Shown here in pieces: positions 1 to 64,000 of a stretch of 64,000 bases of DNA (positions are counted from its first letter, which is position 1; every line of letters begins with the position of its first letter). The notes below the pieces were generated by a model that saw only the letters and a list, made by a program, of their open reading frames with translations, was not told where the DNA came from and did no database searches. The translations under genes were made by a program, and so were the position numbers. Origin of the DNA: Saururus chinensis (lineage: Eukaryota > Streptophyta > Magnoliopsida > Piperales > Saururaceae); NCBI GenBank assembly GCA_035235625.1, contig CP141145.1, positions 20,338,563 through 20,402,562 on the forward strand, in the 5' to 3' direction.

Positions 1-1119
1 CACCATTTTGATTCTTTAAAACGTGCGTTTCTTAACTTTTCCATGTCCGTTGTTACCCGTTCAAAAACCAATTTTACCAAAGTTGATGGTGCTCGACATC
101 ATGAGAGGGTCCGTTCTTCGAGATAACCCCTCTAGACAGTAAAAATGACCCAAGACTCGAGGAGGCCCTGTCTCACACTCTCCAACGAGAAACGAGGATT
201 TCCCCGACATTAAGGGAGGTTCTGTTGGCTTCACCCGAGCCAGACAAAGAGACGGTCCCAGCTATAGGGGAGGTTCTGTCCGCTTCACCCGAACCGGACA
301 AGGAAACCATTTCTGGGTAGGTGGATTTAAATTTTATTCTCGTGCTAGGGAGATGCTCTGTGTTTTTCTCTTATCGTTTCAAGTCGTATGATAAAGATTC
401 TTTTAAAGGGTTTAAAAGATCGTTAAGAGTCGGACAAAGGACTATCCTTACGAGATCATTTTAGTATTAAATATTTGAATATTATTTTATTATTCCGGTT
501 ATTTTAAGAATTAGGAATTTGAAGGGTAGGTCTTCGGTATGCAACACCAAAGACTATTAGTGTTTATTACTCCCCGATACTGCCTAAAAAGGGCTTTTAG
601 CACGCATAGGAGTTGGGGTATCATGGGAAAACCCCTCTTCTTCTGATCCCGTTGCCCCATGAGCACGGGTGTATATCGTTTTTGTATCGGCGACAGTCTG
701 TGTACGAAAAGAATTTGTTTTAAGTTTTGTGATTGTTTGATTTTGGACTTCTCATACGATCTATTTTACCTCTGCATGTTCATAGTATTTAACACTACCT
801 ATTGAGTATAATGTTTTATCCTCACCCACACCTAGATAATGCAGGTTTAAATACCAGTTTGGGACTGTAGCTGATCGGTCTGGGGAACAAGAGCTGATAT
901 GCCGATTTTTGTTTAATTAAATATTTTGTATACATTGTATATTTCTGCTGACAAAAACTTATGGCGTGTATAGCTCTAAATTATTTTGGATTTTTGTATG
1001 TATGCACTTTGTTATCTTTATGAGTCTCTTGTTTATAAACGGTCGATCCAGGCCCTCTACACTTACAAATTTCACGTAATGCCGACTTTTATGTTAATGG
1101 AAAACGTCGGGGTGTAACA
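1..1119 (+). repeat. 5' LTR (partial)
   Basis: This stretch matches 6054-7279 of the 3' LTR nearly base for base and ends in ...GGTGTAACA next to the primer site. It is about 107 bp shorter than the matching part of the 3' LTR because it carries two rather than four copies of a 54-bp minirepeat (around 213-300). Its 5' part is missing only because the window starts inside it. Confidence 0.9.
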
Positions 1120-1120
1120 A

Positions 1121-1134
1121 TTGGTATCAATGCC
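1121..1134 (+). other. Primer-binding site, initiator tRNA-Met type (imperfect)
   Basis: Immediately after the LTR end comes TTGGTATCAATGCC, which resembles the usual TGGTATCAGAGC complement of plant initiator tRNA-Met, with a mismatch after TATCA. Its position two bases past the LTR is right for minus-strand priming. Confidence 0.7.
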
Positions 1135-1251
1135 CGAGATACGACTGTCTATAAACGAGTAACTAAATTAGTCAGCATAAATATAAGTGTTATACATCTT
1201 TTATTTTAAGATACTTAAATAACTTTGTGTGTTTTGTTTAGAATAGAGCAT

Positions 1252-1932
1252 ATGGGTAAGTCAAGGATGAGACACATCGCGGGCTCCTTGTTCCACTACC
1301 CCGTGCGCAAATTTCCCTTACCAACAAGGGCAAAGGGTGAAGAGGATCCTTTGATTGTTGAGATTTCAGACTCCGAGGACTTCACAATCCCGTACTCTCC
1401 TACTACGTCCGTAGATAGTAGCAAGGAAGAAAGTCGGGCCGCTAACACCATTATTGTGATATCAATAGATACTGATGTGACTTATACCCCGGCATCACCA
1501 AGCGACGTGGTGGAGGTGTACCCTTTCCCTACACCTTGTGATGTAGTGGAAGAATATGTTTCCTACACCCCTACCATGCCCCCTGGTGATAATGGAGTAG
1601 AAGTACACGTCATATCCGACTCATCTATGACTCCTTCGGAAGAAGATCCCTTTGATGATGATGAGGCTGAAAGTGAGGTTGATGGACCTAGGAGGGAATG
1701 GTCCTTCACCGTGGAGGAAGAACTCCAATCTTGGGACTTACAGATGCCCTTCATGGCAGTAGATGGGCTGGAAGAGGGTGAGTATGTGGCTCAACAACCC
1801 CTTAGGATTTTGGCACCTCCACAGGGTAGGTACCTCGGGGGCGATCAATGTCTACTTTGTGGATGCCTAAACCACTCTATCTCCACTTGCCCAAAGCCCA
1901 AAACAGACAGTGGCAGTCACTCGGTTATATGA
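1252..1932 (+). CDS. Extra ORF upstream of gag with a C-terminal CCHC zinc knuckle
   Basis: A 226-residue open frame between the primer site and gag. I chose the ATG at 1252 because codons upstream of it in the frame lack an ATG. The first half is rich in Asp, Glu, Ser and Pro (for example IVEISDSEDF). The last 27 residues hold a CX2CX4HX4C zinc knuckle (Cys200, Cys203, His208, Cys213) followed by a basic, Lys-containing tail. In Ty3/gypsy elements such a knuckle normally closes gag and binds RNA, but here the gag remnant begins afterwards at 2143. It may be a displaced or rearranged gag C-terminus or an accessory ORF. It has no internal stop, unlike the pol that follows. The family is not recognised. 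Confidence 0.55.
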   Translation: MGKSRMRHIAGSLFHYPVRKFPLPTRAKGEEDPLIVEISDSEDFTIPYSPTTSVDSSKEESRAANTIIVISIDTDVTYTPASPSDVVEVYPFPTPCDVVEEYVSYTPTMPPGDNGVEVHVISDSSMTPSEEDPFDDDEAESEVDGPRREWSFTVEEELQSWDLQMPFMAVDGLEEGEYVAQQPLRILAPPQGRYLGGDQCLLCGCLNHSISTCPKPKTDSGSHSVI

Positions 1933-2142
1933 TTAACCTTGACAACTCTTGGAATAGAGTTGTGATCTTTTGCTAATTTCTATCAGATTAGTTTTACCAA
2001 CTACTGTTTTATGTGCATATTTTTTTGTGTGGCCTGTTTACTTAACATCTTTTGTTAGATTTGTATCAAACTTTGAAGTATATATGAAAAAGAAACTTTT
2101 GTGGTGGTCACTCAAAATGTGGTATTTTGAACTCATGATTAG

Positions 2143-2442
2143 ATGTCACCTACTAGTGGCGAGGATGTGCTGCCATCAGATAGCTCCACCCCCTTAGATA
2201 CTACAAATCAGGGGATGGTAGCAACGGAGGACACAATGTCCAACCTCCTTGAATTGATGATGCAAAGAATGACGGAACATCTTCAAACTCAGGGCTATCA
2301 AATCACTCCAACTGACAAAATGGGAGAAAGTAGTCATGGTGAGAGGAATCTACCCAAGCGTTTTAAAAAGCTTGCTCCAACCTTCACTGGAGAGGATGGC
2401 CCCGAGGCCGCTGAAAAGTGGACCTTCGAATACAATGGCTAG
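2143..2442 (+). pseudogene. gag remnant (N-terminal part)
   Basis: A 99-residue frame starting at an ATG, ending at a stop where the sequence jumps into pol in another frame. The residues [20 protein letters not shown] followed by KW resemble the start of the retrotransposon gag domain (a basic stretch, a FxG motif, then an Ala/Glu-rich -EKW). The rest of gag, its zinc knuckle and the protease are missing. The junction near 2430-2445 therefore marks an internal deletion. Confidence 0.7.
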
Positions 2443-5300
2443 GATAGAAGAAATATGTATTGTCCAGGACTTCCCAGATGTTTTTTCGGGTGATTTGGTC
2501 AGTCTTCCACCAAAAAGGGAAATAGACTTTACTATTGATCTATTACCAGGGACAACACCCATCTCTAAGGCCCTATATCGAATGGCTCCCGCAGAATTGA
2601 AGGAATTAAAGGATCAACTGCAGGAGTTGTTAGAGAAAGGGTTTATCTAACCCAGTGTCTCACCCTGGGGAGCACCAGTCCTCTTCATGAAAAAGGACGG
2701 GTCTCTAAGACTTTGTATAGACTATCGGATGTTGAATACCCTCACTATCAAAAACAAATACCCCTTACCCCGAATTGATGATCTTTTTGACCAACTTCAA
2801 GCCGCTAAAGTCTTTTCAAAAATAGATCTGAGGTCTGGTTACCATCAACTAAGAATTCGGGATGATGATATTTCTAAGACTGCTTTTCACACCCGATACG
2901 GACACTACGAATTCCTGGTAATGCCGTTCAGGTTGACGAATGCCCCTACTGCTTTCATGGATCTCATGAATAAGGTATTCCGGGCCTATTTAGACAAGTT
3001 TGTGATTGTGTTTGTCAATGATATTTTGGTTTACTCCTCTTCCTTTGACGAACATCGGAAACACTTACAAATGGTTTTACAGACCTTGCGAAACCACCAG
3101 CTATATGCTAAACTAAGTAAGTGTGAGTTTTGGTTAGAACAAGTTGTCTTTTTAGGTCATGTTATTTCTAATGACGGAGTCTCTGTCTACCCAACCAAGA
3201 TAGAAGCGGTTTTAAAGTGGGAAAAACCTAAGACCATCACAAAAATTTGAAGTTTTCTTGGTCTTGCAGGATATTACCGAAGATTCATAAATGGATTTTC
3301 TAGTATGCCCTACCCATGACTAAGTTAACTAGAAAATGAGTAAAGTTCATATGGGATGAGGCTTGTGAGAAGAGTTTTCAAGCGCTGAAGGTAAAGCTAA
3401 CAACTGCTCCAGTTTTAGCCTTACCATCAAGAAGTGAGGGGTTTGTTGTTTATAGCGATGCTTCCAGTAAAGGTCTCGGTTGTGTTTTGATGCAACACAG
3501 GAAAGTGATAGCTTACGCTTCATGACAGCTTAAAAAGCATGAAGTTAACTACCCTACTCAAGATTTGGAATTGGCGGCAGTAGTCTTTGGCTTGAAATTT
3601 TGGAGGCATTATCTGTACGGGGAGAAGTTCGAAGTCTTTACCGACCACCAAAGTTTAAAGTATATCTTTTCACAGAGTGACCTCAATATGAGGCAAAGAA
3701 GGTGGATCGAGTATATTAAGGACTATGATTTCTCTATCCTTTACCATTCAGGGAAGGCCAACGTGGTGGCCGATGCGTTGAGCCGTAAGGCTGAAACAAG
3801 AATTTCGCATATACTTGTAAAGGAATGGAAGTTATTTGAGGAGACAATTAACTTCCAGCCTGAGTTGCAATGAGGGAATAAGGAATCATTCATCACTAAC
3901 TTATCCATTAAGTCTGCAATGATTGAACATATCATTAAGGCTCAAGAAGAAAGCGAAGATGTACTAGCACTCTTGGAGAAACCGGACTTTACTAAAACCG
4001 ATTGGTGGTTCCTTCTATACCCAAGTTAAGGGAAGACCTACACCGATCTCGGTATACCATTCACCCTGGAGGGACAAAGATGTACCACGATTTAAAAAGA
4101 AGTTTCTGGTGGAATGAAATGAAAAGAGACACTGGAGATTATGTGTCCAGGTGCCTGACGTGCCAACAGGTTAAGACAGAACAACAGAAACCTTCAGGAA
4201 CCCTTCAATCCATGGAAATCCCGGAGTGGAAATGGGATCATATTACTATGGATTTTGTCTTAGGTTTGCCAAGAACGACTCAGGGTCACGAGTCAATTTG
4301 GGTCATAGTAGATCGACTTACAAAGTGCGCTCATTTCCTACCATTAAGAAAGAAGCACTCCTTAGAGTCATTGACAAAGTTGTATGTGAAGGAGATTGTG
4401 AGTCGGCATGGAGTACCTCTATCCATCATCTCAGACAGGGATAGCCGATTTACATCTAAGTTTTGGCAAGGACTCCAACAAGAATTGGGCACTAGTCTCA
4501 AGTTTAGTACTGCCTTCCCCCCCCCCCCCCCCCAAACTGATGGTCAATCAGAGAGGACTATTCAAACCCTAGAAGACATGTTGCGCATATGCGCTGTCGA
4601 ATGGAAGGGTAGTTGGGATGATCATTTGCCTTTGGTTGAATTTACTTACAACAACAGCTTCCACTCGAGCATTGGCATGGCTCCTTACGAGGCTTTGTAT
4701 GGGAGACCGTGCAAATCTCCAACGTGTTGGAGTGAGGTGGGGGAACGTCAACTTCTAAAATCGGAATTTTTGTAGCAGTGTGCGGAGAAGGTAAAACTCA
4801 TTAAGGAATGGCTAGTGACGGCACAGGGTCGTCAAAAGAGTTATGCAGACAAAAGACGGAAGGACCTCGAGTTCAACATAGGTGATCATGTACTTTTGAA
4901 AATTTCGCCAACTCGAGCGATAATGCGTTTCGGCATTAAAGGCAAATTAAGCCCACGCTTTACGGGCCCTTTTGAGATCCTTGAAAGGATAGGCCCGGTA
5001 GCTTACAGGTTAGCCTTACCCCCGTAGCTTGATAGTGTCCATAACGTCTTCCATGTATCCAAGCTTCAGAAGTATGTTCGTAACCCCTCTCATGTTCTTG
5101 ATCAAACATCCGTTACTCTAAGGCCTGATTTGTCATTTGAGGAGAAGCCAATTAAGATTTTAGACCAAAAAGAACAAATCCTTAGGACAAAAAGGATTCA
5201 GTTAGTGAAAGTTTTGTGGCAACATCACTCCTCGAAAGAGGCAACATGGGAATCAGAGATTGAAATGTCAAAGAAGTATCCCGCGTTGTTTATGGATTAA
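2430..5300 (+). pseudogene. Decayed pol: reverse transcriptase, RNase H, integrase, chromodomain-like tail
   Basis: The reverse transcriptase runs over 2440-3250 with the usual fingers ([15 protein letters not shown]) and palm ([13 protein letters not shown]). The second catalytic block reads FVNDILVYS, so the first Asp of the DD pair is Asn (codon 3017-3019). RNase H spans about 3250-3850 and is frameshifted at its start but clear from [12 protein letters not shown] onward. Integrase spans about 3990-5040: an N-terminal zinc region (CLTCQQ), then the DDE core with MDF, SDRD and QSERT. A run of 17 C at 4517-4533 adds three residues between the second Asp and the Glu. The tail (EKPIKIL... to ATWESEIEMSKKYP) is a chromodomain-like end. 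In-frame stops occur near 2648, 3249, 4773 and 5025, so no functional protein is expected. Confidence 0.9.
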
Positions 5301-5332
5301 ACGGTGTTCAAATTTCGAGGTTGACATTTTTA

Positions 5333-5346
5333 TAAGGGGAGTAGAT
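5333..5346 (+). other. Polypurine tract before the 3' LTR
   Basis: AAGGGGAGTAGAT lies directly before the LTR start TGTTACATCCC. This is the typical plus-strand priming tract of plant chromoviruses and fixes the LTR boundary. Confidence 0.75.
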
Positions 5347-7279
5347 TGTTACATCCCAATTTTTTTTAACCTAATAAACTTTACTTGTCAATTTAACATT
5401 GTTTTAGCCTCATTTTTTTGTCAACCCTTTTTATTTTATTTGTAGGATTCTTTCAGTCAATGGTTTTAAGTATAAACATATATTTTTGCACACCAAGAAT
5501 ATAGACTACGAGCTTGTTGTGTGCGTCTTGGGCGGGACCCACATTCTGGTTGTTAGAAATATGTGCTTGTGTAGTCTTGTTTCGAATGGTTTGTCACTAC
5601 AAAGCCAACGGTACTAAGATCTTGTAATTCCGAACTCGGGGTAAAAAGTTATACCTGTTTTAAATTCGTGTTTCGTTTTAAAAAAAATGACGTCAGCAGG
5701 CTGAGGCACTGGCGTTAGCCGGTGCTGATGCCGGGCATCAGCAGCAGCTGACACAGTGTCAGCCGGAGCTGGTGCAGTGTCAACTCACTGCGGCAGGCCG
5801 CAGCATGGCCAGGCTAGCCTATGCGTCCAGCCTGTGCGGCTGGCCTACAGGGCGAGCCACAGCTAGCCCTGCGTTTAGCCACAGGCTAACCGCAGGGTAG
5901 CCGGCGGTTAGCCGACGCTAGTGGCCATTTTGTCTGCTGTTGGATGTGCGCCACGCGGTGCGCATCCAACGGCTGTTATCCTCTATAAACAGGGAAGGGG
6001 GGGAGTGCCCAACTCGCCCCTACCCCTCTCCCCCTCTCTTTTGCCTTTCTTCACGCCAATTTGATTCTTTAAAACGTGTGTTTCTTAACTTTTCCATGTC
6101 CGTTCTTACCCGTTCAAAAATTGATTTTACCTAAGTCGATGGCGCCCGATGTCATGAGAGGGTCCGTTCCTCGAGATAACCCCACTAGACAGTAAAAATG
6201 ACCCGAGACTCGAGGAGGCCCTGTTCGACACTCTCCGGCGAGAAACAAGGATTTCCCCGACGTTAAGGGAGGTTTTGTCCACTTCACCTGAGCCGGACAA
6301 AGAGACGGTCCCAGCTATAGGGGAGGTTCTGTCCACTTCACCCGAGCCGGACAAGGAGGTCGTCCCGACGTAAGAGAGGTTCTGCCCACCTCACCCGAGC
6401 CGGACAAAGAGACGGTCCCAGCGCTAGGGGAGGTTCTGTCCGCTTCACCCGAACCGGACAAGGAAACCATTTCTGGGTAGGTGGATTTAAATTCTATTCT
6501 CGTGTTAGGGAGATGCTCTGTGTTTTTCTCTTTTTGTTTCAAGTCGTATGATAAAGATTCTTTTAAAGGGTTTAAAAGATCGTTAAGAGTCGGACAAAGG
6601 TCTATCCTTACGAGATCATTTCAGTCTTAAATATTTGAATATTATTTTATTATTCCGGTTATTTTAAGAATTCAGAATTTGAAGGGTAGTTCTTTGGTAT
6701 GCAACACCAAAGACTATCAGAGTTTATTACTCCTCGATACTGCCTAAAAAGGGCTTTTGGCGCGCATAGGAGTTGGGGTATCATGGGAAAACCCCTCTTC
6801 TTCTGATCCCGTGGCCCCATGAGCACGGGTGTATGTCGTTTTTGTATCGGCGACATTCTGTGTATGAAAAGAATTTGTTTTAAGTTTTGTGATTGTTTGA
6901 TTTGGGACTTATCATATGATCTATTTTACCTCTGCATGTTCATAGTATTTAACACTACCTATTGAGTATAATGTTTTATACTCACCCACCCCCAGATAAT
7001 GCAGGTTTAAATACCAGTTTGGGACTGTAGCTGATCGGTCCGGGGAACAAGAATTGATATGCCGGTTTTTGTTTAATTAAATATTTTGTATACATTGTAT
7101 ATTTTTGCTGACAAAACATATGGTGTGTATAGCTCTAAATTATTTTGGATTTTTGTACGTATTCACTTTGTTATCTTTATGAGTCTCTTGTTTATACACG
7201 ATCAATCCAAGCCCTCTACGCTTACAAATTTCACGTAATGCCAACTTTTAAGATAATGTAAAAAGTCGGGGCATAACAG
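5347..7279 (+). repeat. 3' LTR, 1,933 bp
   Basis: It begins TGTTACATCCC after the polypurine tract and ends GGGGCATAACA, with short inverted termini typical of Ty3/gypsy LTRs. From 6054 on it repeats the sequence at the window start. The part around 5690-5960 is GC-rich and consists of short degenerate GCAGGC/CAGC-type words; a probable TATA-like element (CTATAAACAGGG) sits near 5983. The 5' third (5500-5660) resembles parts of the LTRs at 8603-10625 and 19909-21833, showing that these are related families. Confidence 0.9.
6269..6465 (+). repeat. 54-bp minirepeat inside the 3' LTR (4 copies)
   Basis: Copies starting near 6269, 6323, 6376 and 6430 each carry GAGGTTCTGTCC followed by TTCACCCGAGCCGGACAA. 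The 5' LTR has only two copies, so the array has expanded or contracted since insertion or during reverse transcription. Confidence 0.8.
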
Positions 7280-7499
7280 TTCTGTTCCATCCCAACTGCA
7301 ATCCTATCTCACCGCAGTCCCGTCACTGCCGCTCTCACGCAGATGAAGCAGCACCTGCGCAGGGCACAATGACTCGCGACCCTGGTCACTGCTGACCCGC
7401 ATGTGGGTCAGCAATGACTCGTAGTCTTCCAAACCGGGTCACTCGGGTAGTGACCGGGTTTGGTATTTTTTTTCAATTATGATATATTATTTTTAATAT
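7280..7499. other. Unassigned flank of the retrotransposon
   Basis: GC-rich sequence with GGTCACTGCTGACCC- and CCGGGTCACTCGGG-like short inverted words. It is probably part of an older transposon, but nothing more specific is visible. Confidence 0.4.
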
Positions 7500-7979
7500 A
7501 TTATTTTTTTAATACTTTTAGCGATGCATCTCTAAGTGTTGCTAATTACGATATATTATTTTTATTTTTAAGTAATTTTTTCTTATTTATTTAAATAATT
7601 ATACACATTAGCGATGTTTATATAAACACCACTAATACTAGTTTTTAATTTTTTTAAATTATATTTTTAAAAAATTTTAAAAATTATATTTTAACAAAAA
7701 AATAAAAAAAATATTTCTTTAGCGACGTTTTGTAAACGTTGCTAATACTATATTATTAGTGACGTTATAATTAAGCGTCGCTACTAATATACTAATACCG
7801 ACGTTTATTAGACGTCGCTAATACACACTTTTAGCGACACATGAGTATACGTCGCTAATATGTAATAGCGATGACAGTTTTATCTACATTTTTTATGCGT
7901 CGCTAATAATTATTAGCAACATTTAGAGTTTTATTAGCGATGCTTAAAAGCATCACTAATAGTTTGTTTTGTTGTAGTG
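7500..7979 (-). mobile_element. CACTA-type DNA transposon, one terminus with subterminal repeats
   Basis: Read on the minus strand, the end is CACTACAACAAAACAAAC, a CACTA-superfamily terminal inverted repeat (outer base at 7979). Behind it lie about eight copies of TTAGCGACG-type words in both orientations (for example 7720-7747, 7797-7822 and 7832-7858), each pair able to fold into a small stem. Such subterminal arrays are transposase-binding regions in CACTA elements. The opposite end and any transposase are absent, so this is a truncated or non-autonomous copy. The retrotransposon ending at 7279 may have inserted into it. Confidence 0.7.
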
Positions 7980-8602
7980 ATGACATTCTGGTTGAACAAT
8001 GGTGCCTGCCATGGTCGAGGATATGGGATGTCATGATTGTGGTGTAGAGGTCATGGCAAATCCAAGATTCTCCGAGCGATTGTGCCGTTGGAACACTGAG
8101 CTCTCTTTTCCAAAATTACTTTCTCTTTTCCATAATCTACTATCTTGTTAGAAGAGAAATCCCTTTTCGTTGATGGTCACTACAAAGCTACCTTCTCCAT
8201 CTTGTCAAAAGATGTCCCATCTTTCTATCCATTGGAACCTTTATCACTTTAAAATTCTTTCTACTTCAGCGGTCCACTTCTTGACCACCATAGGATCGTC
8301 CTATCCTTTAAAGTTGGAGAAATCTTCTTGACTCACTCTAATGGATGGTCCTTCTTTCTACGATTCTTCTCAACAGAATAATTACAATCACTTAAGCAAA
8401 TGAAGTTAGGCTTGAACCACTGCGCTTAACTCAACATTGTAAACCAATCATTTTGTACATCATCAAAGATTCAAAACGAAGAAATTTTCCAAAGGATCCC
8501 CTCGGGGTACTAATTCCTGAACGGATACTTCAATAGAAGTCGAGTCATCCGATCGTGTCTACCTCTTCCACGGTTAGAAATATCCTTTGGGTACTACTTA
8601 AT
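7980..8602. other. Unassigned intergenic sequence
   Basis: No ORF with recognisable similarity, no repeat structure. The segment separates the CACTA end from the solo LTR. Confidence 0.4.
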
Positions 8603-10625
8603 TGTAACAACCTTGAATCAATAGTTTGCTTCACACAAAAAACAAGTTTTTCTTCTACTCTTTCTTTAAAACAAGACGTGTGTTTACAACACCCTGCTCA
8701 CTCCTTTTCAAAATCAAAACAAGCAAACTCATTCCGATAATAACAATTATTATCAAAAACAAAACCGTAAAAATAGAATATTAATTATTGGTGTTAACAA
8801 ATATGAAAGTATATGTGTAAAAATGCTTATCAGTAGCTAATTCAAAATCAATATTATGATGTAAAAGCACAAGCAACCTTGGAGTTATCCACTAACACTG
8901 CATGTCCCATACCACGGGTGTTTGGTGGTTTCTCTGCGGCAGTTCCACAACCAAGGTGCATGTAGTCTTGATAGGTTCCCTTCGTTAGGGGCTAATCAAG
9001 GGTCTTGCCCTTCATTAGAGGTTCACGAGGCTAAAATAGGTACTGTGCATCCAATTCCAAATGAGATTATAATTGTGCCCTCATCTAATACACAAAGCAC
9101 TATCAAGGTGCCCAACAATAGCTCTAAACAACCAAAACATTCTTGAGTCCCAGACTCATAACCAAAACATTCTTGAGTTTTGAGACTCATAAAGGGCAGT
9201 TTTTCTTTTAAAACATTATCTTCATATGTTTATCCTTTTAAAACCTTAGCCTCACCTCTACAAGTTATTGGAGTGCCTCTATCAACAACTTCAAAGGCAA
9301 GGTTGGTTGCTCGTTCCAACGAAATAGTTACCCCTTCTTTGTCCTGCTTTAGTGACTCGATCACCATGCTTATATGTATTGTCGAATATAATCTTGAGAA
9401 TCCTCCTTTCGATAGGGACGAGTTCTCAAAAACCATCTTCAAACATACTGTATTCATTCGCAATGAAAACAGTGGCAAAGCTAGATTGTCTCTATCTCAC
9501 ATACTCCAACATGTATAAGTCATACCAAAACCTACGGATAAACATTAAATGAAACTATGATATATGAGACAATCATAACAATCACAATATATAAAATATA
9601 TATGCTTCCAATTTGATAAACATTTGAGTAATCAAATATACATAATAAAATTATAATCATACGACATATAATTCATATCCTATCTCAATGATTAATTATT
9701 TGATAAATCGAACATATGCTCGAAAATCATAAATCATAACTTGAAAGTAACTCTAACTCATAACATGCAAGAGTCATAGAAATATTAAATTAAAAAGATA
9801 GTCAAAGTCAATAGTCATTGCTTAAGAAAGGATAAAAACCCTTACCTCGCTCTCTGTGCGAGTTCAAAATGATGTGTCGGATTTCACAAACTTTTGGGGC
9901 TTCATACATTTCGAACAAGAAAAATAGTTGTGCCTCGATTTTCGGCACACTTGATTTAGGTAAGAACACCTCTTGAATGATTCAAATCAGACTTAAAATG
10001 ATTTAAAATGAGACAATGAAGTTTGAGGAGCATGGGAGAGAAAATTGGAAAAAACCGAGAAGACTGGAAGCCCACGAGCGTTTATATAAGTGCATGAGGT
10101 AGTGGAATGGAAGCCACATCACACACGCGATGCATCACACATAGGGCGTGGCGCATGCGTCCCGTGCAGACGCACAGCATGCGTCACGCTGATGCATGTC
10201 TTGGTCGACGTTAGTGTGCTAACGCCATCTAATGCAATAAATAATATTACTATTATTTATTTTTTTCAAAATTTCTCAAAACTCTTAACACATGTAACTT
10301 TCTCTCCCGAACTCTGATTCACGCATTCTTGGTACCATTGGGCTCGTATCAACAAGCCCTACAAAACTAGACCCCACATGGGTAGGTTATCCTACACTTT
10401 ACAAGTGGGTCCTGCCCATATGGCACGCTTCCTCAGGTTGTAACTTTTGACCCAAGTGTCCGCTTTAGGCCTTGTTAGGCTCGTTACGCTCGTTTCTCCA
10501 AGCTCTAACACACCCATATGAAAAACAATTAAATATATGCTTATAAATAATTAAAAATTATTAAAAACTCATAAAATAGCTTATTAGAGGCAGATAATCA
10601 TACCAAAAATTCACAGTCGGTACAC
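8603..10625 (-). mobile_element. Solo LTR of a gypsy element, minus strand (about 2.0 kb)
   Basis: On the minus strand the segment 10500-10250 reads almost like 20030-20235 of the plus-strand LTR at 19909: a GAGCTTGGAG/GAGCTCGAAG block, then GGACCCACTT, ATAACCTACCCATGTGGGGT and GTACCAAGA-type blocks in the same order. It ends on the minus strand with GGTTGTTACA (low coordinate 8603), an ordinary gypsy LTR terminus. The high-coordinate boundary near 10625 is approximate. Neither flank shows a primer site, polypurine tract or pol, so it is called solo. Small ORFs in it are not credible genes. Confidence 0.65.
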
Positions 10626-10972
10626 CTACATGGTCCACCATGTTTCAAGTTTGGGTAAGCCAGAAGGGCAACTAGGTCTAAGGTCAATGGGGGCGATTGC
10701 ACTAACTCCACAGGAACCACTTAGACACATGTTCATTATGGGACCTACTCTCAATTAATGCACACATACACTAGGCATGTTGCTAGGGTGTGGAGCCCCA
10801 ACCTTGAATTTGTATTAGTGGTAGGACCTGCGTGGTTAATGAGGGGTCAACCCTATCCTGGGTGTGGTCACATGCAAGGGTTCAGGCCTCCATAGGCTAG
10901 ATGGAACAAAGCCCACACCTATTGTAATTGACCCTCATAGAGTTCATGTATAATTAAGTAGGCCTATGTTTA
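10626..10972. other. Unassigned, moderately GC-rich sequence
   Basis: No gene is recognised. It may be the upstream (U3-like) part of the repeat unit that begins at 10973, but the second copy at 12766 lacks it. Confidence 0.35.
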
Positions 10973-11365
10973 AGAGCCTATTTAGAGAGGAAATGTAGAA
11001 TACTTGAGATTAGGGGAGAGCCCTAATCTCCACCACCTCCCCATCTCGTCTCCCACTTGCCCCCTCTCCTCTATGTCCTCTCTCTTGGTTGGAAGCCAGC
11101 AAGGAAAATAGGAGCTTCCGCCCTCTCTCTCTCTTCTTGACTGGATCTCATATCGAGAAACATGCTACTAAGGGAAAAGAAGTGGATCTTCAAGGGAAGG
11201 CTCTTGGGCACTACTACAAAGATTCTACAAGTCTATGTTTGAGGATTTGAGGGAACATTATATTGCTTGAACAAGGTATTCCTCTACTCTACTTTTATTA
11301 AATTGTGATTCAATTTCTTTAGGGCATCAGTGTGAAGGTTCAACGAAGTCCCAACCAGACTATGC
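10973..11365 (+). repeat. Left copy of a ~390-bp direct repeat (LTR-like)
   Basis: Nearly the same sequence recurs at 12766-13152, including TTGAGATTAGGGG, a CT-rich block, GGAAGGCTCTTGGG and AATTGTGATTCAAT. The two copies flank an antisense gypsy pol fragment. Copy-to-copy differences are scattered, so the duplication is old. Confidence 0.7.
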
Positions 11366-11369
11366 ATGC

Positions 11370-12700
11370 CTTCACATAATGCTCAACATCTTCTACCATC
11401 TGTGACCAAAAGTAATTCATAACCAAGAGTGCATGAGTATGCTCCTACCGAGGATGACCCATCCATGCGGAGTCATGGGTCTCTTTCAGTAGTTATCTAC
11501 GCAATCCATCTGCCAAGGAGATATAAGGGCATCCATCCCTTGCTTATGGTACCCCATCCTCCAACCAAAACGGCCTAACTGATCCATCTTTCACTGTTTG
11601 AACTAGCCTAATCCAAATTGTCTTCCAAATCTTTTCCAGCATGTCACCCTCTATCTACACCAATGCTGCCATTATTGCCTATGTATCAATCCTTCCACAA
11701 AGGGCTTCAACGGCAACATTTGCCTAGTCAAGCTTGTACTCTAACACATAATCAAACTTGACCAAGAATTCTTGTCATCAAGCCTGCTTAGGGGTAAGCT
11801 TATTTTGCTTAGAAAATTAGCTTGTAGCCACATTCTCAATCCTCACAAGAAACCTACATCCTACCAGGTAGTGCCTCCATGTTCTAAGGCAATGGACAAC
11901 CAACATCATCTCCTTCTCGTGAACTGAGTACCTTTACTCTATTTCATTAAGCTTGCGACTTTCATACGTAATGGGATGGCCTGCCTAGATCAATGCACCT
12001 CCAATCGCCAAATCAGAAGCATCTATTTTCACCTCAAAAGAGGAATCAAACTCAGGGAGTTTGAGCCTAGGCTTAGAGGATATAGCATCCTTAAGGCTCT
12101 CAAACTTTGTATGGCATGCCTCGGACCACCTCCAAGGCTTATCTTTTTGCAAAAGATCTATCAGCATTGCTACCTTCTTAGATTCTTGATGAATCGCCTT
12201 TAGCATTTTGCGAGACCTAAGAAAGATCTCAACTCAGTGACCTACATCAAGGCTTGTCATTCCACAATGCCCTTGACTTTCTTTCTGTTCATCCTCATCC
12301 TTCCCTACAATATGAAATGCTCAAGGAACATGATTTCCATCTGTGCAAAGCCACAATTCTCAAGCTTCAAATAATGGTTGTGCTCCCTAAGTTGTTCTAA
12401 AGCAATCCTTAGATGTCCAATGTGAGCATCCAAAGACCCACTATAAACAACAGTATTGTCCATATACAACCACCAACTAGTCTAAGTATAGTGTGAATAC
12501 TTTATTCATTAAAGTGCAAAAAGTGTGTGGTGCATATGTAAAGCCGAAGGGCATGACAAGGAACTCAAATAAGTTGTTTCGAGTCACCATTGTTGTCATG
12601 AACTCATCCCTTGTAGCAATACATAACTGCCAATAGCCCAAATTGAGATCCATCTTGGAGAACAAGTTGATTTCTACACATATAGTATAGTAACTTCACA
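11370..12700 (-). pseudogene. Antisense gypsy pol fragment (RT, RNase H, integrase zinc region)
   Basis: On the minus strand, 12660-12477 encodes reverse transcriptase palm sequence (FSKMDLNLGYWQL, then FEFLVMPFGFTYAP). 12206-11985 encodes the start of RNase H (KFESLKDAISSKPRL, then KIDASDLAIGGALI), and 11520-11390 encodes an integrase zinc-finger-like region (HDSAWMGHP followed by LVMNYFW). The RT catalytic FxDD block, the protease, gag and the integrase core are missing. The RT style differs from the element at 1-7279, so this is another gypsy lineage. The fragment is truncated at both ends, right at the direct repeats. Confidence 0.75.
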
Positions 12701-12765
12701 AGCAGTTTGAAAAAAGGAGTTTCTAGCTAGATGGGGACTAGAAAACTAGATTGAACTTGTTTAAG

Positions 12766-13152
12766 ATCCCATTTAGAGAGGAGGTATAAAAAACTTGAGA
12801 TTAGGGGAAGACCTAATCTCCACAACCTCCCCATCTCCTCTTCCATGTGCCTCCTCTCCTCTCCTCTCTGTCATTCCTCTTGGTCGGCAGCCAACAAGGA
12901 AAAGACAGTTGTCACCCCTCTCTCTCCCTTTCTTCTCATGTGGATCTCATCTCAAGTAGCGTGTTACCAAGGGAAAAGATGTGGATCTTAAATGGAAGGC
13001 TCTTGGGAACTACTACAAGGATTCTACAAATCCATGCTTGAGGATTTTAGGGATCATAGCATTGCCTTAACAAGGTATTCCTCTAATTTACTTTAATTGA
13101 ATTGTGATTCAATCTTTTAAGGGTATCGAGATGAAGGTTCAAGGATGTCCCA
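12766..13152 (+). repeat. Right copy of the ~390-bp direct repeat, with TATA box
   Basis: It matches 10973-11365. It contains TATAAAA at 12784-12790 on the plus strand, where the left copy has a mutated TGTAGAA. This suggests that the repeats, if they are LTRs, are oriented plus, opposite to the pol fragment between them. Confidence 0.65.
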
Positions 13153-13189
13153 GGTCAAATCAGACCCAAAGAATACATGAGGCATATAT

Positions 13190-14470
13190 ATTATAATTGA
13201 CTCATTTTGATGATCAAAATAATGTCAAAACTTCACGTATGTTTTTGTCTTAGGAATCTGACAAGATGTAATTTCAGTAATGTTTGATTTAGAATGGATT
13301 GACTTTAAAAATATAACTAGACATGCTCTTATCAATCAAGGTTGAAGACTACATAGTGTTAACGGTAAGAGGTTAATTTAGGCACACTCACATACACATT
13401 TACTTAGATTAATTTAGAATCAGTGAATTAAGTGAATTTGGAAGTTTCAGACCAAATTAAGGTAAATTGGTAAATTTTACTATACATCGATCGATCGTTA
13501 TAAATTGAATTAGGTCAATTGATCGATTGGCACTTGAATTAGACTGTGTAAACTTAAGCCAACAGTTTGTTAATTAATCACTTGAAGAGTCATACCCTAA
13601 TTAGAAGAGTGAACGATCGATCGTTGTGTCAAATGATTGATCATTGTCTTTGTTACTTACCTAGTTTAATCATTTCGGAAGATAATTCATTCCTAATTAA
13701 AGTCAAACTCTTGAACCAACTTAATAGACTATATAAGGTCTAGAGAAACAGGAAATTAAAGAGAGGAAAATCTAGAAATTCATATAGAAAAGGGGAGAGA
13801 TCCTTTATCCATTGGTTTCCAAAGGAGATTTATCTTTGTGCTTCAAGTTCATGCTAATTGTGATTTCTTAAGAGACATAAAACTAAAAAGACAATCTTAC
13901 ACACAGCAAATCAAAGAGGAGTTGTAGAAATCTTTGACAAAGAGTTGAAGAGATCATCAAAGAACAAGAGGAACTTGCTTGAGGAGGCTAGAATAAGACA
14001 AAGATAAAGTAAGTAAAAGAAAAGTTTTAAGGCCCGAGGAAAAAAGACTTGAAGGCCAACAACAAAAGGAGTTTGTTTGGAGATCTAAACAAAGGGGTTT
14101 TAAGCTAGTCTAAACAAGGGCTAGTGGTTTGCTTGTATAGATGTGGTGTCTTGCTATCTAGTTCATTGATTTAGTCCTTAAGCAATTGCCATGGTTTTTT
14201 ACCCCAGTTGGGGTTTTCTATGTAAATCCTTATGTATTCCTTCATGCTTTGTGGTTTGATTGATGATAGGATGATCATAAATGCGTAGACTTTAGGTTTA
14301 ATCAATTGTGGCTCTTAATTGAAATTTTTACTCATAAAGGCTAGAACTCTTAATTCTTACTTCATCGAAGTACTAGTTTTAGGAGCAATCTTGTGATCTG
14401 CTAAGCGAACTAGACAGATATTCAACTCTCAGTAGTAGCATCTAGGAAAGAGGATAAAGAAAAAGACAAA
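13190..14470 (+). repeat. Copia (Sirevirus-like) LTR remnant, plus strand
   Basis: It shares GATCAAAATAATGTCAA with the LTR start near 63870 and the block GGTTTTTTACCCCAGTTGGG with 63064-63083 (GGTTTTTTCCCATGTTGGG). A TATA box (ACTATATAAGG) lies at about 13729. Several GATCGATCG words occur around 13490-13625, as in the LTR at 62260-62470. No internal region is attached. Both boundaries are approximate. Confidence 0.6.
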
Positions 14471-14749
14471 AGATTAAACCTGGATTAATTCTTCACTAAT
14501 TGTACTTAGGGCATAGCCCTTACAAAGAAATAGACCTCCTAACGGGCCTTCTAACAATATACCTAAAGCCCATCATTTATAAGCTACTAATGAGATGAAA
14601 CTCAACAAGAAAGCACTACTCGACCTACTACTAATCCAACCACTTTTGCCCATAGGCAGGGCATCATATGCTTATTTTGGGATATATCTATCTGATAGAG
14701 CTTAGGGATTGGTGAATTATATACAAAGGATATTGCCTCAACACTCATC
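14471..14749. other. Unassigned sequence
   Basis: No coding or repeat signal recognised between the copia LTR remnant and the Mutator scrap. Confidence 0.4.
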
Positions 14750-15016
14750 ATTCATACTGTATGCACCATATGTGAGAATTTTTATGACAAGCTCCATGAT
14801 GAGCACTTGAAGAATGTTTGGTATAGAGCCACAGTGACATTCAAGCAATCGAGCTTTGATGAATATATGAATGACATTCAGGAGCACAATCCACTTGTGC
14901 ATGCCTGGGAGGAAAAGGTGTAAGTGGAGCACTCGACTAACATCTATTTCGCAAATGCAAGATACAAAAATTTTATGACAAATATGGGAGAGAGCACATA
15001 TTCCAAGCTTAGAAAT
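14750..15016 (+). pseudogene. Mutator-like (MULE) transposase fragment
   Basis: The plus-strand frame reads CENFYDKLHDEHLKNVWYRA, then FKQSSFDEYMNDIQ, HAWEEKV, a stop, FANARYKNFMTNMGES and SKLRN. This is the part of MuDR-type transposases downstream of the CxxH block, ending at the N-x-x-E-S motif that carries the last catalytic Glu. It has an internal TAA near 14923 and is cut at 15017 by the terminus of a gypsy LTR. It is unrelated in sequence to the intact transposase at 29435. Confidence 0.7.
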
Positions 15017-18000
15017 TGTCGTGACCCTAACCCCAAGAGCCCAAAGCTGCAACAAGGGGGGGTGCAAGCAATGCAATGTGGCCCACTTGAGTTTAATAAT
15101 CATTTACTACTAATTATGCTCAAATAAATAATCTAACTTAAAGAAGACAAATCCACAATAAGATCAATCCGTAGGAAATTATTACAATACTTTGAAATCA
15201 GAGTAAACAACTAACTAAGAGTCTCATTCTCTAGCAACAAATAGTACCTTGTCACAAAAGAAATATATATTTATGCAAATTTTAAAAAATCTTCTCACTA
15301 AGCATTTGCAAAGTCGAACACACCTGTATGTAAAAAAAGTACATGAGGTGAAAAAGTTCATGAAAAACAAAACCTACTTGTGAGCTTACACCCAATAAGA
15401 AACTCACACATGCTAATCCATATTATCATGCTTTGAAAACCACACATATAAGTAAAACATTGAAATCCATGAGGTCATAAACATGAAGCATAACGCTTCT
15501 AGTAGTTATTTAAGAAAATCACAGACCATGTTATTCAAAAATAATAATAGTCATTGTCTTCTACTTTGCCTAGCACCTTTATAAAAGGGCATGTAATGAA
15601 CCGTCTGTCTGTAGTACGCACAGGTCCAAGTGACATTACATATCATGCCGCCATAAAGTCCTCGAGAGCCTACTTGGACTATTTCTATAAGTTCACAGGT
15701 GTGCACTCAACAATTTTTTTTCCAATTTCGTTATCTTGTTTACCCGTATAAGAATTTAACCCAATCCCACCCAGTGGTATAACAATCAGTATAAAAACAT
15801 GCTAAAAGTTCTTAGAAACCATTTTACAACATTGCACAAGCCAAAATGTCCAACTATACATGCTCAGTCAAAATCCTAATTTTTGGATAGTATCAGACTT
15901 CAAATTTTTGAAAAAATACCTAACAATATAAAAAAAAAGAAGCTTGGGAAAATGGAACTCAACCCAATTACAGAATCAAAAAAAAATTTGTGGTACAATC
16001 TGACACTAAAAAATAATTTATTCATAGTTTCAAAATTGGATGTACAATTCTAGAATGTTTGTATGGTCAAAATACAATTGACATAAACCACTCAAAAAGA
16101 CTCCAAATTGATCTACACTTTTTATGCTAAATCGATAACACATAGATATTGACCACAAGAATTTTGGTAGAATCAAAATTCAAATGAATTCGGGAAAATT
16201 CACAAAACACGAAATAACAAATTTGTTAATCTAGAACAACACGGATTACAGAAAATCTAATAAATTAAATTTGTTTGGGAAAAATCACCAATAATAACAT
16301 ATCAAAATAGACAAAAGTATAGATTTGCAGTAATTTTGAAAAGTCCATTCTGTGAAGAAAATTCCCTGAAACAAAGTGCAAAAAGCGAATCAATGCAACT
16401 AGCAAAAAATTGAGCTCATGAAAAAATGACTCTTTGACCAGGCAAATCTTTGTGAAAGACTCTTGAATTTTTACCAAACTAAGAGTGATGAGTCAAGATA
16501 ATCTCAAATAAATTTCATATTAAAAAGAATCAAGGAAGGCTGGAGATGCACTGAGTTTTGAGAAGAATCAACTCATAAACATTGATTCTTTTCACTTCCT
16601 ATTAGAGCCCTAGCTGCTGAATAGGCTAAGGGGCGGACGAGTTTCAGCTTGGTGAGCGAACAACCAAATCAACTCATAAGGTTGTTGATTTGTTCTTATA
16701 TTTCCTAGTGTGACTAGGAGTCCCCTTAGAGACCTAAGGAAACTAGAAAGCTTGGACAAGGAGTTGTGCATAGGCTAGATTGCTCAAGGCAGTCGAATCC
16801 TAGCCAAAGAATGACTCTTCGTGAGAAGTGGATGCAACAAGAACTCTTAGGTGAATGGCATGCAGGTTGGGGACTTTTTGGCCAGAGTAGGAGTTTCGAG
16901 GAATGCTAGATAAGGTGGGACATTTGAAGGAGGGCTCAACTGAATTTCTAGTTGGGTTAGGACTCCTTAGAGATGATTTTGGGTAGTTGTATGGGCTAGT
17001 TTCCTATTTATAATGGGGCAAAGAAGTGGGATTCCAAATTTCTAACCAAAGGGGTGGGCTAGTACTAGTATGAATAGGCTTCCCGACCCCTTCCCTATAT
17101 AAGGGGCAACAATGTAGGTTGGGTATCATAATTCAGGCATTCATAAATTCAAAAATTATGCAAGGGTGGATAGAGAGGTCTGGGAACAGTTCCATACGGC
17201 TGTTGGACAACAAGCAATATGTTGGCGAATTGAAGGACTGTTGTGGTGCGACTCAGCCAAGGGGCAGACCATACTGGATATCTCAACAAGGCTTGGGAGC
17301 AGACTTAGACAGGGGCGGGACTGTTGAGCGAGATAGCTGAGAGGGGACAGGTTTGGGAACAAGGTAGGGGCCTTGTTATTATAAACTGTTGTGCTAAATA
17401 AAGCTTTTGGAGGCGGTACTCCTTTTTCCATATCTCTTCCTTGCATTGTGCTTGTGTTGGATAGGCAAAGACCTGGGTGAAACAAGGGGATAGATTGCTA
17501 GTTGATCTGGGTAGCTAGGCCATCATGTGTGTGAATGCTAGGCTTAGCTTCACGCCAATAACAGTAGCAAGGCATCCAAAATATACGACCACAAGAGCAT
17601 TCAAGAACATTATAACTTAGAAGAATAGACATGATAGAGATTAAGAATCAACTACTAAAATCAAACATAATGCTTTCAATAGGTAAGAAATAGAAATAGT
17701 CATTCCAATTATGTAGTAATCACCATTGAAACATGATTTAACAAAACCCAAGGATTAATCATTCAAAACATACATGCAAATATCCATGAAAAGGTAGATC
17801 AGCAAGTGAGAAGTCACTCACCTTAAAATCCAATCCCAAAACTTAATTCTTGAAGAAGAGAGAAAAAGGAAACTCTTTTCTTTATCAAACTCTAATTTAG
17901 GAATTAAAAATCCTAAGAATATGCTTAAAATCATGCATTCATCAAACAACAATGAAGATCTGATTTAGCCTACCACAAATCGATCAAAACACTCTAGAAA

Positions 18001-18524
18001 GCTTCTCTACTGGGGCACCAAGCCATAGTGGATTTCCCCCCAAACCCAATGCTTCAATGAATAAATCTCAAGACTCTTGAAAGTACTTCAAATCAGGGCA
18101 TAATGGTGGCAAGAAAGACAAGCAAAACAATAGAAGCAAGGAGTAGTGAGAAGGGATAGGACATGTAGAGCAAGAGAGAGGGGGTTTGACACAAAAGGAA
18201 AGAGAATGCGGAGAGTGGTTGGGTAACCTCTCCTTTGGGGTGGGGGGGGGGGGGGGGGGCTTGCTCTGATTAGTCAATTCCCCTTCAAAACCTATCAAAT
18301 TAGATCAAATTAATGTCAATTGGGGCTATCATTGACTTAGCTCCAAAGAAATATGACAAATGGACCATTGGGCTTGGCTGGTACAGGCCTAGCAGCCTAG
18401 TCTCACCAGCCTGCCTACCCATTTACTCAATTACCCGTTTTCTATTAAAAAGAAGTGGAGAAATTCAGAAAAAAAATCCCAAAAAACCTATAAAAATTAT
18501 AGAACAAAAATTGAGGTTGTTATA
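15017..18524 (-). repeat. Putative gypsy LTR on the minus strand, with an internal insertion
   Basis: The low-coordinate end reads TGTCGTGACCCTAACC, whose complement GGGTCACGACA is a normal LTR 3' end. The high-coordinate end reads on the minus strand TATAACAACCTC, a typical LTR start (usually TGTAACAACC), directly downstream of the integrase tail at 18540. At 3.5 kb the span is too long for one LTR and appears to include an insertion around 16.6-17.55 kb. It also contains a run of 18 G (18242-18259). The internal boundaries are uncertain. Confidence 0.45.
16590..17550 (+). mobile_element. Possible plus-strand LTR-like insertion with TATA box
   Basis: CCCTATATAAGGGG at about 17093-17106 is a strong plus-strand TATA box, followed 300 bp later by AATAAAGC (17396), a possible polyadenylation signal. 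The base composition is higher in GC than its AT-rich surroundings. No coding region or clear ends were found. It could be a solo LTR or a small non-autonomous element. Confidence 0.4.
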
Positions 18525-18539
18525 TTTTACCCAACTTAA

Positions 18540-19201
18540 GAAGAAACTTCGCCCTCTGAGTTTACAACCCAAGCTATCTCGAAAAGATGAGGATAAGCCT
18601 TCTTCACCTCATCCTCGCTTTACCAAGTCGCCTCCTCAACTTCATGATTCCTCTAAAGAACTTTGACAAGACAAATCCTCTTGGTTCACAACACTTGCTC
18701 CTTCTCATCGAGAATCTAGATAGGCTCTTCCTTCTGCATAATATTGTTGATTGTTTGGATCAGCCCAAAATTGATGGCATGACTAGGATCCAAGTTGTAC
18801 TTCTGCAACATGGAGCACACTATGAACATTTGCAAGCTTGGGAGTTAGAGCAAGATGATACACCACCTCACCAATCCTATGTAAAATCTCAAATGGTCCA
18901 AATGTATCAATGTGATAGCTTTCCATTGGTTCCAAATAGCATCACTCCTTTCGTTGGATCTTCAAGAATACATAGTCTCCAACCTTGAACTCTAGCGGTT
19001 GTCGCTTGTAAGTGTACTCCATACATCAACTTTGAGCTGCAAGAAGTCACTTCCAAATCCCTTTCACATCTTCATTGGTTTTTTGCACAAGCTCCACTCT
19101 AGTTCTCTATTGTTCATGCACCTCAGTCCCAAAAAGTGGAGATCTACAAGGTCTTCAATAAAAGTATTCAAACAAGTTCACTCCAATGCTTGCTTGATGA
19201 C
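18540..19201 (-). pseudogene. Gypsy integrase C-terminal part (downstream half of a split gene)
   Basis: Minus-strand translation gives HQASIGVNLFEYFY, RPCRSPLFGTEVHE, QPLEFKVGDYVFLKIQ, FGPFEILHRIGEVVYHLAL and NVHSVLHVAEVQLGS. These are the successive blocks of a gypsy integrase C-terminus: the end of the core, the GPY/F-like domain and the start of the tail. Stops are frequent. The preceding core blocks are found at 23745-24390; a 4.5-kb insertion separates the halves at the point where integrases have YNNSY-HxSIG. Confidence 0.85.
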
Positions 19202-19908
19202 TATCACGCCCCCAAAATTCAACACCTAAGAAAATAAAATAACCAATTGATAGTAATAAATTACATCCTAAACTGAGGCATGACTCAAGTGTCATAGCAC
19301 AACCATCAAGCCATCTAGGATCTATCAAGTGCAAGCTAAATAGCCTCAAAAATTGTCCATGTCTCGTTATTCCTAAGTGACATATACCTATGTAAAAGAT
19401 GTAGAGGAAATCCCAAAGAAAGATTTCCAAAGTAAACAAAAGAAAAGGAGTGAGCAAAGCCTGGTAAGGAAATTAACCAAAATTGTTTATAATTATGAAT
19501 ACCCATGAACACATTGTAGCACATAACATTCAACCATACATGATGAAATATCAAATCCATGTTAAAGTAACTGCCATTGAACCCCATTCAAAATCAATTA
19601 AATCAATTCGATATGATAGAAATCCCAATTGAGCCCTATTCAATTAGATCATTTTTTCCACTTAAGTGTCATTAAAACTCGTTGTGTCCACTATGAAATC
19701 AAAACACTTCACAGGGTCTATGCATTATGAAATCTCAACAGAAAGACTATGGGAAGAATTTGGGGTCTTGCACCCTAGGTTGGACCCCCATCGTTTTGAA
19801 ACTTTTGGAGCACAAGAACCATACATTCATTAATATATTCTTTTCCATTCAACTATCAAACATCACACACCTTGTTTTCGTAATATTGTTAAGTAAATTA
19901 CATAAAAT

Positions 19909-21833
19909 TGTGGCACCCCATGTTCTGATTATGCTTAATGAAGAGGGTTAGGGGCAATTATATAATTTTAATTAAATTTTAAAGAAGGTCAAGAGATGAA
20001 ATTCTCATATTTGGATAGAGCTCGAAGTAACGAGCATAATGAATCAATGAACATGCAAAACGGAGGTTGGGAACGAAAGTTATGACCTCGGGAAGTATGC
20101 CACATGGGAAGGACCCACTTTAAAAGTGTAAGATAACCTACCCATGTGGGGTCTATTTTTGAAGGGCTCTTTGATACGAGTTCATCAGTACCAAGATCGT
20201 GCAATTCCAACCTCGGAATAAAAAGTTATCGCATTTTGAAATTGAAATTGTATTTGAATAAAATAATAATAAAATATTCAAGAAAGGACGAAATAACTGA
20301 TGTCAACTAGTTGAGCCAAGCTGAGTTAGAGCCAGAGCCGAACTACCATGCCGTGAACGCATCACGCGATCGCGGCCGTCAGAGTGACGCGGGTCCCGTC
20401 ACGCACCACATGCAGCGCGGTGACGCGTGTCAGCGCACAGACCAGGTTTTGGTCCATTCAGAATGCACCTTGTGGTGTGAGCACATGCGCGTGTATTGCG
20501 TCTTCCTCCATACTCTTGCACGACATTTCCTTATAAATAGTCATTTTTGTTCATTCTTCCGGAGGAGTTTCTGGAGTCATTCTGAATTTGTTTTCTTCCA
20601 TTTAAAAAGTGTTCTTAACTAATTCAAGGGTGTTCTACGCAATGAAAGCGTCTATTCTATGAGTTAGCAATGCTATATAAGGGAAACATCACTGCACAAG
20701 GGGAGGTTCTGTCCGCCACTTACAGGCGCGGCAAGGGAAAAGTGTCTCCGGGTAAGGGGAGGTTCTGTCCGCTGCCTACAGGCACAACAAGGGTAAAATG
20801 TCTCCGGGTAAAGAGAGATTCTGTTTGCCACCTGCTGGCACAGGAAGGGAAAAGTGTCTCTGGTAAGGGGAGGTTTTGTCCACCGCCTACGGGTGTGTTA
20901 TGAGAAAAGTATCCTGGGTGAATGGGAGGTTTTGTTCGTAGCCTACAGATACGAAAAGAGGAAAGTATTCCGAAGTTAGAGACGATTATGCCTGTCGTCT
21001 CCAGATCTGAAAGGGAAGACACCATGAGGAAATGAGCGAACGTCGCCACTTCCAGAACTATAGGGGAGTACGCTTTTCTGACATTCTAATTTAATATGAT
21101 TTATATGAATGCACATCTTAATTAGTAATATACTAATTAAGATATACAATTTGCTGATATGTTCCTATTTAATCTACTTTGCTTTATTCCGTTGTGATCC
21201 AAATTACTCTGAAATGCTCTATTGTGATTTGACATACTCCGGTGTGATATGATCGGTATGGTTGGTCGGATGAAATCTGATATGACCTGATAGAATCTAA
21301 TATGATCCAACATGCTCTGTAGTATGTTCTGTGCCGCTCTATGATAGAGTGAGACGTGTATTTTTGTTAGTGTTCTACTCACCTATATGAGATGTGCATT
21401 GTGCTAATTTTTGACTTCTGTTTGACTCCGATGATTTATAAGATTTTCGTCTGATTCTGAATGATTATTCGGATATAAAGATATACGTATTTTAATGTAT
21501 ATGATTTTGTGATGCCTGATGCATGTATTAGCCATTAGGCAGAACTATATTCAGATCTGATCATATTGGAATAATGTTAGAGATGGTATCCAATATGTAC
21601 GTAGGCAACCAACGATTAAATAACGTTGGCCCGATCCAAATTAGTTATAAAATTAGGTTTGTTTTGAACTACGTATAACGGAACGTTAAAGGTCCGTAGT
21701 GCATGGATGAACGTTATGACTCTTGCACTCAGAGTCTGCAGCTTCTGGTCAGTTGGTTTTAATTTTTCCGCTTAATTTAATACACTCCAATTCTGTCTTC
21801 CAAACTAACCCCGGTCCGGGTTGGGGCGTTACA
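19909..21833 (+). mobile_element. Solo LTR of a gypsy element, plus strand (1,925 bp), nested
   Basis: It begins TGTGGCACCCCATG and ends TTGGGGCGTTACA. The flanking five bases are AAAAT and GAAAT, one mismatch apart. Its first 350 bp align block by block with the minus-strand LTR at 8603-10625. It carries minirepeats like those of the 3' LTR at 5347. It contains no primer site, pol or polypurine tract, hence solo. It sits inside the minus-strand solo LTR 19202-23739. Confidence 0.75.
20704..20990 (+). repeat. ~57-bp minirepeat in the nested solo LTR (about 5 copies)
   Basis: Copies begin near 20704, 20761, 20816, 20873 and 20930 with GAGGTTCTGTCCGC-like words, then a CCTACAGGC-like word and AAGTGTCTCCGGG. 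The GAGGTTCTGTCC core is the same as in the 54-bp minirepeats of the LTR at 5347-7279. Confidence 0.75.
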
Positions 21834-23744
21834 GAAATCCCTTAACCCTTCCTAATCATGCATAGAAATGTCATATAATATTAGTGGATCCATACTTTTA
21901 TAATCATATCAAACTAAAGGTCTAATTAGTTTAATACAAGACAATTATCTCTTTATGTACATGCATGTGCATACATACAAACATAATAGTAGGAAACCTC
22001 TAAATCTTATATGGACATAATCTACATCATAATTACTTATATCAAATCATCAAATAGACATTATTAAGGATTAAAAAAAGAAGATCTACTCTACTTTCCT
22101 TGATTATATGGAATTCATACATAAGAGTGTATAAAAAATGTAGTCTTTAAATATATATTCATAATAAATAACAAACACATCGAAAATTATTGAATATTTT
22201 ATAGGAAACTATTGTTATAATAACAAGTCATAGAATTTTCATCCACCTATGACAACATGGAATTTTCATCCACCTATGACAGCTTCATGGTTAAATTTTT
22301 GTGAGTTTTAAACATATATAGAATGATTTATGTATTTTCTATACTAAGCTAAAACATATCATGTCTACTAAAATATTTATGAAAATACAGGTAAAAAAAA
22401 CAATGTCATACTAGAATTCAATTAAACCTTATTCTAACTATCATATAATTCATAATAGAGCTAATGAGTATTCGTGAAAATTTAGATTCATAGGTTAATT
22501 GTCTTACCTCTTATTTCGATTGGTGCTCAATTTCTATGAACTAAGTTCCTACAAAATCTAAAAAATCTCTACCAATCACTATACTAATCACTAATAAACT
22601 AATTATAAGATATTTAGAATAATAGAAAATAAAAAAATTAAGTGTAGAAGATTGAATGAAAGAGAATTCGAACTGAGAGAGATAAATATGCAGAGAGAGA
22701 AAGAGCTCTAGAGAGAGAAAATGTTGTGAGGAGAGAGAAACAGGGGAAGAGAGGGAGAAGTATGTGCCACAAAGGGAGAGGGAGGGATGTGTGATAGGGG
22801 AGAGGGGAGGTTTGCTTGGCCTTCATATAGACTTTCCAAGAAAAACTAACTCTCACCTAATTTAAATGATTTTCCCCCAATCTCTCAAAAGAAAAAAAAT
22901 GGATAAATTAAGGGAAGATATCCCTAAAATTCCCAAGTAGTTAGAAAGTGAATTGGCTCAGAAATTATAGTTGGCTCATTTCAAAAAGTAGTTATGGGTC
23001 GAAGACTTGGTTATGAGGTTTAAGGAAATTAGGGGTTAAGAAGAGTCCTCAAATTCTTGGACATGGATTTGACCCTCAAAACGTCCAAATCATGAAATAG
23101 ATATTAGAGATAATTTTATAGAACTTTAGATAATCTTTCAGAATCATCTAAGAATGTACAAATTGGAATTTTTTGCATGGATTTACGTCTATTTTAGTGA
23201 GACCCTATTAGGTTATTTGACCAAGTCCTCATTTTGAGTTATCAGAAAGGTCTCTCACTAACTAATTCGTGTCTTAGGCTTCAAAAATACTTACCATTCA
23301 TATGTAAAATCATATAGGACACTTAGGTCAAATTTGGGTAGTGGAACCCGCATAATCATGTGGGTCCCACCTCAAAACTAATGTAGGTCGAAATTATATT
23401 ATACTTCTATTTTCAAGTGGTCATATATCAATCATCCGAAGTCCATTTTATGTGTTCTTTGGTGCATTCTCTTTGTCTTCGAGTTTACTTTCTAATCCAC
23501 TGTTTTATGTCAAAACTCTATGTCTAGTAAAAGATATAATATTTTTAAAGTACTAAGATTAGAAACCCAAAAGTTGACAAGTCAGGTCTACTAATGTCTA
23601 AAGGTTCAACTAAGTCTCTAGCATAACAAACAAGAACACACACTCCAAAATCAATCAAATATAAAATTAAAATATATTGTGGTCAATTTTTAAAGTAAGA
23701 AATATTTAATAATGCTTTTCAAAATTTTCGGTTATTACAATAAC

Positions 23745-24390
23745 TATTGTTGTATGTGAACTAGATGAGTGGAGGTGTTGATCCCAATTACCACCCTATT
23801 CATGTACACAAGCTCTTAACATATCCTCTAGAGTTTGAATCATGCACTCTAACTATCCATCTAAGGGTAAAAAGTTGTATTGAGGTGTGTCACTGATCCC
23901 AACGCTTACTAGAAACTTCTCCAAAATGTTGACATAAAACGTGGGTCTCTATCAAAAATAATAGAAACTAGGACTTCGTGCAAACGACAATCTCATAGAT
24001 GCAGAGAGTAGCAAGCGACTCTAATGACACGTTCATCATTATGGCAAGAAATTGAGTTGACTGGGTTGATCTTTCCGCGACTACCAAAATCGAGTGATTT
24101 CCCATCAATGTCTTTTGTAACACAAATACAAAATTCATTACAATGTGCTCCCCCTTCCATTCTGGCATTAGCAAAAGTTACATTGTTCCTCTGGGACGCT
24201 AATGCATGCCTTTAATATGTTGACAAATAAGACACTTCAAAATGAACCTGGTTATGTCACGCTTTATTCCCTCCAACATAAATTACATATGAGATCTCTA
24301 TATGTTTTAGTAGTTCTAGTATGACGTTGAATACAAAGTCCGTGAACAAAGTCCCCCTCTGATTGCTCTACACGGACTTTGTATTCAACC
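23745..24390 (-). pseudogene. Gypsy integrase N-terminal and core part (upstream half of a split gene)
   Basis: The minus strand gives TKTYRDLICNLCW, IKRDITRFILKCLICQHIKG, MPEWKGEHIVMNF, HSILVVAERST, VSIIFDRDPRFMSTFW and FTYNNSY. This is the zinc-binding region and the DDE core, with Asn in place of the first catalytic Asp (MNF instead of MDF) and many stops and frameshifts. The downstream half continues at 19201. Sequence above about 24390 is no longer gypsy-like, so the element is truncated on its 5' side. Confidence 0.85.
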
Positions 24391-25189
24391 TCTTCATAGT
24401 CATCTTTTTGCGTAGGACTTCCCTCTTCTTGGGTTGGATTGGCATCTGTGTGGGTGGGACTAGGGATGGGGCTAGCCTCCTCTTGGGTGTGACTGGCCTC
24501 CTCTTCTTGGGTGTGACTCGCATTTTTTGCCTGTGCATTGAATGAGCTGACACCACGCCTCTCTGACATGCCAAAGGTTGAAGGGACTTTATTTTCAAGA
24601 CACAAAAATATATCGTTTGAACTTTGTATGCACTACTTTCTATTTAAAACATGTGCACTCTTGCAGGTGTTGTCAATCCTACTACTATCAAGTTATCCAT
24701 TAATAGATGTGCTTTCAAGATTTTACTAACTTTCATCATATATTGTGCATCTCTTTTGAAGATTGTTATGTCAGTAAGCATGAATGAAATTTAAATATTT
24801 TTATATTATTCTCTTATTCTTTAATTTCACATTTCATAAAAAATAACAATGAGGATTGATTTGTTAATGAACTCATATAAATGATCGTAATATGTGTCGT
24901 GTGTTCCTTTTTTTACCTAAAGATATTTCCTTGATGTGCGACATCAATGCATTTAGGTTCCATTATCACTGGAACTTTTATTATGCAAAATAATGTTGTG
25001 ATTATTTCCTAGTATCCTATAATTTACCTCTCTTTTCTTCTAGTCATTTTGTTGTGAATATAAAGCTTATGCTTAAAACTAAAAAGTATTTTTTTACGTT
25101 CTAATTATAGCCCCAGCACCAAAGAGGAGCTGCTAATGGCATATCTATGACTACCCAGTCTCTTTTTGGAATTTTGTTAAGAAAAACAT
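24391..25189. other. Unassigned; short tandem repeat on the minus strand
   Basis: Around 24430-24530 a ~20-bp unit (CTCTTGGGTGTGACT) is repeated about three times. On the minus strand it is open and would read SHTQEEEASHTQEEA, but no family is recognised. The rest is AT-rich without signals. Confidence 0.4.
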
Positions 25190-25477
25190 GGTCTCACTGA
25201 AGGTTTTTTAAAAAAACTGGAAACCTTAATGACGTTTGTGACTGTCATTAAAAGTAATCTCGTACCGTCACTGAAAGGTTTTACAACTCAGAGGCAACAC
25301 TATTGAGGGCTTTTAGCTATGGTCGCAAATCGTTGATAAAAGTACTTTGGCCGTCGCTACAATCAATAACGATTGCGATACATTTGTTACCGTCAGTGAT
25401 AATTTTAGTGACGGTCATAGGTACATCCAGCAATGGTTTGCAACCGTTGCTAGAAGACTTTATATTTTGTACGAGTG
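25190..25477 (-). mobile_element. Possible second CACTA-like terminus
   Basis: Read on the minus strand, the end is CACTCGTACAAAATATAAAG (outer base 25477). Behind it are repeated GTGACGGT/ACCGTCAC and GCAACCGTTGC words in both orientations, similar in style to CACTA subterminal arrays. The terminal CACTC differs from canonical CACTA. The other end was not found. Confidence 0.45.
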
Positions 25478-25887
25478 AATCGGTCAAGTCGCAATACTAA
25501 TTTAGGTTGCCTTGGAATAAATAAAATGCATTAGAGGATTTATTATACAATGGGAATAGAGATGATAAAAGGTATCTAACGTGATCGCTAAATTATGATG
25601 TGATGTGATTGATGAAACAACTCAAAGCGTAAAACTTTGGCGGTGCACCACGTGTACCTGGTTTATAGGAGGGGCATTGTTAATAGGATATTGAGACGAT
25701 AATTTTGGTAAAAAATTTGGAGGTGCACGCGATAGAGGTAGGAAAAGACCACTAAAGAGGGTCACCATGTTGCCCCAAGGAGAAAAATGATTAGTACTTT
25801 ATAGTTATAGTAAAAATTTCTAAAAGTTGGGGGGCTCCATTTTTGCAGGTGCAGCTATGTGAGATGGATTCCTTGCACGCTAGCCAT
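25478..25887. other. Unassigned sequence before the chromovirus LTR
   Basis: No coding or repeat signal seen. Confidence 0.4.
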
Positions 25888-26159
25888 TGTGGATGTGTTA
25901 TATTCCAACATTAATTGAGATTATAGTTGTCTTATTGAATTTACCCTTTTTGAGTAGCCTATTTCCTATTCTGGTTAGGATTAGTTTTGTGTATCTTTTT
26001 TTAGTAGGAATATTAGTTTATTTCACTACAAATTATATGTTTCATCACATTCTAAGAAAAGAATATAGAATTCAATTAGTTTATTTAATTTTCTAGTTTA
26101 ATCTTCATCTTCTTCTCTTTTTTTCATTATTATCTCTCTATAGATCTTCTTGGTCTACA
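25888..26159 (+). repeat. 5' LTR of the split chromovirus
   Basis: It begins TGTGGATG and ends GGTCTACA. It aligns with 55647-55896 through blocks such as CTATTTCCTATT, TGGTTAGGATTAGTTTT and AAATTATATGTTTCATC. It has a ~18-bp extra piece near its start and numerous substitutions relative to the 3' copy. Confidence 0.8.
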
Positions 26160-26169
26160 CCATTGGTAG

Positions 26170-26837
26170 ATGAGGACGTTCTACTCCTTATTACCCACCC
26201 TCTTCATCCATGAGCCAGTCACGATGGAAGAGCCCATTGCATCGACTAAGCTTGGACCCACTATCACACTGTCTCCCACAACTGCAGAGTCTTCATCTCT
26301 CCGTGATGTGCCCATTTCGGACCCTTTCTCTGCTCGCTTTCACGCCCATACACAGTAATTAAAAACTCAAGTAAAATTAGTCGTTGTGGAGCTTACCAAT
26401 ATGAAGACAGCCATTACTGCATACTACGATGAGCATAACCACCGTTTTGAAGATAATTTGAAGACACCACCCGATGATATGACAACCTTGTGAACTCAAT
26501 TTCTTAGCTAGTGGATATCATTCGTGGGCTTGAGACACATGCGGCACTTGTCACCCTTTCGCAGATGCCAATCGCCCCTGCCTTGCTATCAAACCCGGCC
26601 TACTTCACCCACTCTGCAGCTTTTGGAGTCTCAGATTCGCTCGTTGCACCATCGCTACCCTCTGGACTTGAAAAAGGTGTCGCTTTTCCGCTTCCCCATC
26701 TTCCGCCGGTGTCTGTGGTCACCATGTACCCTTTCAGACCATCTGCTCCACCACTGCGGCTTTCCCTTGCACCAATCATTAGTGTTACACCGAACCAAAC
26801 CTGCTCCACTATGCCGTTGTTGCCCTCCTCTCCCGTC
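26170..26837 (+). pseudogene. Left part of the chromovirus leader/gag region
   Basis: From the first ATG after the LTR the translation is Ser/Thr/Pro-rich (ITLSPTTAESSSLRD), then NMKTAITAYYDEHNHRFEDN. This resembles the coiled N-terminal region before the gag domain in small chromoviruses. Stops occur at 26356 and later. It is broken at 26837 by the MULE, and the frame continues at 49124, where the first residues after the target duplication fit. Confidence 0.6.
26829..26837. other. MULE target-site duplication, left copy
   Basis: TCTCCCGTC lies directly before the MULE terminus GGTTTCGGATCGG. The identical nine bases follow the other end at 49115-49123. Nine bases is the usual MULE duplication length. 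Confidence 0.9.
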
Positions 26838-26973
26838 GGTTTCGGATCGGCTGTGATGCACTCCCACCGGGGTGGGTGGGAGTGCCGAATCAGGTGAAAC
26901 CACGTCACCAAGGTGGCAGCAGGAGACCGGGTTACTCGTTGACCCGGGTGACCGATGGCTTCGTGAACAGGAC

Positions 26974-27031
26974 GACCGGGCGAAGGTATTAATCAGATCA
27001 GAACCGGGCGAAGGTATTAATCAGATCAAAA
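26974..27031 (+). repeat. 28-bp tandem repeat in left TIR (2 copies)
   Basis: The unit reads CCGGGCGAAGGTATTAATCA followed by GATCAGAA. There are two copies here and three in the right TIR (about 48888-48976), the only sizeable difference between the TIRs. Confidence 0.85.
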
Positions 27032-27065
27032 CCGGGCCAGGCCAGTGGAGTGCATTTCACGAAAC

Positions 27066-27480
27066 CCAGAACTCCCGCTCTGATCTGCCCCGGTGATCCG
27101 ATCAGCACTCTGCGACTCACTCCGTCCCGTTGCTCCCGCTCCCACCCGGTGACCAGAGAAGCACCGATCGACGCCGGAGAAGAGTGGAGTGTTCTTCAAG
27201 GAACCCACTTTCAGAACTCCCGCTCCCACCCAACCCGGCGATCGGAAGAGCTCCCGCTCTGCTCTGCCCCGGTGATCCTTGGAGCACTCTGCAACTCACT
27301 CCGTCCCGCTGCTCCCGCTCCCACCTGGTGACCAGAGAAGCACCGATCGACGCCGGAGAAGAGTGGAGTGTTCTTGAAGGAACCCACTTTCAGAACTCCC
27401 GCTCCCACCCACCCCGGCTATCGGAAGAGCTCCCGCTCTGCAACTCACCCATCCCGGTGACCAGAGCAGCGGCGATCGAC
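27066..27480 (+). repeat. ~181-bp tandem repeat in left TIR (about 2.3 copies)
   Basis: Units begin near 27067, 27248 and 27429 with AACTCCCGCTCTG or GAGCTCCCGCTCTG and share CACCGATCGACGCCGGAGAA and GAGTGGAGTGTTCTT. They are GC-rich, with many GAGCGGGAG words. The third unit is truncated. The mirror image lies at about 48440-48860. Confidence 0.85.
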
Positions 27481-28031
27481 GCCGAAGAAGAGTGGTCAGG
27501 CAGCAACATTCTCAGAGGCAGCCGACACATAAAAAATGAAATAGGAGGTGCAGTCTGTTGGCGCTCACTCCTGCAAGTCGGTCTGATTCCCGTTCGACAG
27601 TCGAAAAAGCACGATCGTTGAGGTACAACAAACGAACTTGAGATGCAGATGCGCTTATGTATTTTTTTTTTGTCTCTATCCATCATTCCAGGGGGAAAAA
27701 AAGGAACTTCGATTGTTTTAACATTCCATTTTCTTTCACGGACAACTTCTGGGGTTTGATTGTTCTGCATTGTGTTTACTGCGCGCCAAAGTGACTGCTC
27801 CATCCCAAATTCTTTAGGTTCCATTTTCTTTCACAGATATTTTCTGGGTTTTGAATGTTCCACATTGTGTTTACTGCAAGCTTCAGTCACTACTCCATCC
27901 CAGATTCTTTAAAGAATAGAAAATTGGATTTTTTGCTTTTTACCACATTTCCACCGACCTGCATTTCGTTTGTTCCGCATTTTTTGATGGGCTTTCTTTC
28001 AGCTTACCACGCTTCTATATGTCGGAGAGAA

Positions 28032-28580
28032 TAAACTGCATATGCTCTGTGGTTATTTTTATTTTTGAATCTGAAGTCCTAGATCGACAAAGTGAGGCCT
28101 TTTCATCTCCTGCAAATCAAAATTATGTTGTCCAGAGCCTCTTCTCTGTTTTGCTTTTTCCAGGAAAAATTGTATCTTTTCCACTTTAGAATTTTTTGTT
28201 GCTGTCTACTGATGAAACTGCATATGCTCTGTGTTTATTTTTATTTTTTAATCTGAAGTCCTAGATCGCCAAAGTGAGGCCTTTTCGTCTCCTGCAAATC
28301 AAAATTATGTTATCCAGATCCTCTTCTCCATTTTGTTTTTTCCAGGAAAAATTGTATCTTTTCCACTGTGGAATTTTTTGTTGCCTGTCTACTGATGAAA
28401 CTGCATATGCTTTATGTTTATTTTTATTTTTGAATCTGAATTCCTAGATCGCCAAAGTGAGGCCTTTTCGCCTCCTGCAAATCAAAATTATGTTGTCCAG
28501 AGCCTTTTCTCCGTTTTGCTTTTTCCAGGAAAAATAGTATCTTTTCCACTTTGGATTTTTTTGTTGCCTATCTGCTGATG
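28032..28580 (+). repeat. ~182-bp tandem repeat in left TIR (3 copies)
   Basis: Copies begin near 28034, 28217 and 28399 with AACTGCATATGCT and contain AGTGAGGCCTTTTCG, TCCTGCAAATCAAAATTATG and CCAGGAAAAATTGTATC. The last copy runs into the palindrome array. The mirrored array lies at about 47345-47895. The unit length nearly equals that of the GC-rich repeat further out, although the sequences are unrelated. Confidence 0.85.
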
Positions 28581-28581
28581 A

Positions 28582-29325
28582 ACCTTGGAGCAATATTGTT
28601 CCAACTTGGAGCAATATTGCATCAACATTGGAGCAATATTGCTCCAACCTGAAATGTTCAATGATTTTGATGCATTTAATTGCTTACCGATTATTTTGAT
28701 GCCTTCAATTCATATAAGCCTTGCAGCAATATTGTTGTAGGGTTGGAGCAATATTGCTCCAACCTTGAGCAATATTGCATTAGCATTGGAGCAATATTGC
28801 TCCAACTTGGAGCAATATTGCATCAACCTTGGAGCAATATTCTTCCAACTTGGAGCAATATTACATCAACCTTGTAGCAATATTGCTCCAACCTTGGAGC
28901 AATATTGTTCTAACTTGGAGCAATATTACATCAACATTGGAGCAATATTGCTCCAAGGTTGGAGCAATATTGCTCCAACATTGGGGCAATATAGCATCAA
29001 CATTGGGGCAATATTGCTCCAACCTGAAATGTTCTATGATTTTGATGCCTTTAATTTATATGTCTTGGAGCAAAATTGTTGTAGGGTTGGAGCAATATTA
29101 CATCAACATTGGAGCAATATTGCTCCAACCTTGGAGCAATATTGCATCAACATTAGAGCAATATTGCTCCATTATTGGAGCAATATTATTCCAACCTTGA
29201 AGTAATATAGCATCAACATTGGGGCAATATTGCTCTAACCTTGGAGCAATATTGCTACACTGTTGGTGCAATATTGCTCCAACTTTGCAGCAATATTGCT
29301 ACACTATTGGAGCATTATTGCTACA
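28582..29325 (+). repeat. Left array of a 20-bp perfect palindrome (TTGGAGCAATATTGCTCCAA)
   Basis: About 30 units of a ~22-bp repeat built on TTGGAGCAATATTGCTCCAA, which equals its own complement. Variants change the arms (TGCATCAA, TTCCAAC, GGGGCAAT) but keep the CAATATTG core almost everywhere. The array spans the inner edge of the TIR and ends about 110 bp before the transposase ATG, so it lies in or near the promoter. All reading frames happen to be open through it, giving spurious ORFs. Confidence 0.9.
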
Positions 29326-29434
29326 ATATAGCCATATAGTATTTTGTTACACACTAATAAAATGTCTTAGTTTCAAAATTTTGAATATATTCCCTTCTTT
29401 TCTTCATAATATTTTTATGGACTTGTGTAGGGCA

Positions 29435-32011
29435 ATGGCAAGTGAGGGGTCAAGTGTTCGATGTGATGGGCATAATGAAGGTGATGAACAAAATGACATT
29501 CAAATAGGAAGCCAAGTAAACTCTGCTTGTCGGAAATTAGATTTTCATGAAGTAGAAGAAAGAGTACCAAATATTGGAATGGAGTTTGCAACAGAGGAGA
29601 TGGCTTACAAATTCTACAATGATTATAGTGCAACAATTGGATTTAGCATTCGAAGAGGATGGAAATGGAAAAAAGATGGCATAATTAGAATGCGAAGATT
29701 TTGTTGTTCAAAAGAAGGCAAAAGAGTTGAAGATAAAAGAAATAGAGTGGTGAAGAATCCTCGTCCAGAAACAAGAACATGCTGTTTAGCTATGATGGTT
29801 ATCAAGCTTGTAGGCGACATGTATAAAATTGTAGAATTTGAGCCAAGTCATAATCACATGGTTGTGACCCCAACAAAGGTTCCATTTTTGAATTCACATA
29901 GACGCATGAGTATGTCTCAATTTGTGTTGGCTGATTCAACGGCAAGTGTAGGCATTCCACCTAAAGATTCTATAGCTTTGCAAGCAAGCCAAGCTGGTGG
30001 TCAACAAAATGTAGGGTTTCTTGCAGTGGATCTGAAAAATTATTTACGTACTAAGCGTCAAAAGGTGATGGAAAAAGGAGAAGCAGCGGCTTTGTTAGAA
30101 TACTTCAAAAGAAAACAAAAGGATAATCCATCTTTCTTCTACTCAATGCAGTTGGATGAAGATAGTCTGATAACTAATATCTTTTGGGCAGATGCGAGGA
30201 TGATAGTAGACTATGAGAATTTTGGGGATGTGATCAGCTTTGATACCACGTATAAAACTACTAACATAAATTGGCCGTGTGCATTGTTCACTGGTGTAAA
30301 TCATCATCGCCAAAATACCATATTTGGGGCTGCCTTGTTATATGATGAGACTGCTAATTCTTTTATTTGGTTACTTGAGACTTATCTTGTTGCAATGTCT
30401 GGTAAGAAACCGGTTACTATCATTACAGACCAATGTGCAGCAATGGCTAAAGCTATTCGAGTTGTTATGCCAGAAACCCATCATCGCTTATGTATATGGC
30501 ATATATATCAAAATGCAGCTAAACATCTCAGCCATGTTTTTGAAAAGTTTCAGTCATTTGCAAGAGATCTAAAACAATGCATATTTGAGTTTGAAACAGA
30601 GGAGGAGTTCTTAGAGGGATGGAATAGGATGATTGAGAAATATACAGTTCAAGATCATCCGTGGTTGCTTCAGTTGTTTCGTGAGAAGGAAAAATGGGCT
30701 ATGGCTTATGGTCGACATCATTTTTGTGCGGGAATGAAGTCCATACAGCGCAGTGAATCTATGAACAGTATTTTGAGGACGTATGTAAATTCTAAAATAA
30801 ATCCTATGGAGTTTCTTCATCATTTTGATAGATTAGTAGATGATCGACGTTTTCAAGAGTTACAAGCTGATTTTAAAATGTTGGATAGAACTCCTAGGTT
30901 ACTCATGTTCTCTAAAATGTTAGCACAAGCGGCAAAAATTTATACCCCAGCTGCTTTTGAAATATTTTTAAGTGAGTATCAAGATCACTTAGATTGTGAA
31001 ATTCATGAATATATAGAGAAAGGAGCAACAATGGAGTTCAAAGTTGTAGGAAAGCATGGTCAACACAATGTCACATTTGATTTACAAGATCACACAGTTG
31101 TTTGCAGTTGTAAGAAGTTTGAATTTGCAGGAATACTATGCAGTCATTCATTGAAAGTGTTTGATAATAGATGTGTGAAGATGCTCCCTCCCCAATACAT
31201 AATCAGACGGTGGTCAAGAGATGCAAAAGTTCAGGTCATAATGAATTCAACTTCAACAACTACTGACACTGACCCACATAAGGCTATGGGAACACGCTTC
31301 ATGGAGTTGTCACGTATATTGATTGCCATAGCAGCACGGGGTGCTGAATCTGAAGCGGCATATAAGGCAACAATGATTCAAGCTAAAATTATGTCCCAAG
31401 TAATAGATGAGGAATTGAAGCAAACTCATCAAAATGAGCTTCAAGATAAGGCTGCAAATATGCATGAGACCCTCACACAAAAGGATATCAATGACCAAAA
31501 TATTGAGGTACCTGCATCAGGGATAAAAATACGGGAGAAACGTGCTCGTGATGGTAAAGCAGCTGCGAGGAAGAGGGGTTGCCTTGAGAGACATCACAAG
31601 AAAAAAAAGCAATCAAGTCCAAGCACTCAGCAGTCTCCCGCCTCATGTACTCAATTGCCTCAATTGCAGCTTCGACCTCATATCCCAATGTTTCAGCCAC
31701 CTCAAGTAATTATATTTATTCACTATGTTATAGATACTATCACATGTCTTTTTGTATTCTATATAATTCTAAATTATTGGCATGTATTATAGGATTCATT
31801 TTGTTGCGAAGATACTCCTAGAGGTATCGAAAGTTTTTCCAACTTACTTGAGGTAAGTTCAATCATTTGCTTTAACTAAAGCATTTTATTTGATAGTTTT
31901 AGCAAAATATGATTTAGTAAATTTATTTACATTGTGCATCAGCAAGTCAGTATGTCTCCCATAGAATCAAGCCACTTGCAGATTCCTAAACCTCAACTGA
32001 GGTTTAGCTGA
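29435..32011 (+). CDS. FAR1-type Mutator transposase (FAR1 DNA-binding, MULE, SWIM domains)
   Basis: The transposase of this MULE. The best model has exons 29435-31705, 31793-31852 and 31943-32011 (GT-AG introns, phase 0), giving 799 residues. I chose ATG 29435 because upstream in-frame sequence is palindrome array; ATG 29417 is possible, and TTGTGTAG just before could be a leader-intron acceptor. Residues about 50-145 form a FAR1 zinc-binding domain (FATEEMAYKFYNDY, CC...H.H). The DDE core is complete: Asp270 (FDTTY), Asp332 (TDQ), Glu441 (SESMN), with CIWH at 353-356. A SWIM finger follows (Cys557, Cys559, Cys569, His571), then a basic tail. There is no stop or frameshift. Domesticated relatives are FAR1/FHY3, but location between TIRs indicates a working transposon gene. 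Confidence 0.9.
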
Positions 32012-33741
32012 AGCCAATTCAGGTAAAAATAGATATTAATCACTCGTTATTAATTGAACATGAAGTATAAAATCAGTTTTTATAAGCTTTTACTGATTAC
32101 AATTTTAAGTGGTTTTTTATTCAGGAGGTTGAAAATATTTTTTGCCATTTTGCTAAGTGATGCTATATGAATCACAGAAGGTTGATAACATTTTGTAACA
32201 TTTTGTTAAGTCATGTTATATGTAATCTTGGAAGGTTGAAGACAATTTCTACGATTTGGAAAATAGATGAGGTAATTTTTCCTGCATGATGCTACTATGT
32301 AACAATTTGTATTGAATCTTGTCTTTGGAATCGAGTTTGTAAAAAAAAGAAAGATAGGTTATTTTGTAGATATTCTCAAACATGGTGATGAATCCAACTT
32401 CGATGAGTGTCACACTAATCATATTATGTAGCTCTCCTTTTGTCATTTGGTTGTTCTGTCTAAATGCTTTCTATTTATTGTAGATTGGTGGGCACCATTC
32501 CAATGAAGATTTTGCAATGAGAGATAAGGAACCCAAGGATGAAGTATAAATTTAAACATGGAAGGATGCTACAATTCATGAATTGATAGATATGGTATAT
32601 TAAATTTTATATTACCCCTCTTGAAGTCTTTTGTAATACTTTTTTTCCTGGACATGAACTGTACACATTTATAAACTTTTTCCGGTCAAAGAGGTTGATC
32701 CTCAAGCAAGAAGAAGAGATGCTAAATTGTCGTTTGCTTTTGTATATCGTAATAAGAATGACCGTTTTGTGGTCAGACCTGTAAGAACAATGACTGTCAG
32801 TAGGCTTGATTGTTCATAATATAGTTCCTATCAATGTTTGGCAATCATAAACTTGATGATGGAACTTTGATTATTGGAATTGTACCATAATATTTTAAGC
32901 TTTATAGGTAGACATGTAACTGATTTGGCAACTATGTTACAGGCAGCAATATTGCAATGATGATATAGTTTTTTAAACTATTGCTTACTTGCATATGAAA
33001 GATAAACAGGTACTTTGAATGAGTTCTTATTCCATCAGCTATGCAATATTCCAGAGATTTGTGAAACCTTGTTAGGTATTTTTGTGTGATCCACCATTTA
33101 TGTTTATACTGATATTCACTTGTTAAACTTAGGAACATTGGGATTTGCTATATGTTTTAGTTAATTTTTTAGTTAGGAACAAGGGTATGTATGTTTTAGT
33201 TAATGTTTTGGAAAAGTGAAAGTGCTTGGTTTTTTTTAAGTTTTTCGTTGTATAGATTTAGTTGGGACAAATGATCTAAATATGCTTATTTTCATGTTAT
33301 ATTAATTTGCTCTTTTTAATTGGGCTGTGGGATTAGAAGTGAGATATTTCGAGGTGTAGACCACAAAGTTTTTTCTGTTATATTTTGCAACCAAGTTAGT
33401 ATATGATTTGAGGTGATTTTTACGTTGCATAATTAAGGCCATATTAACTCGGCAACATCAATCTTAAAGTTATGATTTTCTATCTCCGGATTTCTAGGAC
33501 ATATAGCATTTGGTTATCCATGGACTATTTAATTAGGGGGAATATAGTACTTTGCTGTAAAATGTTCTCCTTTCCCTTTTTCCTGTTAGCATTTGCAGGC
33601 TCTGTTCACACTTGTTATAAAATATTCTTCAATTCTTAGGTTTTATTCTTCCTTCATACTGGTTGTAGTTTTAAAGAATCAGGAGACAAAATGTGTATAA
33701 CATTGTATCCTTTTTGTAACTCCATTATATCTCTGCATCAG
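32012..33741. other. AT-rich non-coding region downstream of the transposase
   Basis: No domain or long ORF is recognised. It includes imperfect repeats of GAAGGTTGA (32109-32240) and likely the transposase terminator. The last base is a splice acceptor (GCATCAG) of the captured kinase fragment, so part of this may be captured intron. Confidence 0.5.
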
Positions 33742-34729
33742 AGGCTTCAAAAACCAACAGCAAGAGAAAACTATCTACAAGTGTATCAAGTTTGACTCTG
33801 CCATCTTACAGCGAGAATAGTGGTAGTTCTAATGCTCCAACACCACAAACTGAGTGCGAAATCTCGTCATCCCCATATTTGAAGAACTTCCCTTTCAATC
33901 AGCTCAGAAATGCGACTAGAAACTTCCATACAGAATCTCTCCTTGGAGAAGGAGGATTCGGTTATGTTTTCAAGGGATGGGTCGATGAGCAAACAATAAC
34001 TGCTTTAAAGCCTGGATCTGGAACGGTTGTTGCTGTGAAGAATCTTAAAGCATATGGTTTTCAAGGCCACAAAGAGTGGTTGGTAAGCCTTTCTTCTCTT
34101 ATAGAATTTGTTTAATTAAGTTTCTCAGTTTTATTGGTGTTATTAATTTGGTTTCACAACTGATGTGGACAGACAATTGTGCAGTACCTCAGTCAACTTC
34201 ACTATCCAAATCTAGGTAAGCTCATTGGTTATTGCTCTGAGGGTGACTACCGATTACTGGTCTATGAGTACTTGCCAAAAGGTAGTCTAGAGAACCACCT
34301 ATTTAAACGTAAATTATAACTACTTTGTTTTATGTTACTTGGAAATGAAATCATGCTCCTTGTGCATCTTCGGGAGAAACATTTGTCATAAGTAAAAAAA
34401 ATCCCACACTTTCAACATTTAAAGACGTAGATTTCATATAATTCATGTATGATGAAGTGCCTTTGTTTGTGGTGTACGGACATGATTGTGTACTTGTTGT
34501 GACTCCTATTAATACGTAAAGATATCTATTTAGTAGTTGTTGATTTCTTTTTAGTTATATTGCATCTCATAGAAAATGGACCTCTTTTTCAGGAGGAGCT
34601 CAGCCACTTTCTTGGGATATAAGAATCCAAGTTGCAATTGGTGCTGCATGAGAACTCACATTATTGCACGATTCAGAATGTCAAGTGATATATCGCGATG
34701 TTAAAGCTTCAAACATCCTCCTTGATGCA
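33742..34729 (+). pseudogene. Captured receptor-like cytoplasmic kinase fragment (RLCK VII/PBL type)
   Basis: Three exons with intact splice sites: 33742-34082, 34173-34308 and 34593-34729. They encode the N-terminal linker and the kinase N-lobe to catalytic loop: FPFNQLRNATRNFHTESLLG, GEGGFGYVFKGWVDE, VVAVKNL (the ATP-binding Lys), [47 protein letters not shown] and VIYRDVKASNILLD. GWVDE and GHKEWL are typical of RLCK subfamily VII. A TGA replaces an Arg codon just after GAA (about 34650), and everything downstream of the catalytic loop (DFG, C-lobe) is missing. The retained introns show DNA-level capture by the MULE rather than retroposition. Confidence 0.85.
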
Positions 34730-34909
34730 GTATGGCTAAAGCTGCACATATTACATGATCCCAAATAAAATGTGTTGACCTCATTCTTATTGTTTGGATG
34801 GGTGGGGCTTGCCTAAGATGGGACTGCCAGTGTTTCTTATTTGTGCACAATATTGCATACTCTGTTTTCCTTTATCACAATATTGCATACTCTGAGAATT
34901 TCTTTACAG

Positions 34910-35330
34910 CCAACAAGCTTGGAGAGGGTGGATGTGGACATGTTTATATGGTTTTTCCCCACATTTCATTGTAGGGATTTTAAGAACCGTAACTCCACAG
35001 AAACATAAGAAAAGAAATTGGAGGATCATAAAAATAGATATTTTATAAAATAGCTCACTGAGCATTAATCATAAGCATCTAGGTATTAAAGGAGCTTAAT
35101 GGCAATCTTGCAAGGAAAAATTAGTAAAGGGTCAAGAAATAGCTGTGAAAAGGCTCTCTCAAAGTTCAGGACAGGGATTTGAAGGGTTCAAGAATGAGGT
35201 GGAACTAATTGCAAAGCTCTATCACTAAAACCTTGTTAGGCTTTTGGGATGGTGCATCCGCTAAGAATAAAAATTATTGATCTATGAGTTCATGCCCAAC
35301 GAAAGTGTAGAGAAATTTTTGTTTGGTTCG
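34910..35330 (+). pseudogene. Captured cysteine-rich/S-domain-type receptor kinase fragment
   Basis: It encodes NKLGEGGCGHVYM (glycine loop), then after a likely intron [41 protein letters not shown] and KLLIYEFMPNESVEKFLFG. This is the N-lobe of a DUF26 (CRK) or S-locus-type receptor kinase, not the RLCK type upstream. Stop codons follow LYH and GWCIR, and no C-lobe is present. It is the second, independent kinase capture placed side by side with the first. Confidence 0.8.
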
Positions 35331-35580
35331 TTCTTATCTTTGATCATTTTATTACTTGATATGTTTGTTAGAGGGAATGAATATGAAGTAAATACTAAAA
35401 GAGTAGTTGGAACCTAGTAAGTTTCATATGCATTAATATATTAAGCGTGATCATCAAAGCATTAGCGAACTCAAGTTTTGAAATGTAATTTAAAATTTCC
35501 ATTAAGAGAAATTATCACTTGGAAACACTTAATATGAAACAAATTTATAGTGAATAACATCAATGTTCATCCAAAAGAGA
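35331..35580. other. Spacer between the kinase fragment and the internal palindrome array
   Basis: AT-rich, no signal. Confidence 0.4.
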
Positions 35581-35584
35581 TGCT

Positions 35585-36475
35585 AAACTTGCTGCAATAT
35601 CGCACCAACATTGGAGCAATATAGCTCCAACATTGGTGCAATATCGCTCCAACATTGGTGCAATATCGCTCCAATGTTGGAGCGATATTGCTCCAACATT
35701 GGCGCGATATTGCTCTAATGTTCAATGTTGGAGTGATATTGCAACAATAGTAGCAATGTTGGAGCGATATTGCTCTAATGTTCAATGTTGAAGCGATATT
35801 GCTCCAACAGTAGCAATGTTGGAGCAATATTGCTCCAACATTGGAGCGATATTGCACCAATGTTGGAGTGATATTGCTACAACATTGCTACTGTTGGAGC
35901 GATATTGCACCAATGTTGGTGCAATATTGCTCTAACATTGGAGCAATATTGCTCTAATGTTCAATGTTGGAGCAATATCGCTCCAACATTGGAGCGATAT
36001 CGGTCCAACATTAGAGCGATATTGCACCAATGTTGGAGCGATATTGCTCCAACATTGAAGCGATAGTGTAGCAATTTTGGAGCGATATTGCTCCAACATT
36101 TGAGCGATATTGCTTTAATGTTGGAGCGATATTGCTCCAACAGTAGGAATGTTGGAGCGATATTGCACCAATGTTGGAGTGATATTGCTTCAACATTGAA
36201 GTGATATTGTAGCAATTTTGGAGCGATATTGCTCCAACATTTGAGCGATATTGCTTTAATGTTAGAGCGATATTGCTCCAATGTTGGAGTGATATTGCCC
36301 CAACATTGGAGCGATATTGCACCAATGTTGGAGCGATATTGCTCCAACATTGAAGCGATATTGTAGCTATTTTGGAGCGATATTGCTCCAACATTTGAGC
36401 GATATTGCTTTAATGTTGGAGCGATATTGCTCAAATGTTGGGGCGATATTGCCCTAACAGTAGCAATGTCCTCAG
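35585..36475. repeat. Internal array of a variant palindrome (GGAGCGATATTGCTCC)
   Basis: About 40 units of a 22-bp repeat, mostly TTGGAGCGATATTGCTCCAACA. Compared with the TIR arrays, one arm has GCGATATTGC instead of GCAATATTGC, so each unit is no longer a perfect palindrome. The orientation of the asymmetric base switches near 35676, where CAATATCGC units meet GCGATATTG units head to head. Longer repeats of 100-200 bp are superimposed (for example around 36060-36120 and 36190-36250). It lies in mid-element, separate from both TIRs. Confidence 0.85.
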
Positions 36476-37845
36476 AAAACAAAAATAAGACAATTAGAAA
36501 ACAAAAATTACCAAATCTTATAAGATGCGTGTGTTCCTTCCTACCGAACAATGTGTTAGTGCAATAAGAGGCCTCCTACATGATAATGAATTTTCTATAC
36601 GAGAATTTGTCTAATAAAATGTATATTTATTTTGGATTCTTAAATCAAGACCAAATATAATGTTTTGTTAGACAAGTTTTGGTGTAGCAATGTATGGTTA
36701 TTAGCACCCTTTTTCTACTTTTGTGCTGCTAATATTCTTGGCAAAAACACAAAAATAAAAAATCATACAAGCATTGCCAACCAGAGGCCATGCAAGGTGG
36801 GGATGCCCTTCATGCATTCAAAATTTAGAAATGGTGGTTTTGCACACTAATCTTTTTTTTTATCACACCAAAATAAGCATAAGCAAATTTACATCAATTT
36901 ATGCTCCCCTATAACAATAAACCCAGCATAAGCTACATACGAAAGCAGTTGATATATAAGATTAACGACGCTCATAGTAATACAGACGCTAACATGCCCT
37001 AACATATACACTATCGATCTCCTATGCATAGTTTAGGTTGGGATCATTGTCAATGAGAAGTAGAAAACGAAAACTCTTCTAATGTAGAGGACTAGGTTTG
37101 GTTCCTTAAGGCTTAGCATATAGCATGGAAGTCCTGCAAGGCTATAACAGCCATGTGTCCAGGCCATGGCGTGGAGCCCACTCATAAACACATCATCCAT
37201 GCGTTCTTCTCTTTGAGACGAAATAACCGAACAATGATCACCACCATGTTTCTATCACAAATGTCCCTATAAGAAAGGATGAAAGAGGCAAAACCAGCAC
37301 GCTTACATAATTAACTGTCCAGATATTACAAATGAAATCAATCGCTGCTGCCTGCAAACCAGTAACTGAAATTTACGACCATCTATTGAAGAATCCCTGC
37401 TTGTACAATAAGCATTATGTAAATATTGGACATTAGTGAAGCAATTGCTCACTTTTCGCATATAATTCATTTTCTCTATGAGTAAGACATTTAATTACAC
37501 AGGAATAATAATACATACAAAAAACATATTAAGATATTTGACCATACACATTTAGTGATTGCGGAGAAAAAAGATTTGAAGTTGGGCGTTTGAAACTCAG
37601 CCTGAAATGTGAGATAGCAGCTCGCCTTCAACAGAACAAAGAGAGTGTAGATAGCAGGGCACTCTGATTGACCAACGTAATAAGAGGTAAGAGTTAGGTA
37701 GAAGCAAAAAAGAATTGAAACTCATCCACAAAATAGATTTAGTCCTGTACATGTGACAATCTGCACACAAACCGCTCCCACTAGAATTGCTTCACCAAAA
37801 AACGTCCATGCCGAGAAACAAGCACTCAGCAACTAATTTCACGTT
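36476..37845. other. Non-coding MULE interior
   Basis: No domains or repeats recognised. The part just above 37600 is probably the 3' flank of the captured Raf-like kinase gene. Confidence 0.4.
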
Positions 37846-38835
37846 TTATGTAAGCTGTGATACTTCAGCAAGAACTGGTTGAGGTGTTGAAGGCTTTATC
37901 ATGGGTTTCAAAGACTCCATGATACTGGCAAAAGATGGTCTCTTCCAAGGGTCCCTACAGTTTTACGAACAAAAGATGTGTTTCATTGCTGCAAGAGGGA
38001 ATCCAAAACGAAAAATGGATGTTCGGTTATCTAGTTACTTGACCCAGCAGGACTCAATCACAGCAGCGACTTGAGGGTTAATATCACTCGGAATTTCAAG
38101 CCTTTTGCCCTTGAAACCAACAGCAGCCACTACCTGTAAAAGTGAAATACTCTGAAACGAGATAGAACAGGCAGCAACAAACTCTGTGTTGCAGTCTAAG
38201 TAAATATATTATTATTGTCTATTTCTTTATGCCTGAGATCTCCATTTCATAAATAGAATATATGTTTACAACGACTTTGACGAAGCTGTTTGATTAGATA
38301 GAGAAGAAAAAGATTACAAATATATGAAATAAGTGAGGGGGGGGAAGGAAAACCCATGCTTATCTTGCATGAGGAAAGCCAAAAAAAAAGGGGCACAAGA
38401 GAGAGAGTTAAAGATTAAATTGACATATAATAGGGAAACAAAAAGCAACAAAAAATTTAACTGTAAATGGAACCAAATACAAGTCATTCATTTACCAAGG
38501 CTGTGTCTTTTTTGCAAGAAAATTTGTGCTTGTTACTTCCGGTATTTTGCTAACCAAACAAACCCAAGAATTGACCAGGTAAACCAATGCATGTAACGAC
38601 GCAGATTATCTTTCTCAGACATGTTCATTCCATTATTTCCTAGAACTTATAACTGTTCAAACACATGCATGCTAGCCCTTAACAAACCTGTGCAGGATTC
38701 AGGTTACTCCATGGTTGTTGCAATGTTTCTTGGTCATTTTGGACTGCTCCGACAAGCTGAGCTATTTCCTGACTAAGAGAAATTGTCCTTGCAGACAGTG
38801 TCATCCTTACAGAATCAGTCGATTAAGTGGGTGAA
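37846..38835 (-). pseudogene. Captured C-terminus of a Raf-like MAP kinase kinase kinase (CTR1/EDR1 type)
   Basis: Minus-strand exons near 38830-38692, 38130-38034 and 37949-37846 join through good GT-AG sites. They read TLQQPWSNLNPAQ, VVAAVGFKGKRLEIPSDINP, QVAAVIESCWVK, DPWKRPSFASIMESLKPMIK and end SQLT-stop. This is the very end of the kinase C-lobe and the C-terminus of plant group-B Raf-like kinases, as in CTR1 and EDR1. The first exon continues upstream of TLQQPW with SARTISLSQEIAQLV, which is not kinase, so the kinase exon is fused to foreign sequence. No lesion occurs in these exons. The kinase catalytic part is absent. Confidence 0.85.
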
Positions 38836-38999
38836 GTAAATTTTACCAAATTTGATAAAAGAAAATCCACCATAGATGAACATGTCGTCCTTAGCAGATG
38901 CCTAAGGAGAATTACCTAAAATTTAAAGAAGAAAATCTTAGCATCATCATTCTACAAATATTAAATATCCATATTAAGTACAAAACACTATAGCATAAG
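38836..38999. other. Spacer between captured Raf-like and UFL1 exons
   Basis: AT-rich intron-like sequence. Confidence 0.4.
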
Positions 39000-41615
39000 A
39001 TCAACAATGAAAAACATACTGAGGTTGATGGATCATCTTCAAATAAATCGAGGGCTTTCTCATAAAGTTGAATATCCAAAAAGGCCTGGAAGGAGATATG
39101 AAAAAGATGTTATAAAAATATATAAATCTTGGGCTTTTATTTCTCATAAAAGAAATAAACTAGAATAAAAATCCTCATTCACAAATTGTCATGCCATTAG
39201 AAGGTAAAGACCAAACTAAGATGCCATACAAAAGACTACCTTAGATTAAAAGGGTGGGCTTCTAATTTTTCTTTTTATTTCACATAAAAAGAAAGAACAG
39301 TGTCATGAGAAGCCCTTATATGAGTAAGAGTTTTTGTTTCTTTGTCTAGGAGACCGAACACATCCTGCACATTAAAGAAAGGGAGAATGACATAACCTCA
39401 TAATAAACAAACAAATAAAAAGAGACCAAAGGAAAGGGAAAAAAATATATTTGCAGAAATCTTAAATACCAAGGGACTAGGATCTATAGACTGACCTTGA
39501 TGAAATTGGTACTCAACACACAATACTCCCCTAGAATAGTTGCTTTAGCTGACTGGGAAGTGATGTGTGAGAAATAATTCAAAATCAAAGTACATGTCCA
39601 AGAAGTGTCTTAAACATTAAAAAGGTTCACCTTAAGTGCCCTCTTAACTGATGGACAAAGAGACAAAACCTTTGGAGCATCCCGATGCCCATAAACCGCA
39701 GAGTAGAATTGAAAGGCAAATAATCCTGTAATCCACAAGGGGAATTATATCAGAAAAGGCAGCAAGGATGATGTATGCATTAATTTTCCTTAAAAATAAA
39801 TATCTGTTTCAAGCTGGAAAGCTAGTATGCACTCCTACCTAAGTGAAAAAAGATTCTATGCTTTCTCTTTGAGCATGGGCAAAAACCTGCAAAGACACAA
39901 ACCGACAACAGCATTTAAAAATAAGTGTCCCACAACAACCTTCATCAAATTACTAACAGTTTAATTTGCTCCCATTTTCACATTCTTAATCCTGGTAACT
40001 TTTTATCATAAAAGTTCACGTAAATTTAAGCAAATCAAGCCAGAAAATTGGAGATTTTGAAAGCCACAACATAATTAAGAGCAACAAATGCTAATAAGAT
40101 GTTTCATACAGCAGGTGTCCATTGAACTCCAAAGACGAAGTGATCCAAGTATCTCGCCTTCCTTAACTAGACCATTACATAAAGATTGGAAGAAAACACC
40201 TTCAACAGATACACCACTCAATCCATCTGTCTCAATTAATAATTGTTGTAGAGAGCTCCAAACTGTTGATAAATTAGTGGGAACAATGATACCCCTTGAA
40301 GCTCCACGCACCGTAGCATTAATACGTGCAACATATGCAGGTGTATACAGCTGTCCTCCCTCAAGTCTTCCTTGCACCTAGAAAGAATAAAATTGTAATG
40401 TTGGTACTGCTTTGACAATTGGAGACATGATAAATACAAATGGTTATTGATGAAGCATATTTTTGAGTAGTAAAGAATGTCTCAGAGAACAAAAATAAAG
40501 AAAAAAGTTGTAAAAGTCATAGAGATCCTTTTCTTCATAGGCTAGTGACATGGCTACAAGTGATTGCCTGGTATTTCTTTCAGCTCTCAGAAGTATAAAA
40601 TCCCATTATGACTAGAACTCAGAGATTATATTCAGATCTACGTTTCTATGAGTAGCACCTCATATTTTTTGGCTCCACATATCCCTGTAGAAGAACATTT
40701 TAACTTATAAACAGTAGTTAACCTAATCTTCTGTTCATCTTTATTTTCTTGGAATAGTTAAGTTCATATGATATTGTGCTATTCACATAAATGATATTCC
40801 TAGCTACTGCTCCACTTGACAATGAGGTTTTTGGCATACACAAAATTATTACATGATAAAAAGTTTCATTGAATTTAACATGGAAGAATTTGAATGCATG
40901 TTAACGTAGGATGAAGAAAATAAAAATAAACAAGAGAAAGATAATAAGTATCCACTAGTCAATTAGTAGCAGCAGATGATCCACACTTTGTGGGTGCCAT
41001 AATCTCAATCAAATTCAATTTTCTCAAATGAGCAACAGATAAGATGATAGTAAAGGTGATAACTATTCATGAAATATGTAAAATTGTCGATGTTGGCTAT
41101 AAATTGGTCAGTGCAGCACAAAGAATCATATTAAATTTTCTACAGCATTTTTCATATCCTACAAATACAAAGTTGGCACGTTGATGTACTATGTGGTTTC
41201 AACAAGGGGAAAGATATAATTTGATAACAAAGTGCAAACTTCATGACATCCTGTTGCATACAGTGGTCATCTACAATCACACAAACATTATACGATATAA
41301 ATGCAAGGAGAAATATATGCTTACAAGAATCCAAAGACGGGTCTCCAAAACAGAAGCCAGCAACTCTGAGCTGACATGCAAGCTGAGCAACGAGATCTGC
41401 TAATGCAATTTGACTACATTCTCGAAGCCTCTCATTAATTTCTTCAGCAACTGCAGACCAAATAGGATTGAGCTATTATATCTCCTTGTATTAGCATGAG
41501 ATCTGAATTGCTAGAAACTATCTATCGAGATTGCATCTCCACATAGAACAAATCATCACCAATATTATCAGCAAGATCTATCAATGAAACTCGTCCAGAC
41601 TTTTCAATTTCTGCC
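39000..41615 (-). pseudogene. UFL1: Captured, internally deleted UFL1 (E3 UFM1-protein ligase 1) gene
   Basis: UFL1 attaches the ubiquitin-like modifier UFM1 to proteins at the endoplasmic reticulum. In minus order, exon-sized blocks read EIEKSGRVSLIDLADNIG (about 41610-41550), AEEINERLRECSQIALADL (41460-41350), LEGGQLYTPAYVARINATVR, GASRGIIVPTNLSTVW and GVFFQSLCNGLVKEGEILGS (40377-40110), VFAHAQRESIESFF (39890-39840), DAPKVLSLCPSVKRAL (39725-39630) and LYEKALDLFEDDPSTS (39085-39020). These match plant UFL1 in order but skip large parts, including the N-terminus and the region between CPSV and LYEKAL. Introns are retained. It lies directly upstream, in the same orientation, of the Raf-like exons, so one antisense transcript could join both. 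Confidence 0.85.
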
Positions 41616-42505
41616 TACATTTCAAGTCTCAGATGATTCTGTCACCACAAACAAATGGGCCAACGTTTTATTAAACATAGTTGCAAATGCTCTTTATTAT
41701 TCAAAACAAAAAGGAAAAAATGTAAAATACAAAGGTATATCACCATGTCCCATATATGGATCACACCACAAATCGTGACTTCAACATATAATCACATGAT
41801 GCAGAAACAATTTTCATTTTTAAGCTAGCTAGGTAACAGTTCAAAGGATGAGTGTCATGACGTATCTAATTGATGAGTGAGAACAACTAGGATCAGCCAA
41901 AGCAATAGTTAGTTTTCTTTTGAAAGCTAATTGGGTAATATTCAAAGAATGAGGGTTATGGCGAAATTAATTGACAAGTGAACAACCAGGATCATAAAAA
42001 AATTAAACATACATTTCATTAGAAGACCTCTAGCAAATAATGGCGAACTGTCAATGAATTTGGTATAAGCATTTGATAGAAAGTGAGAGAAAAAGAGATG
42101 AATATAAATTCGGTGAGAACCTTTGTATTATACTCTACCTTTTAAAACAAAGGCTTCTCATCTATCATCACCTTTTTCTGGAGAAAAAGAAATAATTGGG
42201 TGATAAACATTGAAGAAGGAGATAATGAAGAAGAAGAGAGTTAAATATTGGGCGGATAAAAACAAAAGACCCCATGACAGTCTCAACCGGGAACTTTTGT
42301 CTTCATTCATCTAACCACCAATGTAAGTAGTAGAATAAAAAAAAACCGACGGAAACCAAATTCATCAGCTTTCAACCTTTAATACAAAGTAAAGCCCAAG
42401 CAAATGTTAGATTCACCCCTTTCATATATACATACCTATGGATCTAGGAAACATTAATACATATCATTTAAGGTTCTCACCATCACCATAAAGACTCATA
42501 CTCAA
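41616..42505. other. Non-coding interval between UFL1 exons and the ULP1-type gene
   Basis: AT-rich. A near-duplicate of ~65 bp occurs at 41825-41895 and 41925-41995 (shared words AAAGCTA, TTCAAAG, ATGAG and ACAAC...AGGATCA). No ORF of note. Confidence 0.45.
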
Positions 42506-45500
42506 TCAATAGAGCCTCTTAGGATCTCTCGCAGCCATTCCAAGTCTCAAACGCTGAGAGATATCTTCCTAAAAAAGTTGAAACGAATAAATTTGTTAGT
42601 ATCCCATTTTGACTGAAGGAATAAAGAAGAAATAAAAAAATATATGCAATTGGCCCATATATCTTATTAACCCCATTATACCTGAGTATAATCAACTGGC
42701 AAACCAGAACTAATGCAATATACAGTACGCATGAGGAAGAACCCACAATCAACCCCGTTTGATTGGTATGGTCCCTTCTTACTAACGATCTTCCACTTTT
42801 TAGCATTAGGTACCTTAAGGTGCTCCTCAAGAAATACTCCAATGCTATCCATCTATTATTCACATATTTGCCAAATTAGTTTCAAAGCAATTGTTTAAAG
42901 AAAAATTGGTTTCAATGAATCATACATTAACTCACCAATTTTTTCACATTAGGATGTCGTTTCTTATGGCCATACCCAGGCATGGAATCGAACCATTTCA
43001 CTTCAGTCTTGTCAACATCTATGACCAATAAGTGAAAATGTGCATTGTCACACATTGGTATAAAAATGAAATCAGGACATTCTTTATCCACTCCAAAACA
43101 TGTGGTTGCGAGGTCCTCCAATGCGTCCTCTGCCATAACCTTCAATTGCAATTCCCATTGGATTTGCCTTAGTCCATATCCTAACTTAACCCAATACATA
43201 AAAATATTAGGCTTTGGACCATACCTTGGTGAAATAAAATTGCAACGCAAAGGTCCCAAAGTGGCATTTGGGGAAGGCATTTCCAGTAGATCTAGATGCT
43301 CTTTGTTGTAGCATATACATGTAAGCATCTATTACCTACATACATTGAAGCATACACTTAGTATAAAATCAATATTGAATACTTAAGATTTAAAGAGATA
43401 GAAATTGTAGTCTTACATTAGACGAGATGTACTCCGCCTTCAACATATCCACTAAGTCATTGTCTGCGACACCGACACCCACCACAGAATGGCTCCTATC
43501 TGTAATGAATTTTTGAATAGTGTCTTGATCTCGCGTACACAAATTAGATAGAGGACTGCATAAGTTAATCTTCATTGGACGGTGAGGGAAGGTACGGGAT
43601 GCTTGCTTGGCTGAGGCTTCGCAAGAAACTAAAATGCTTGCAGCCTCCTCCACAGTCATTTCCTTCTTCTCCCTCCTCTTCCTCTTTGTCTCCTGAGTAA
43701 AAGGGGTCCCATACTTCTTACTTTTATATTTTATCCGTAGAGGTCTTTTCGAAGTGAGACCCTCTTTATCTCCCTCCTCATCTTTCTTTCGGCACTCCCC
43801 AACTGGACCCTCCTTTCTCTTATCCTCCCCTTGCTCCGCTCCCCCCTCCTCTTCATCCGCCTCTCTCCCCTCTCCCTCATCCACTCTCCCCTCCTCTCCT
43901 GCCTCTCCCCCATCCTCTCCCCCCTCTTCCTCCTCTCCCCCTCTCCCTCATCCACTCTACCCTCCTCTCCTGCCTCTCCCCCATCCTCTCCCACCTCCTC
44001 TCCCCCCTCTTCATCCTCTCCCCCATCCTTTCCCACCTCCTCTCCCCCCTCTTCCTCCTCTCCCCCATCCTTTCCCACCTCCTCTCCCCCCTCTTCCTCC
44101 TCTCCCCCATCCTCTCCCACCTCCTCTCCCCCCTCGGCCTCCTCTCCTCCTTCTCCCCCTCTTCCTCCACCTCTTCCCCCTCTTCCCCTCCCTCCTCCTC
44201 ACCCTCCTCTTCCCCTCCCTCCTCCTCACACTCCTCTTCATTATCATCATTATTATCTCCAATATCTTCCTCGTCAGCTTTGCCACCTTCATCCTCGCCC
44301 GCTGCTGCAGGGGAGGTATGCCTCATCCTCTTTGATGGCCTCTTAACCAAATGATTGGCCATGTTCTTAAATGTCAAAAAAAATTTTGAAATGGTGTCCA
44401 TGACACCATGTAGATGGTCAGTAGGGTAGCCCTCCTCCTCCAATATATGCATGGCAGTATGCACAACTCCAAGTGCAGAGGCCATATTATCTAGTGCCGA
44501 CTTCAGGACCAACATTCCTCCCCCACTCGCCTTCACCAGCGCCCCACCTTCCATTGCTACCTTCCTTTTTTTTAAGGCCTTTCCTGCCCCTTCAATGAGA
44601 TTTGCCTCATTCGCAACAGGAACCAACACAGATAGAACCTGTGGTCAACATATGCACAATTAGTTAACATGCAAAGTTCAATAAACTAAAAAGTTGAACA
44701 GATTTTAAAAACTCAAACATTTCAATATAAAAAATAGTCACAATTACCTCTTGTGGTCTCAGAAACTTAAACATTTGTGCATATTTGCCCACCGACCTAT
44801 GGTGCTTAGCCTCTTTTTCCCCCTTTAGCATGCCACAATTTGGCCACTTCGCAAATCGGGGCAGCTTATGCGGCACAGGGGATATGAACATCTTAAAATG
44901 CTCAAACACCCAAACCTATAACATATAAAAGATAAAAATTAGCATTTTGTAACTCCTATATAATCATGTAAATACAATTATGTAGCAAGTATAAAATACC
45001 TGTAGGACAAATGTTGCTCCAATCAATGATCCATAGCCCTCAAACTTGCCTGCCTCCTTCGACATAATCTTCCTATGGAGGGTTGAGGCTGAGACTACTA
45101 AAAATTCATAAATAGCTTGAGGCCAGTCATATTGATGGAGGCTGCCCATGTCTTCCACCAGGTCAATTAATGCGTTCTTGACCACAGTGTGGGTCTGAGG
45201 AAATAGGAGGCATGAGAAAATGTGCAAGATGATCGTTCTTGCACAATCCTCCACCGATGTAGGGTCAGTCGTGGCAGTTAAAACGTCCATGGTCTTCTCA
45301 ATTTCAGATCTTGTAACCTGCTTCTTCCCAAAACGACGCTTACAATACGCACCCCTCTCCTCCCTTTCTTGGGCGAAGACCACCCGATTGCCCCCCTTCT
45401 TCAGGCCAGTAATGAGGGCCACATCCTCCACAGTGAAGTCCACTCTACATCCTTTGAATGTGACCCCAGGTTGGGCCTCAGTCCAATAACCCAAAATTAC

Positions 45501-46098
45501 TTCAAAAAGTGACGCCTGACAAACGATGTTTCTGGCGTCTAACAATTGGATGAAGGGGGCTTGGCTAACAAGAGTCTTCACCTCTGGGAAGGTAGACAAT
45601 ATGCTCACTGACTTTGCTAGTCCCGAGGGGAAACAAGGGACTTTCAATGACTCTTGCCTATTTCTTCCTGATCCTCCTCCAAGGTTTGAGCCCCTCTTCT
45701 TTGATTCAAGAACTTCTGCATCAATACATATCTAAGTATTAGTAAGAAGGTACCTAGACATATAATAAAAGTGTTGAATATAACCCCGTAAATAACATAG
45801 CAATATTTAAAATATACACTGGCATCATATTCAAGATGGTATGAGTATAGCTGAAATAATGCTACAACATTTTTAGGTAGTGTGCTATAAAATTACCAAT
45901 AATGCAAAAATGTTGTAGCAATAATGTCTTTAAAATGTCGCATATAATTCAATTATTGATAATAGGATTAACATTTAAAATATTGTTATAACAAGAGCAA
46001 TAATCCTAATGCATAAGCATTAATATTAGTACATCAACAACATCCACAAACATTTTAAACGTAGGGATTAAAAAAAACCTACTTGATTTAGTTGCCAT
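42506..46098 (-). CDS. MULE-borne plant-mobile-domain-like / ULP1 (C48) protease gene
   Basis: The model has seven minus-strand exons with GT-AG sites: 46098-46083, 45715-45000, 44915-44748, 44638-43417, 43328-42936, 42852-42682 and 42568-42506. It starts MATKS and ends DPKRLY-stop. The first ~300 residues resemble the plant mobile domain/DUF1985-like part of transposon ULP genes (VDFTVEDVALITGLKKG, QYDWPQAIYEFLV, GYGSLIGATFVLQ then VWVFEHF). A linker follows, Glu/Gly-rich with a 42-bp repeat. The C-terminal C48 protease domain has the catalytic His and Asp (HFHLLVIDV, WFDSM) and Cys (QSNGVDCGFFL). Exon 4 is 1,222 bp, one base off a multiple of three, so one net frame slip occurs in the low-complexity linker. 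It is therefore either broken, differently spliced, or affected by an assembly error. Confidence 0.75.
43900..44165 (-). repeat. 42-bp (14-codon) tandem repeat coding for an acidic linker
   Basis: The minus-strand unit encodes GGEEVGKDGGEEEE, repeated about four times between 44120 and 43960, with degenerate GA-rich repeats on either side. 42 is a multiple of three, so unit number can vary without changing frame. Another frame of the same stretch reads RRWERMGERRKRGE. The overlap of three open frames here is where the net slip of the ULP1-type gene must lie. Confidence 0.8.
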
Positions 46099-46215
46099 GA
46101 TAGATATTCAATGAAAGGAAGCCCTACTATAGTGAAGACACTGTTCCTGAAACATCAAAAAGCGCATTACAAAAGTTATAATGTTGTTAAGAATTATTAG
46201 CATTTATAATTTACA

Positions 46216-47345
46216 ATTGTAGCAATATTGCTCAATCCTTGCATCAATATTGTTGCAAGGTTGGAGCAATATTGATCCTAAGGTGTAGTAATATTGCTCC
46301 TACGGTGTAGCAATATTGCTCCAAGACTTAAATAAATTAAAGGCATCAAAATCATCAAACCTATCAGGTTGGAGCAATATTGCTCCGACGGTGTAGTAAT
46401 AATACATTTCATGTTGGAGCAATATTGCTCTGACGGTGTAGCAATATTGCTCCAAGGTTGGAGCAATATTGCTCCAATGTTGATATAATATTGCTCCAAC
46501 CCTATAGCAATTTTGCTCCAAGACATATATAAATTAAAGGCATCAAAATCATAGAACATTTCAGGTTGGAGGAATATTGCTCCAATGTTGGTGCAATATT
46601 GCTCCAAGTTGAAACAATATTGCTCCAATGTTGGTGCAATATTGCTCCAAGTTGGAACAATATTGCTCCAAGGTTCATGCAATATTGCTCCAAGTTGAAT
46701 CAATATTGCTCAAACCCTACAACAATATTGCTGCAAGGCTTATATAAATTGAAGGCATCAAAATAATCGAACATTAAAGGCATCAAAATTATCAGTAAAC
46801 ATTTAAAGGCATCAAAATCAATGAACAGTTTCAGGTTGGAGCAATATTGCCCCAATGTTGGAGCAATATTGCCCCAATATTAATGCTATATTGCCCCAAT
46901 GTTGCAGCAATATTGCCCCAATGTTGATGCTATATTGTCCAAGGTTGGAGCAATATTGCTGCAACCTTGGAGCAATATTGCTCCAATGTTGATGTAATAT
47001 TGCTCCAAGTTGGAACAATATTGCTCCAAGGTTGGAGCAATATTGCTACAAGGTTGATGCAATATTGCTCCAAGTTGGAAGAATATTGCTCCAAGGTTGA
47101 TGCAATATTGCTCCAAGTTGGAGCAATATTGCTCCAATGCTAATGCAATATTGCTCAAGGTTGGAGCAATATTGCTCCAACCCTACAACAATATTGTTGC
47201 AAGGCTTATATGAATTGAAGGCATCAAAATAATCGGTAAGCAATTAAATGCATCAAAATCATTGAACATTTCAGGTTGGAGCAATATTGCTCCAATGTTG
47301 ATGCAATATTGCTCCAAGTTGGAACAATATTGCTCCAAGGTTCAT
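46216..47345 (-). repeat. Right array of the 20-bp perfect palindrome
   Basis: The same TTGGAGCAATATTGCTCCAA-based units as at 28582-29325, about 45 copies. The outer part (above about 46920) mirrors the left array base for base; the inner part has extra copies and a second block with an interspersed AAATTAAAGGCATCAAAATC word (46325, 46530 and 46750). It begins about 120 bp upstream of the ULP1-type gene's ATG, as the left array does relative to the transposase. Confidence 0.9.
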
Positions 47346-49114
47346 CAGCAGATAGGCAACAAAAAAATCCAAAGTGGAAAAGATACTATTTTTCCTGGAA
47401 AAAGCAGAACGGAGAAAAGGCTCTGGACAACATAATTTTAATTTGCAGGAGGCGAAAAGGCCTCACTTTGGCGATCTAGGAATTCAGATTCAAAAATAAA
47501 AATAAACACAAAGCAAATGCAGTTTCATCAGTAGACAGGCAACAAAAAATTCCACAGTGGAAAAGATACAATTTTTCCTGGAAAAAACAAAATGGAGAAG
47601 AGGATCTGGATAACATAATTTTGATTTGCAGGAGACGAAAAGGCCTCACTTTGGCGATCTAGGACTTTAGATTAAAAAATAAAAATAAACACAGAGCATA
47701 TGCAGTTTCATCAGTAGACAGGCAACAAAAAATTCTAAAGTGGAAAAGATACAATTTTTCCTGGAAAAAGCAAAACAGAGAAGAGGCTCTGGACAACATA
47801 ATTTTGATTTGCAGGAGATGAAAAGGCCTCACTTTGTCGATCTAGGACTTCAGATTCAAAAATAAAAATAACCACAGAGCATATGCAGTTTATTCTCTCC
47901 GACATATAGAAGCGTGGTAAGCTGAAAGAAAGCCCATCAAAAAATGCGGAACAAACGAAATGCAGGTCGGTGGAAATGTGGTAAAAAGCAAAAAATCCAA
48001 TTTTCTATTCTTTAAAGAATCTGGGATGGAGTAGTGACTGAAGCTTGCAGTAAACACAATGTGGAACATTCAAAACCCAGAAAATATCTGTGAAAGAAAA
48101 TGGAACCTAAAGAATTTGGGATGGAGCAGTCACTTTGGCGCGCAGTAAACACAATGCAGAACAATCAAACCCCAGAAGTTGTCCGTGAAAGAAAATGGAA
48201 TGTTAAAACAATCGAAGTTCCTTTTTTTCCCCCTGGAATGACGGATAGAGACAAAAAAAAAATACATAAGCGCATCTGCATCTCAAGTTCGTTTGTTGTA
48301 CCTCAACGATCGTGCTTTTTCGACTGTCGAACGGGAATCAGACCGACTTGCAGGAGCGAGCGCCAACAGACTGCACCTCCTATTTCATTTTTTATGTGTC
48401 GGCTGCCTCTGAGAATGTTGCTGCCTGACCACTCTTCTTCGGCGTCGATCGCCGCTGCTCTGGTCACCGGGATGGGTGAGTTGCAGAGCGGGAGCTCTTC
48501 CAATCGCCGGGGTGGGTGGGAGCGGGAGTTTTGAAAGTGGGTTCCTTCAAGAACACTCCACTCTTCTCCGGCGTCGATCGGTGCTTCTCTGGTCACCAGG
48601 TGGGAGCGGGAGCAGCGGGACGGAGTGAGTTGCAGAGTGCTCCAAGGATCACCGGGGCAGAGCAGAGCGGGAGCTCTTCCGATCGCCGGGTTGGGTGGGA
48701 GCGGGAGTTCTGAAAGTGGGTTCCTTGAAGAACACTCCACTCTTCTCCGGCGTCGATCGGTGCTTCTCTGGTCACCGGGTGGGAGCGGGAGCAGCGGGAC
48801 GGAGTGAGTCGCAGAGTGCTGATCGGATCACCGGGGCAGATCAGAGCGGGAGTTCTGGGTTTCGTGAAATGCACTCCACTGGTCTGGCCCGGTTTTGATC
48901 TGATTAATACCTTCGCCCGGTTCTGATCTGATTAATACCTTCGCCCGGTTTTGATCTGATTAATACCTTCGCCCGGTCGTCCTGTTCACGAAGCCATCGG
49001 TCACCTGGGTCAACGAGTAACCCGGTCTCCTGCTGCCACCCTGGTGACGTGGTTTCACCTGATTCGGCACTCCCACCCACCCCGGTGGGAGTGCATCACA
49101 GCCGATCCGAAGCC
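46920..49114 (-). repeat. Right terminal inverted repeat of the MULE
   Basis: The complement of 26838-28990. It has three instead of two copies of the 28-bp unit (about 48888-48976) and few point differences over more than 2 kb, for instance GACGGATAGAG versus GATGGATAGAG in the complement near 48240. The high identity indicates recent transposition or gene conversion between TIRs. Confidence 0.9.
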
Positions 49115-49123
49115 TCTCCCGTC
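49115..49123. other. MULE target-site duplication, right copy
   Basis: TCTCCCGTC, identical to 26829-26837. Confidence 0.9.
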
Positions 49124-51424
49124 GGCTTCGCATCTACTGCTTCTCCTTCACATTCAGCCGCCACACATGGGATTCCAACCACATCTGCCTTTTCCGCAGC
49201 CAATTCTGTCATCATGCATGGGATTCAGGTCAAAACCGCCCTGTCCGTGGCCGATCCTGCCGCTGTGCATTGAATTTTGGCCCGATCTGTGCCCTTCTGC
49301 TCCCGAACTTGCCGCCAACTCCGCCCTCGTAACCACCTCCTCCTGCATCTTTAAACCCATAGTCGCAGCTGCACAGCACCCCGTGGACCCGCATCCACCT
49401 CTCTTATTTATGCCTTCGTACCATTTGCCATCTGTCTCTGGACATCGGTCCGTCACGACACCGGTTGTCGCCTCGGCCATGGTCACCTCCCGATCGCTGC
49501 TCCAACCCCTCGTTTAACAGCCGCTGGTTGCCTCAATTCTGCTCCTAGATCGATCCGCCACCTTGATGCATTCTGGTCCAGTCGCCAATGACCGCCCACT
49601 GCCCTATTCCTTGTTATAGCCCCTGTGCCATCAATCGCCGCTCCATCCACCCTCCACCCCCTTTCCTCGTTCTCTTTTCCCCAAGTCGACTCGTTGCTTC
49701 TCCATTGTCCCACCCCTTCGGTTCAGGATGGATATAATCAAACCCTACTAGTTCTACCGGGGCTAATATTATGGACAATCCTCTCTTTGAGCACCAGTAT
49801 GCCCATGTGGTACCACATCTGCCTTCTCTCACACACATGGATGAGCTGCCATATCCTCCCTTACACGCTCAGGGGCCCTCTCATCTAGCACCAACTCCTA
49901 CTTTACTTATTGATCACCTAGACGATGCAAAAGCTTTTATTGAGGAGACGGATTACTATGAAAGTATAGGTTATCCTTACGGTCGTGATAGTGGCTGCAT
50001 CGACTACCCCCGTGGAGTTGCTCGTCCTGACCCAAACCCTGCTATTTAAGCTTGACCGATTCGTTTTACTTTTCCCGTCTTTAAGGGTGACGATCCAGAC
50101 GAATGGGTTTCTCGGGCAAAGCATTTCTTTCACTTCCATCACACTCCGGCTCACAAATAGTACGAATTAGCCTTATTTCATATGGTGGGTCGTGCTATGC
50201 GTTGGGTTGACTAGTTCCTTGTTTAGCATCTAGACGTTACTTGGCATGAATGCGAGCATGCTCTTCTCCTCCATTTCAGTCAAACTCCTTATCATAATTT
50301 TAACAATTTGCTGCCTCAGGTTCGCCAACGAAGTATCAGTCTAGGACTATTAGGATAAGCTCAAGTGCTTGGTGAACCGCGTACACAAATGGCCTGAGCA
50401 TGCCCTTATTGAAGTCTTTGAAGCCGGTCTTAAACCTCATATTAAGGCTGAATTGTAAACTTTTCCACGCTCATCTTTGACAGAAAAAATGTGTATGGCT
50501 CGTGCTCGTGTTTGTGAGGAGAAATTAAACTTGCACAGTCGTTCTACTTTCTCACGCCCATCGGCTTCTTCCCTCCCATCCTGCCCTACTCCATCTTCTA
50601 ATCCGCCACGTGTCAACCGTTCTATGGGTACTTCTACATCTACTCCTCCTCTTACTCATCTTACTCCTTCTTAGATGGTTGATCGTCATTCCAAGGGTTT
50701 ATGTTATAATTTTGATGAGAAATATACCCCTAGACATCGCTGCATGACTCAAAAATTATTTATGATTAACGAGTGTTTTGACAAGGACTTTATGTAGGAT
50801 AATGGTGACTATTTCGACAAGCTACCTTATGAGATTATCGAGGCGTGTGATATGGAGATTACCCTACAAGCATTTGCAGGCACTTATACTCCACGTACTA
50901 TTCGTGTTAAGGGCTTGATTAAGAAGCAACCAATCTCTGTTTTGATTGATAGTGGCAGTACTCATAATTTCGTTAATGATCGAGTTGCTCATCACCTTAG
51001 ATACCCCATTAAAAACTCTTGAGACATTTGATATGTTGATAGGCAATAGAACCCATCTCAAGAGTTCTGGAGTTTGCACCAAGGTCAAATTATTATTGTA
51101 GGGTCAGACATATATTATGGATTTATTTATGCTTCCTTCAAAGAGGGCTGATGTTGTTCTTGGTGTTCAATGGCTTGAAGACTTAAGTCTTATTTATTGG
51201 GACATCCGCCATATGACTATAGGCTTCACTTATAGGGGCAAGCTGGGGCATATCACTGCTCATCCACTGGGTCACCTTCAGTTTGCTGAAGAATTAGAGA
51301 CTCTTTCTCATTATCATTGTCATGGCTTCTTGCTCCAACACAGCCCTTCAGTTGACGTTCCCTATCCCGATGATACTCCGCCTGCTTTAGCTATTGTTGT
51401 TATGTCCAAACTAAGACTATGAAG
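49124..51424 (+). pseudogene. Right part of chromovirus gag, plus protease
   Basis: The leader region continues after the MULE. The gag domain starts near 50065 (FPVFKGDDPDEWVSRAKHFF) and continues with LALFHMVGRAMRWVD and HFSQTPYHNFNNLLPQVRQR. The retroviral-type aspartic protease is at about 50900-51250: VKGLIKKQPISVLIDSGSTH with the catalytic DSG, later ADVVLGVQWLEDLS and YWDIRHMTIGF. A zinc knuckle (CYNFDEKYTPRHRC) is at about 50703-50744. There are at least eight in-frame stops and a frameshift inside the protease. The coding ends at 51424, where foreign sequence begins. Confidence 0.8.
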
Positions 51425-52835
51425 TAGCCTAGTTCAGATTTCTTTTTTTACTTGTCAATTATAGTAAACAAGGTCGATCCACAGGGAAAGCCTTGTGTAA
51501 CAAAGAAAATTGTTACGAAAAAGTAAAGGAAGGAAAAATTAAGAAAGAAAGATTAGAAGAGTATTGAGGGAATAATAAGTTAAGAAATCAAGAAGAGAAA
51601 ACACTAAGGCATTAATGATCATTATAACATCTAATAATGTTCTTCATGTATCATGCTATCTCCTTTAGAATTGAATAAAGATTCTATCTAACCAGAAGAT
51701 ATGAACATTAAAATTAAAATTAAAATTAAAGATAAAAAATACTTTGATAGATGAAGGATAAAAATAATTGTCTCTTAAATATTTCTATGTATCCAAATCA
51801 CAAAACATCAAAAAGGAGAGCCTTCAAGCATCTTATATATCCAAATCACATAGAAACAAGAAGAAGAATAATATTAAATAAACATCACTTTAAATAAATC
51901 ATACTTACTTGAAACATTTAATGAAACATGAATAGAACTCTATTAGATTGTCACAAATCACCTCTAGACTTAGCTTGAGAGCTTAGAAAGTCATTACAAT
52001 AAAACTAAAAACAACAATACAAAAGAAGAAAAGAAAAATATGAAACGAGAGCTCCAAAGAGGAGGGAATGATCCATCTATCATGTCCACCCCTCTATTTA
52101 TAGGAATAGAAGTGGTTGATTCAAAGGGGAAAGTCAAATTATATCTCCAAATTGCATCCTGATTGATTGTCTGATTGGTTACTTCTTTGGCAATGATTAG
52201 ATTCTAAATAAATTATATAAATTAATAATTTATTTAGCAAATAAGTATCTTTGAATCTTTCTTTAGTTATCCAATCAGCCTCATTGTTTTTCCTTATGTG
52301 TATCAATCATAATCAATGAAAAGATTCTCCATGTGCTAGCCTCGGGTTAGTTTACTAGTTGTCCGTTTGCATGCCAAATTTGACCCATACATCTTTAGAA
52401 TTTGGAATTTCTTCTTGAAATAACAAATGTAACCAGAAGTCTTCTTTCCAATTCCATAAGAATCGTATCAATCCGAATTATACAGAGAAAGATATACTCA
52501 AAATACTATAGCTATGTCAATCTGTCCGAATCAGCTTCTTTCCTATTTAGTTCTCTTGATGCAAATCTCAAATCCAACGGGTCTACAGGGTTGTGTTCGA
52601 CTATTCCATGCATATTTAGATCATTAAGAGCCCATTCTTGACTTTTAAATAGCTTTGAGTAGTTGGGCTTCACTTCCTCTTCCAGTTGGATCCTGTTGAA
52701 GCCTGTTTAGACATGTAAACTCAATTAAGGTCCAGCTAACCTATTCAAAACATAAATAGCCCAAATAAACAATGACTTAACACAAAATAGGATTGCAATT
52801 TAAAATTTGAAAACATTATATTGAACATTATTTCA
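51425..52835. mobile_element. 1.4-kb insertion between protease and RT (possible LTR or non-autonomous element)
   Basis: The pol frame stops at 51424 and resumes at about 52838 with QQSLFEEPKGL, the usual segment before RT. The intervening sequence is AT-rich, starts with AAGGTCGATCCACAGGGAAA (51471), a motif often seen near ends of plant LTRs, and has no coding capacity. Exact ends and target duplication could not be fixed. Confidence 0.5.
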
Positions 52836-52837
52836 GT

Positions 52838-55630
52838 GCATCAGCTACTCTCTTGATGAGCAGCAATCCCTCTTCGAGGAACCAAAGGGATTATCGTCGG
52901 TCTGTTCTTATGACCATCGGATTCCTATTCAGCCTGGTGCTCCTCCCGCTAGTGTCTGCCCATACCGCTATCCCCATGTTCAAAAGGTAGAGATTGAACA
53001 TCTGGTTCGCGAGATGATATCTTTTGCCATTATTCGACCTAGTGAGTCTTCTTACTCCTCTTATTCTCCTTGTCCGCAAAAAGGACGGGTCATGGCGTTT
53101 TTGTGTGGACTATAGGGCTCTTAACATTATTAATTTAAAGGATAAGTATCTTATTCTTGTTATCAAGGAGTTGCTTGATGAGTTATCTGGCACACAATTA
53201 TTTTTGAAGTTGGACCTCCATTCCGGTTGTCATTAGACCCGTACGCATCTTGGTGATAATTCCAAGATGGCTTTTCATGCTTGTGATGGCCATTACGAAT
53301 CCTTAGTTATGCCATTTTCCTTTACTAATGTCACCGCCACCTTTCAGTGTTTGATGAACGGCATCTTCTGGCGATATCTACGATGCTTTGTTTTGGTTTT
53401 CTTTGATGATATCCTAATTTATAGCTCTACTTGGGAGGACAACTTACAGCATGTACGTTATGTTTTCGTACTTCTCCATGAGCACCAACTCTTCTTGAAG
53501 CGGTCTAAGTGCACTTTTGGTTGCCAACAGGTTGTGTATTTAGGATATTATTTCAGCCCATGACATTGCCATTGACCCAAGCAAGATTTCTGTTGTTCGG
53601 GATTGGCCTCAATCTTCTACTCCACGTACACTACAAGGGTTTCTTGGCCTTGCAGGTTATTGTAAACATTTCATCTCCTCCTATGGCGTTATTGCTGCAC
53701 CCTTGACAGCTTTGTTGAAAAAGGGTATTTCCGTATGGTCTGATTTAGCCGAACGTGTTTTTACTGTACTCAAAGTGGCCCTCATTTTCGCCCTTGTCCT
53801 TGCTCTTCCAGACTTTTATTGTTGAGAGTAATGCTTCTAATGTTGGTCTTGGTGTAATCTTTATGCAAGATGATCACCCCATCGCCTTTTATAGCAAGGC
53901 TTTGTCTAGTCATTCTCTACTATTATCTGCTTATGAGTATGAGATGCTGACTATCGTCCATGCTATGACTAAATGAAGGCACTACCTTTTAGGTCACCAC
54001 TTTATCATCTGTACAGATCATCAGCCTCTCAAATACTTTATGGATTAGCGTGTGGTAGCCCCCACTCGGCAACATTGGGTCTCTAAGTTATTGTGCTATG
54101 ATTATAAATTGGTCTATAAGCGTGGCTATGAGAATCATATCATTGATGCCTTATCCAGATTACATGAGGATGCCACACTTCAAGTGATTTCTGCACCAGT
54201 CTTTCCATTCCTAAAAAATTTACAAGCAACTTATGAGACTGATGATGCTACATGTGCCTTGGTTATGCATCTACGTGAAGATCCTTCTTCCTCACCGGAT
54301 TTTACTTTTCGTGACGGTTTTCTATTTTAGCCTGGCTGTCCTTGGGTACCTAACTCTGCATAGTGGCACTAGATATTCTACATCTTTGTTGCTCTACGCT
54401 TATTTCCAGACATGAGGGGATCTTTCGCACTTATAAAAGGGTCTCTCAGAGCTTTGCCTAGTGTGCTCTTAAACGGGCCATCTACCAATATGGCCCAATG
54501 TGATATTTGTCAGCATGCTAAGAGCAATTCTACCACTCCCTCTGGTCTTCTTCAGCCACTCCCAATTCCCAAAAGAATCTAGGAGGATATTAGCATGGAT
54601 TTCATAAAAGGATTACCTAAGGTTTAGGGTAAATCTGTCATCTTTGTCATGGTGGATTGACTGCCTAGGTATGCACATTTTTAGCACTCTCTCACCCATA
54701 TATTGCCATGGTTGTTGCTGATGTTTTTATGTGCGATATTGCATGTCTTCATGGGATGCCTAAGACTATTGTTTGCGATCGCAATAAGGTCTTCTTGTTT
54801 GCATTTTGGCAGGAGTTTTTTCGACTCCAGGGCACCTCTTTTCACATTAGTTCCACATATCATCCTCAAATAGATAGGCAAACTAAAGTAGTCAACCATT
54901 GCCATGAGCAATATCTATGTTATTTTTCAAGTGATCTGCTTCTGACATGGCTCTCATTCCTTCCTTGGGTGGAATGGTCTTATAACAGTGCTTATCATAC
55001 TGTGGTGGGTTATGCCCCCTTTAAGCTTGTCTATAGTCACCCACCTCCTATATTGCTCCATTATGTGTCACTTTGTGCTTCCGTAGATGTTGTGGATACT
55101 ACTCTTCAAACTCATAATGTGGTTTTGTGTCAGCTTCGTCTTAACCTGGCTAATTCACAAAATCATATGTGTCATATTTATGATAAACATCATGTGGATC
55201 GCGAGTTTGAAATCAATGATCTTGTATATCTTTTCCATTAGCCTTATTGTCAGACATCAGTTCATAAGCCATCTAACGAGAAACTAGCTCATCATTCTCA
55301 TGTTCCTCATCCAATTCTGGAGCGAATCAGCAAGGTTATTTATCATCTCCAGTTGCCCCCAGAGTCATAGATTCATTCGGTGTTTCATGTTTTTCGTCTT
55401 CGAAAATTTATTGGAGATCTTTCATCTATTCTACTATCAATTCCGCTACTGATTTCATCTGATTCGGGCCTTCCAACACCTCATGCTACTTTAGAATGCC
55501 AATGTGTTCACTGTTGTAGACGTGTTGTTTCTAAGGTTCTTATAGCTTGACTGCACCGTTCTTCCAATGATGCTACTTGGATTTAGGATGATGAGTTCCT
55601 TAAGTAATATCCCAATTGATCACCTTGAGG
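52838..55630 (+). pseudogene. Chromovirus pol: RT, RNase H, integrase, chromodomain
   Basis: RT spans about 52838-53570 ([46 protein letters not shown] with both catalytic Asp). RNase H spans about 53760-54160 (FIVESNASNVGLG, ICTDHQPLKYF, NHIIDALSRLHED). The integrase runs to about 55240 (HGMPKTIVCDR, SSTYHPQIDRQTKVVN, with Lys where the catalytic Glu is expected), then a GPY/F-like region. A chromodomain follows at about 55480-55610 (VVSKVLIA, HRSSNDATWI, DDEFLK). Stop codons interrupt every domain (for example 53234, 53561, 53974 and 54328), with frameshifts. Non-functional. Confidence 0.85.
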
Positions 55631-55646
55631 ACAAGGCGATGCTTAA

Positions 55647-55896
55647 TGTGGTTTAATTAGGATTCTAGTTGCCTTATTGAATTTACCTTCTTAGAATAGT
55701 CTATTTCCTATTTTGGTTAGGATTAGTTTTATTTACCTTCTTTTAGTTGGATTATTAGTTTAATTCTCTATAAATTATATGTTTCATCCTATTCTAAGCA
55801 TAAAATACAAAATTCAATTCATTTCATTTAATCTTCTACTTTAATCATCCTCTCCCTTTTCTCTTATTATCTATGTGTAGATCCTCCTAGTCTACA
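55647..55896 (+). repeat. 3' LTR of the split chromovirus
   Basis: It begins TGTGGTTTAATTAGG after a GAGGACAAGGCGATGC stretch and ends AGTCTACA. It is the partner of 25888-26159. The flanking bases do not form a clear target duplication, as expected for an old element. Confidence 0.8.
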
Positions 55897-56430
55897 CCGT
55901 GATGCCTGTCAAGAAAACTGAAAAATGACGACCAAATCATAAATGAGAGGGGTGCGTCAGGGCAATTGGTGCTCTCAAAGAACCGAACTTCTCCGTACTG
56001 GAGGGTATCTTAGCTGTAGAATGCCACCTTCCACATTCTTCCCCTTTACTAACAGATTAACAACAAGACCACCTCTTCAAAGACTAGTCACGATTCAAGA
56101 AAGCCAATTAGGTCGCTACATTGTGTGAGTTTAAGAGCTGAATAGAAATTCTCTAAGAGAGGGAATTCATCTCAATTACAATATTCAGGGATCGAATCAT
56201 TTTTATGAAGAGACAATCATTTTGGTAGGCAATTTGGTGAAGAAGCCATTAAACATATCAAATGAAAGGAAAAAAAGTACAGATATCCATGGACTAATGT
56301 TAAGACAGTGGATGAGGAATACGGTGCTGTGTATATTTGACGGTAGACATATACCATTTATGTATGATGAGGGTGGCTGACTAAAACACGGGGTGGCAAA
56401 CTAATTAAAATTGACTCTAATATTTGACAT
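55897..56430. other. Unassigned sequence between the chromovirus and the GDSL locus
   Basis: No signals recognised; it is the 3' flank of the lipase pseudogene on the minus strand. Confidence 0.4.
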
Positions 56431-57290
56431 TCATTCCCAACCAATTTCAGGATTTTGATACAATGGAACGATGGGAAGAGCTGCTTTCATATTAAGAATT
56501 AGCGTTTTGGCCAGCACCCTGTAGGCAGCTTCCGTTAAATGAGCGCCATCCCAACTGATGTATGAAGCTGGGTCTTCACATGCTTTCGCCTTTTTGTCTC
56601 CACAGAGGGCCGTGTCATTGTAATTGTAAGGACCACCCCCACCGCAGCATGCTCTTAGCCCACCTCTCCCAAATCCTAGAATTAAAATCGCTTAATTAAG
56701 TTTCGGGCAACTGGTCATTTTATGAACACTAAGCTCAAGAAGCAAATTGGATTTGTCATACTCACCAAGTCGTCGACGATAGCTATAAACACTCAATGCA
56801 GCACTGTAATAATCTAAATAGACAATTGTCACCTCAGGGTGCCGTTGGCGTATTTCATCAAGCATTATCTTAAGTTGATGGTTCTGACTTTCAACAAAAA
56901 TATTAAACTTGATCAAGCAATTCCTTTGATCATAGTCTTCCTTCCTCGAGCTCTGAAAGCTGGTGAGATATCCTGCATTGCAACCAATGGGAAGGTTCCC
57001 GGGAACTACCAGTGCTGTGGCCCCATGTTTGATCAATGTCTGGCATTTGTGGTTAATTGTGTCAAGCAGCCATTATTAGATTAAGAATCCGACATATGTG
57101 TTTGAACGGTACTAACTTCAATGGCAGCTTCGATTTCTTGAACTACTTTAGGTATGAAGTCCTCAACTTGGTGAATTTGCCATCCTTGGCGGAATGGGTA
57201 GTTGAAATCGTTGGCACCTATCTCTCCCACCAAAAAGAGAGTGCTTTTGAAGATGTCTTTGCAGTCTGTCGAAGATCATCATAAAAATTT
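56431..57290 (-). pseudogene. GDSL esterase/lipase, 5'-truncated and frameshifted
   Basis: The last exon 56675-56431 encodes GFGRGGLRACCGGGGPYNYN, CEDPASYISWDGAHLTEAAY (the catalytic Asp and His in DGxH) and a normal stop. It joins by a GT-AG intron to 57290-56766, which encodes DCKDIFKSTLFLVGEIGAND, TALVVPGNLPIGC, FNIFVESQNHQLKIMLDEIR and YLDYYSAAL. These are the conserved blocks III and V of plant secreted GDSL lipases of the acetylajmalan/sinapine esterase type. Between ND and the VPGN block a stop and frame changes occur near 57080, and just upstream of DCKDIF there are TGA codons. The first exons, with the GDS serine motif and signal peptide, are not found within several kilobases. It is therefore a decayed host gene. 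Confidence 0.85.
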
Positions 57291-57299
57291 GTTTAGGAG

Positions 57300-58640
57300 T
57301 TGAATGAGTTGTCAACGTATCTGTTTGACAAAAGTGCTTTTGTGATCAGTGGATTTGAAGAATTCTGGCTATTTTCGAGCTTGAGATCACTTTATCATAT
57401 ACGAACGAGATATCAAATTTCAAATAAATTTGTAAATGTGTCCAAATCTTGATCTTGCATATCACCAAAAACAGGCATTTGGACCTATCATTTGTGCCAT
57501 TAGTAAAAGGAAAGAGAAGAAATAACAATAGTATGTCTTGTGTAATTCATTTGTGCCATTTAGGCGTTGCATGTGAGTGATGCATCGATGCTCAACAAAC
57601 CGTGTGGGGTTTGAGCCCACTTCAAACAGTCCTCCGATGCTCACGATCGAATAGGAGAAATTAGTCCTAGAGCAACACGCTATCCACCATACTTGTTGCT
57701 CTATGCCAATGGCACTATAATTCGTGTTTCTTGAATTGGAGTTTTAGAAACATGGCCCTCTAATACGTGTTTCATATACATCTATGGACACTGTGAAAAG
57801 CTATTGGCCCAGAGAAGGAACTAACTAATCATATTATTATATACAATAATTTGGCTAACTGTATATTTTTTAATTCTGGACCATTTTACTTATATTTTTT
57901 ACCCTTAATTCTTATTTTTTATTTTTTATTTAATACAAGTTTGAATTGGTATATGATTTGAGAATATTTTAGAAAAAATATGTATTTAGATTCTTTAGAT
58001 GTCTTGCCAGATGTCAATATATAACATTTTAGGCTATGTTGATTTTAACTTAGTAATGTTATATATTACACTCCCAAACTTAGATTCACACATTTTTAGT
58101 ATCGTTAAAAAGATTTCGACGAGTTGTACTAAGATCCCACATGACTATGTTTTATTAAACTTTTTTATAGGCCCACTTATACAACGCATGTCTTGATCAT
58201 AATTCTTTTATCATTACCTATAATATACATGTTCGAATTTGCATATATTTACGCTCTTGAAAAACTCATAAAGAGCTCTATCAAATTAGACCCACCACCA
58301 AACTAATCCTAAATATGAATAATGTGCTCTATGATACAAAGTACTTCGACATTATTGTCTTTGCTAACCTATGACATAATACGATTATACGATTTAACCT
58401 ATGAATAACCTATGACTATACGATTTAAACTTTGAGCATATAAGTGTATTTGGGTCAATACACGGTTTATGTCTACAATGTATAATCATTATGATCCTAA
58501 AAATATGTATGACAACTATAGTATGCAAGGGAGACCATTTTTTAATACTTTGTTACAGGCAAACTCTAGGGCATCGAGTACAAAAGGCTATTGGATACGG
58601 CCAACCAAGCGCACACTAGGACTCCCAACTTCCGTCTCTT
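57300..58640. other. AT-rich intergenic sequence
   Basis: The missing 5' exons of the GDSL gene would be expected here but were not seen. No repeats or ORFs of note. Confidence 0.5.
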
Positions 58641-58649
58641 GCATGTAAT

Positions 58650-59240
58650 GGCTTAGTATGACATTTGGAACATGATGAAGGAGAGATTGTATCTCATCAT
58701 GGTGCATATCCTATACTTGATCTCTTAGACCAATGTGGACTTAAATTTACCCTCTATTATCTTTGGATGGCTCATGACATTCTTGCACCGGCATACACAC
58801 GAGATGTTGGCATTTCCCTACATTCCTTTCTAGGATCTTTCAAACCCAACATGTTTGTTTTTTATGCACATAGCCTACATAGATTGGAATGGGACAAATT
58901 AATGAGGTAGTGGTTTGCAAGATGCGTTCTCACAACAAAGATAGAGGACATTATGCACAGGAGGATGTTCAGATTCCCGATGCCAACCTTGAGGAGAGAC
59001 TGGCTCTATGGAGATGATCGGATTTTGAGACAGATGTCCCGAGGTATATGATATATGATGAGGGTATGACACTCCATAGACAACTCTTAGACTCTATACA
59101 TAGCACTTTGATCAACTTGAGGAGTTGGTTCGTTGCTGATCCTTCTATTCTGAGTCCTCAGATGATGATACCACTGTGGGGGAGGATGCAGGTGATGAGG
59201 AAGATGTTGGAGAGGACAACAGAGATGATACTACTGCTAA
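58650..59240 (+). pseudogene. Sirevirus-like gag/env-like remnant
   Basis: Two offset frames read HHGAYPILDLLDQCGLKFTL, then WDKLMR, ARCVLTTKIEDIMHRRMFRF, and finally an acidic tail SDDDTTVGEDAGDEEDVGED ending in a stop at about 59240. A C-terminal acidic tail, followed 250 bp later by ACAAAAAGGGGAGAAG, is characteristic of the 3' part of Sirevirus-type copia elements, where an extra ORF precedes purine tracts. Family assignment is tentative and the sequence is frameshifted. Confidence 0.5.
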
Positions 59241-59483
59241 CTAGTCTTGTTGTTTTATTTATGTTTCATTTTGATGTATTTCTTATTAAAACATTGGTCA
59301 ATTCATGATATGTATTTGGATGCTTATTTTTATGTATTGTGAAAATGATGGATGTTTAACTTGTGAATATTTTGAGAAATTTATAGTTATTGTTTATTAT
59401 CTATTATGTCTTAATGGTTAATTGTTTGACATATATGTTTTATTGTATAGTTTCTATGCTTTTGGATTCAACTTTTGACTATT

Positions 59484-59500
59484 TTAGACAAAAAGGGGAG
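59484..59500 (+). other. Polypurine-tract-like site
   Basis: ACAAAAAGGGGAGAAGA, as found repeatedly near 3' LTRs of Sireviruses. No LTR start immediately follows, so it may be one of several internal tracts. Confidence 0.45.
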
Positions 59501-61965
59501 AAGAACTTATGGAAAACCAGTGAGATTGCACTTACTTCATACTTGATTGAATGATGCTATGCAAATAATTTTTGTTTAAGTGTGCATGAGATACCTATAA
59601 TTTTTGTGAGGAATTTGTATACTATGATTCATAATTTATCTTCATAGTTTTTTGTGACTTTTGTTAGAGGGCCTCGTATGTTCTTTAAATCAACGAACCT
59701 CTTCGATAAATATAAGATTATTGAGTGATAAATTAAGGACAGTAGTAATGATGATAAACATGAAATTTGTTTAATTTTATTTTAGAGTAAAAAGTTCTAT
59801 TAGAGCCACCGACATGTTGGTGAACCTACCAATGATTTTAATTCACTATTGGTAAGGTTCAACATGTTGGTCAACTTATCGATGAAGTATTGAAGGCACT
59901 GTCATCAACCTCGATGTGTAAGTGGTTGTAAATCAGTTATACCAATGGCCTATGGAACTATGCGTAAAAACATTTTCATGGATAGTTATGCACCATAATT
60001 TAGTTAATTAATTCTCATATAAATACTTTTAACAAACATTGACCTTAATCTTACGTATTCTCCAACTTTGGGGAGAAAGCAGTGGACTAGGGCATGTCAA
60101 AGTTCAATAGAAAAGGAAGAATGATCAAATTCGTAGAGATCTCATTTGATTTGTAGAAAAGAGGTAAAATTACTAACCTTTTATTATGATGATGATCACC
60201 ATCATCATGATATTTGTGTTAAATGAGTATTTAACTCCATGAAATCACTCTATTGCCTTGTTAAGAAATAACATATGTAAATATCATGTAACAATATATT
60301 TTTAAGTCAATTTTAAACAAGGGTGATAGTTCTATTACTTTTCCCAAGCATCAACAAATCTACTAACACATTGGTGAGGTTGCCAATATAATGGAGCAGA
60401 TAATGGTATGTGGTTTTTATGTGCATCAACGTGTTGGTGTGCTATCAAAAATGGATCACTAGTAGTGAGGTTGACATGTCAGTGAGGCATTGATAAGGAT
60501 AGTTGTTCTTATTATCCCACTGTCAACAAGGGTTTGATGCACCAATAGGTTACTAATGGGAATTGGTGACTTAGCCAACACATCGATGAGTTTACCAATA
60601 GTAAGTTAGTTTTGGGGTAAATGTTAGAAATAAATGTTATAATTATTAGGTTATTATTATGAGATATAATAACATGATATTGAATATATGAAATGCAATT
60701 ATATGTGATATCATAATTGATGATGTTTGGGTTTATGTACCCTTATATGTATGGAAATCCTTGTAATAGATTGCACCCAAGACTATTGGATAAAGGCACT
60801 TAAGGACAGAAGATCCTTGTGTCTAAATGGATCCTCAAGTGAGTCTTTAGCTATGTAGATGGAAATGGTTTTGTATGAAATAGGACAATGGTCTTCAGGC
60901 TTTCTAAGGATTAGAGTTATGCAAAACCGCTTCCCTAGACCAAGAGATGTGTTCGAATAGACTATAACATTAAAAGATGACTAGTTCAATGTAGCACAAT
61001 ATTGGAGGTTTCGATGATCATGGAAGTCATGACTTCAACAACTTGTGTCCATGAGCCTTATGAGCTTTAGCTACATCTATGGATGAATAGGGTAGGCCTC
61101 ACTATGAGTAGTTCATGGTCTAGTGAGGCGAGGTTGTACTCCTAGACGTGGCTACTATATCATAAAGCACATTATGACTTATACTTATGGAGCAAGACTC
61201 CTAAGCGAGGTCACGTTATGATATTTAAAATTATGATAAAGCATTTATGAATGTATTGCTTATTCCTCTTATGTGTTATGATGATGATGATTGCTCTTGG
61301 ATATGATATTTGTTGTTGTTATGATAATGTATATAATCATGTCCATTGATATTACACAGTACTTATTTAGCCATCCCAATAGGTATATTAGTATACTCAA
61401 CATCCTCATTTTGTAGGTTTGCCGAAAGAGTTGTTGGGTTGGGATCGGTGAGGATGGGAAGGACGTCAAGCATTAAAAGAAATATAAGATTTCTTATCTT
61501 TGTTAGTAAACTTCTAGTATGGTATACAATTTGAACTTAGGAGCGTAAGTGTCAATTACTTATGGTTGTATGTGTGTGATGGATTCTTGGTATCTACATG
61601 GGCAAAGCCCTTTGTAATTTTACCTTATCATATTTATGGATATAATGATTTGAATATTCTTATATTTAAAAATGAATGAGTTACCCCAATGATAATTTTG
61701 TCAAATGATTGACAAAAGTGAGTTTGAAAAAAGAAATTTTGTTTTCATTGATTTCATTATGATAAATGAGTTTTGAAAATCATGGGGTATGACAGTGCAT
61801 GTCAGGTACAGGTTCATGGCTTTTTAAAATTAATTCCAAATAGTCTTAGTGAGTCTTAGAAGTGCCAAGTATATGTTCAGTTTAAGTGAAAGTCAATGCA
61901 CTAAATTGTCTAAGATTTATAATTTTTTTATTTTTGTAACTTATAGAGTTTTGTCATGAAATAAC
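59501..61965. other. AT-rich region, probably degenerate retrotransposon and LTR sequence
   Basis: Recurrent words CAACATGTTGGT/CAACACATTGGTGAGGTT occur at 59805-60600. A GGGGTATGACA at 61785-61795 looks like the 3' end of a gypsy LTR, with a possible start TGTTAGAAATAAATG at 60622. No target duplication is visible. No coding region. Confidence 0.4.
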
Positions 61966-63335
61966 CAAAGGAGGAGATTGTTAGAACATATTATAAAAAG
62001 CCTTTTAATTGGTTAAATTTTTATGATCAAAGCTATGTCCAAATCAAAGTCAAGTTTGTAATTGATTGACTTGAAAAAAAGAGCTAGCCAATTCTAAAAA
62101 TTCAAGGTTGAAGATTGAGAAAAGTGTTTTGTTTCAAGGTAAACTTTACACACATTCACATGCACAAAACAAACAAATTTTAATTTGAAAAACCTTAGAA
62201 AGTGTTTTTGAATGTTTTGGACAAAAATAGAGAAAAATCACAAATGTGTTTATAAGCGATCAATCGGTTTAGAACATAATACAATGGATCAACCAGGAAT
62301 GAATATTTTTAGAATTTTTTAACAGAAGGAAAATTGATCAAATAGTTGTCTGATAGATCGATCGGTTTCAGTATTCATCCATCACAATAACTTGAATGAT
62401 CAAATGCATTTTCAAATGATCAATCAATTTAAGAGAGGAGGATAATAGTACCTTGATCGATATATAGATCATTTTAGCAAAAGGAAATATCGATTAATTG
62501 TCTTGATTTGAATAAAATAATGAGCAATTAATCGATCTGTGAAATAGTTGCCTAGTTTAAGCAATTCAAAACGAATCCCTTACCAACTAGAAGACACTAA
62601 CCGTAGCCGCCTTGAGAGACTATGTAAGGGTTAGCTTTGGACGAAATAATACTAGGGGAAGCAATATTTTTGAGAGAGAAATAAAGTGCTTTAAAAGATT
62701 AATTATTCCCTAATTCACCTATGAATTTGAGAGAAAATTAAGAGAGGTGTAGACTTTGATTCATAGCCATATTATAAATTAGAACTTGTGATTCACACAC
62801 ATCACAACACAACAAAAGTACTAAAGGAGTTCTTCAAAAGAGAATTTGAAAGAGCTCTATATCAACAATAAAAAAAGTTTTAATTGAAATGCTTTGGAAA
62901 GGACAAAGGACAAGATCGAAGGAAAAAACATTAAGGTGGAGACTTGAAGTCCAAGAATTTTACAAAGAAAAAGGTTTCTTGTTTTACATAGAGGTTGGTA
63001 TCTTGGTGTCTTATAAGTTCTATTCATTAGTGCATGAATTTTAGACGGAGAGTGGCTATCATTGGTTTTTTCCCATGTTGGGTTTTCACATAAAATCCTC
63101 ATGTGATAGTAATTAAATATTTTTGTGATTGATAGTACTTTAGTTATTTTTTTGCCTCACAATTCTGCAACCGAGGTCTTATTTTTATTATTAATTAAGT
63201 ATTTGGATCATGGGCAATGTGGTAATTTGTTACATTTAGACAAATGTAAACTCTCATTAATATCCTTGAAGAAGTTTGAGTCATATTGGTAAAGTTTCTT
63301 ACCTTAAGCAAAACATTTGACATATCCTACTAGTA
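61966..63335 (+). repeat. Copia LTR with preceding polypurine tract
   Basis: AAAGGAGGAGATTG (61966-61980) is a polypurine tract leading into TGTTAGAACATATTA, a typical copia LTR start at 61979. Inside are GATCGATCGG words and GGTTTTTTCCCATGTTGGG (63064), shared with the LTR remnant at 13190-14470. The 3' boundary near 63335 is a guess, based on TAGTATCAG, a weak primer-site-like sequence. Confidence 0.6.
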
Positions 63336-63800
63336 TCAGTTTTGTTGCTTAACTTTCTAATCTTTTATCTAAGTGACTAGTGTAATTATGTTATGCTCAA
63401 TATGAGACACAAATTGTGTGAGTTTTAACATATTTATAATTGTGTTCCTTAATTATCTTACTACATGATTTTAACACAATTGGTTTGACTTTCCTTGAAT
63501 TTTAAAGTCTCAATGTGGTCACTTTCTTTTGTGTTTTCTCAACTATGTTTTTATTCTTTCTTTTATTTCACCTTTGTCTATTCATGACAAAAAAGATAAA
63601 GATAATTTGAATATGGGGGAGAAGATATGTGAGTTAATTATTTGGGAGAAAACTCAACTAATTGATCTTGTCGCATGTACTTAAACTTTTGAATTTTGTA
63701 TTTACTTATTTTTGGACTATATTATGCAGGTATGTTCTTCTAGTGTGAGGTGTTGGTTGATTATAGGTTGAATATCACACCAAAATAGGATTTAAGTATT
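63336..63800. other. Short interval with Sirevirus-like 3' signals
   Basis: CATGACAAAAAAGATAAAG and ATATGGGGGAGAAG (63578-63625) resemble the purine-rich 3' ends of Sireviruses. No gene seen. Confidence 0.4.
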
Positions 63801-63805
63801 ATAGA

Positions 63806-64000
63806 TTAAGGGGGAGAATCATTGTTAAGTTGGATAATCTGTTACAATCTGGTTTATGTAGTATAGAGTCAATGATCAAAATAATGTCAATAATGTGTGA
63901 TTTTGAGTCAAATATTCCTAAAAAATAAATTGTGAAGATGAAGTAGATAAAAAAACAAGAATTATAGTTTACAAGTAAAAACATTCATAAACATCACACA
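63806..64000 (+). repeat. Start of a further copia LTR, running off the window
   Basis: ATTAAGGGGGAGAATCAT (63806-63823) is a polypurine tract followed by TGTTAAGTTGGATAATC. The sequence GATCAAAATAATGTCAA at 63873 is shared with the LTR remnant at 13204. It continues beyond the window. Confidence 0.55.

Follow-up and report, generated by a model that had tools for sequence, protein, structure and literature searches.

A giant transposase-encoding Mutator-like element of Saururus chinensis with captured host gene pieces and palindromic arrays

Analysis of a 64,000-nucleotide stretch of the S. chinensis genome (contig CP141145.1, positions 20,338,563 to 20,402,562; hereafter the window) revealed a 22,277-bp element, which is very probably a giant Mutator-like element (MULE) of FAR1 type that encodes a transposase and was inserted recently, and the product of a family burst that spread one 22-kb unit, cargo included. 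We also detected palindromic arrays directly upstream of both element genes, a new feature that is absent from an earlier note on this DNA. The element is bordered by terminal inverted repeats (TIRs) and a target site duplication (TSD), as follows:

26838-49114, Mutator-like element, 22,277 bp (TIRs, TSD and internal genes)
26829..26837, no strand, left copy of the 9-bp TSD, TCTCCCGTC (exact string match)
26838..29024, plus strand, left TIR, about 2.19 kb (alignment to the right TIR)
46950..49114, minus strand, right TIR, about 2.17 kb (alignment to the left TIR)
49115..49123, no strand, right copy of the 9-bp TSD, TCTCCCGTC (exact string match)

The exact TSD and the long, near-identical TIRs described in the earlier note were both confirmed. 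The TSD sequence occurs exactly twice in the whole window, in each case abutting an end of the element. The TIR-versus-TIR alignment called for in that note, made here with 26838-29024 against the reverse complement of 46950-49114, gave 2117 matches, 19 mismatches and 80 gap columns, 28 of which reflect a difference in repeat number, i.e. 99.1% identity without gaps. The end sequence given in that note needs a small correction: the left end reads GGTTTCGG and the right end GGCTTCGG. The left TIR is composed of a GC-rich outer part, tandem repeats of 28, 179, 95 and 183 bp, and the start of the first palindromic array (array 1). When the flanks were joined over one TSD copy, a single open frame from position 26508 to 49273 was restored, and the interrupted retroelement frame thus resumes beyond the second TSD copy, as previously claimed. 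This retroelement, labelled a chromovirus in the earlier note, contains reverse transcriptase-like and integrase-like ORFs (read by eye from the ORF list).

A search of the 516-Mb host genome with a 1193-bp TIR query (40 of 203 candidates scored) yielded at least 52 matches, which paired into at least 16 inverted pairs, and at least nine of these pairs, including that of the window, lie 21.4–22.5 kb apart. The other copies that the earlier note had proposed to look for were therefore found. In 13 copies in which both ends were compared, the TSD was exact over 9 bp in nine and near-exact in three (8 of 9 positions in copies I and L; 8 bp with one mismatch in copy B); copy F, whose right end adjoins another family TIR, had no visible TSD. 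Similarity among the 26 flanks of 1.2 kb was not detected at E 1e-10, and the copies therefore represent separate insertions. The existence of a multi-copy family with inverted TIR pairs rules out chance as the origin of the window structure. It is virtually inconceivable that the element is an assembly artefact or chimera: no support for this was found, and each of the nine full-size TIR pairs has a location and flanks of its own and, in the cases tested, its own TSD.

Eight copies were compared along their length. Six other full-size copies (B, C, E, F, G and H) are colinear with the window copy at approximately 95–98% identity, cargo included, while copy D is a 12.8-kb deletion derivative without cargo, with 3-bp microhomology at the deletion. 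The window TIRs are among the least diverged. The TIR tree of young copies is star-like, which indicates that divergence between left and right TIRs reflects the burst. The use of this divergence as an insertion clock was accordingly abandoned and no date is claimed.

The first of the two element genes encodes the transposase:

29417..31792, plus strand, MURA-type transposase, 791 aa, uninterrupted (ORF, Pfam domains)

Its Pfam matches were MULE (E 2.9e-28), Transposase_mut (E 5.5e-9), FAR1 (E 1.1e-18) and SWIM (20.8 bits versus a cut-off of 19.6). The protein carries FDTTY, TDQ and SESMN motifs, which we take to be catalytic, and its best matches among those listed were FAR1-RELATED SEQUENCE 5-like proteins, with identities of up to 52%. 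The transposase domain, the TSD of about 9 bp (12 of 13 copies, nine of them exact) and the TIRs place the element in the MULE superfamily, in agreement with the original assignment; judged by domains, the N-terminal FAR1 domain and the SWIM finger point to the Jittery/FAR1-type subgroup.

It is possible, if rather doubtful, that this large element is non-autonomous and travels as a passenger, mobilised in trans by a different member of the family. Only two of eight MURA matches spanning residues 1-791 are stop-free (the window copy and C10:37131406-37133778), the frame is broken in all seven other copies read, and the predicted frame of the second element gene is broken somewhere in all seven full-size copies analysed. 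Against this stand the intact 791-aa frame of the window copy, together with its little-diverged TIRs, and the other stop-free frame on C10. Among seven copies, for which numbers are small, the MURA variants common to copies comprised 7 synonymous, 9 replacement and no stop changes (omega 0.32), while private variants comprised 20 synonymous, 51 replacement and 8 stops (omega 0.74). These counts suggest that selection on MURA acted before, rather than after, insertion. The earlier description of the element as autonomous-type is thus upheld as regards the transposase frame, but autonomy of the window copy is putative, its predicted second gene being broken in a GAG-rich repeat.

The cargo consists of four pieces of host genes, in line with the minimum number given in the earlier note:

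32481..32606, plus strand, captured SAP18 exon with in-frame stops (sequence similarity)
33291..34882, plus strand, intron-containing genomic piece from a PBL3-like kinase gene (similarity to the host kinase gene)
35115..35324, plus strand, fragment of a second kinase, outside the PBL3-like block (sequence similarity)
38808..42377, minus strand, intron-containing genomic piece of UFL1 (E3 UFM1-protein ligase) (sequence similarity)

The retained introns show that host pieces were captured as DNA. The kinase block and its host counterpart, the kinase gene of L052, are 91.0% identical; one catalytic-loop exon was not located in L052. Among the 120 relatives of the donor kinase listed, obtained with a query without one exon, the top identities were 73% over 55% of the query and 72% over 99%. 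It seems improbable that the element is a composite, whose gene pieces were brought by nested small elements or successive insertions rather than captured by its own repair. This reading draws on the sharp limits of the kinase block (query positions 1392 and 2983) and on locus C3:37719119-37721676, which matches both sides of the block and has a 514-base unmatched stretch in its place; both observations indicate that the block was gained (or lost) in one piece. However, the block keeps host introns and matches the inside of a host kinase gene. In the favoured scenario, the encoded transposase would bind the TIRs and move the element by a cut-and-paste mechanism, repair giving rise to additional copies, and the host pieces would have entered via faulty gap repair; the microhomology-associated loss of cargo from copy D may be the opposite outcome of a like repair.

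The second element gene lies antisense to the transposase:

42506..46098, minus strand, predicted PMD/DUF1985 - acidic repeat - Ulp1 (C48 peptidase) gene (gene model, Pfam)
46098-46083, 45715-45000, 44915-44748, 44638-43417, 43335-43225, 43139-42936, 42852-42682, 42568-42506, minus strand, its eight predicted exons
43836..44238, minus strand, GAG-rich tandem repeat coding for an acidic linker (repeat and copy comparison)

All introns of the predicted model are GT-AG. The spliced PMD part (E 7.2e-12, 45.6 bits versus a Pfam cut-off of 34.9) gave the sole PMD match above the cut-off, and DUF1985 matches (30.4-31.7 bits) fell under theirs (35.1). The C48 part scored E 4.9e-13, and a SENP1 match (E 1.7e-12) extends over stretches holding conserved His, Asp and Cys residues, presumably catalytic. 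In the window copy the reading frame shifts in exon 4, within the GAG-rich repeat, which has more indels than any other stretch examined across copies. Among 47 matches listed, at least 27 (the window copy counted) span all or nearly all of the 3.6-kb Ulp1 region at 86–100%, and at least 150 matches were listed for the PMD exon, some being pieces of one place. The presence of a ULP1-type gene beside the transposase, as first reported, was thus corroborated, but these matches elsewhere led us to reject its status as cargo peculiar to the window unit; judged by sequence, it is a core gene of a much larger family. The PMD exons gave no signal of purifying selection within the burst (private omega 0.81; common variants 1 synonymous and 4 replacement) and a mixed result over longer distances. 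A search for relatives with the PMD exon gave no match at E 0.001 among 440 candidates.

Three arrays of a 22-bp palindrome were recognized within the element:

28585..29326, plus strand, array 1, 17 exact GCAATATTGC cores (repeat search)
35581..36470, no strand, array 2, mainly the variant core GCGATATTGC (21 of 28; four more are its reverse complement) (repeat search)
46216..47340, minus strand, array 3, 22 exact GCAATATTGC cores (repeat search)

Array 1, the first part of which lies within the left TIR, stops 90 bases before the presumed transposase ATG, and array 3 lies upstream of the Ulp1 gene, 117 bases away from its predicted first codon. Such arrays were present in all 17 family stretches examined (11 elements), with 3-19 cores each versus 0.01-0.03 expected. 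For an exact 18-mer taken from the palindrome, 586 forward and 596 reverse occurrences were counted in the 516 Mb, versus 0 and 0 for a reversed control. The CpG observed/expected ratio is 0.04 in array 1, 0.16 in array 3 and 0.81 in array 2; this depletion was not taken as evidence, because repeats of one ancestral unit amount to one observation.

The two element genes may be transcribed inward from the TIRs, and the arrays may be the element's own regulatory or recognition sites. By analogy, they recall the tandem target motifs of the Arabidopsis VANC anti-silencing proteins, which share DUF1985, and the PMD/DUF1985-Ulp1 protein might act on the arrays much as VANC/KIU proteins do on VANDAL motif arrays, countering silencing. 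The full proposal, that a TIR-bearing FAR1-type MULE family possesses its own VANC/KIU-like anti-silencing system, in which this protein would recognise the palindrome arrays and free the cargo-loaded 22-kb unit to amplify, is put forward tentatively and is, as it stands, rather unlikely. The arrays could equally be promoter or transposase sites. There is a substantial possibility, somewhat short of an even chance, that the element's own transposase, or a host factor, uses them as binding or enhancer sites in transposition or transcription, with no relation to silencing. Two of the three arrays lie in the inner TIR, directly upstream of the two genes; MuDR TIRs, according to the cited part of PMC3310237, contain transposase sites and promoters; and the repeat unit is a dyad, with 82-100% conservation at each of its first 13 bases in array 1, which could reflect the demands of a DNA-binding protein. 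Array 2, however, is placed mid-element, distant from the ends and from both gene starts, and has its own variant core, found in 25-35 copies in each of six other full-size copies (the array is absent from copy D).

A review states, in the section cited, that natural DNA transposition drops above approximately 6 kb of cargo, while 100-200 kb have been mobilised artificially (PMC6431247). The present family shows that amplification by a plant DNA transposon can extend to a unit of 22 kb in which a transposase and a conserved accessory gene are combined with several pieces of host genes. Should the PMD-Ulp1 protein target the arrays, anti-silencing of a sequence-specific kind would extend past the non-TIR VANDALs, offering an unusually clear palindromic target and a possible tool for locus-directed demethylation.

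The earlier note described most MULEs as being a few kb long with short TIRs, and gene capture as usual in short Pack-MULEs; this picture needs qualification, since large and Ulp1-bearing MULEs are already known (PMC2528002, as cited). The TIRs of the window element (2.19/2.17 kb) are longer than the range given in the cited part of PMC6446971 (14-500 bp, with one table entry to 640 bp). The element shares with Pack-MULEs the genomic host gene pieces between TIRs, but Pack-MULEs lack a transposase and the first set, as described in the cited section, were all at most 7 kb (PMC6431247), whereas here the cargo resides in a 22-kb unit with an intact 791-aa transposase frame. Abermu of barley likewise combines a transposase and an opposite-strand ORF in one TIR element; as described in the part cited, it differs in being 8.2 kb long, with TIRs of 138-145 bp and an opposite ORF of unknown function (PMC9168764). 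In grapevine, according to the cited sections of PMC2528002, MULE families are up to 17.7 kb long, and ULP is present in some of the Jittery-like families. Mutavine-1 and Mutavine-18 (17.7 and 16.2 kb; Table 4) are long and have TIRs, although these are 70 and 230-263 bp and the families are listed as MuDR-like. Jitvine-1 and Jitvine-2 (11.9 and 14.4 kb) are large and Jittery-like; Table 4 gives no TIR length for them, and the window element differs in its 2.2-kb TIRs, its length of 22.3 kb and its several host gene pieces.

The KI-MULEs and KIU-bearing VANDALs of Arabidopsis are similar in pairing a transposase with an antisense gene in which a VANC-type region is fused to an Ulp1 domain, and their targets, in the sections cited, are short motifs in non-coding DNA (PMC13317346; PMC2528002). 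The window element has the corresponding predicted gene opposite the transposase (PMD above and DUF1985 below the cut-off, frame broken). Unlike these non-TIR elements, it has TIRs of 2.2 kb and a transposase of the FAR1-SWIM type, its motif is a long palindrome, and it carries pieces of host genes. VANDAL21 shares a DUF1985 protein (VANC21) in which variable regions are linked to repeats, as well as tandem short-motif arrays, which differ among copies (PMC5735166; PMC10398659, as cited). The VANC21 motif, YAGTATTAY, is arrayed in one orientation, whereas that of the window element is a 22-bp dyad, and where the figure legend names DUF1985 and DUF287 for VANC, in the predicted window protein Ulp1 follows.

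The element is a single unit of 22,277 bp (window 26838-49114) with an exact TCTCCCGTC on both flanks, and pairwise alignment of its inverted-repeat ends (2187 and 2165 bp) revealed 19 mismatches and 80 gap columns. Joining the flanks over one copy of the TSD gives a single frame without interruption between 26508 and 49273, i.e. the retroelement lying outside was interrupted by the element. This bears out the near-identical long TIRs, the 9-bp TSD and the interrupted frame resuming past it that an earlier note had described. The LTR-like pair bounding this retroelement (25911-26161 and 55653-55898) shares 81% identity, which makes the retroelement look older than the element inserted in it. 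A further direct repeat pair (3-1122 and 6056-7281, 84.8% identical), which surrounds RT- and integrase-like ORFs, is probably part of another LTR retroelement. At 7719-7860, a 37-bp unit containing an internal dyad, TTAGCGACGTTTATTAAACGTCGCTAA, is repeated in tandem.

The window occupies C6:20338563-20402562 of a genome (516 Mb, 11 contigs, C1-C11) whose gene families and relatives point to a flowering plant. Searches of this genome with a 1193-bp TIR query gave at least 52 matches (40 of 203 candidates scored), pairing into 16 inverted pairs, window copy included. The spacing was 21.4-22.5 kb in nine pairs, among them the window copy, and 11.8-19.2 kb in the others. Exact 9-bp duplications bordered nine of the 13 copies examined at both ends; two carried 8 of 9 duplication bases, and one had 8 bp with one mismatch. 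Copy F alone shows no target duplication, since at its right end it adjoins a second, divergent family TIR. This TIR, in + orientation (C1:40149777-40150943, in stretches L044/L009), starts within ~2 bp of that end, and matches to family cargo and motif run on to ~40.16 Mb: copy F and its neighbor are two elements back to back. The 26 copy flanks compared showed no mutual similarity. Whole-length comparison of eight copies revealed that six (B, C, E, F, G, H) align colinearly with the window copy at ~95-98%, cargo included and local gaps excepted, while the 12.8-kb copy D lacks window 33350-42590, with TTT microhomology at the junction. The TIR tree is star-like among young copies, and both TIRs of the window copy lie on short branches (0.003 and 0.005).

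The transposase frame (29417-31792, 791 aa) contains FAR1 (E 1.1e-18), MULE (E 2.9e-28) and SWIM (E 2.7e-4) domains, by which the predicted protein is of the FAR1/Jittery kind, according to a MULE group table in PMC6446971. Its best relatives among the matches listed, with no more than 52% identity, are FAR1-RELATED SEQUENCE 5-like proteins. At least 67 matches were found in the genome (57 of 1540 candidates scored); eight of those listed span residues 1-791, and two of these are stop-free, namely the window copy and C10:37131406-37133778 (98%). The frame was broken in all seven other copies read. In seven aligned copies, the variants common to copies comprised 7 synonymous and 9 replacement changes and no stops, and the private variants 20 synonymous, 51 replacement and 8 stops. 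These small numbers fit a transposase that was selected while the family moved and has been decaying after insertion.

Six-frame Pfam scans of 31800-46200 detected captured pieces of SAP18, two kinases and UFL1; a third kinase-like match (38017-38187, minus strand) was weak (E 0.055). The kinase block (33291-34882) matches positions 1205-2782 of genome stretch L052 at 91.0% with introns counted. These positions lie inside a kinase gene that runs on to the C-terminus, with one catalytic-loop exon not located; most of the closest relatives listed for this gene bear the name PBL3 or kinase 2B. A block with the same limits occurs at C9:8732666-8734266 (85%), and at C3:37719119-37721676 both sides are present, with a 514-base unmatched stretch replacing the block. 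The UFL1 pieces have a match at C1:61983129-61988596, and of the 53 candidates scored no other includes the domain's N-terminal part; none of the 40 scored TIR candidates matched there, and this locus is likely the donor. A UFL1-bearing relative at C9:6220615-6222147 has a frame open for 511 codons at the captured region. Segment 31900-35500 was matched full-length or minus two bases at no fewer than 15 places, window included (40 of 131 candidates scored), and nearly full-length in copy E. Cargo exons gather replacements and stops freely (private changes: 3 synonymous, 11 replacement and 3 stops in the kinase; 1, 9 and 1, respectively, in UFL1).

The second gene of the element is the following:
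46098 to 42506, minus strand: predicted antisense gene, eight exons, GT-AG introns

Exons 1-4 code for a plant mobile domain (PMD; E 7.2e-12, above cut-off), which is overlapped by a DUF1985 match (E 4.4e-7, below cut-off) and followed by an acidic linker encoded by a tandem GAG-rich repeat. Predicted exons 5-8 code for a C48 peptidase (E 4.9e-13) that aligns to SENP1 (E 1.7e-12) across the conserved His, Asp and Cys stretches, residues which we take to be catalytic. The GAG-rich repeat occupies 43836-44238 in exon 4, whose length (1128-1309 bp) differs between all seven full-size copies. The window copy changes frame inside this repeat; in copy B the repeat-bearing exon is open throughout (392 codons), the breaks lying outside it, and no full-size copy of the seven analyzed has the whole predicted gene open. 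A DNA query with the region gave at least 47 matches (40 of 731 candidates scored), 27 of which, window copy included, span the 3.6 kb completely or almost completely at 86-100%; the Ulp1-type gene is thus not cargo peculiar to this element. The PMD exon alone gave at least 150 matches, several of them from one place in some cases, down to ~30% (149 of 1585 candidates scored). A separate group of PMD exons (C2:398538, C4:43137032, C8:21687472, C6:17378706, C5:13541967), 72-73% identical and with stop-free frames of 282 codons, probably represents another recently active PMD-bearing family.

As a rough test of selection, DNA identity of the region (introns included) was set beside PMD protein identity.

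DNA and PMD protein identity at related loci
C7:16343295, C7:35061771, C6:23931499, C5:25214333, C5:18295638, C5:24072742: 88-89% DNA (full region), 89-91% protein
C10:36527962: 85% DNA, 86% protein
C7:2234492: 85% DNA, 84% protein
C2:46424970: 93% DNA, 87% protein, matches in pieces
C11:15173825: 91% DNA, 87% protein, matches in pieces
C3:37728685: 88% DNA, 80% protein, matches in pieces
C11:26502854: 86% DNA, 76% protein
C8:32270850: 81% DNA, 74% protein

By this rough measure, protein identity at the first six loci exceeds that expected from unselected drift; five of the six now carry one or two stops in the PMD exon. Beyond these loci the picture is mixed, and the PMD exons show no sign of selection within the burst (private omega 0.81).

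The 22-bp palindromic unit TTGGAGCAATATTGCTCCAACA forms three arrays, numbered 1-3: 28585-29326, 35581-36470 and 46216-47340. The core is GCAATATTGC in arrays 1 and 3 and mostly GCGATATTGC in array 2. Exact cores number 13-21 in array 1 and 16-24 in array 3 (eight copies), and 25-35 in array 2 (the seven copies possessing it). In array 1, unit bases 1-13 are conserved at 82-100% per base and the last nine at 33-91%. The core was present in all 17 family stretches examined (11 elements; 3-19 times each) and is kept even in relatives with TIRs only 80-87% alike. The genome contains 586 copies of the 18-mer GGAGCAATATTGCTCCAA on one strand and 596 on the other, and none of its reversed control. 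The first 100 places listed are all on C1, 78 in five clusters coinciding with family matches and 22 in four other clusters.

Cut-and-paste transposition is established for MULEs, and the element would, as a member of this family, move in this way through its encoded transposase; we infer that copying and host gene capture proceeded through repair. Grapevine MULEs described in parts of PMC2528002 include Ulp1-bearing (among them Jittery-like) elements and elements of 14-18 kb, the largest TIR in its MULE table being 710 bp. Typical MULE TIRs are given as 100-500 bp in a passage of PMC3310237, and as 14-500 bp in a section of PMC6446971, where one table entry reaches 640 bp. Within the terms searched, the open-access literature yielded no MULE with 2-kb TIRs, none with the 22-bp palindromic array of this family and no 22-kb transposase-bearing cargo MULE.

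Array 1 stops 90 bases short of the presumed transposase ATG, and array 3 precedes the predicted start codon of the Ulp1 gene by 117 bases; the layout is one of two inward genes with a motif array between the TIR and the start of each. According to passages of PMC5735166 and PMC10398659, VANC proteins (with DUF1985) of VANDAL elements bind short motifs in tandem non-coding arrays and remove methylation, and KIU variants of VANDAL elements carry Ulp1 (part of PMC13317346). Judged from domains and layout, the arrays and the PMD/DUF1985-Ulp1 gene invite comparison with the VANDAL/VANC system, although it is at least as likely that the arrays serve the transposase or a promoter role. The length variation of exon 4 is reminiscent of VANC proteins, for which repeat-linked variable regions have been reported.
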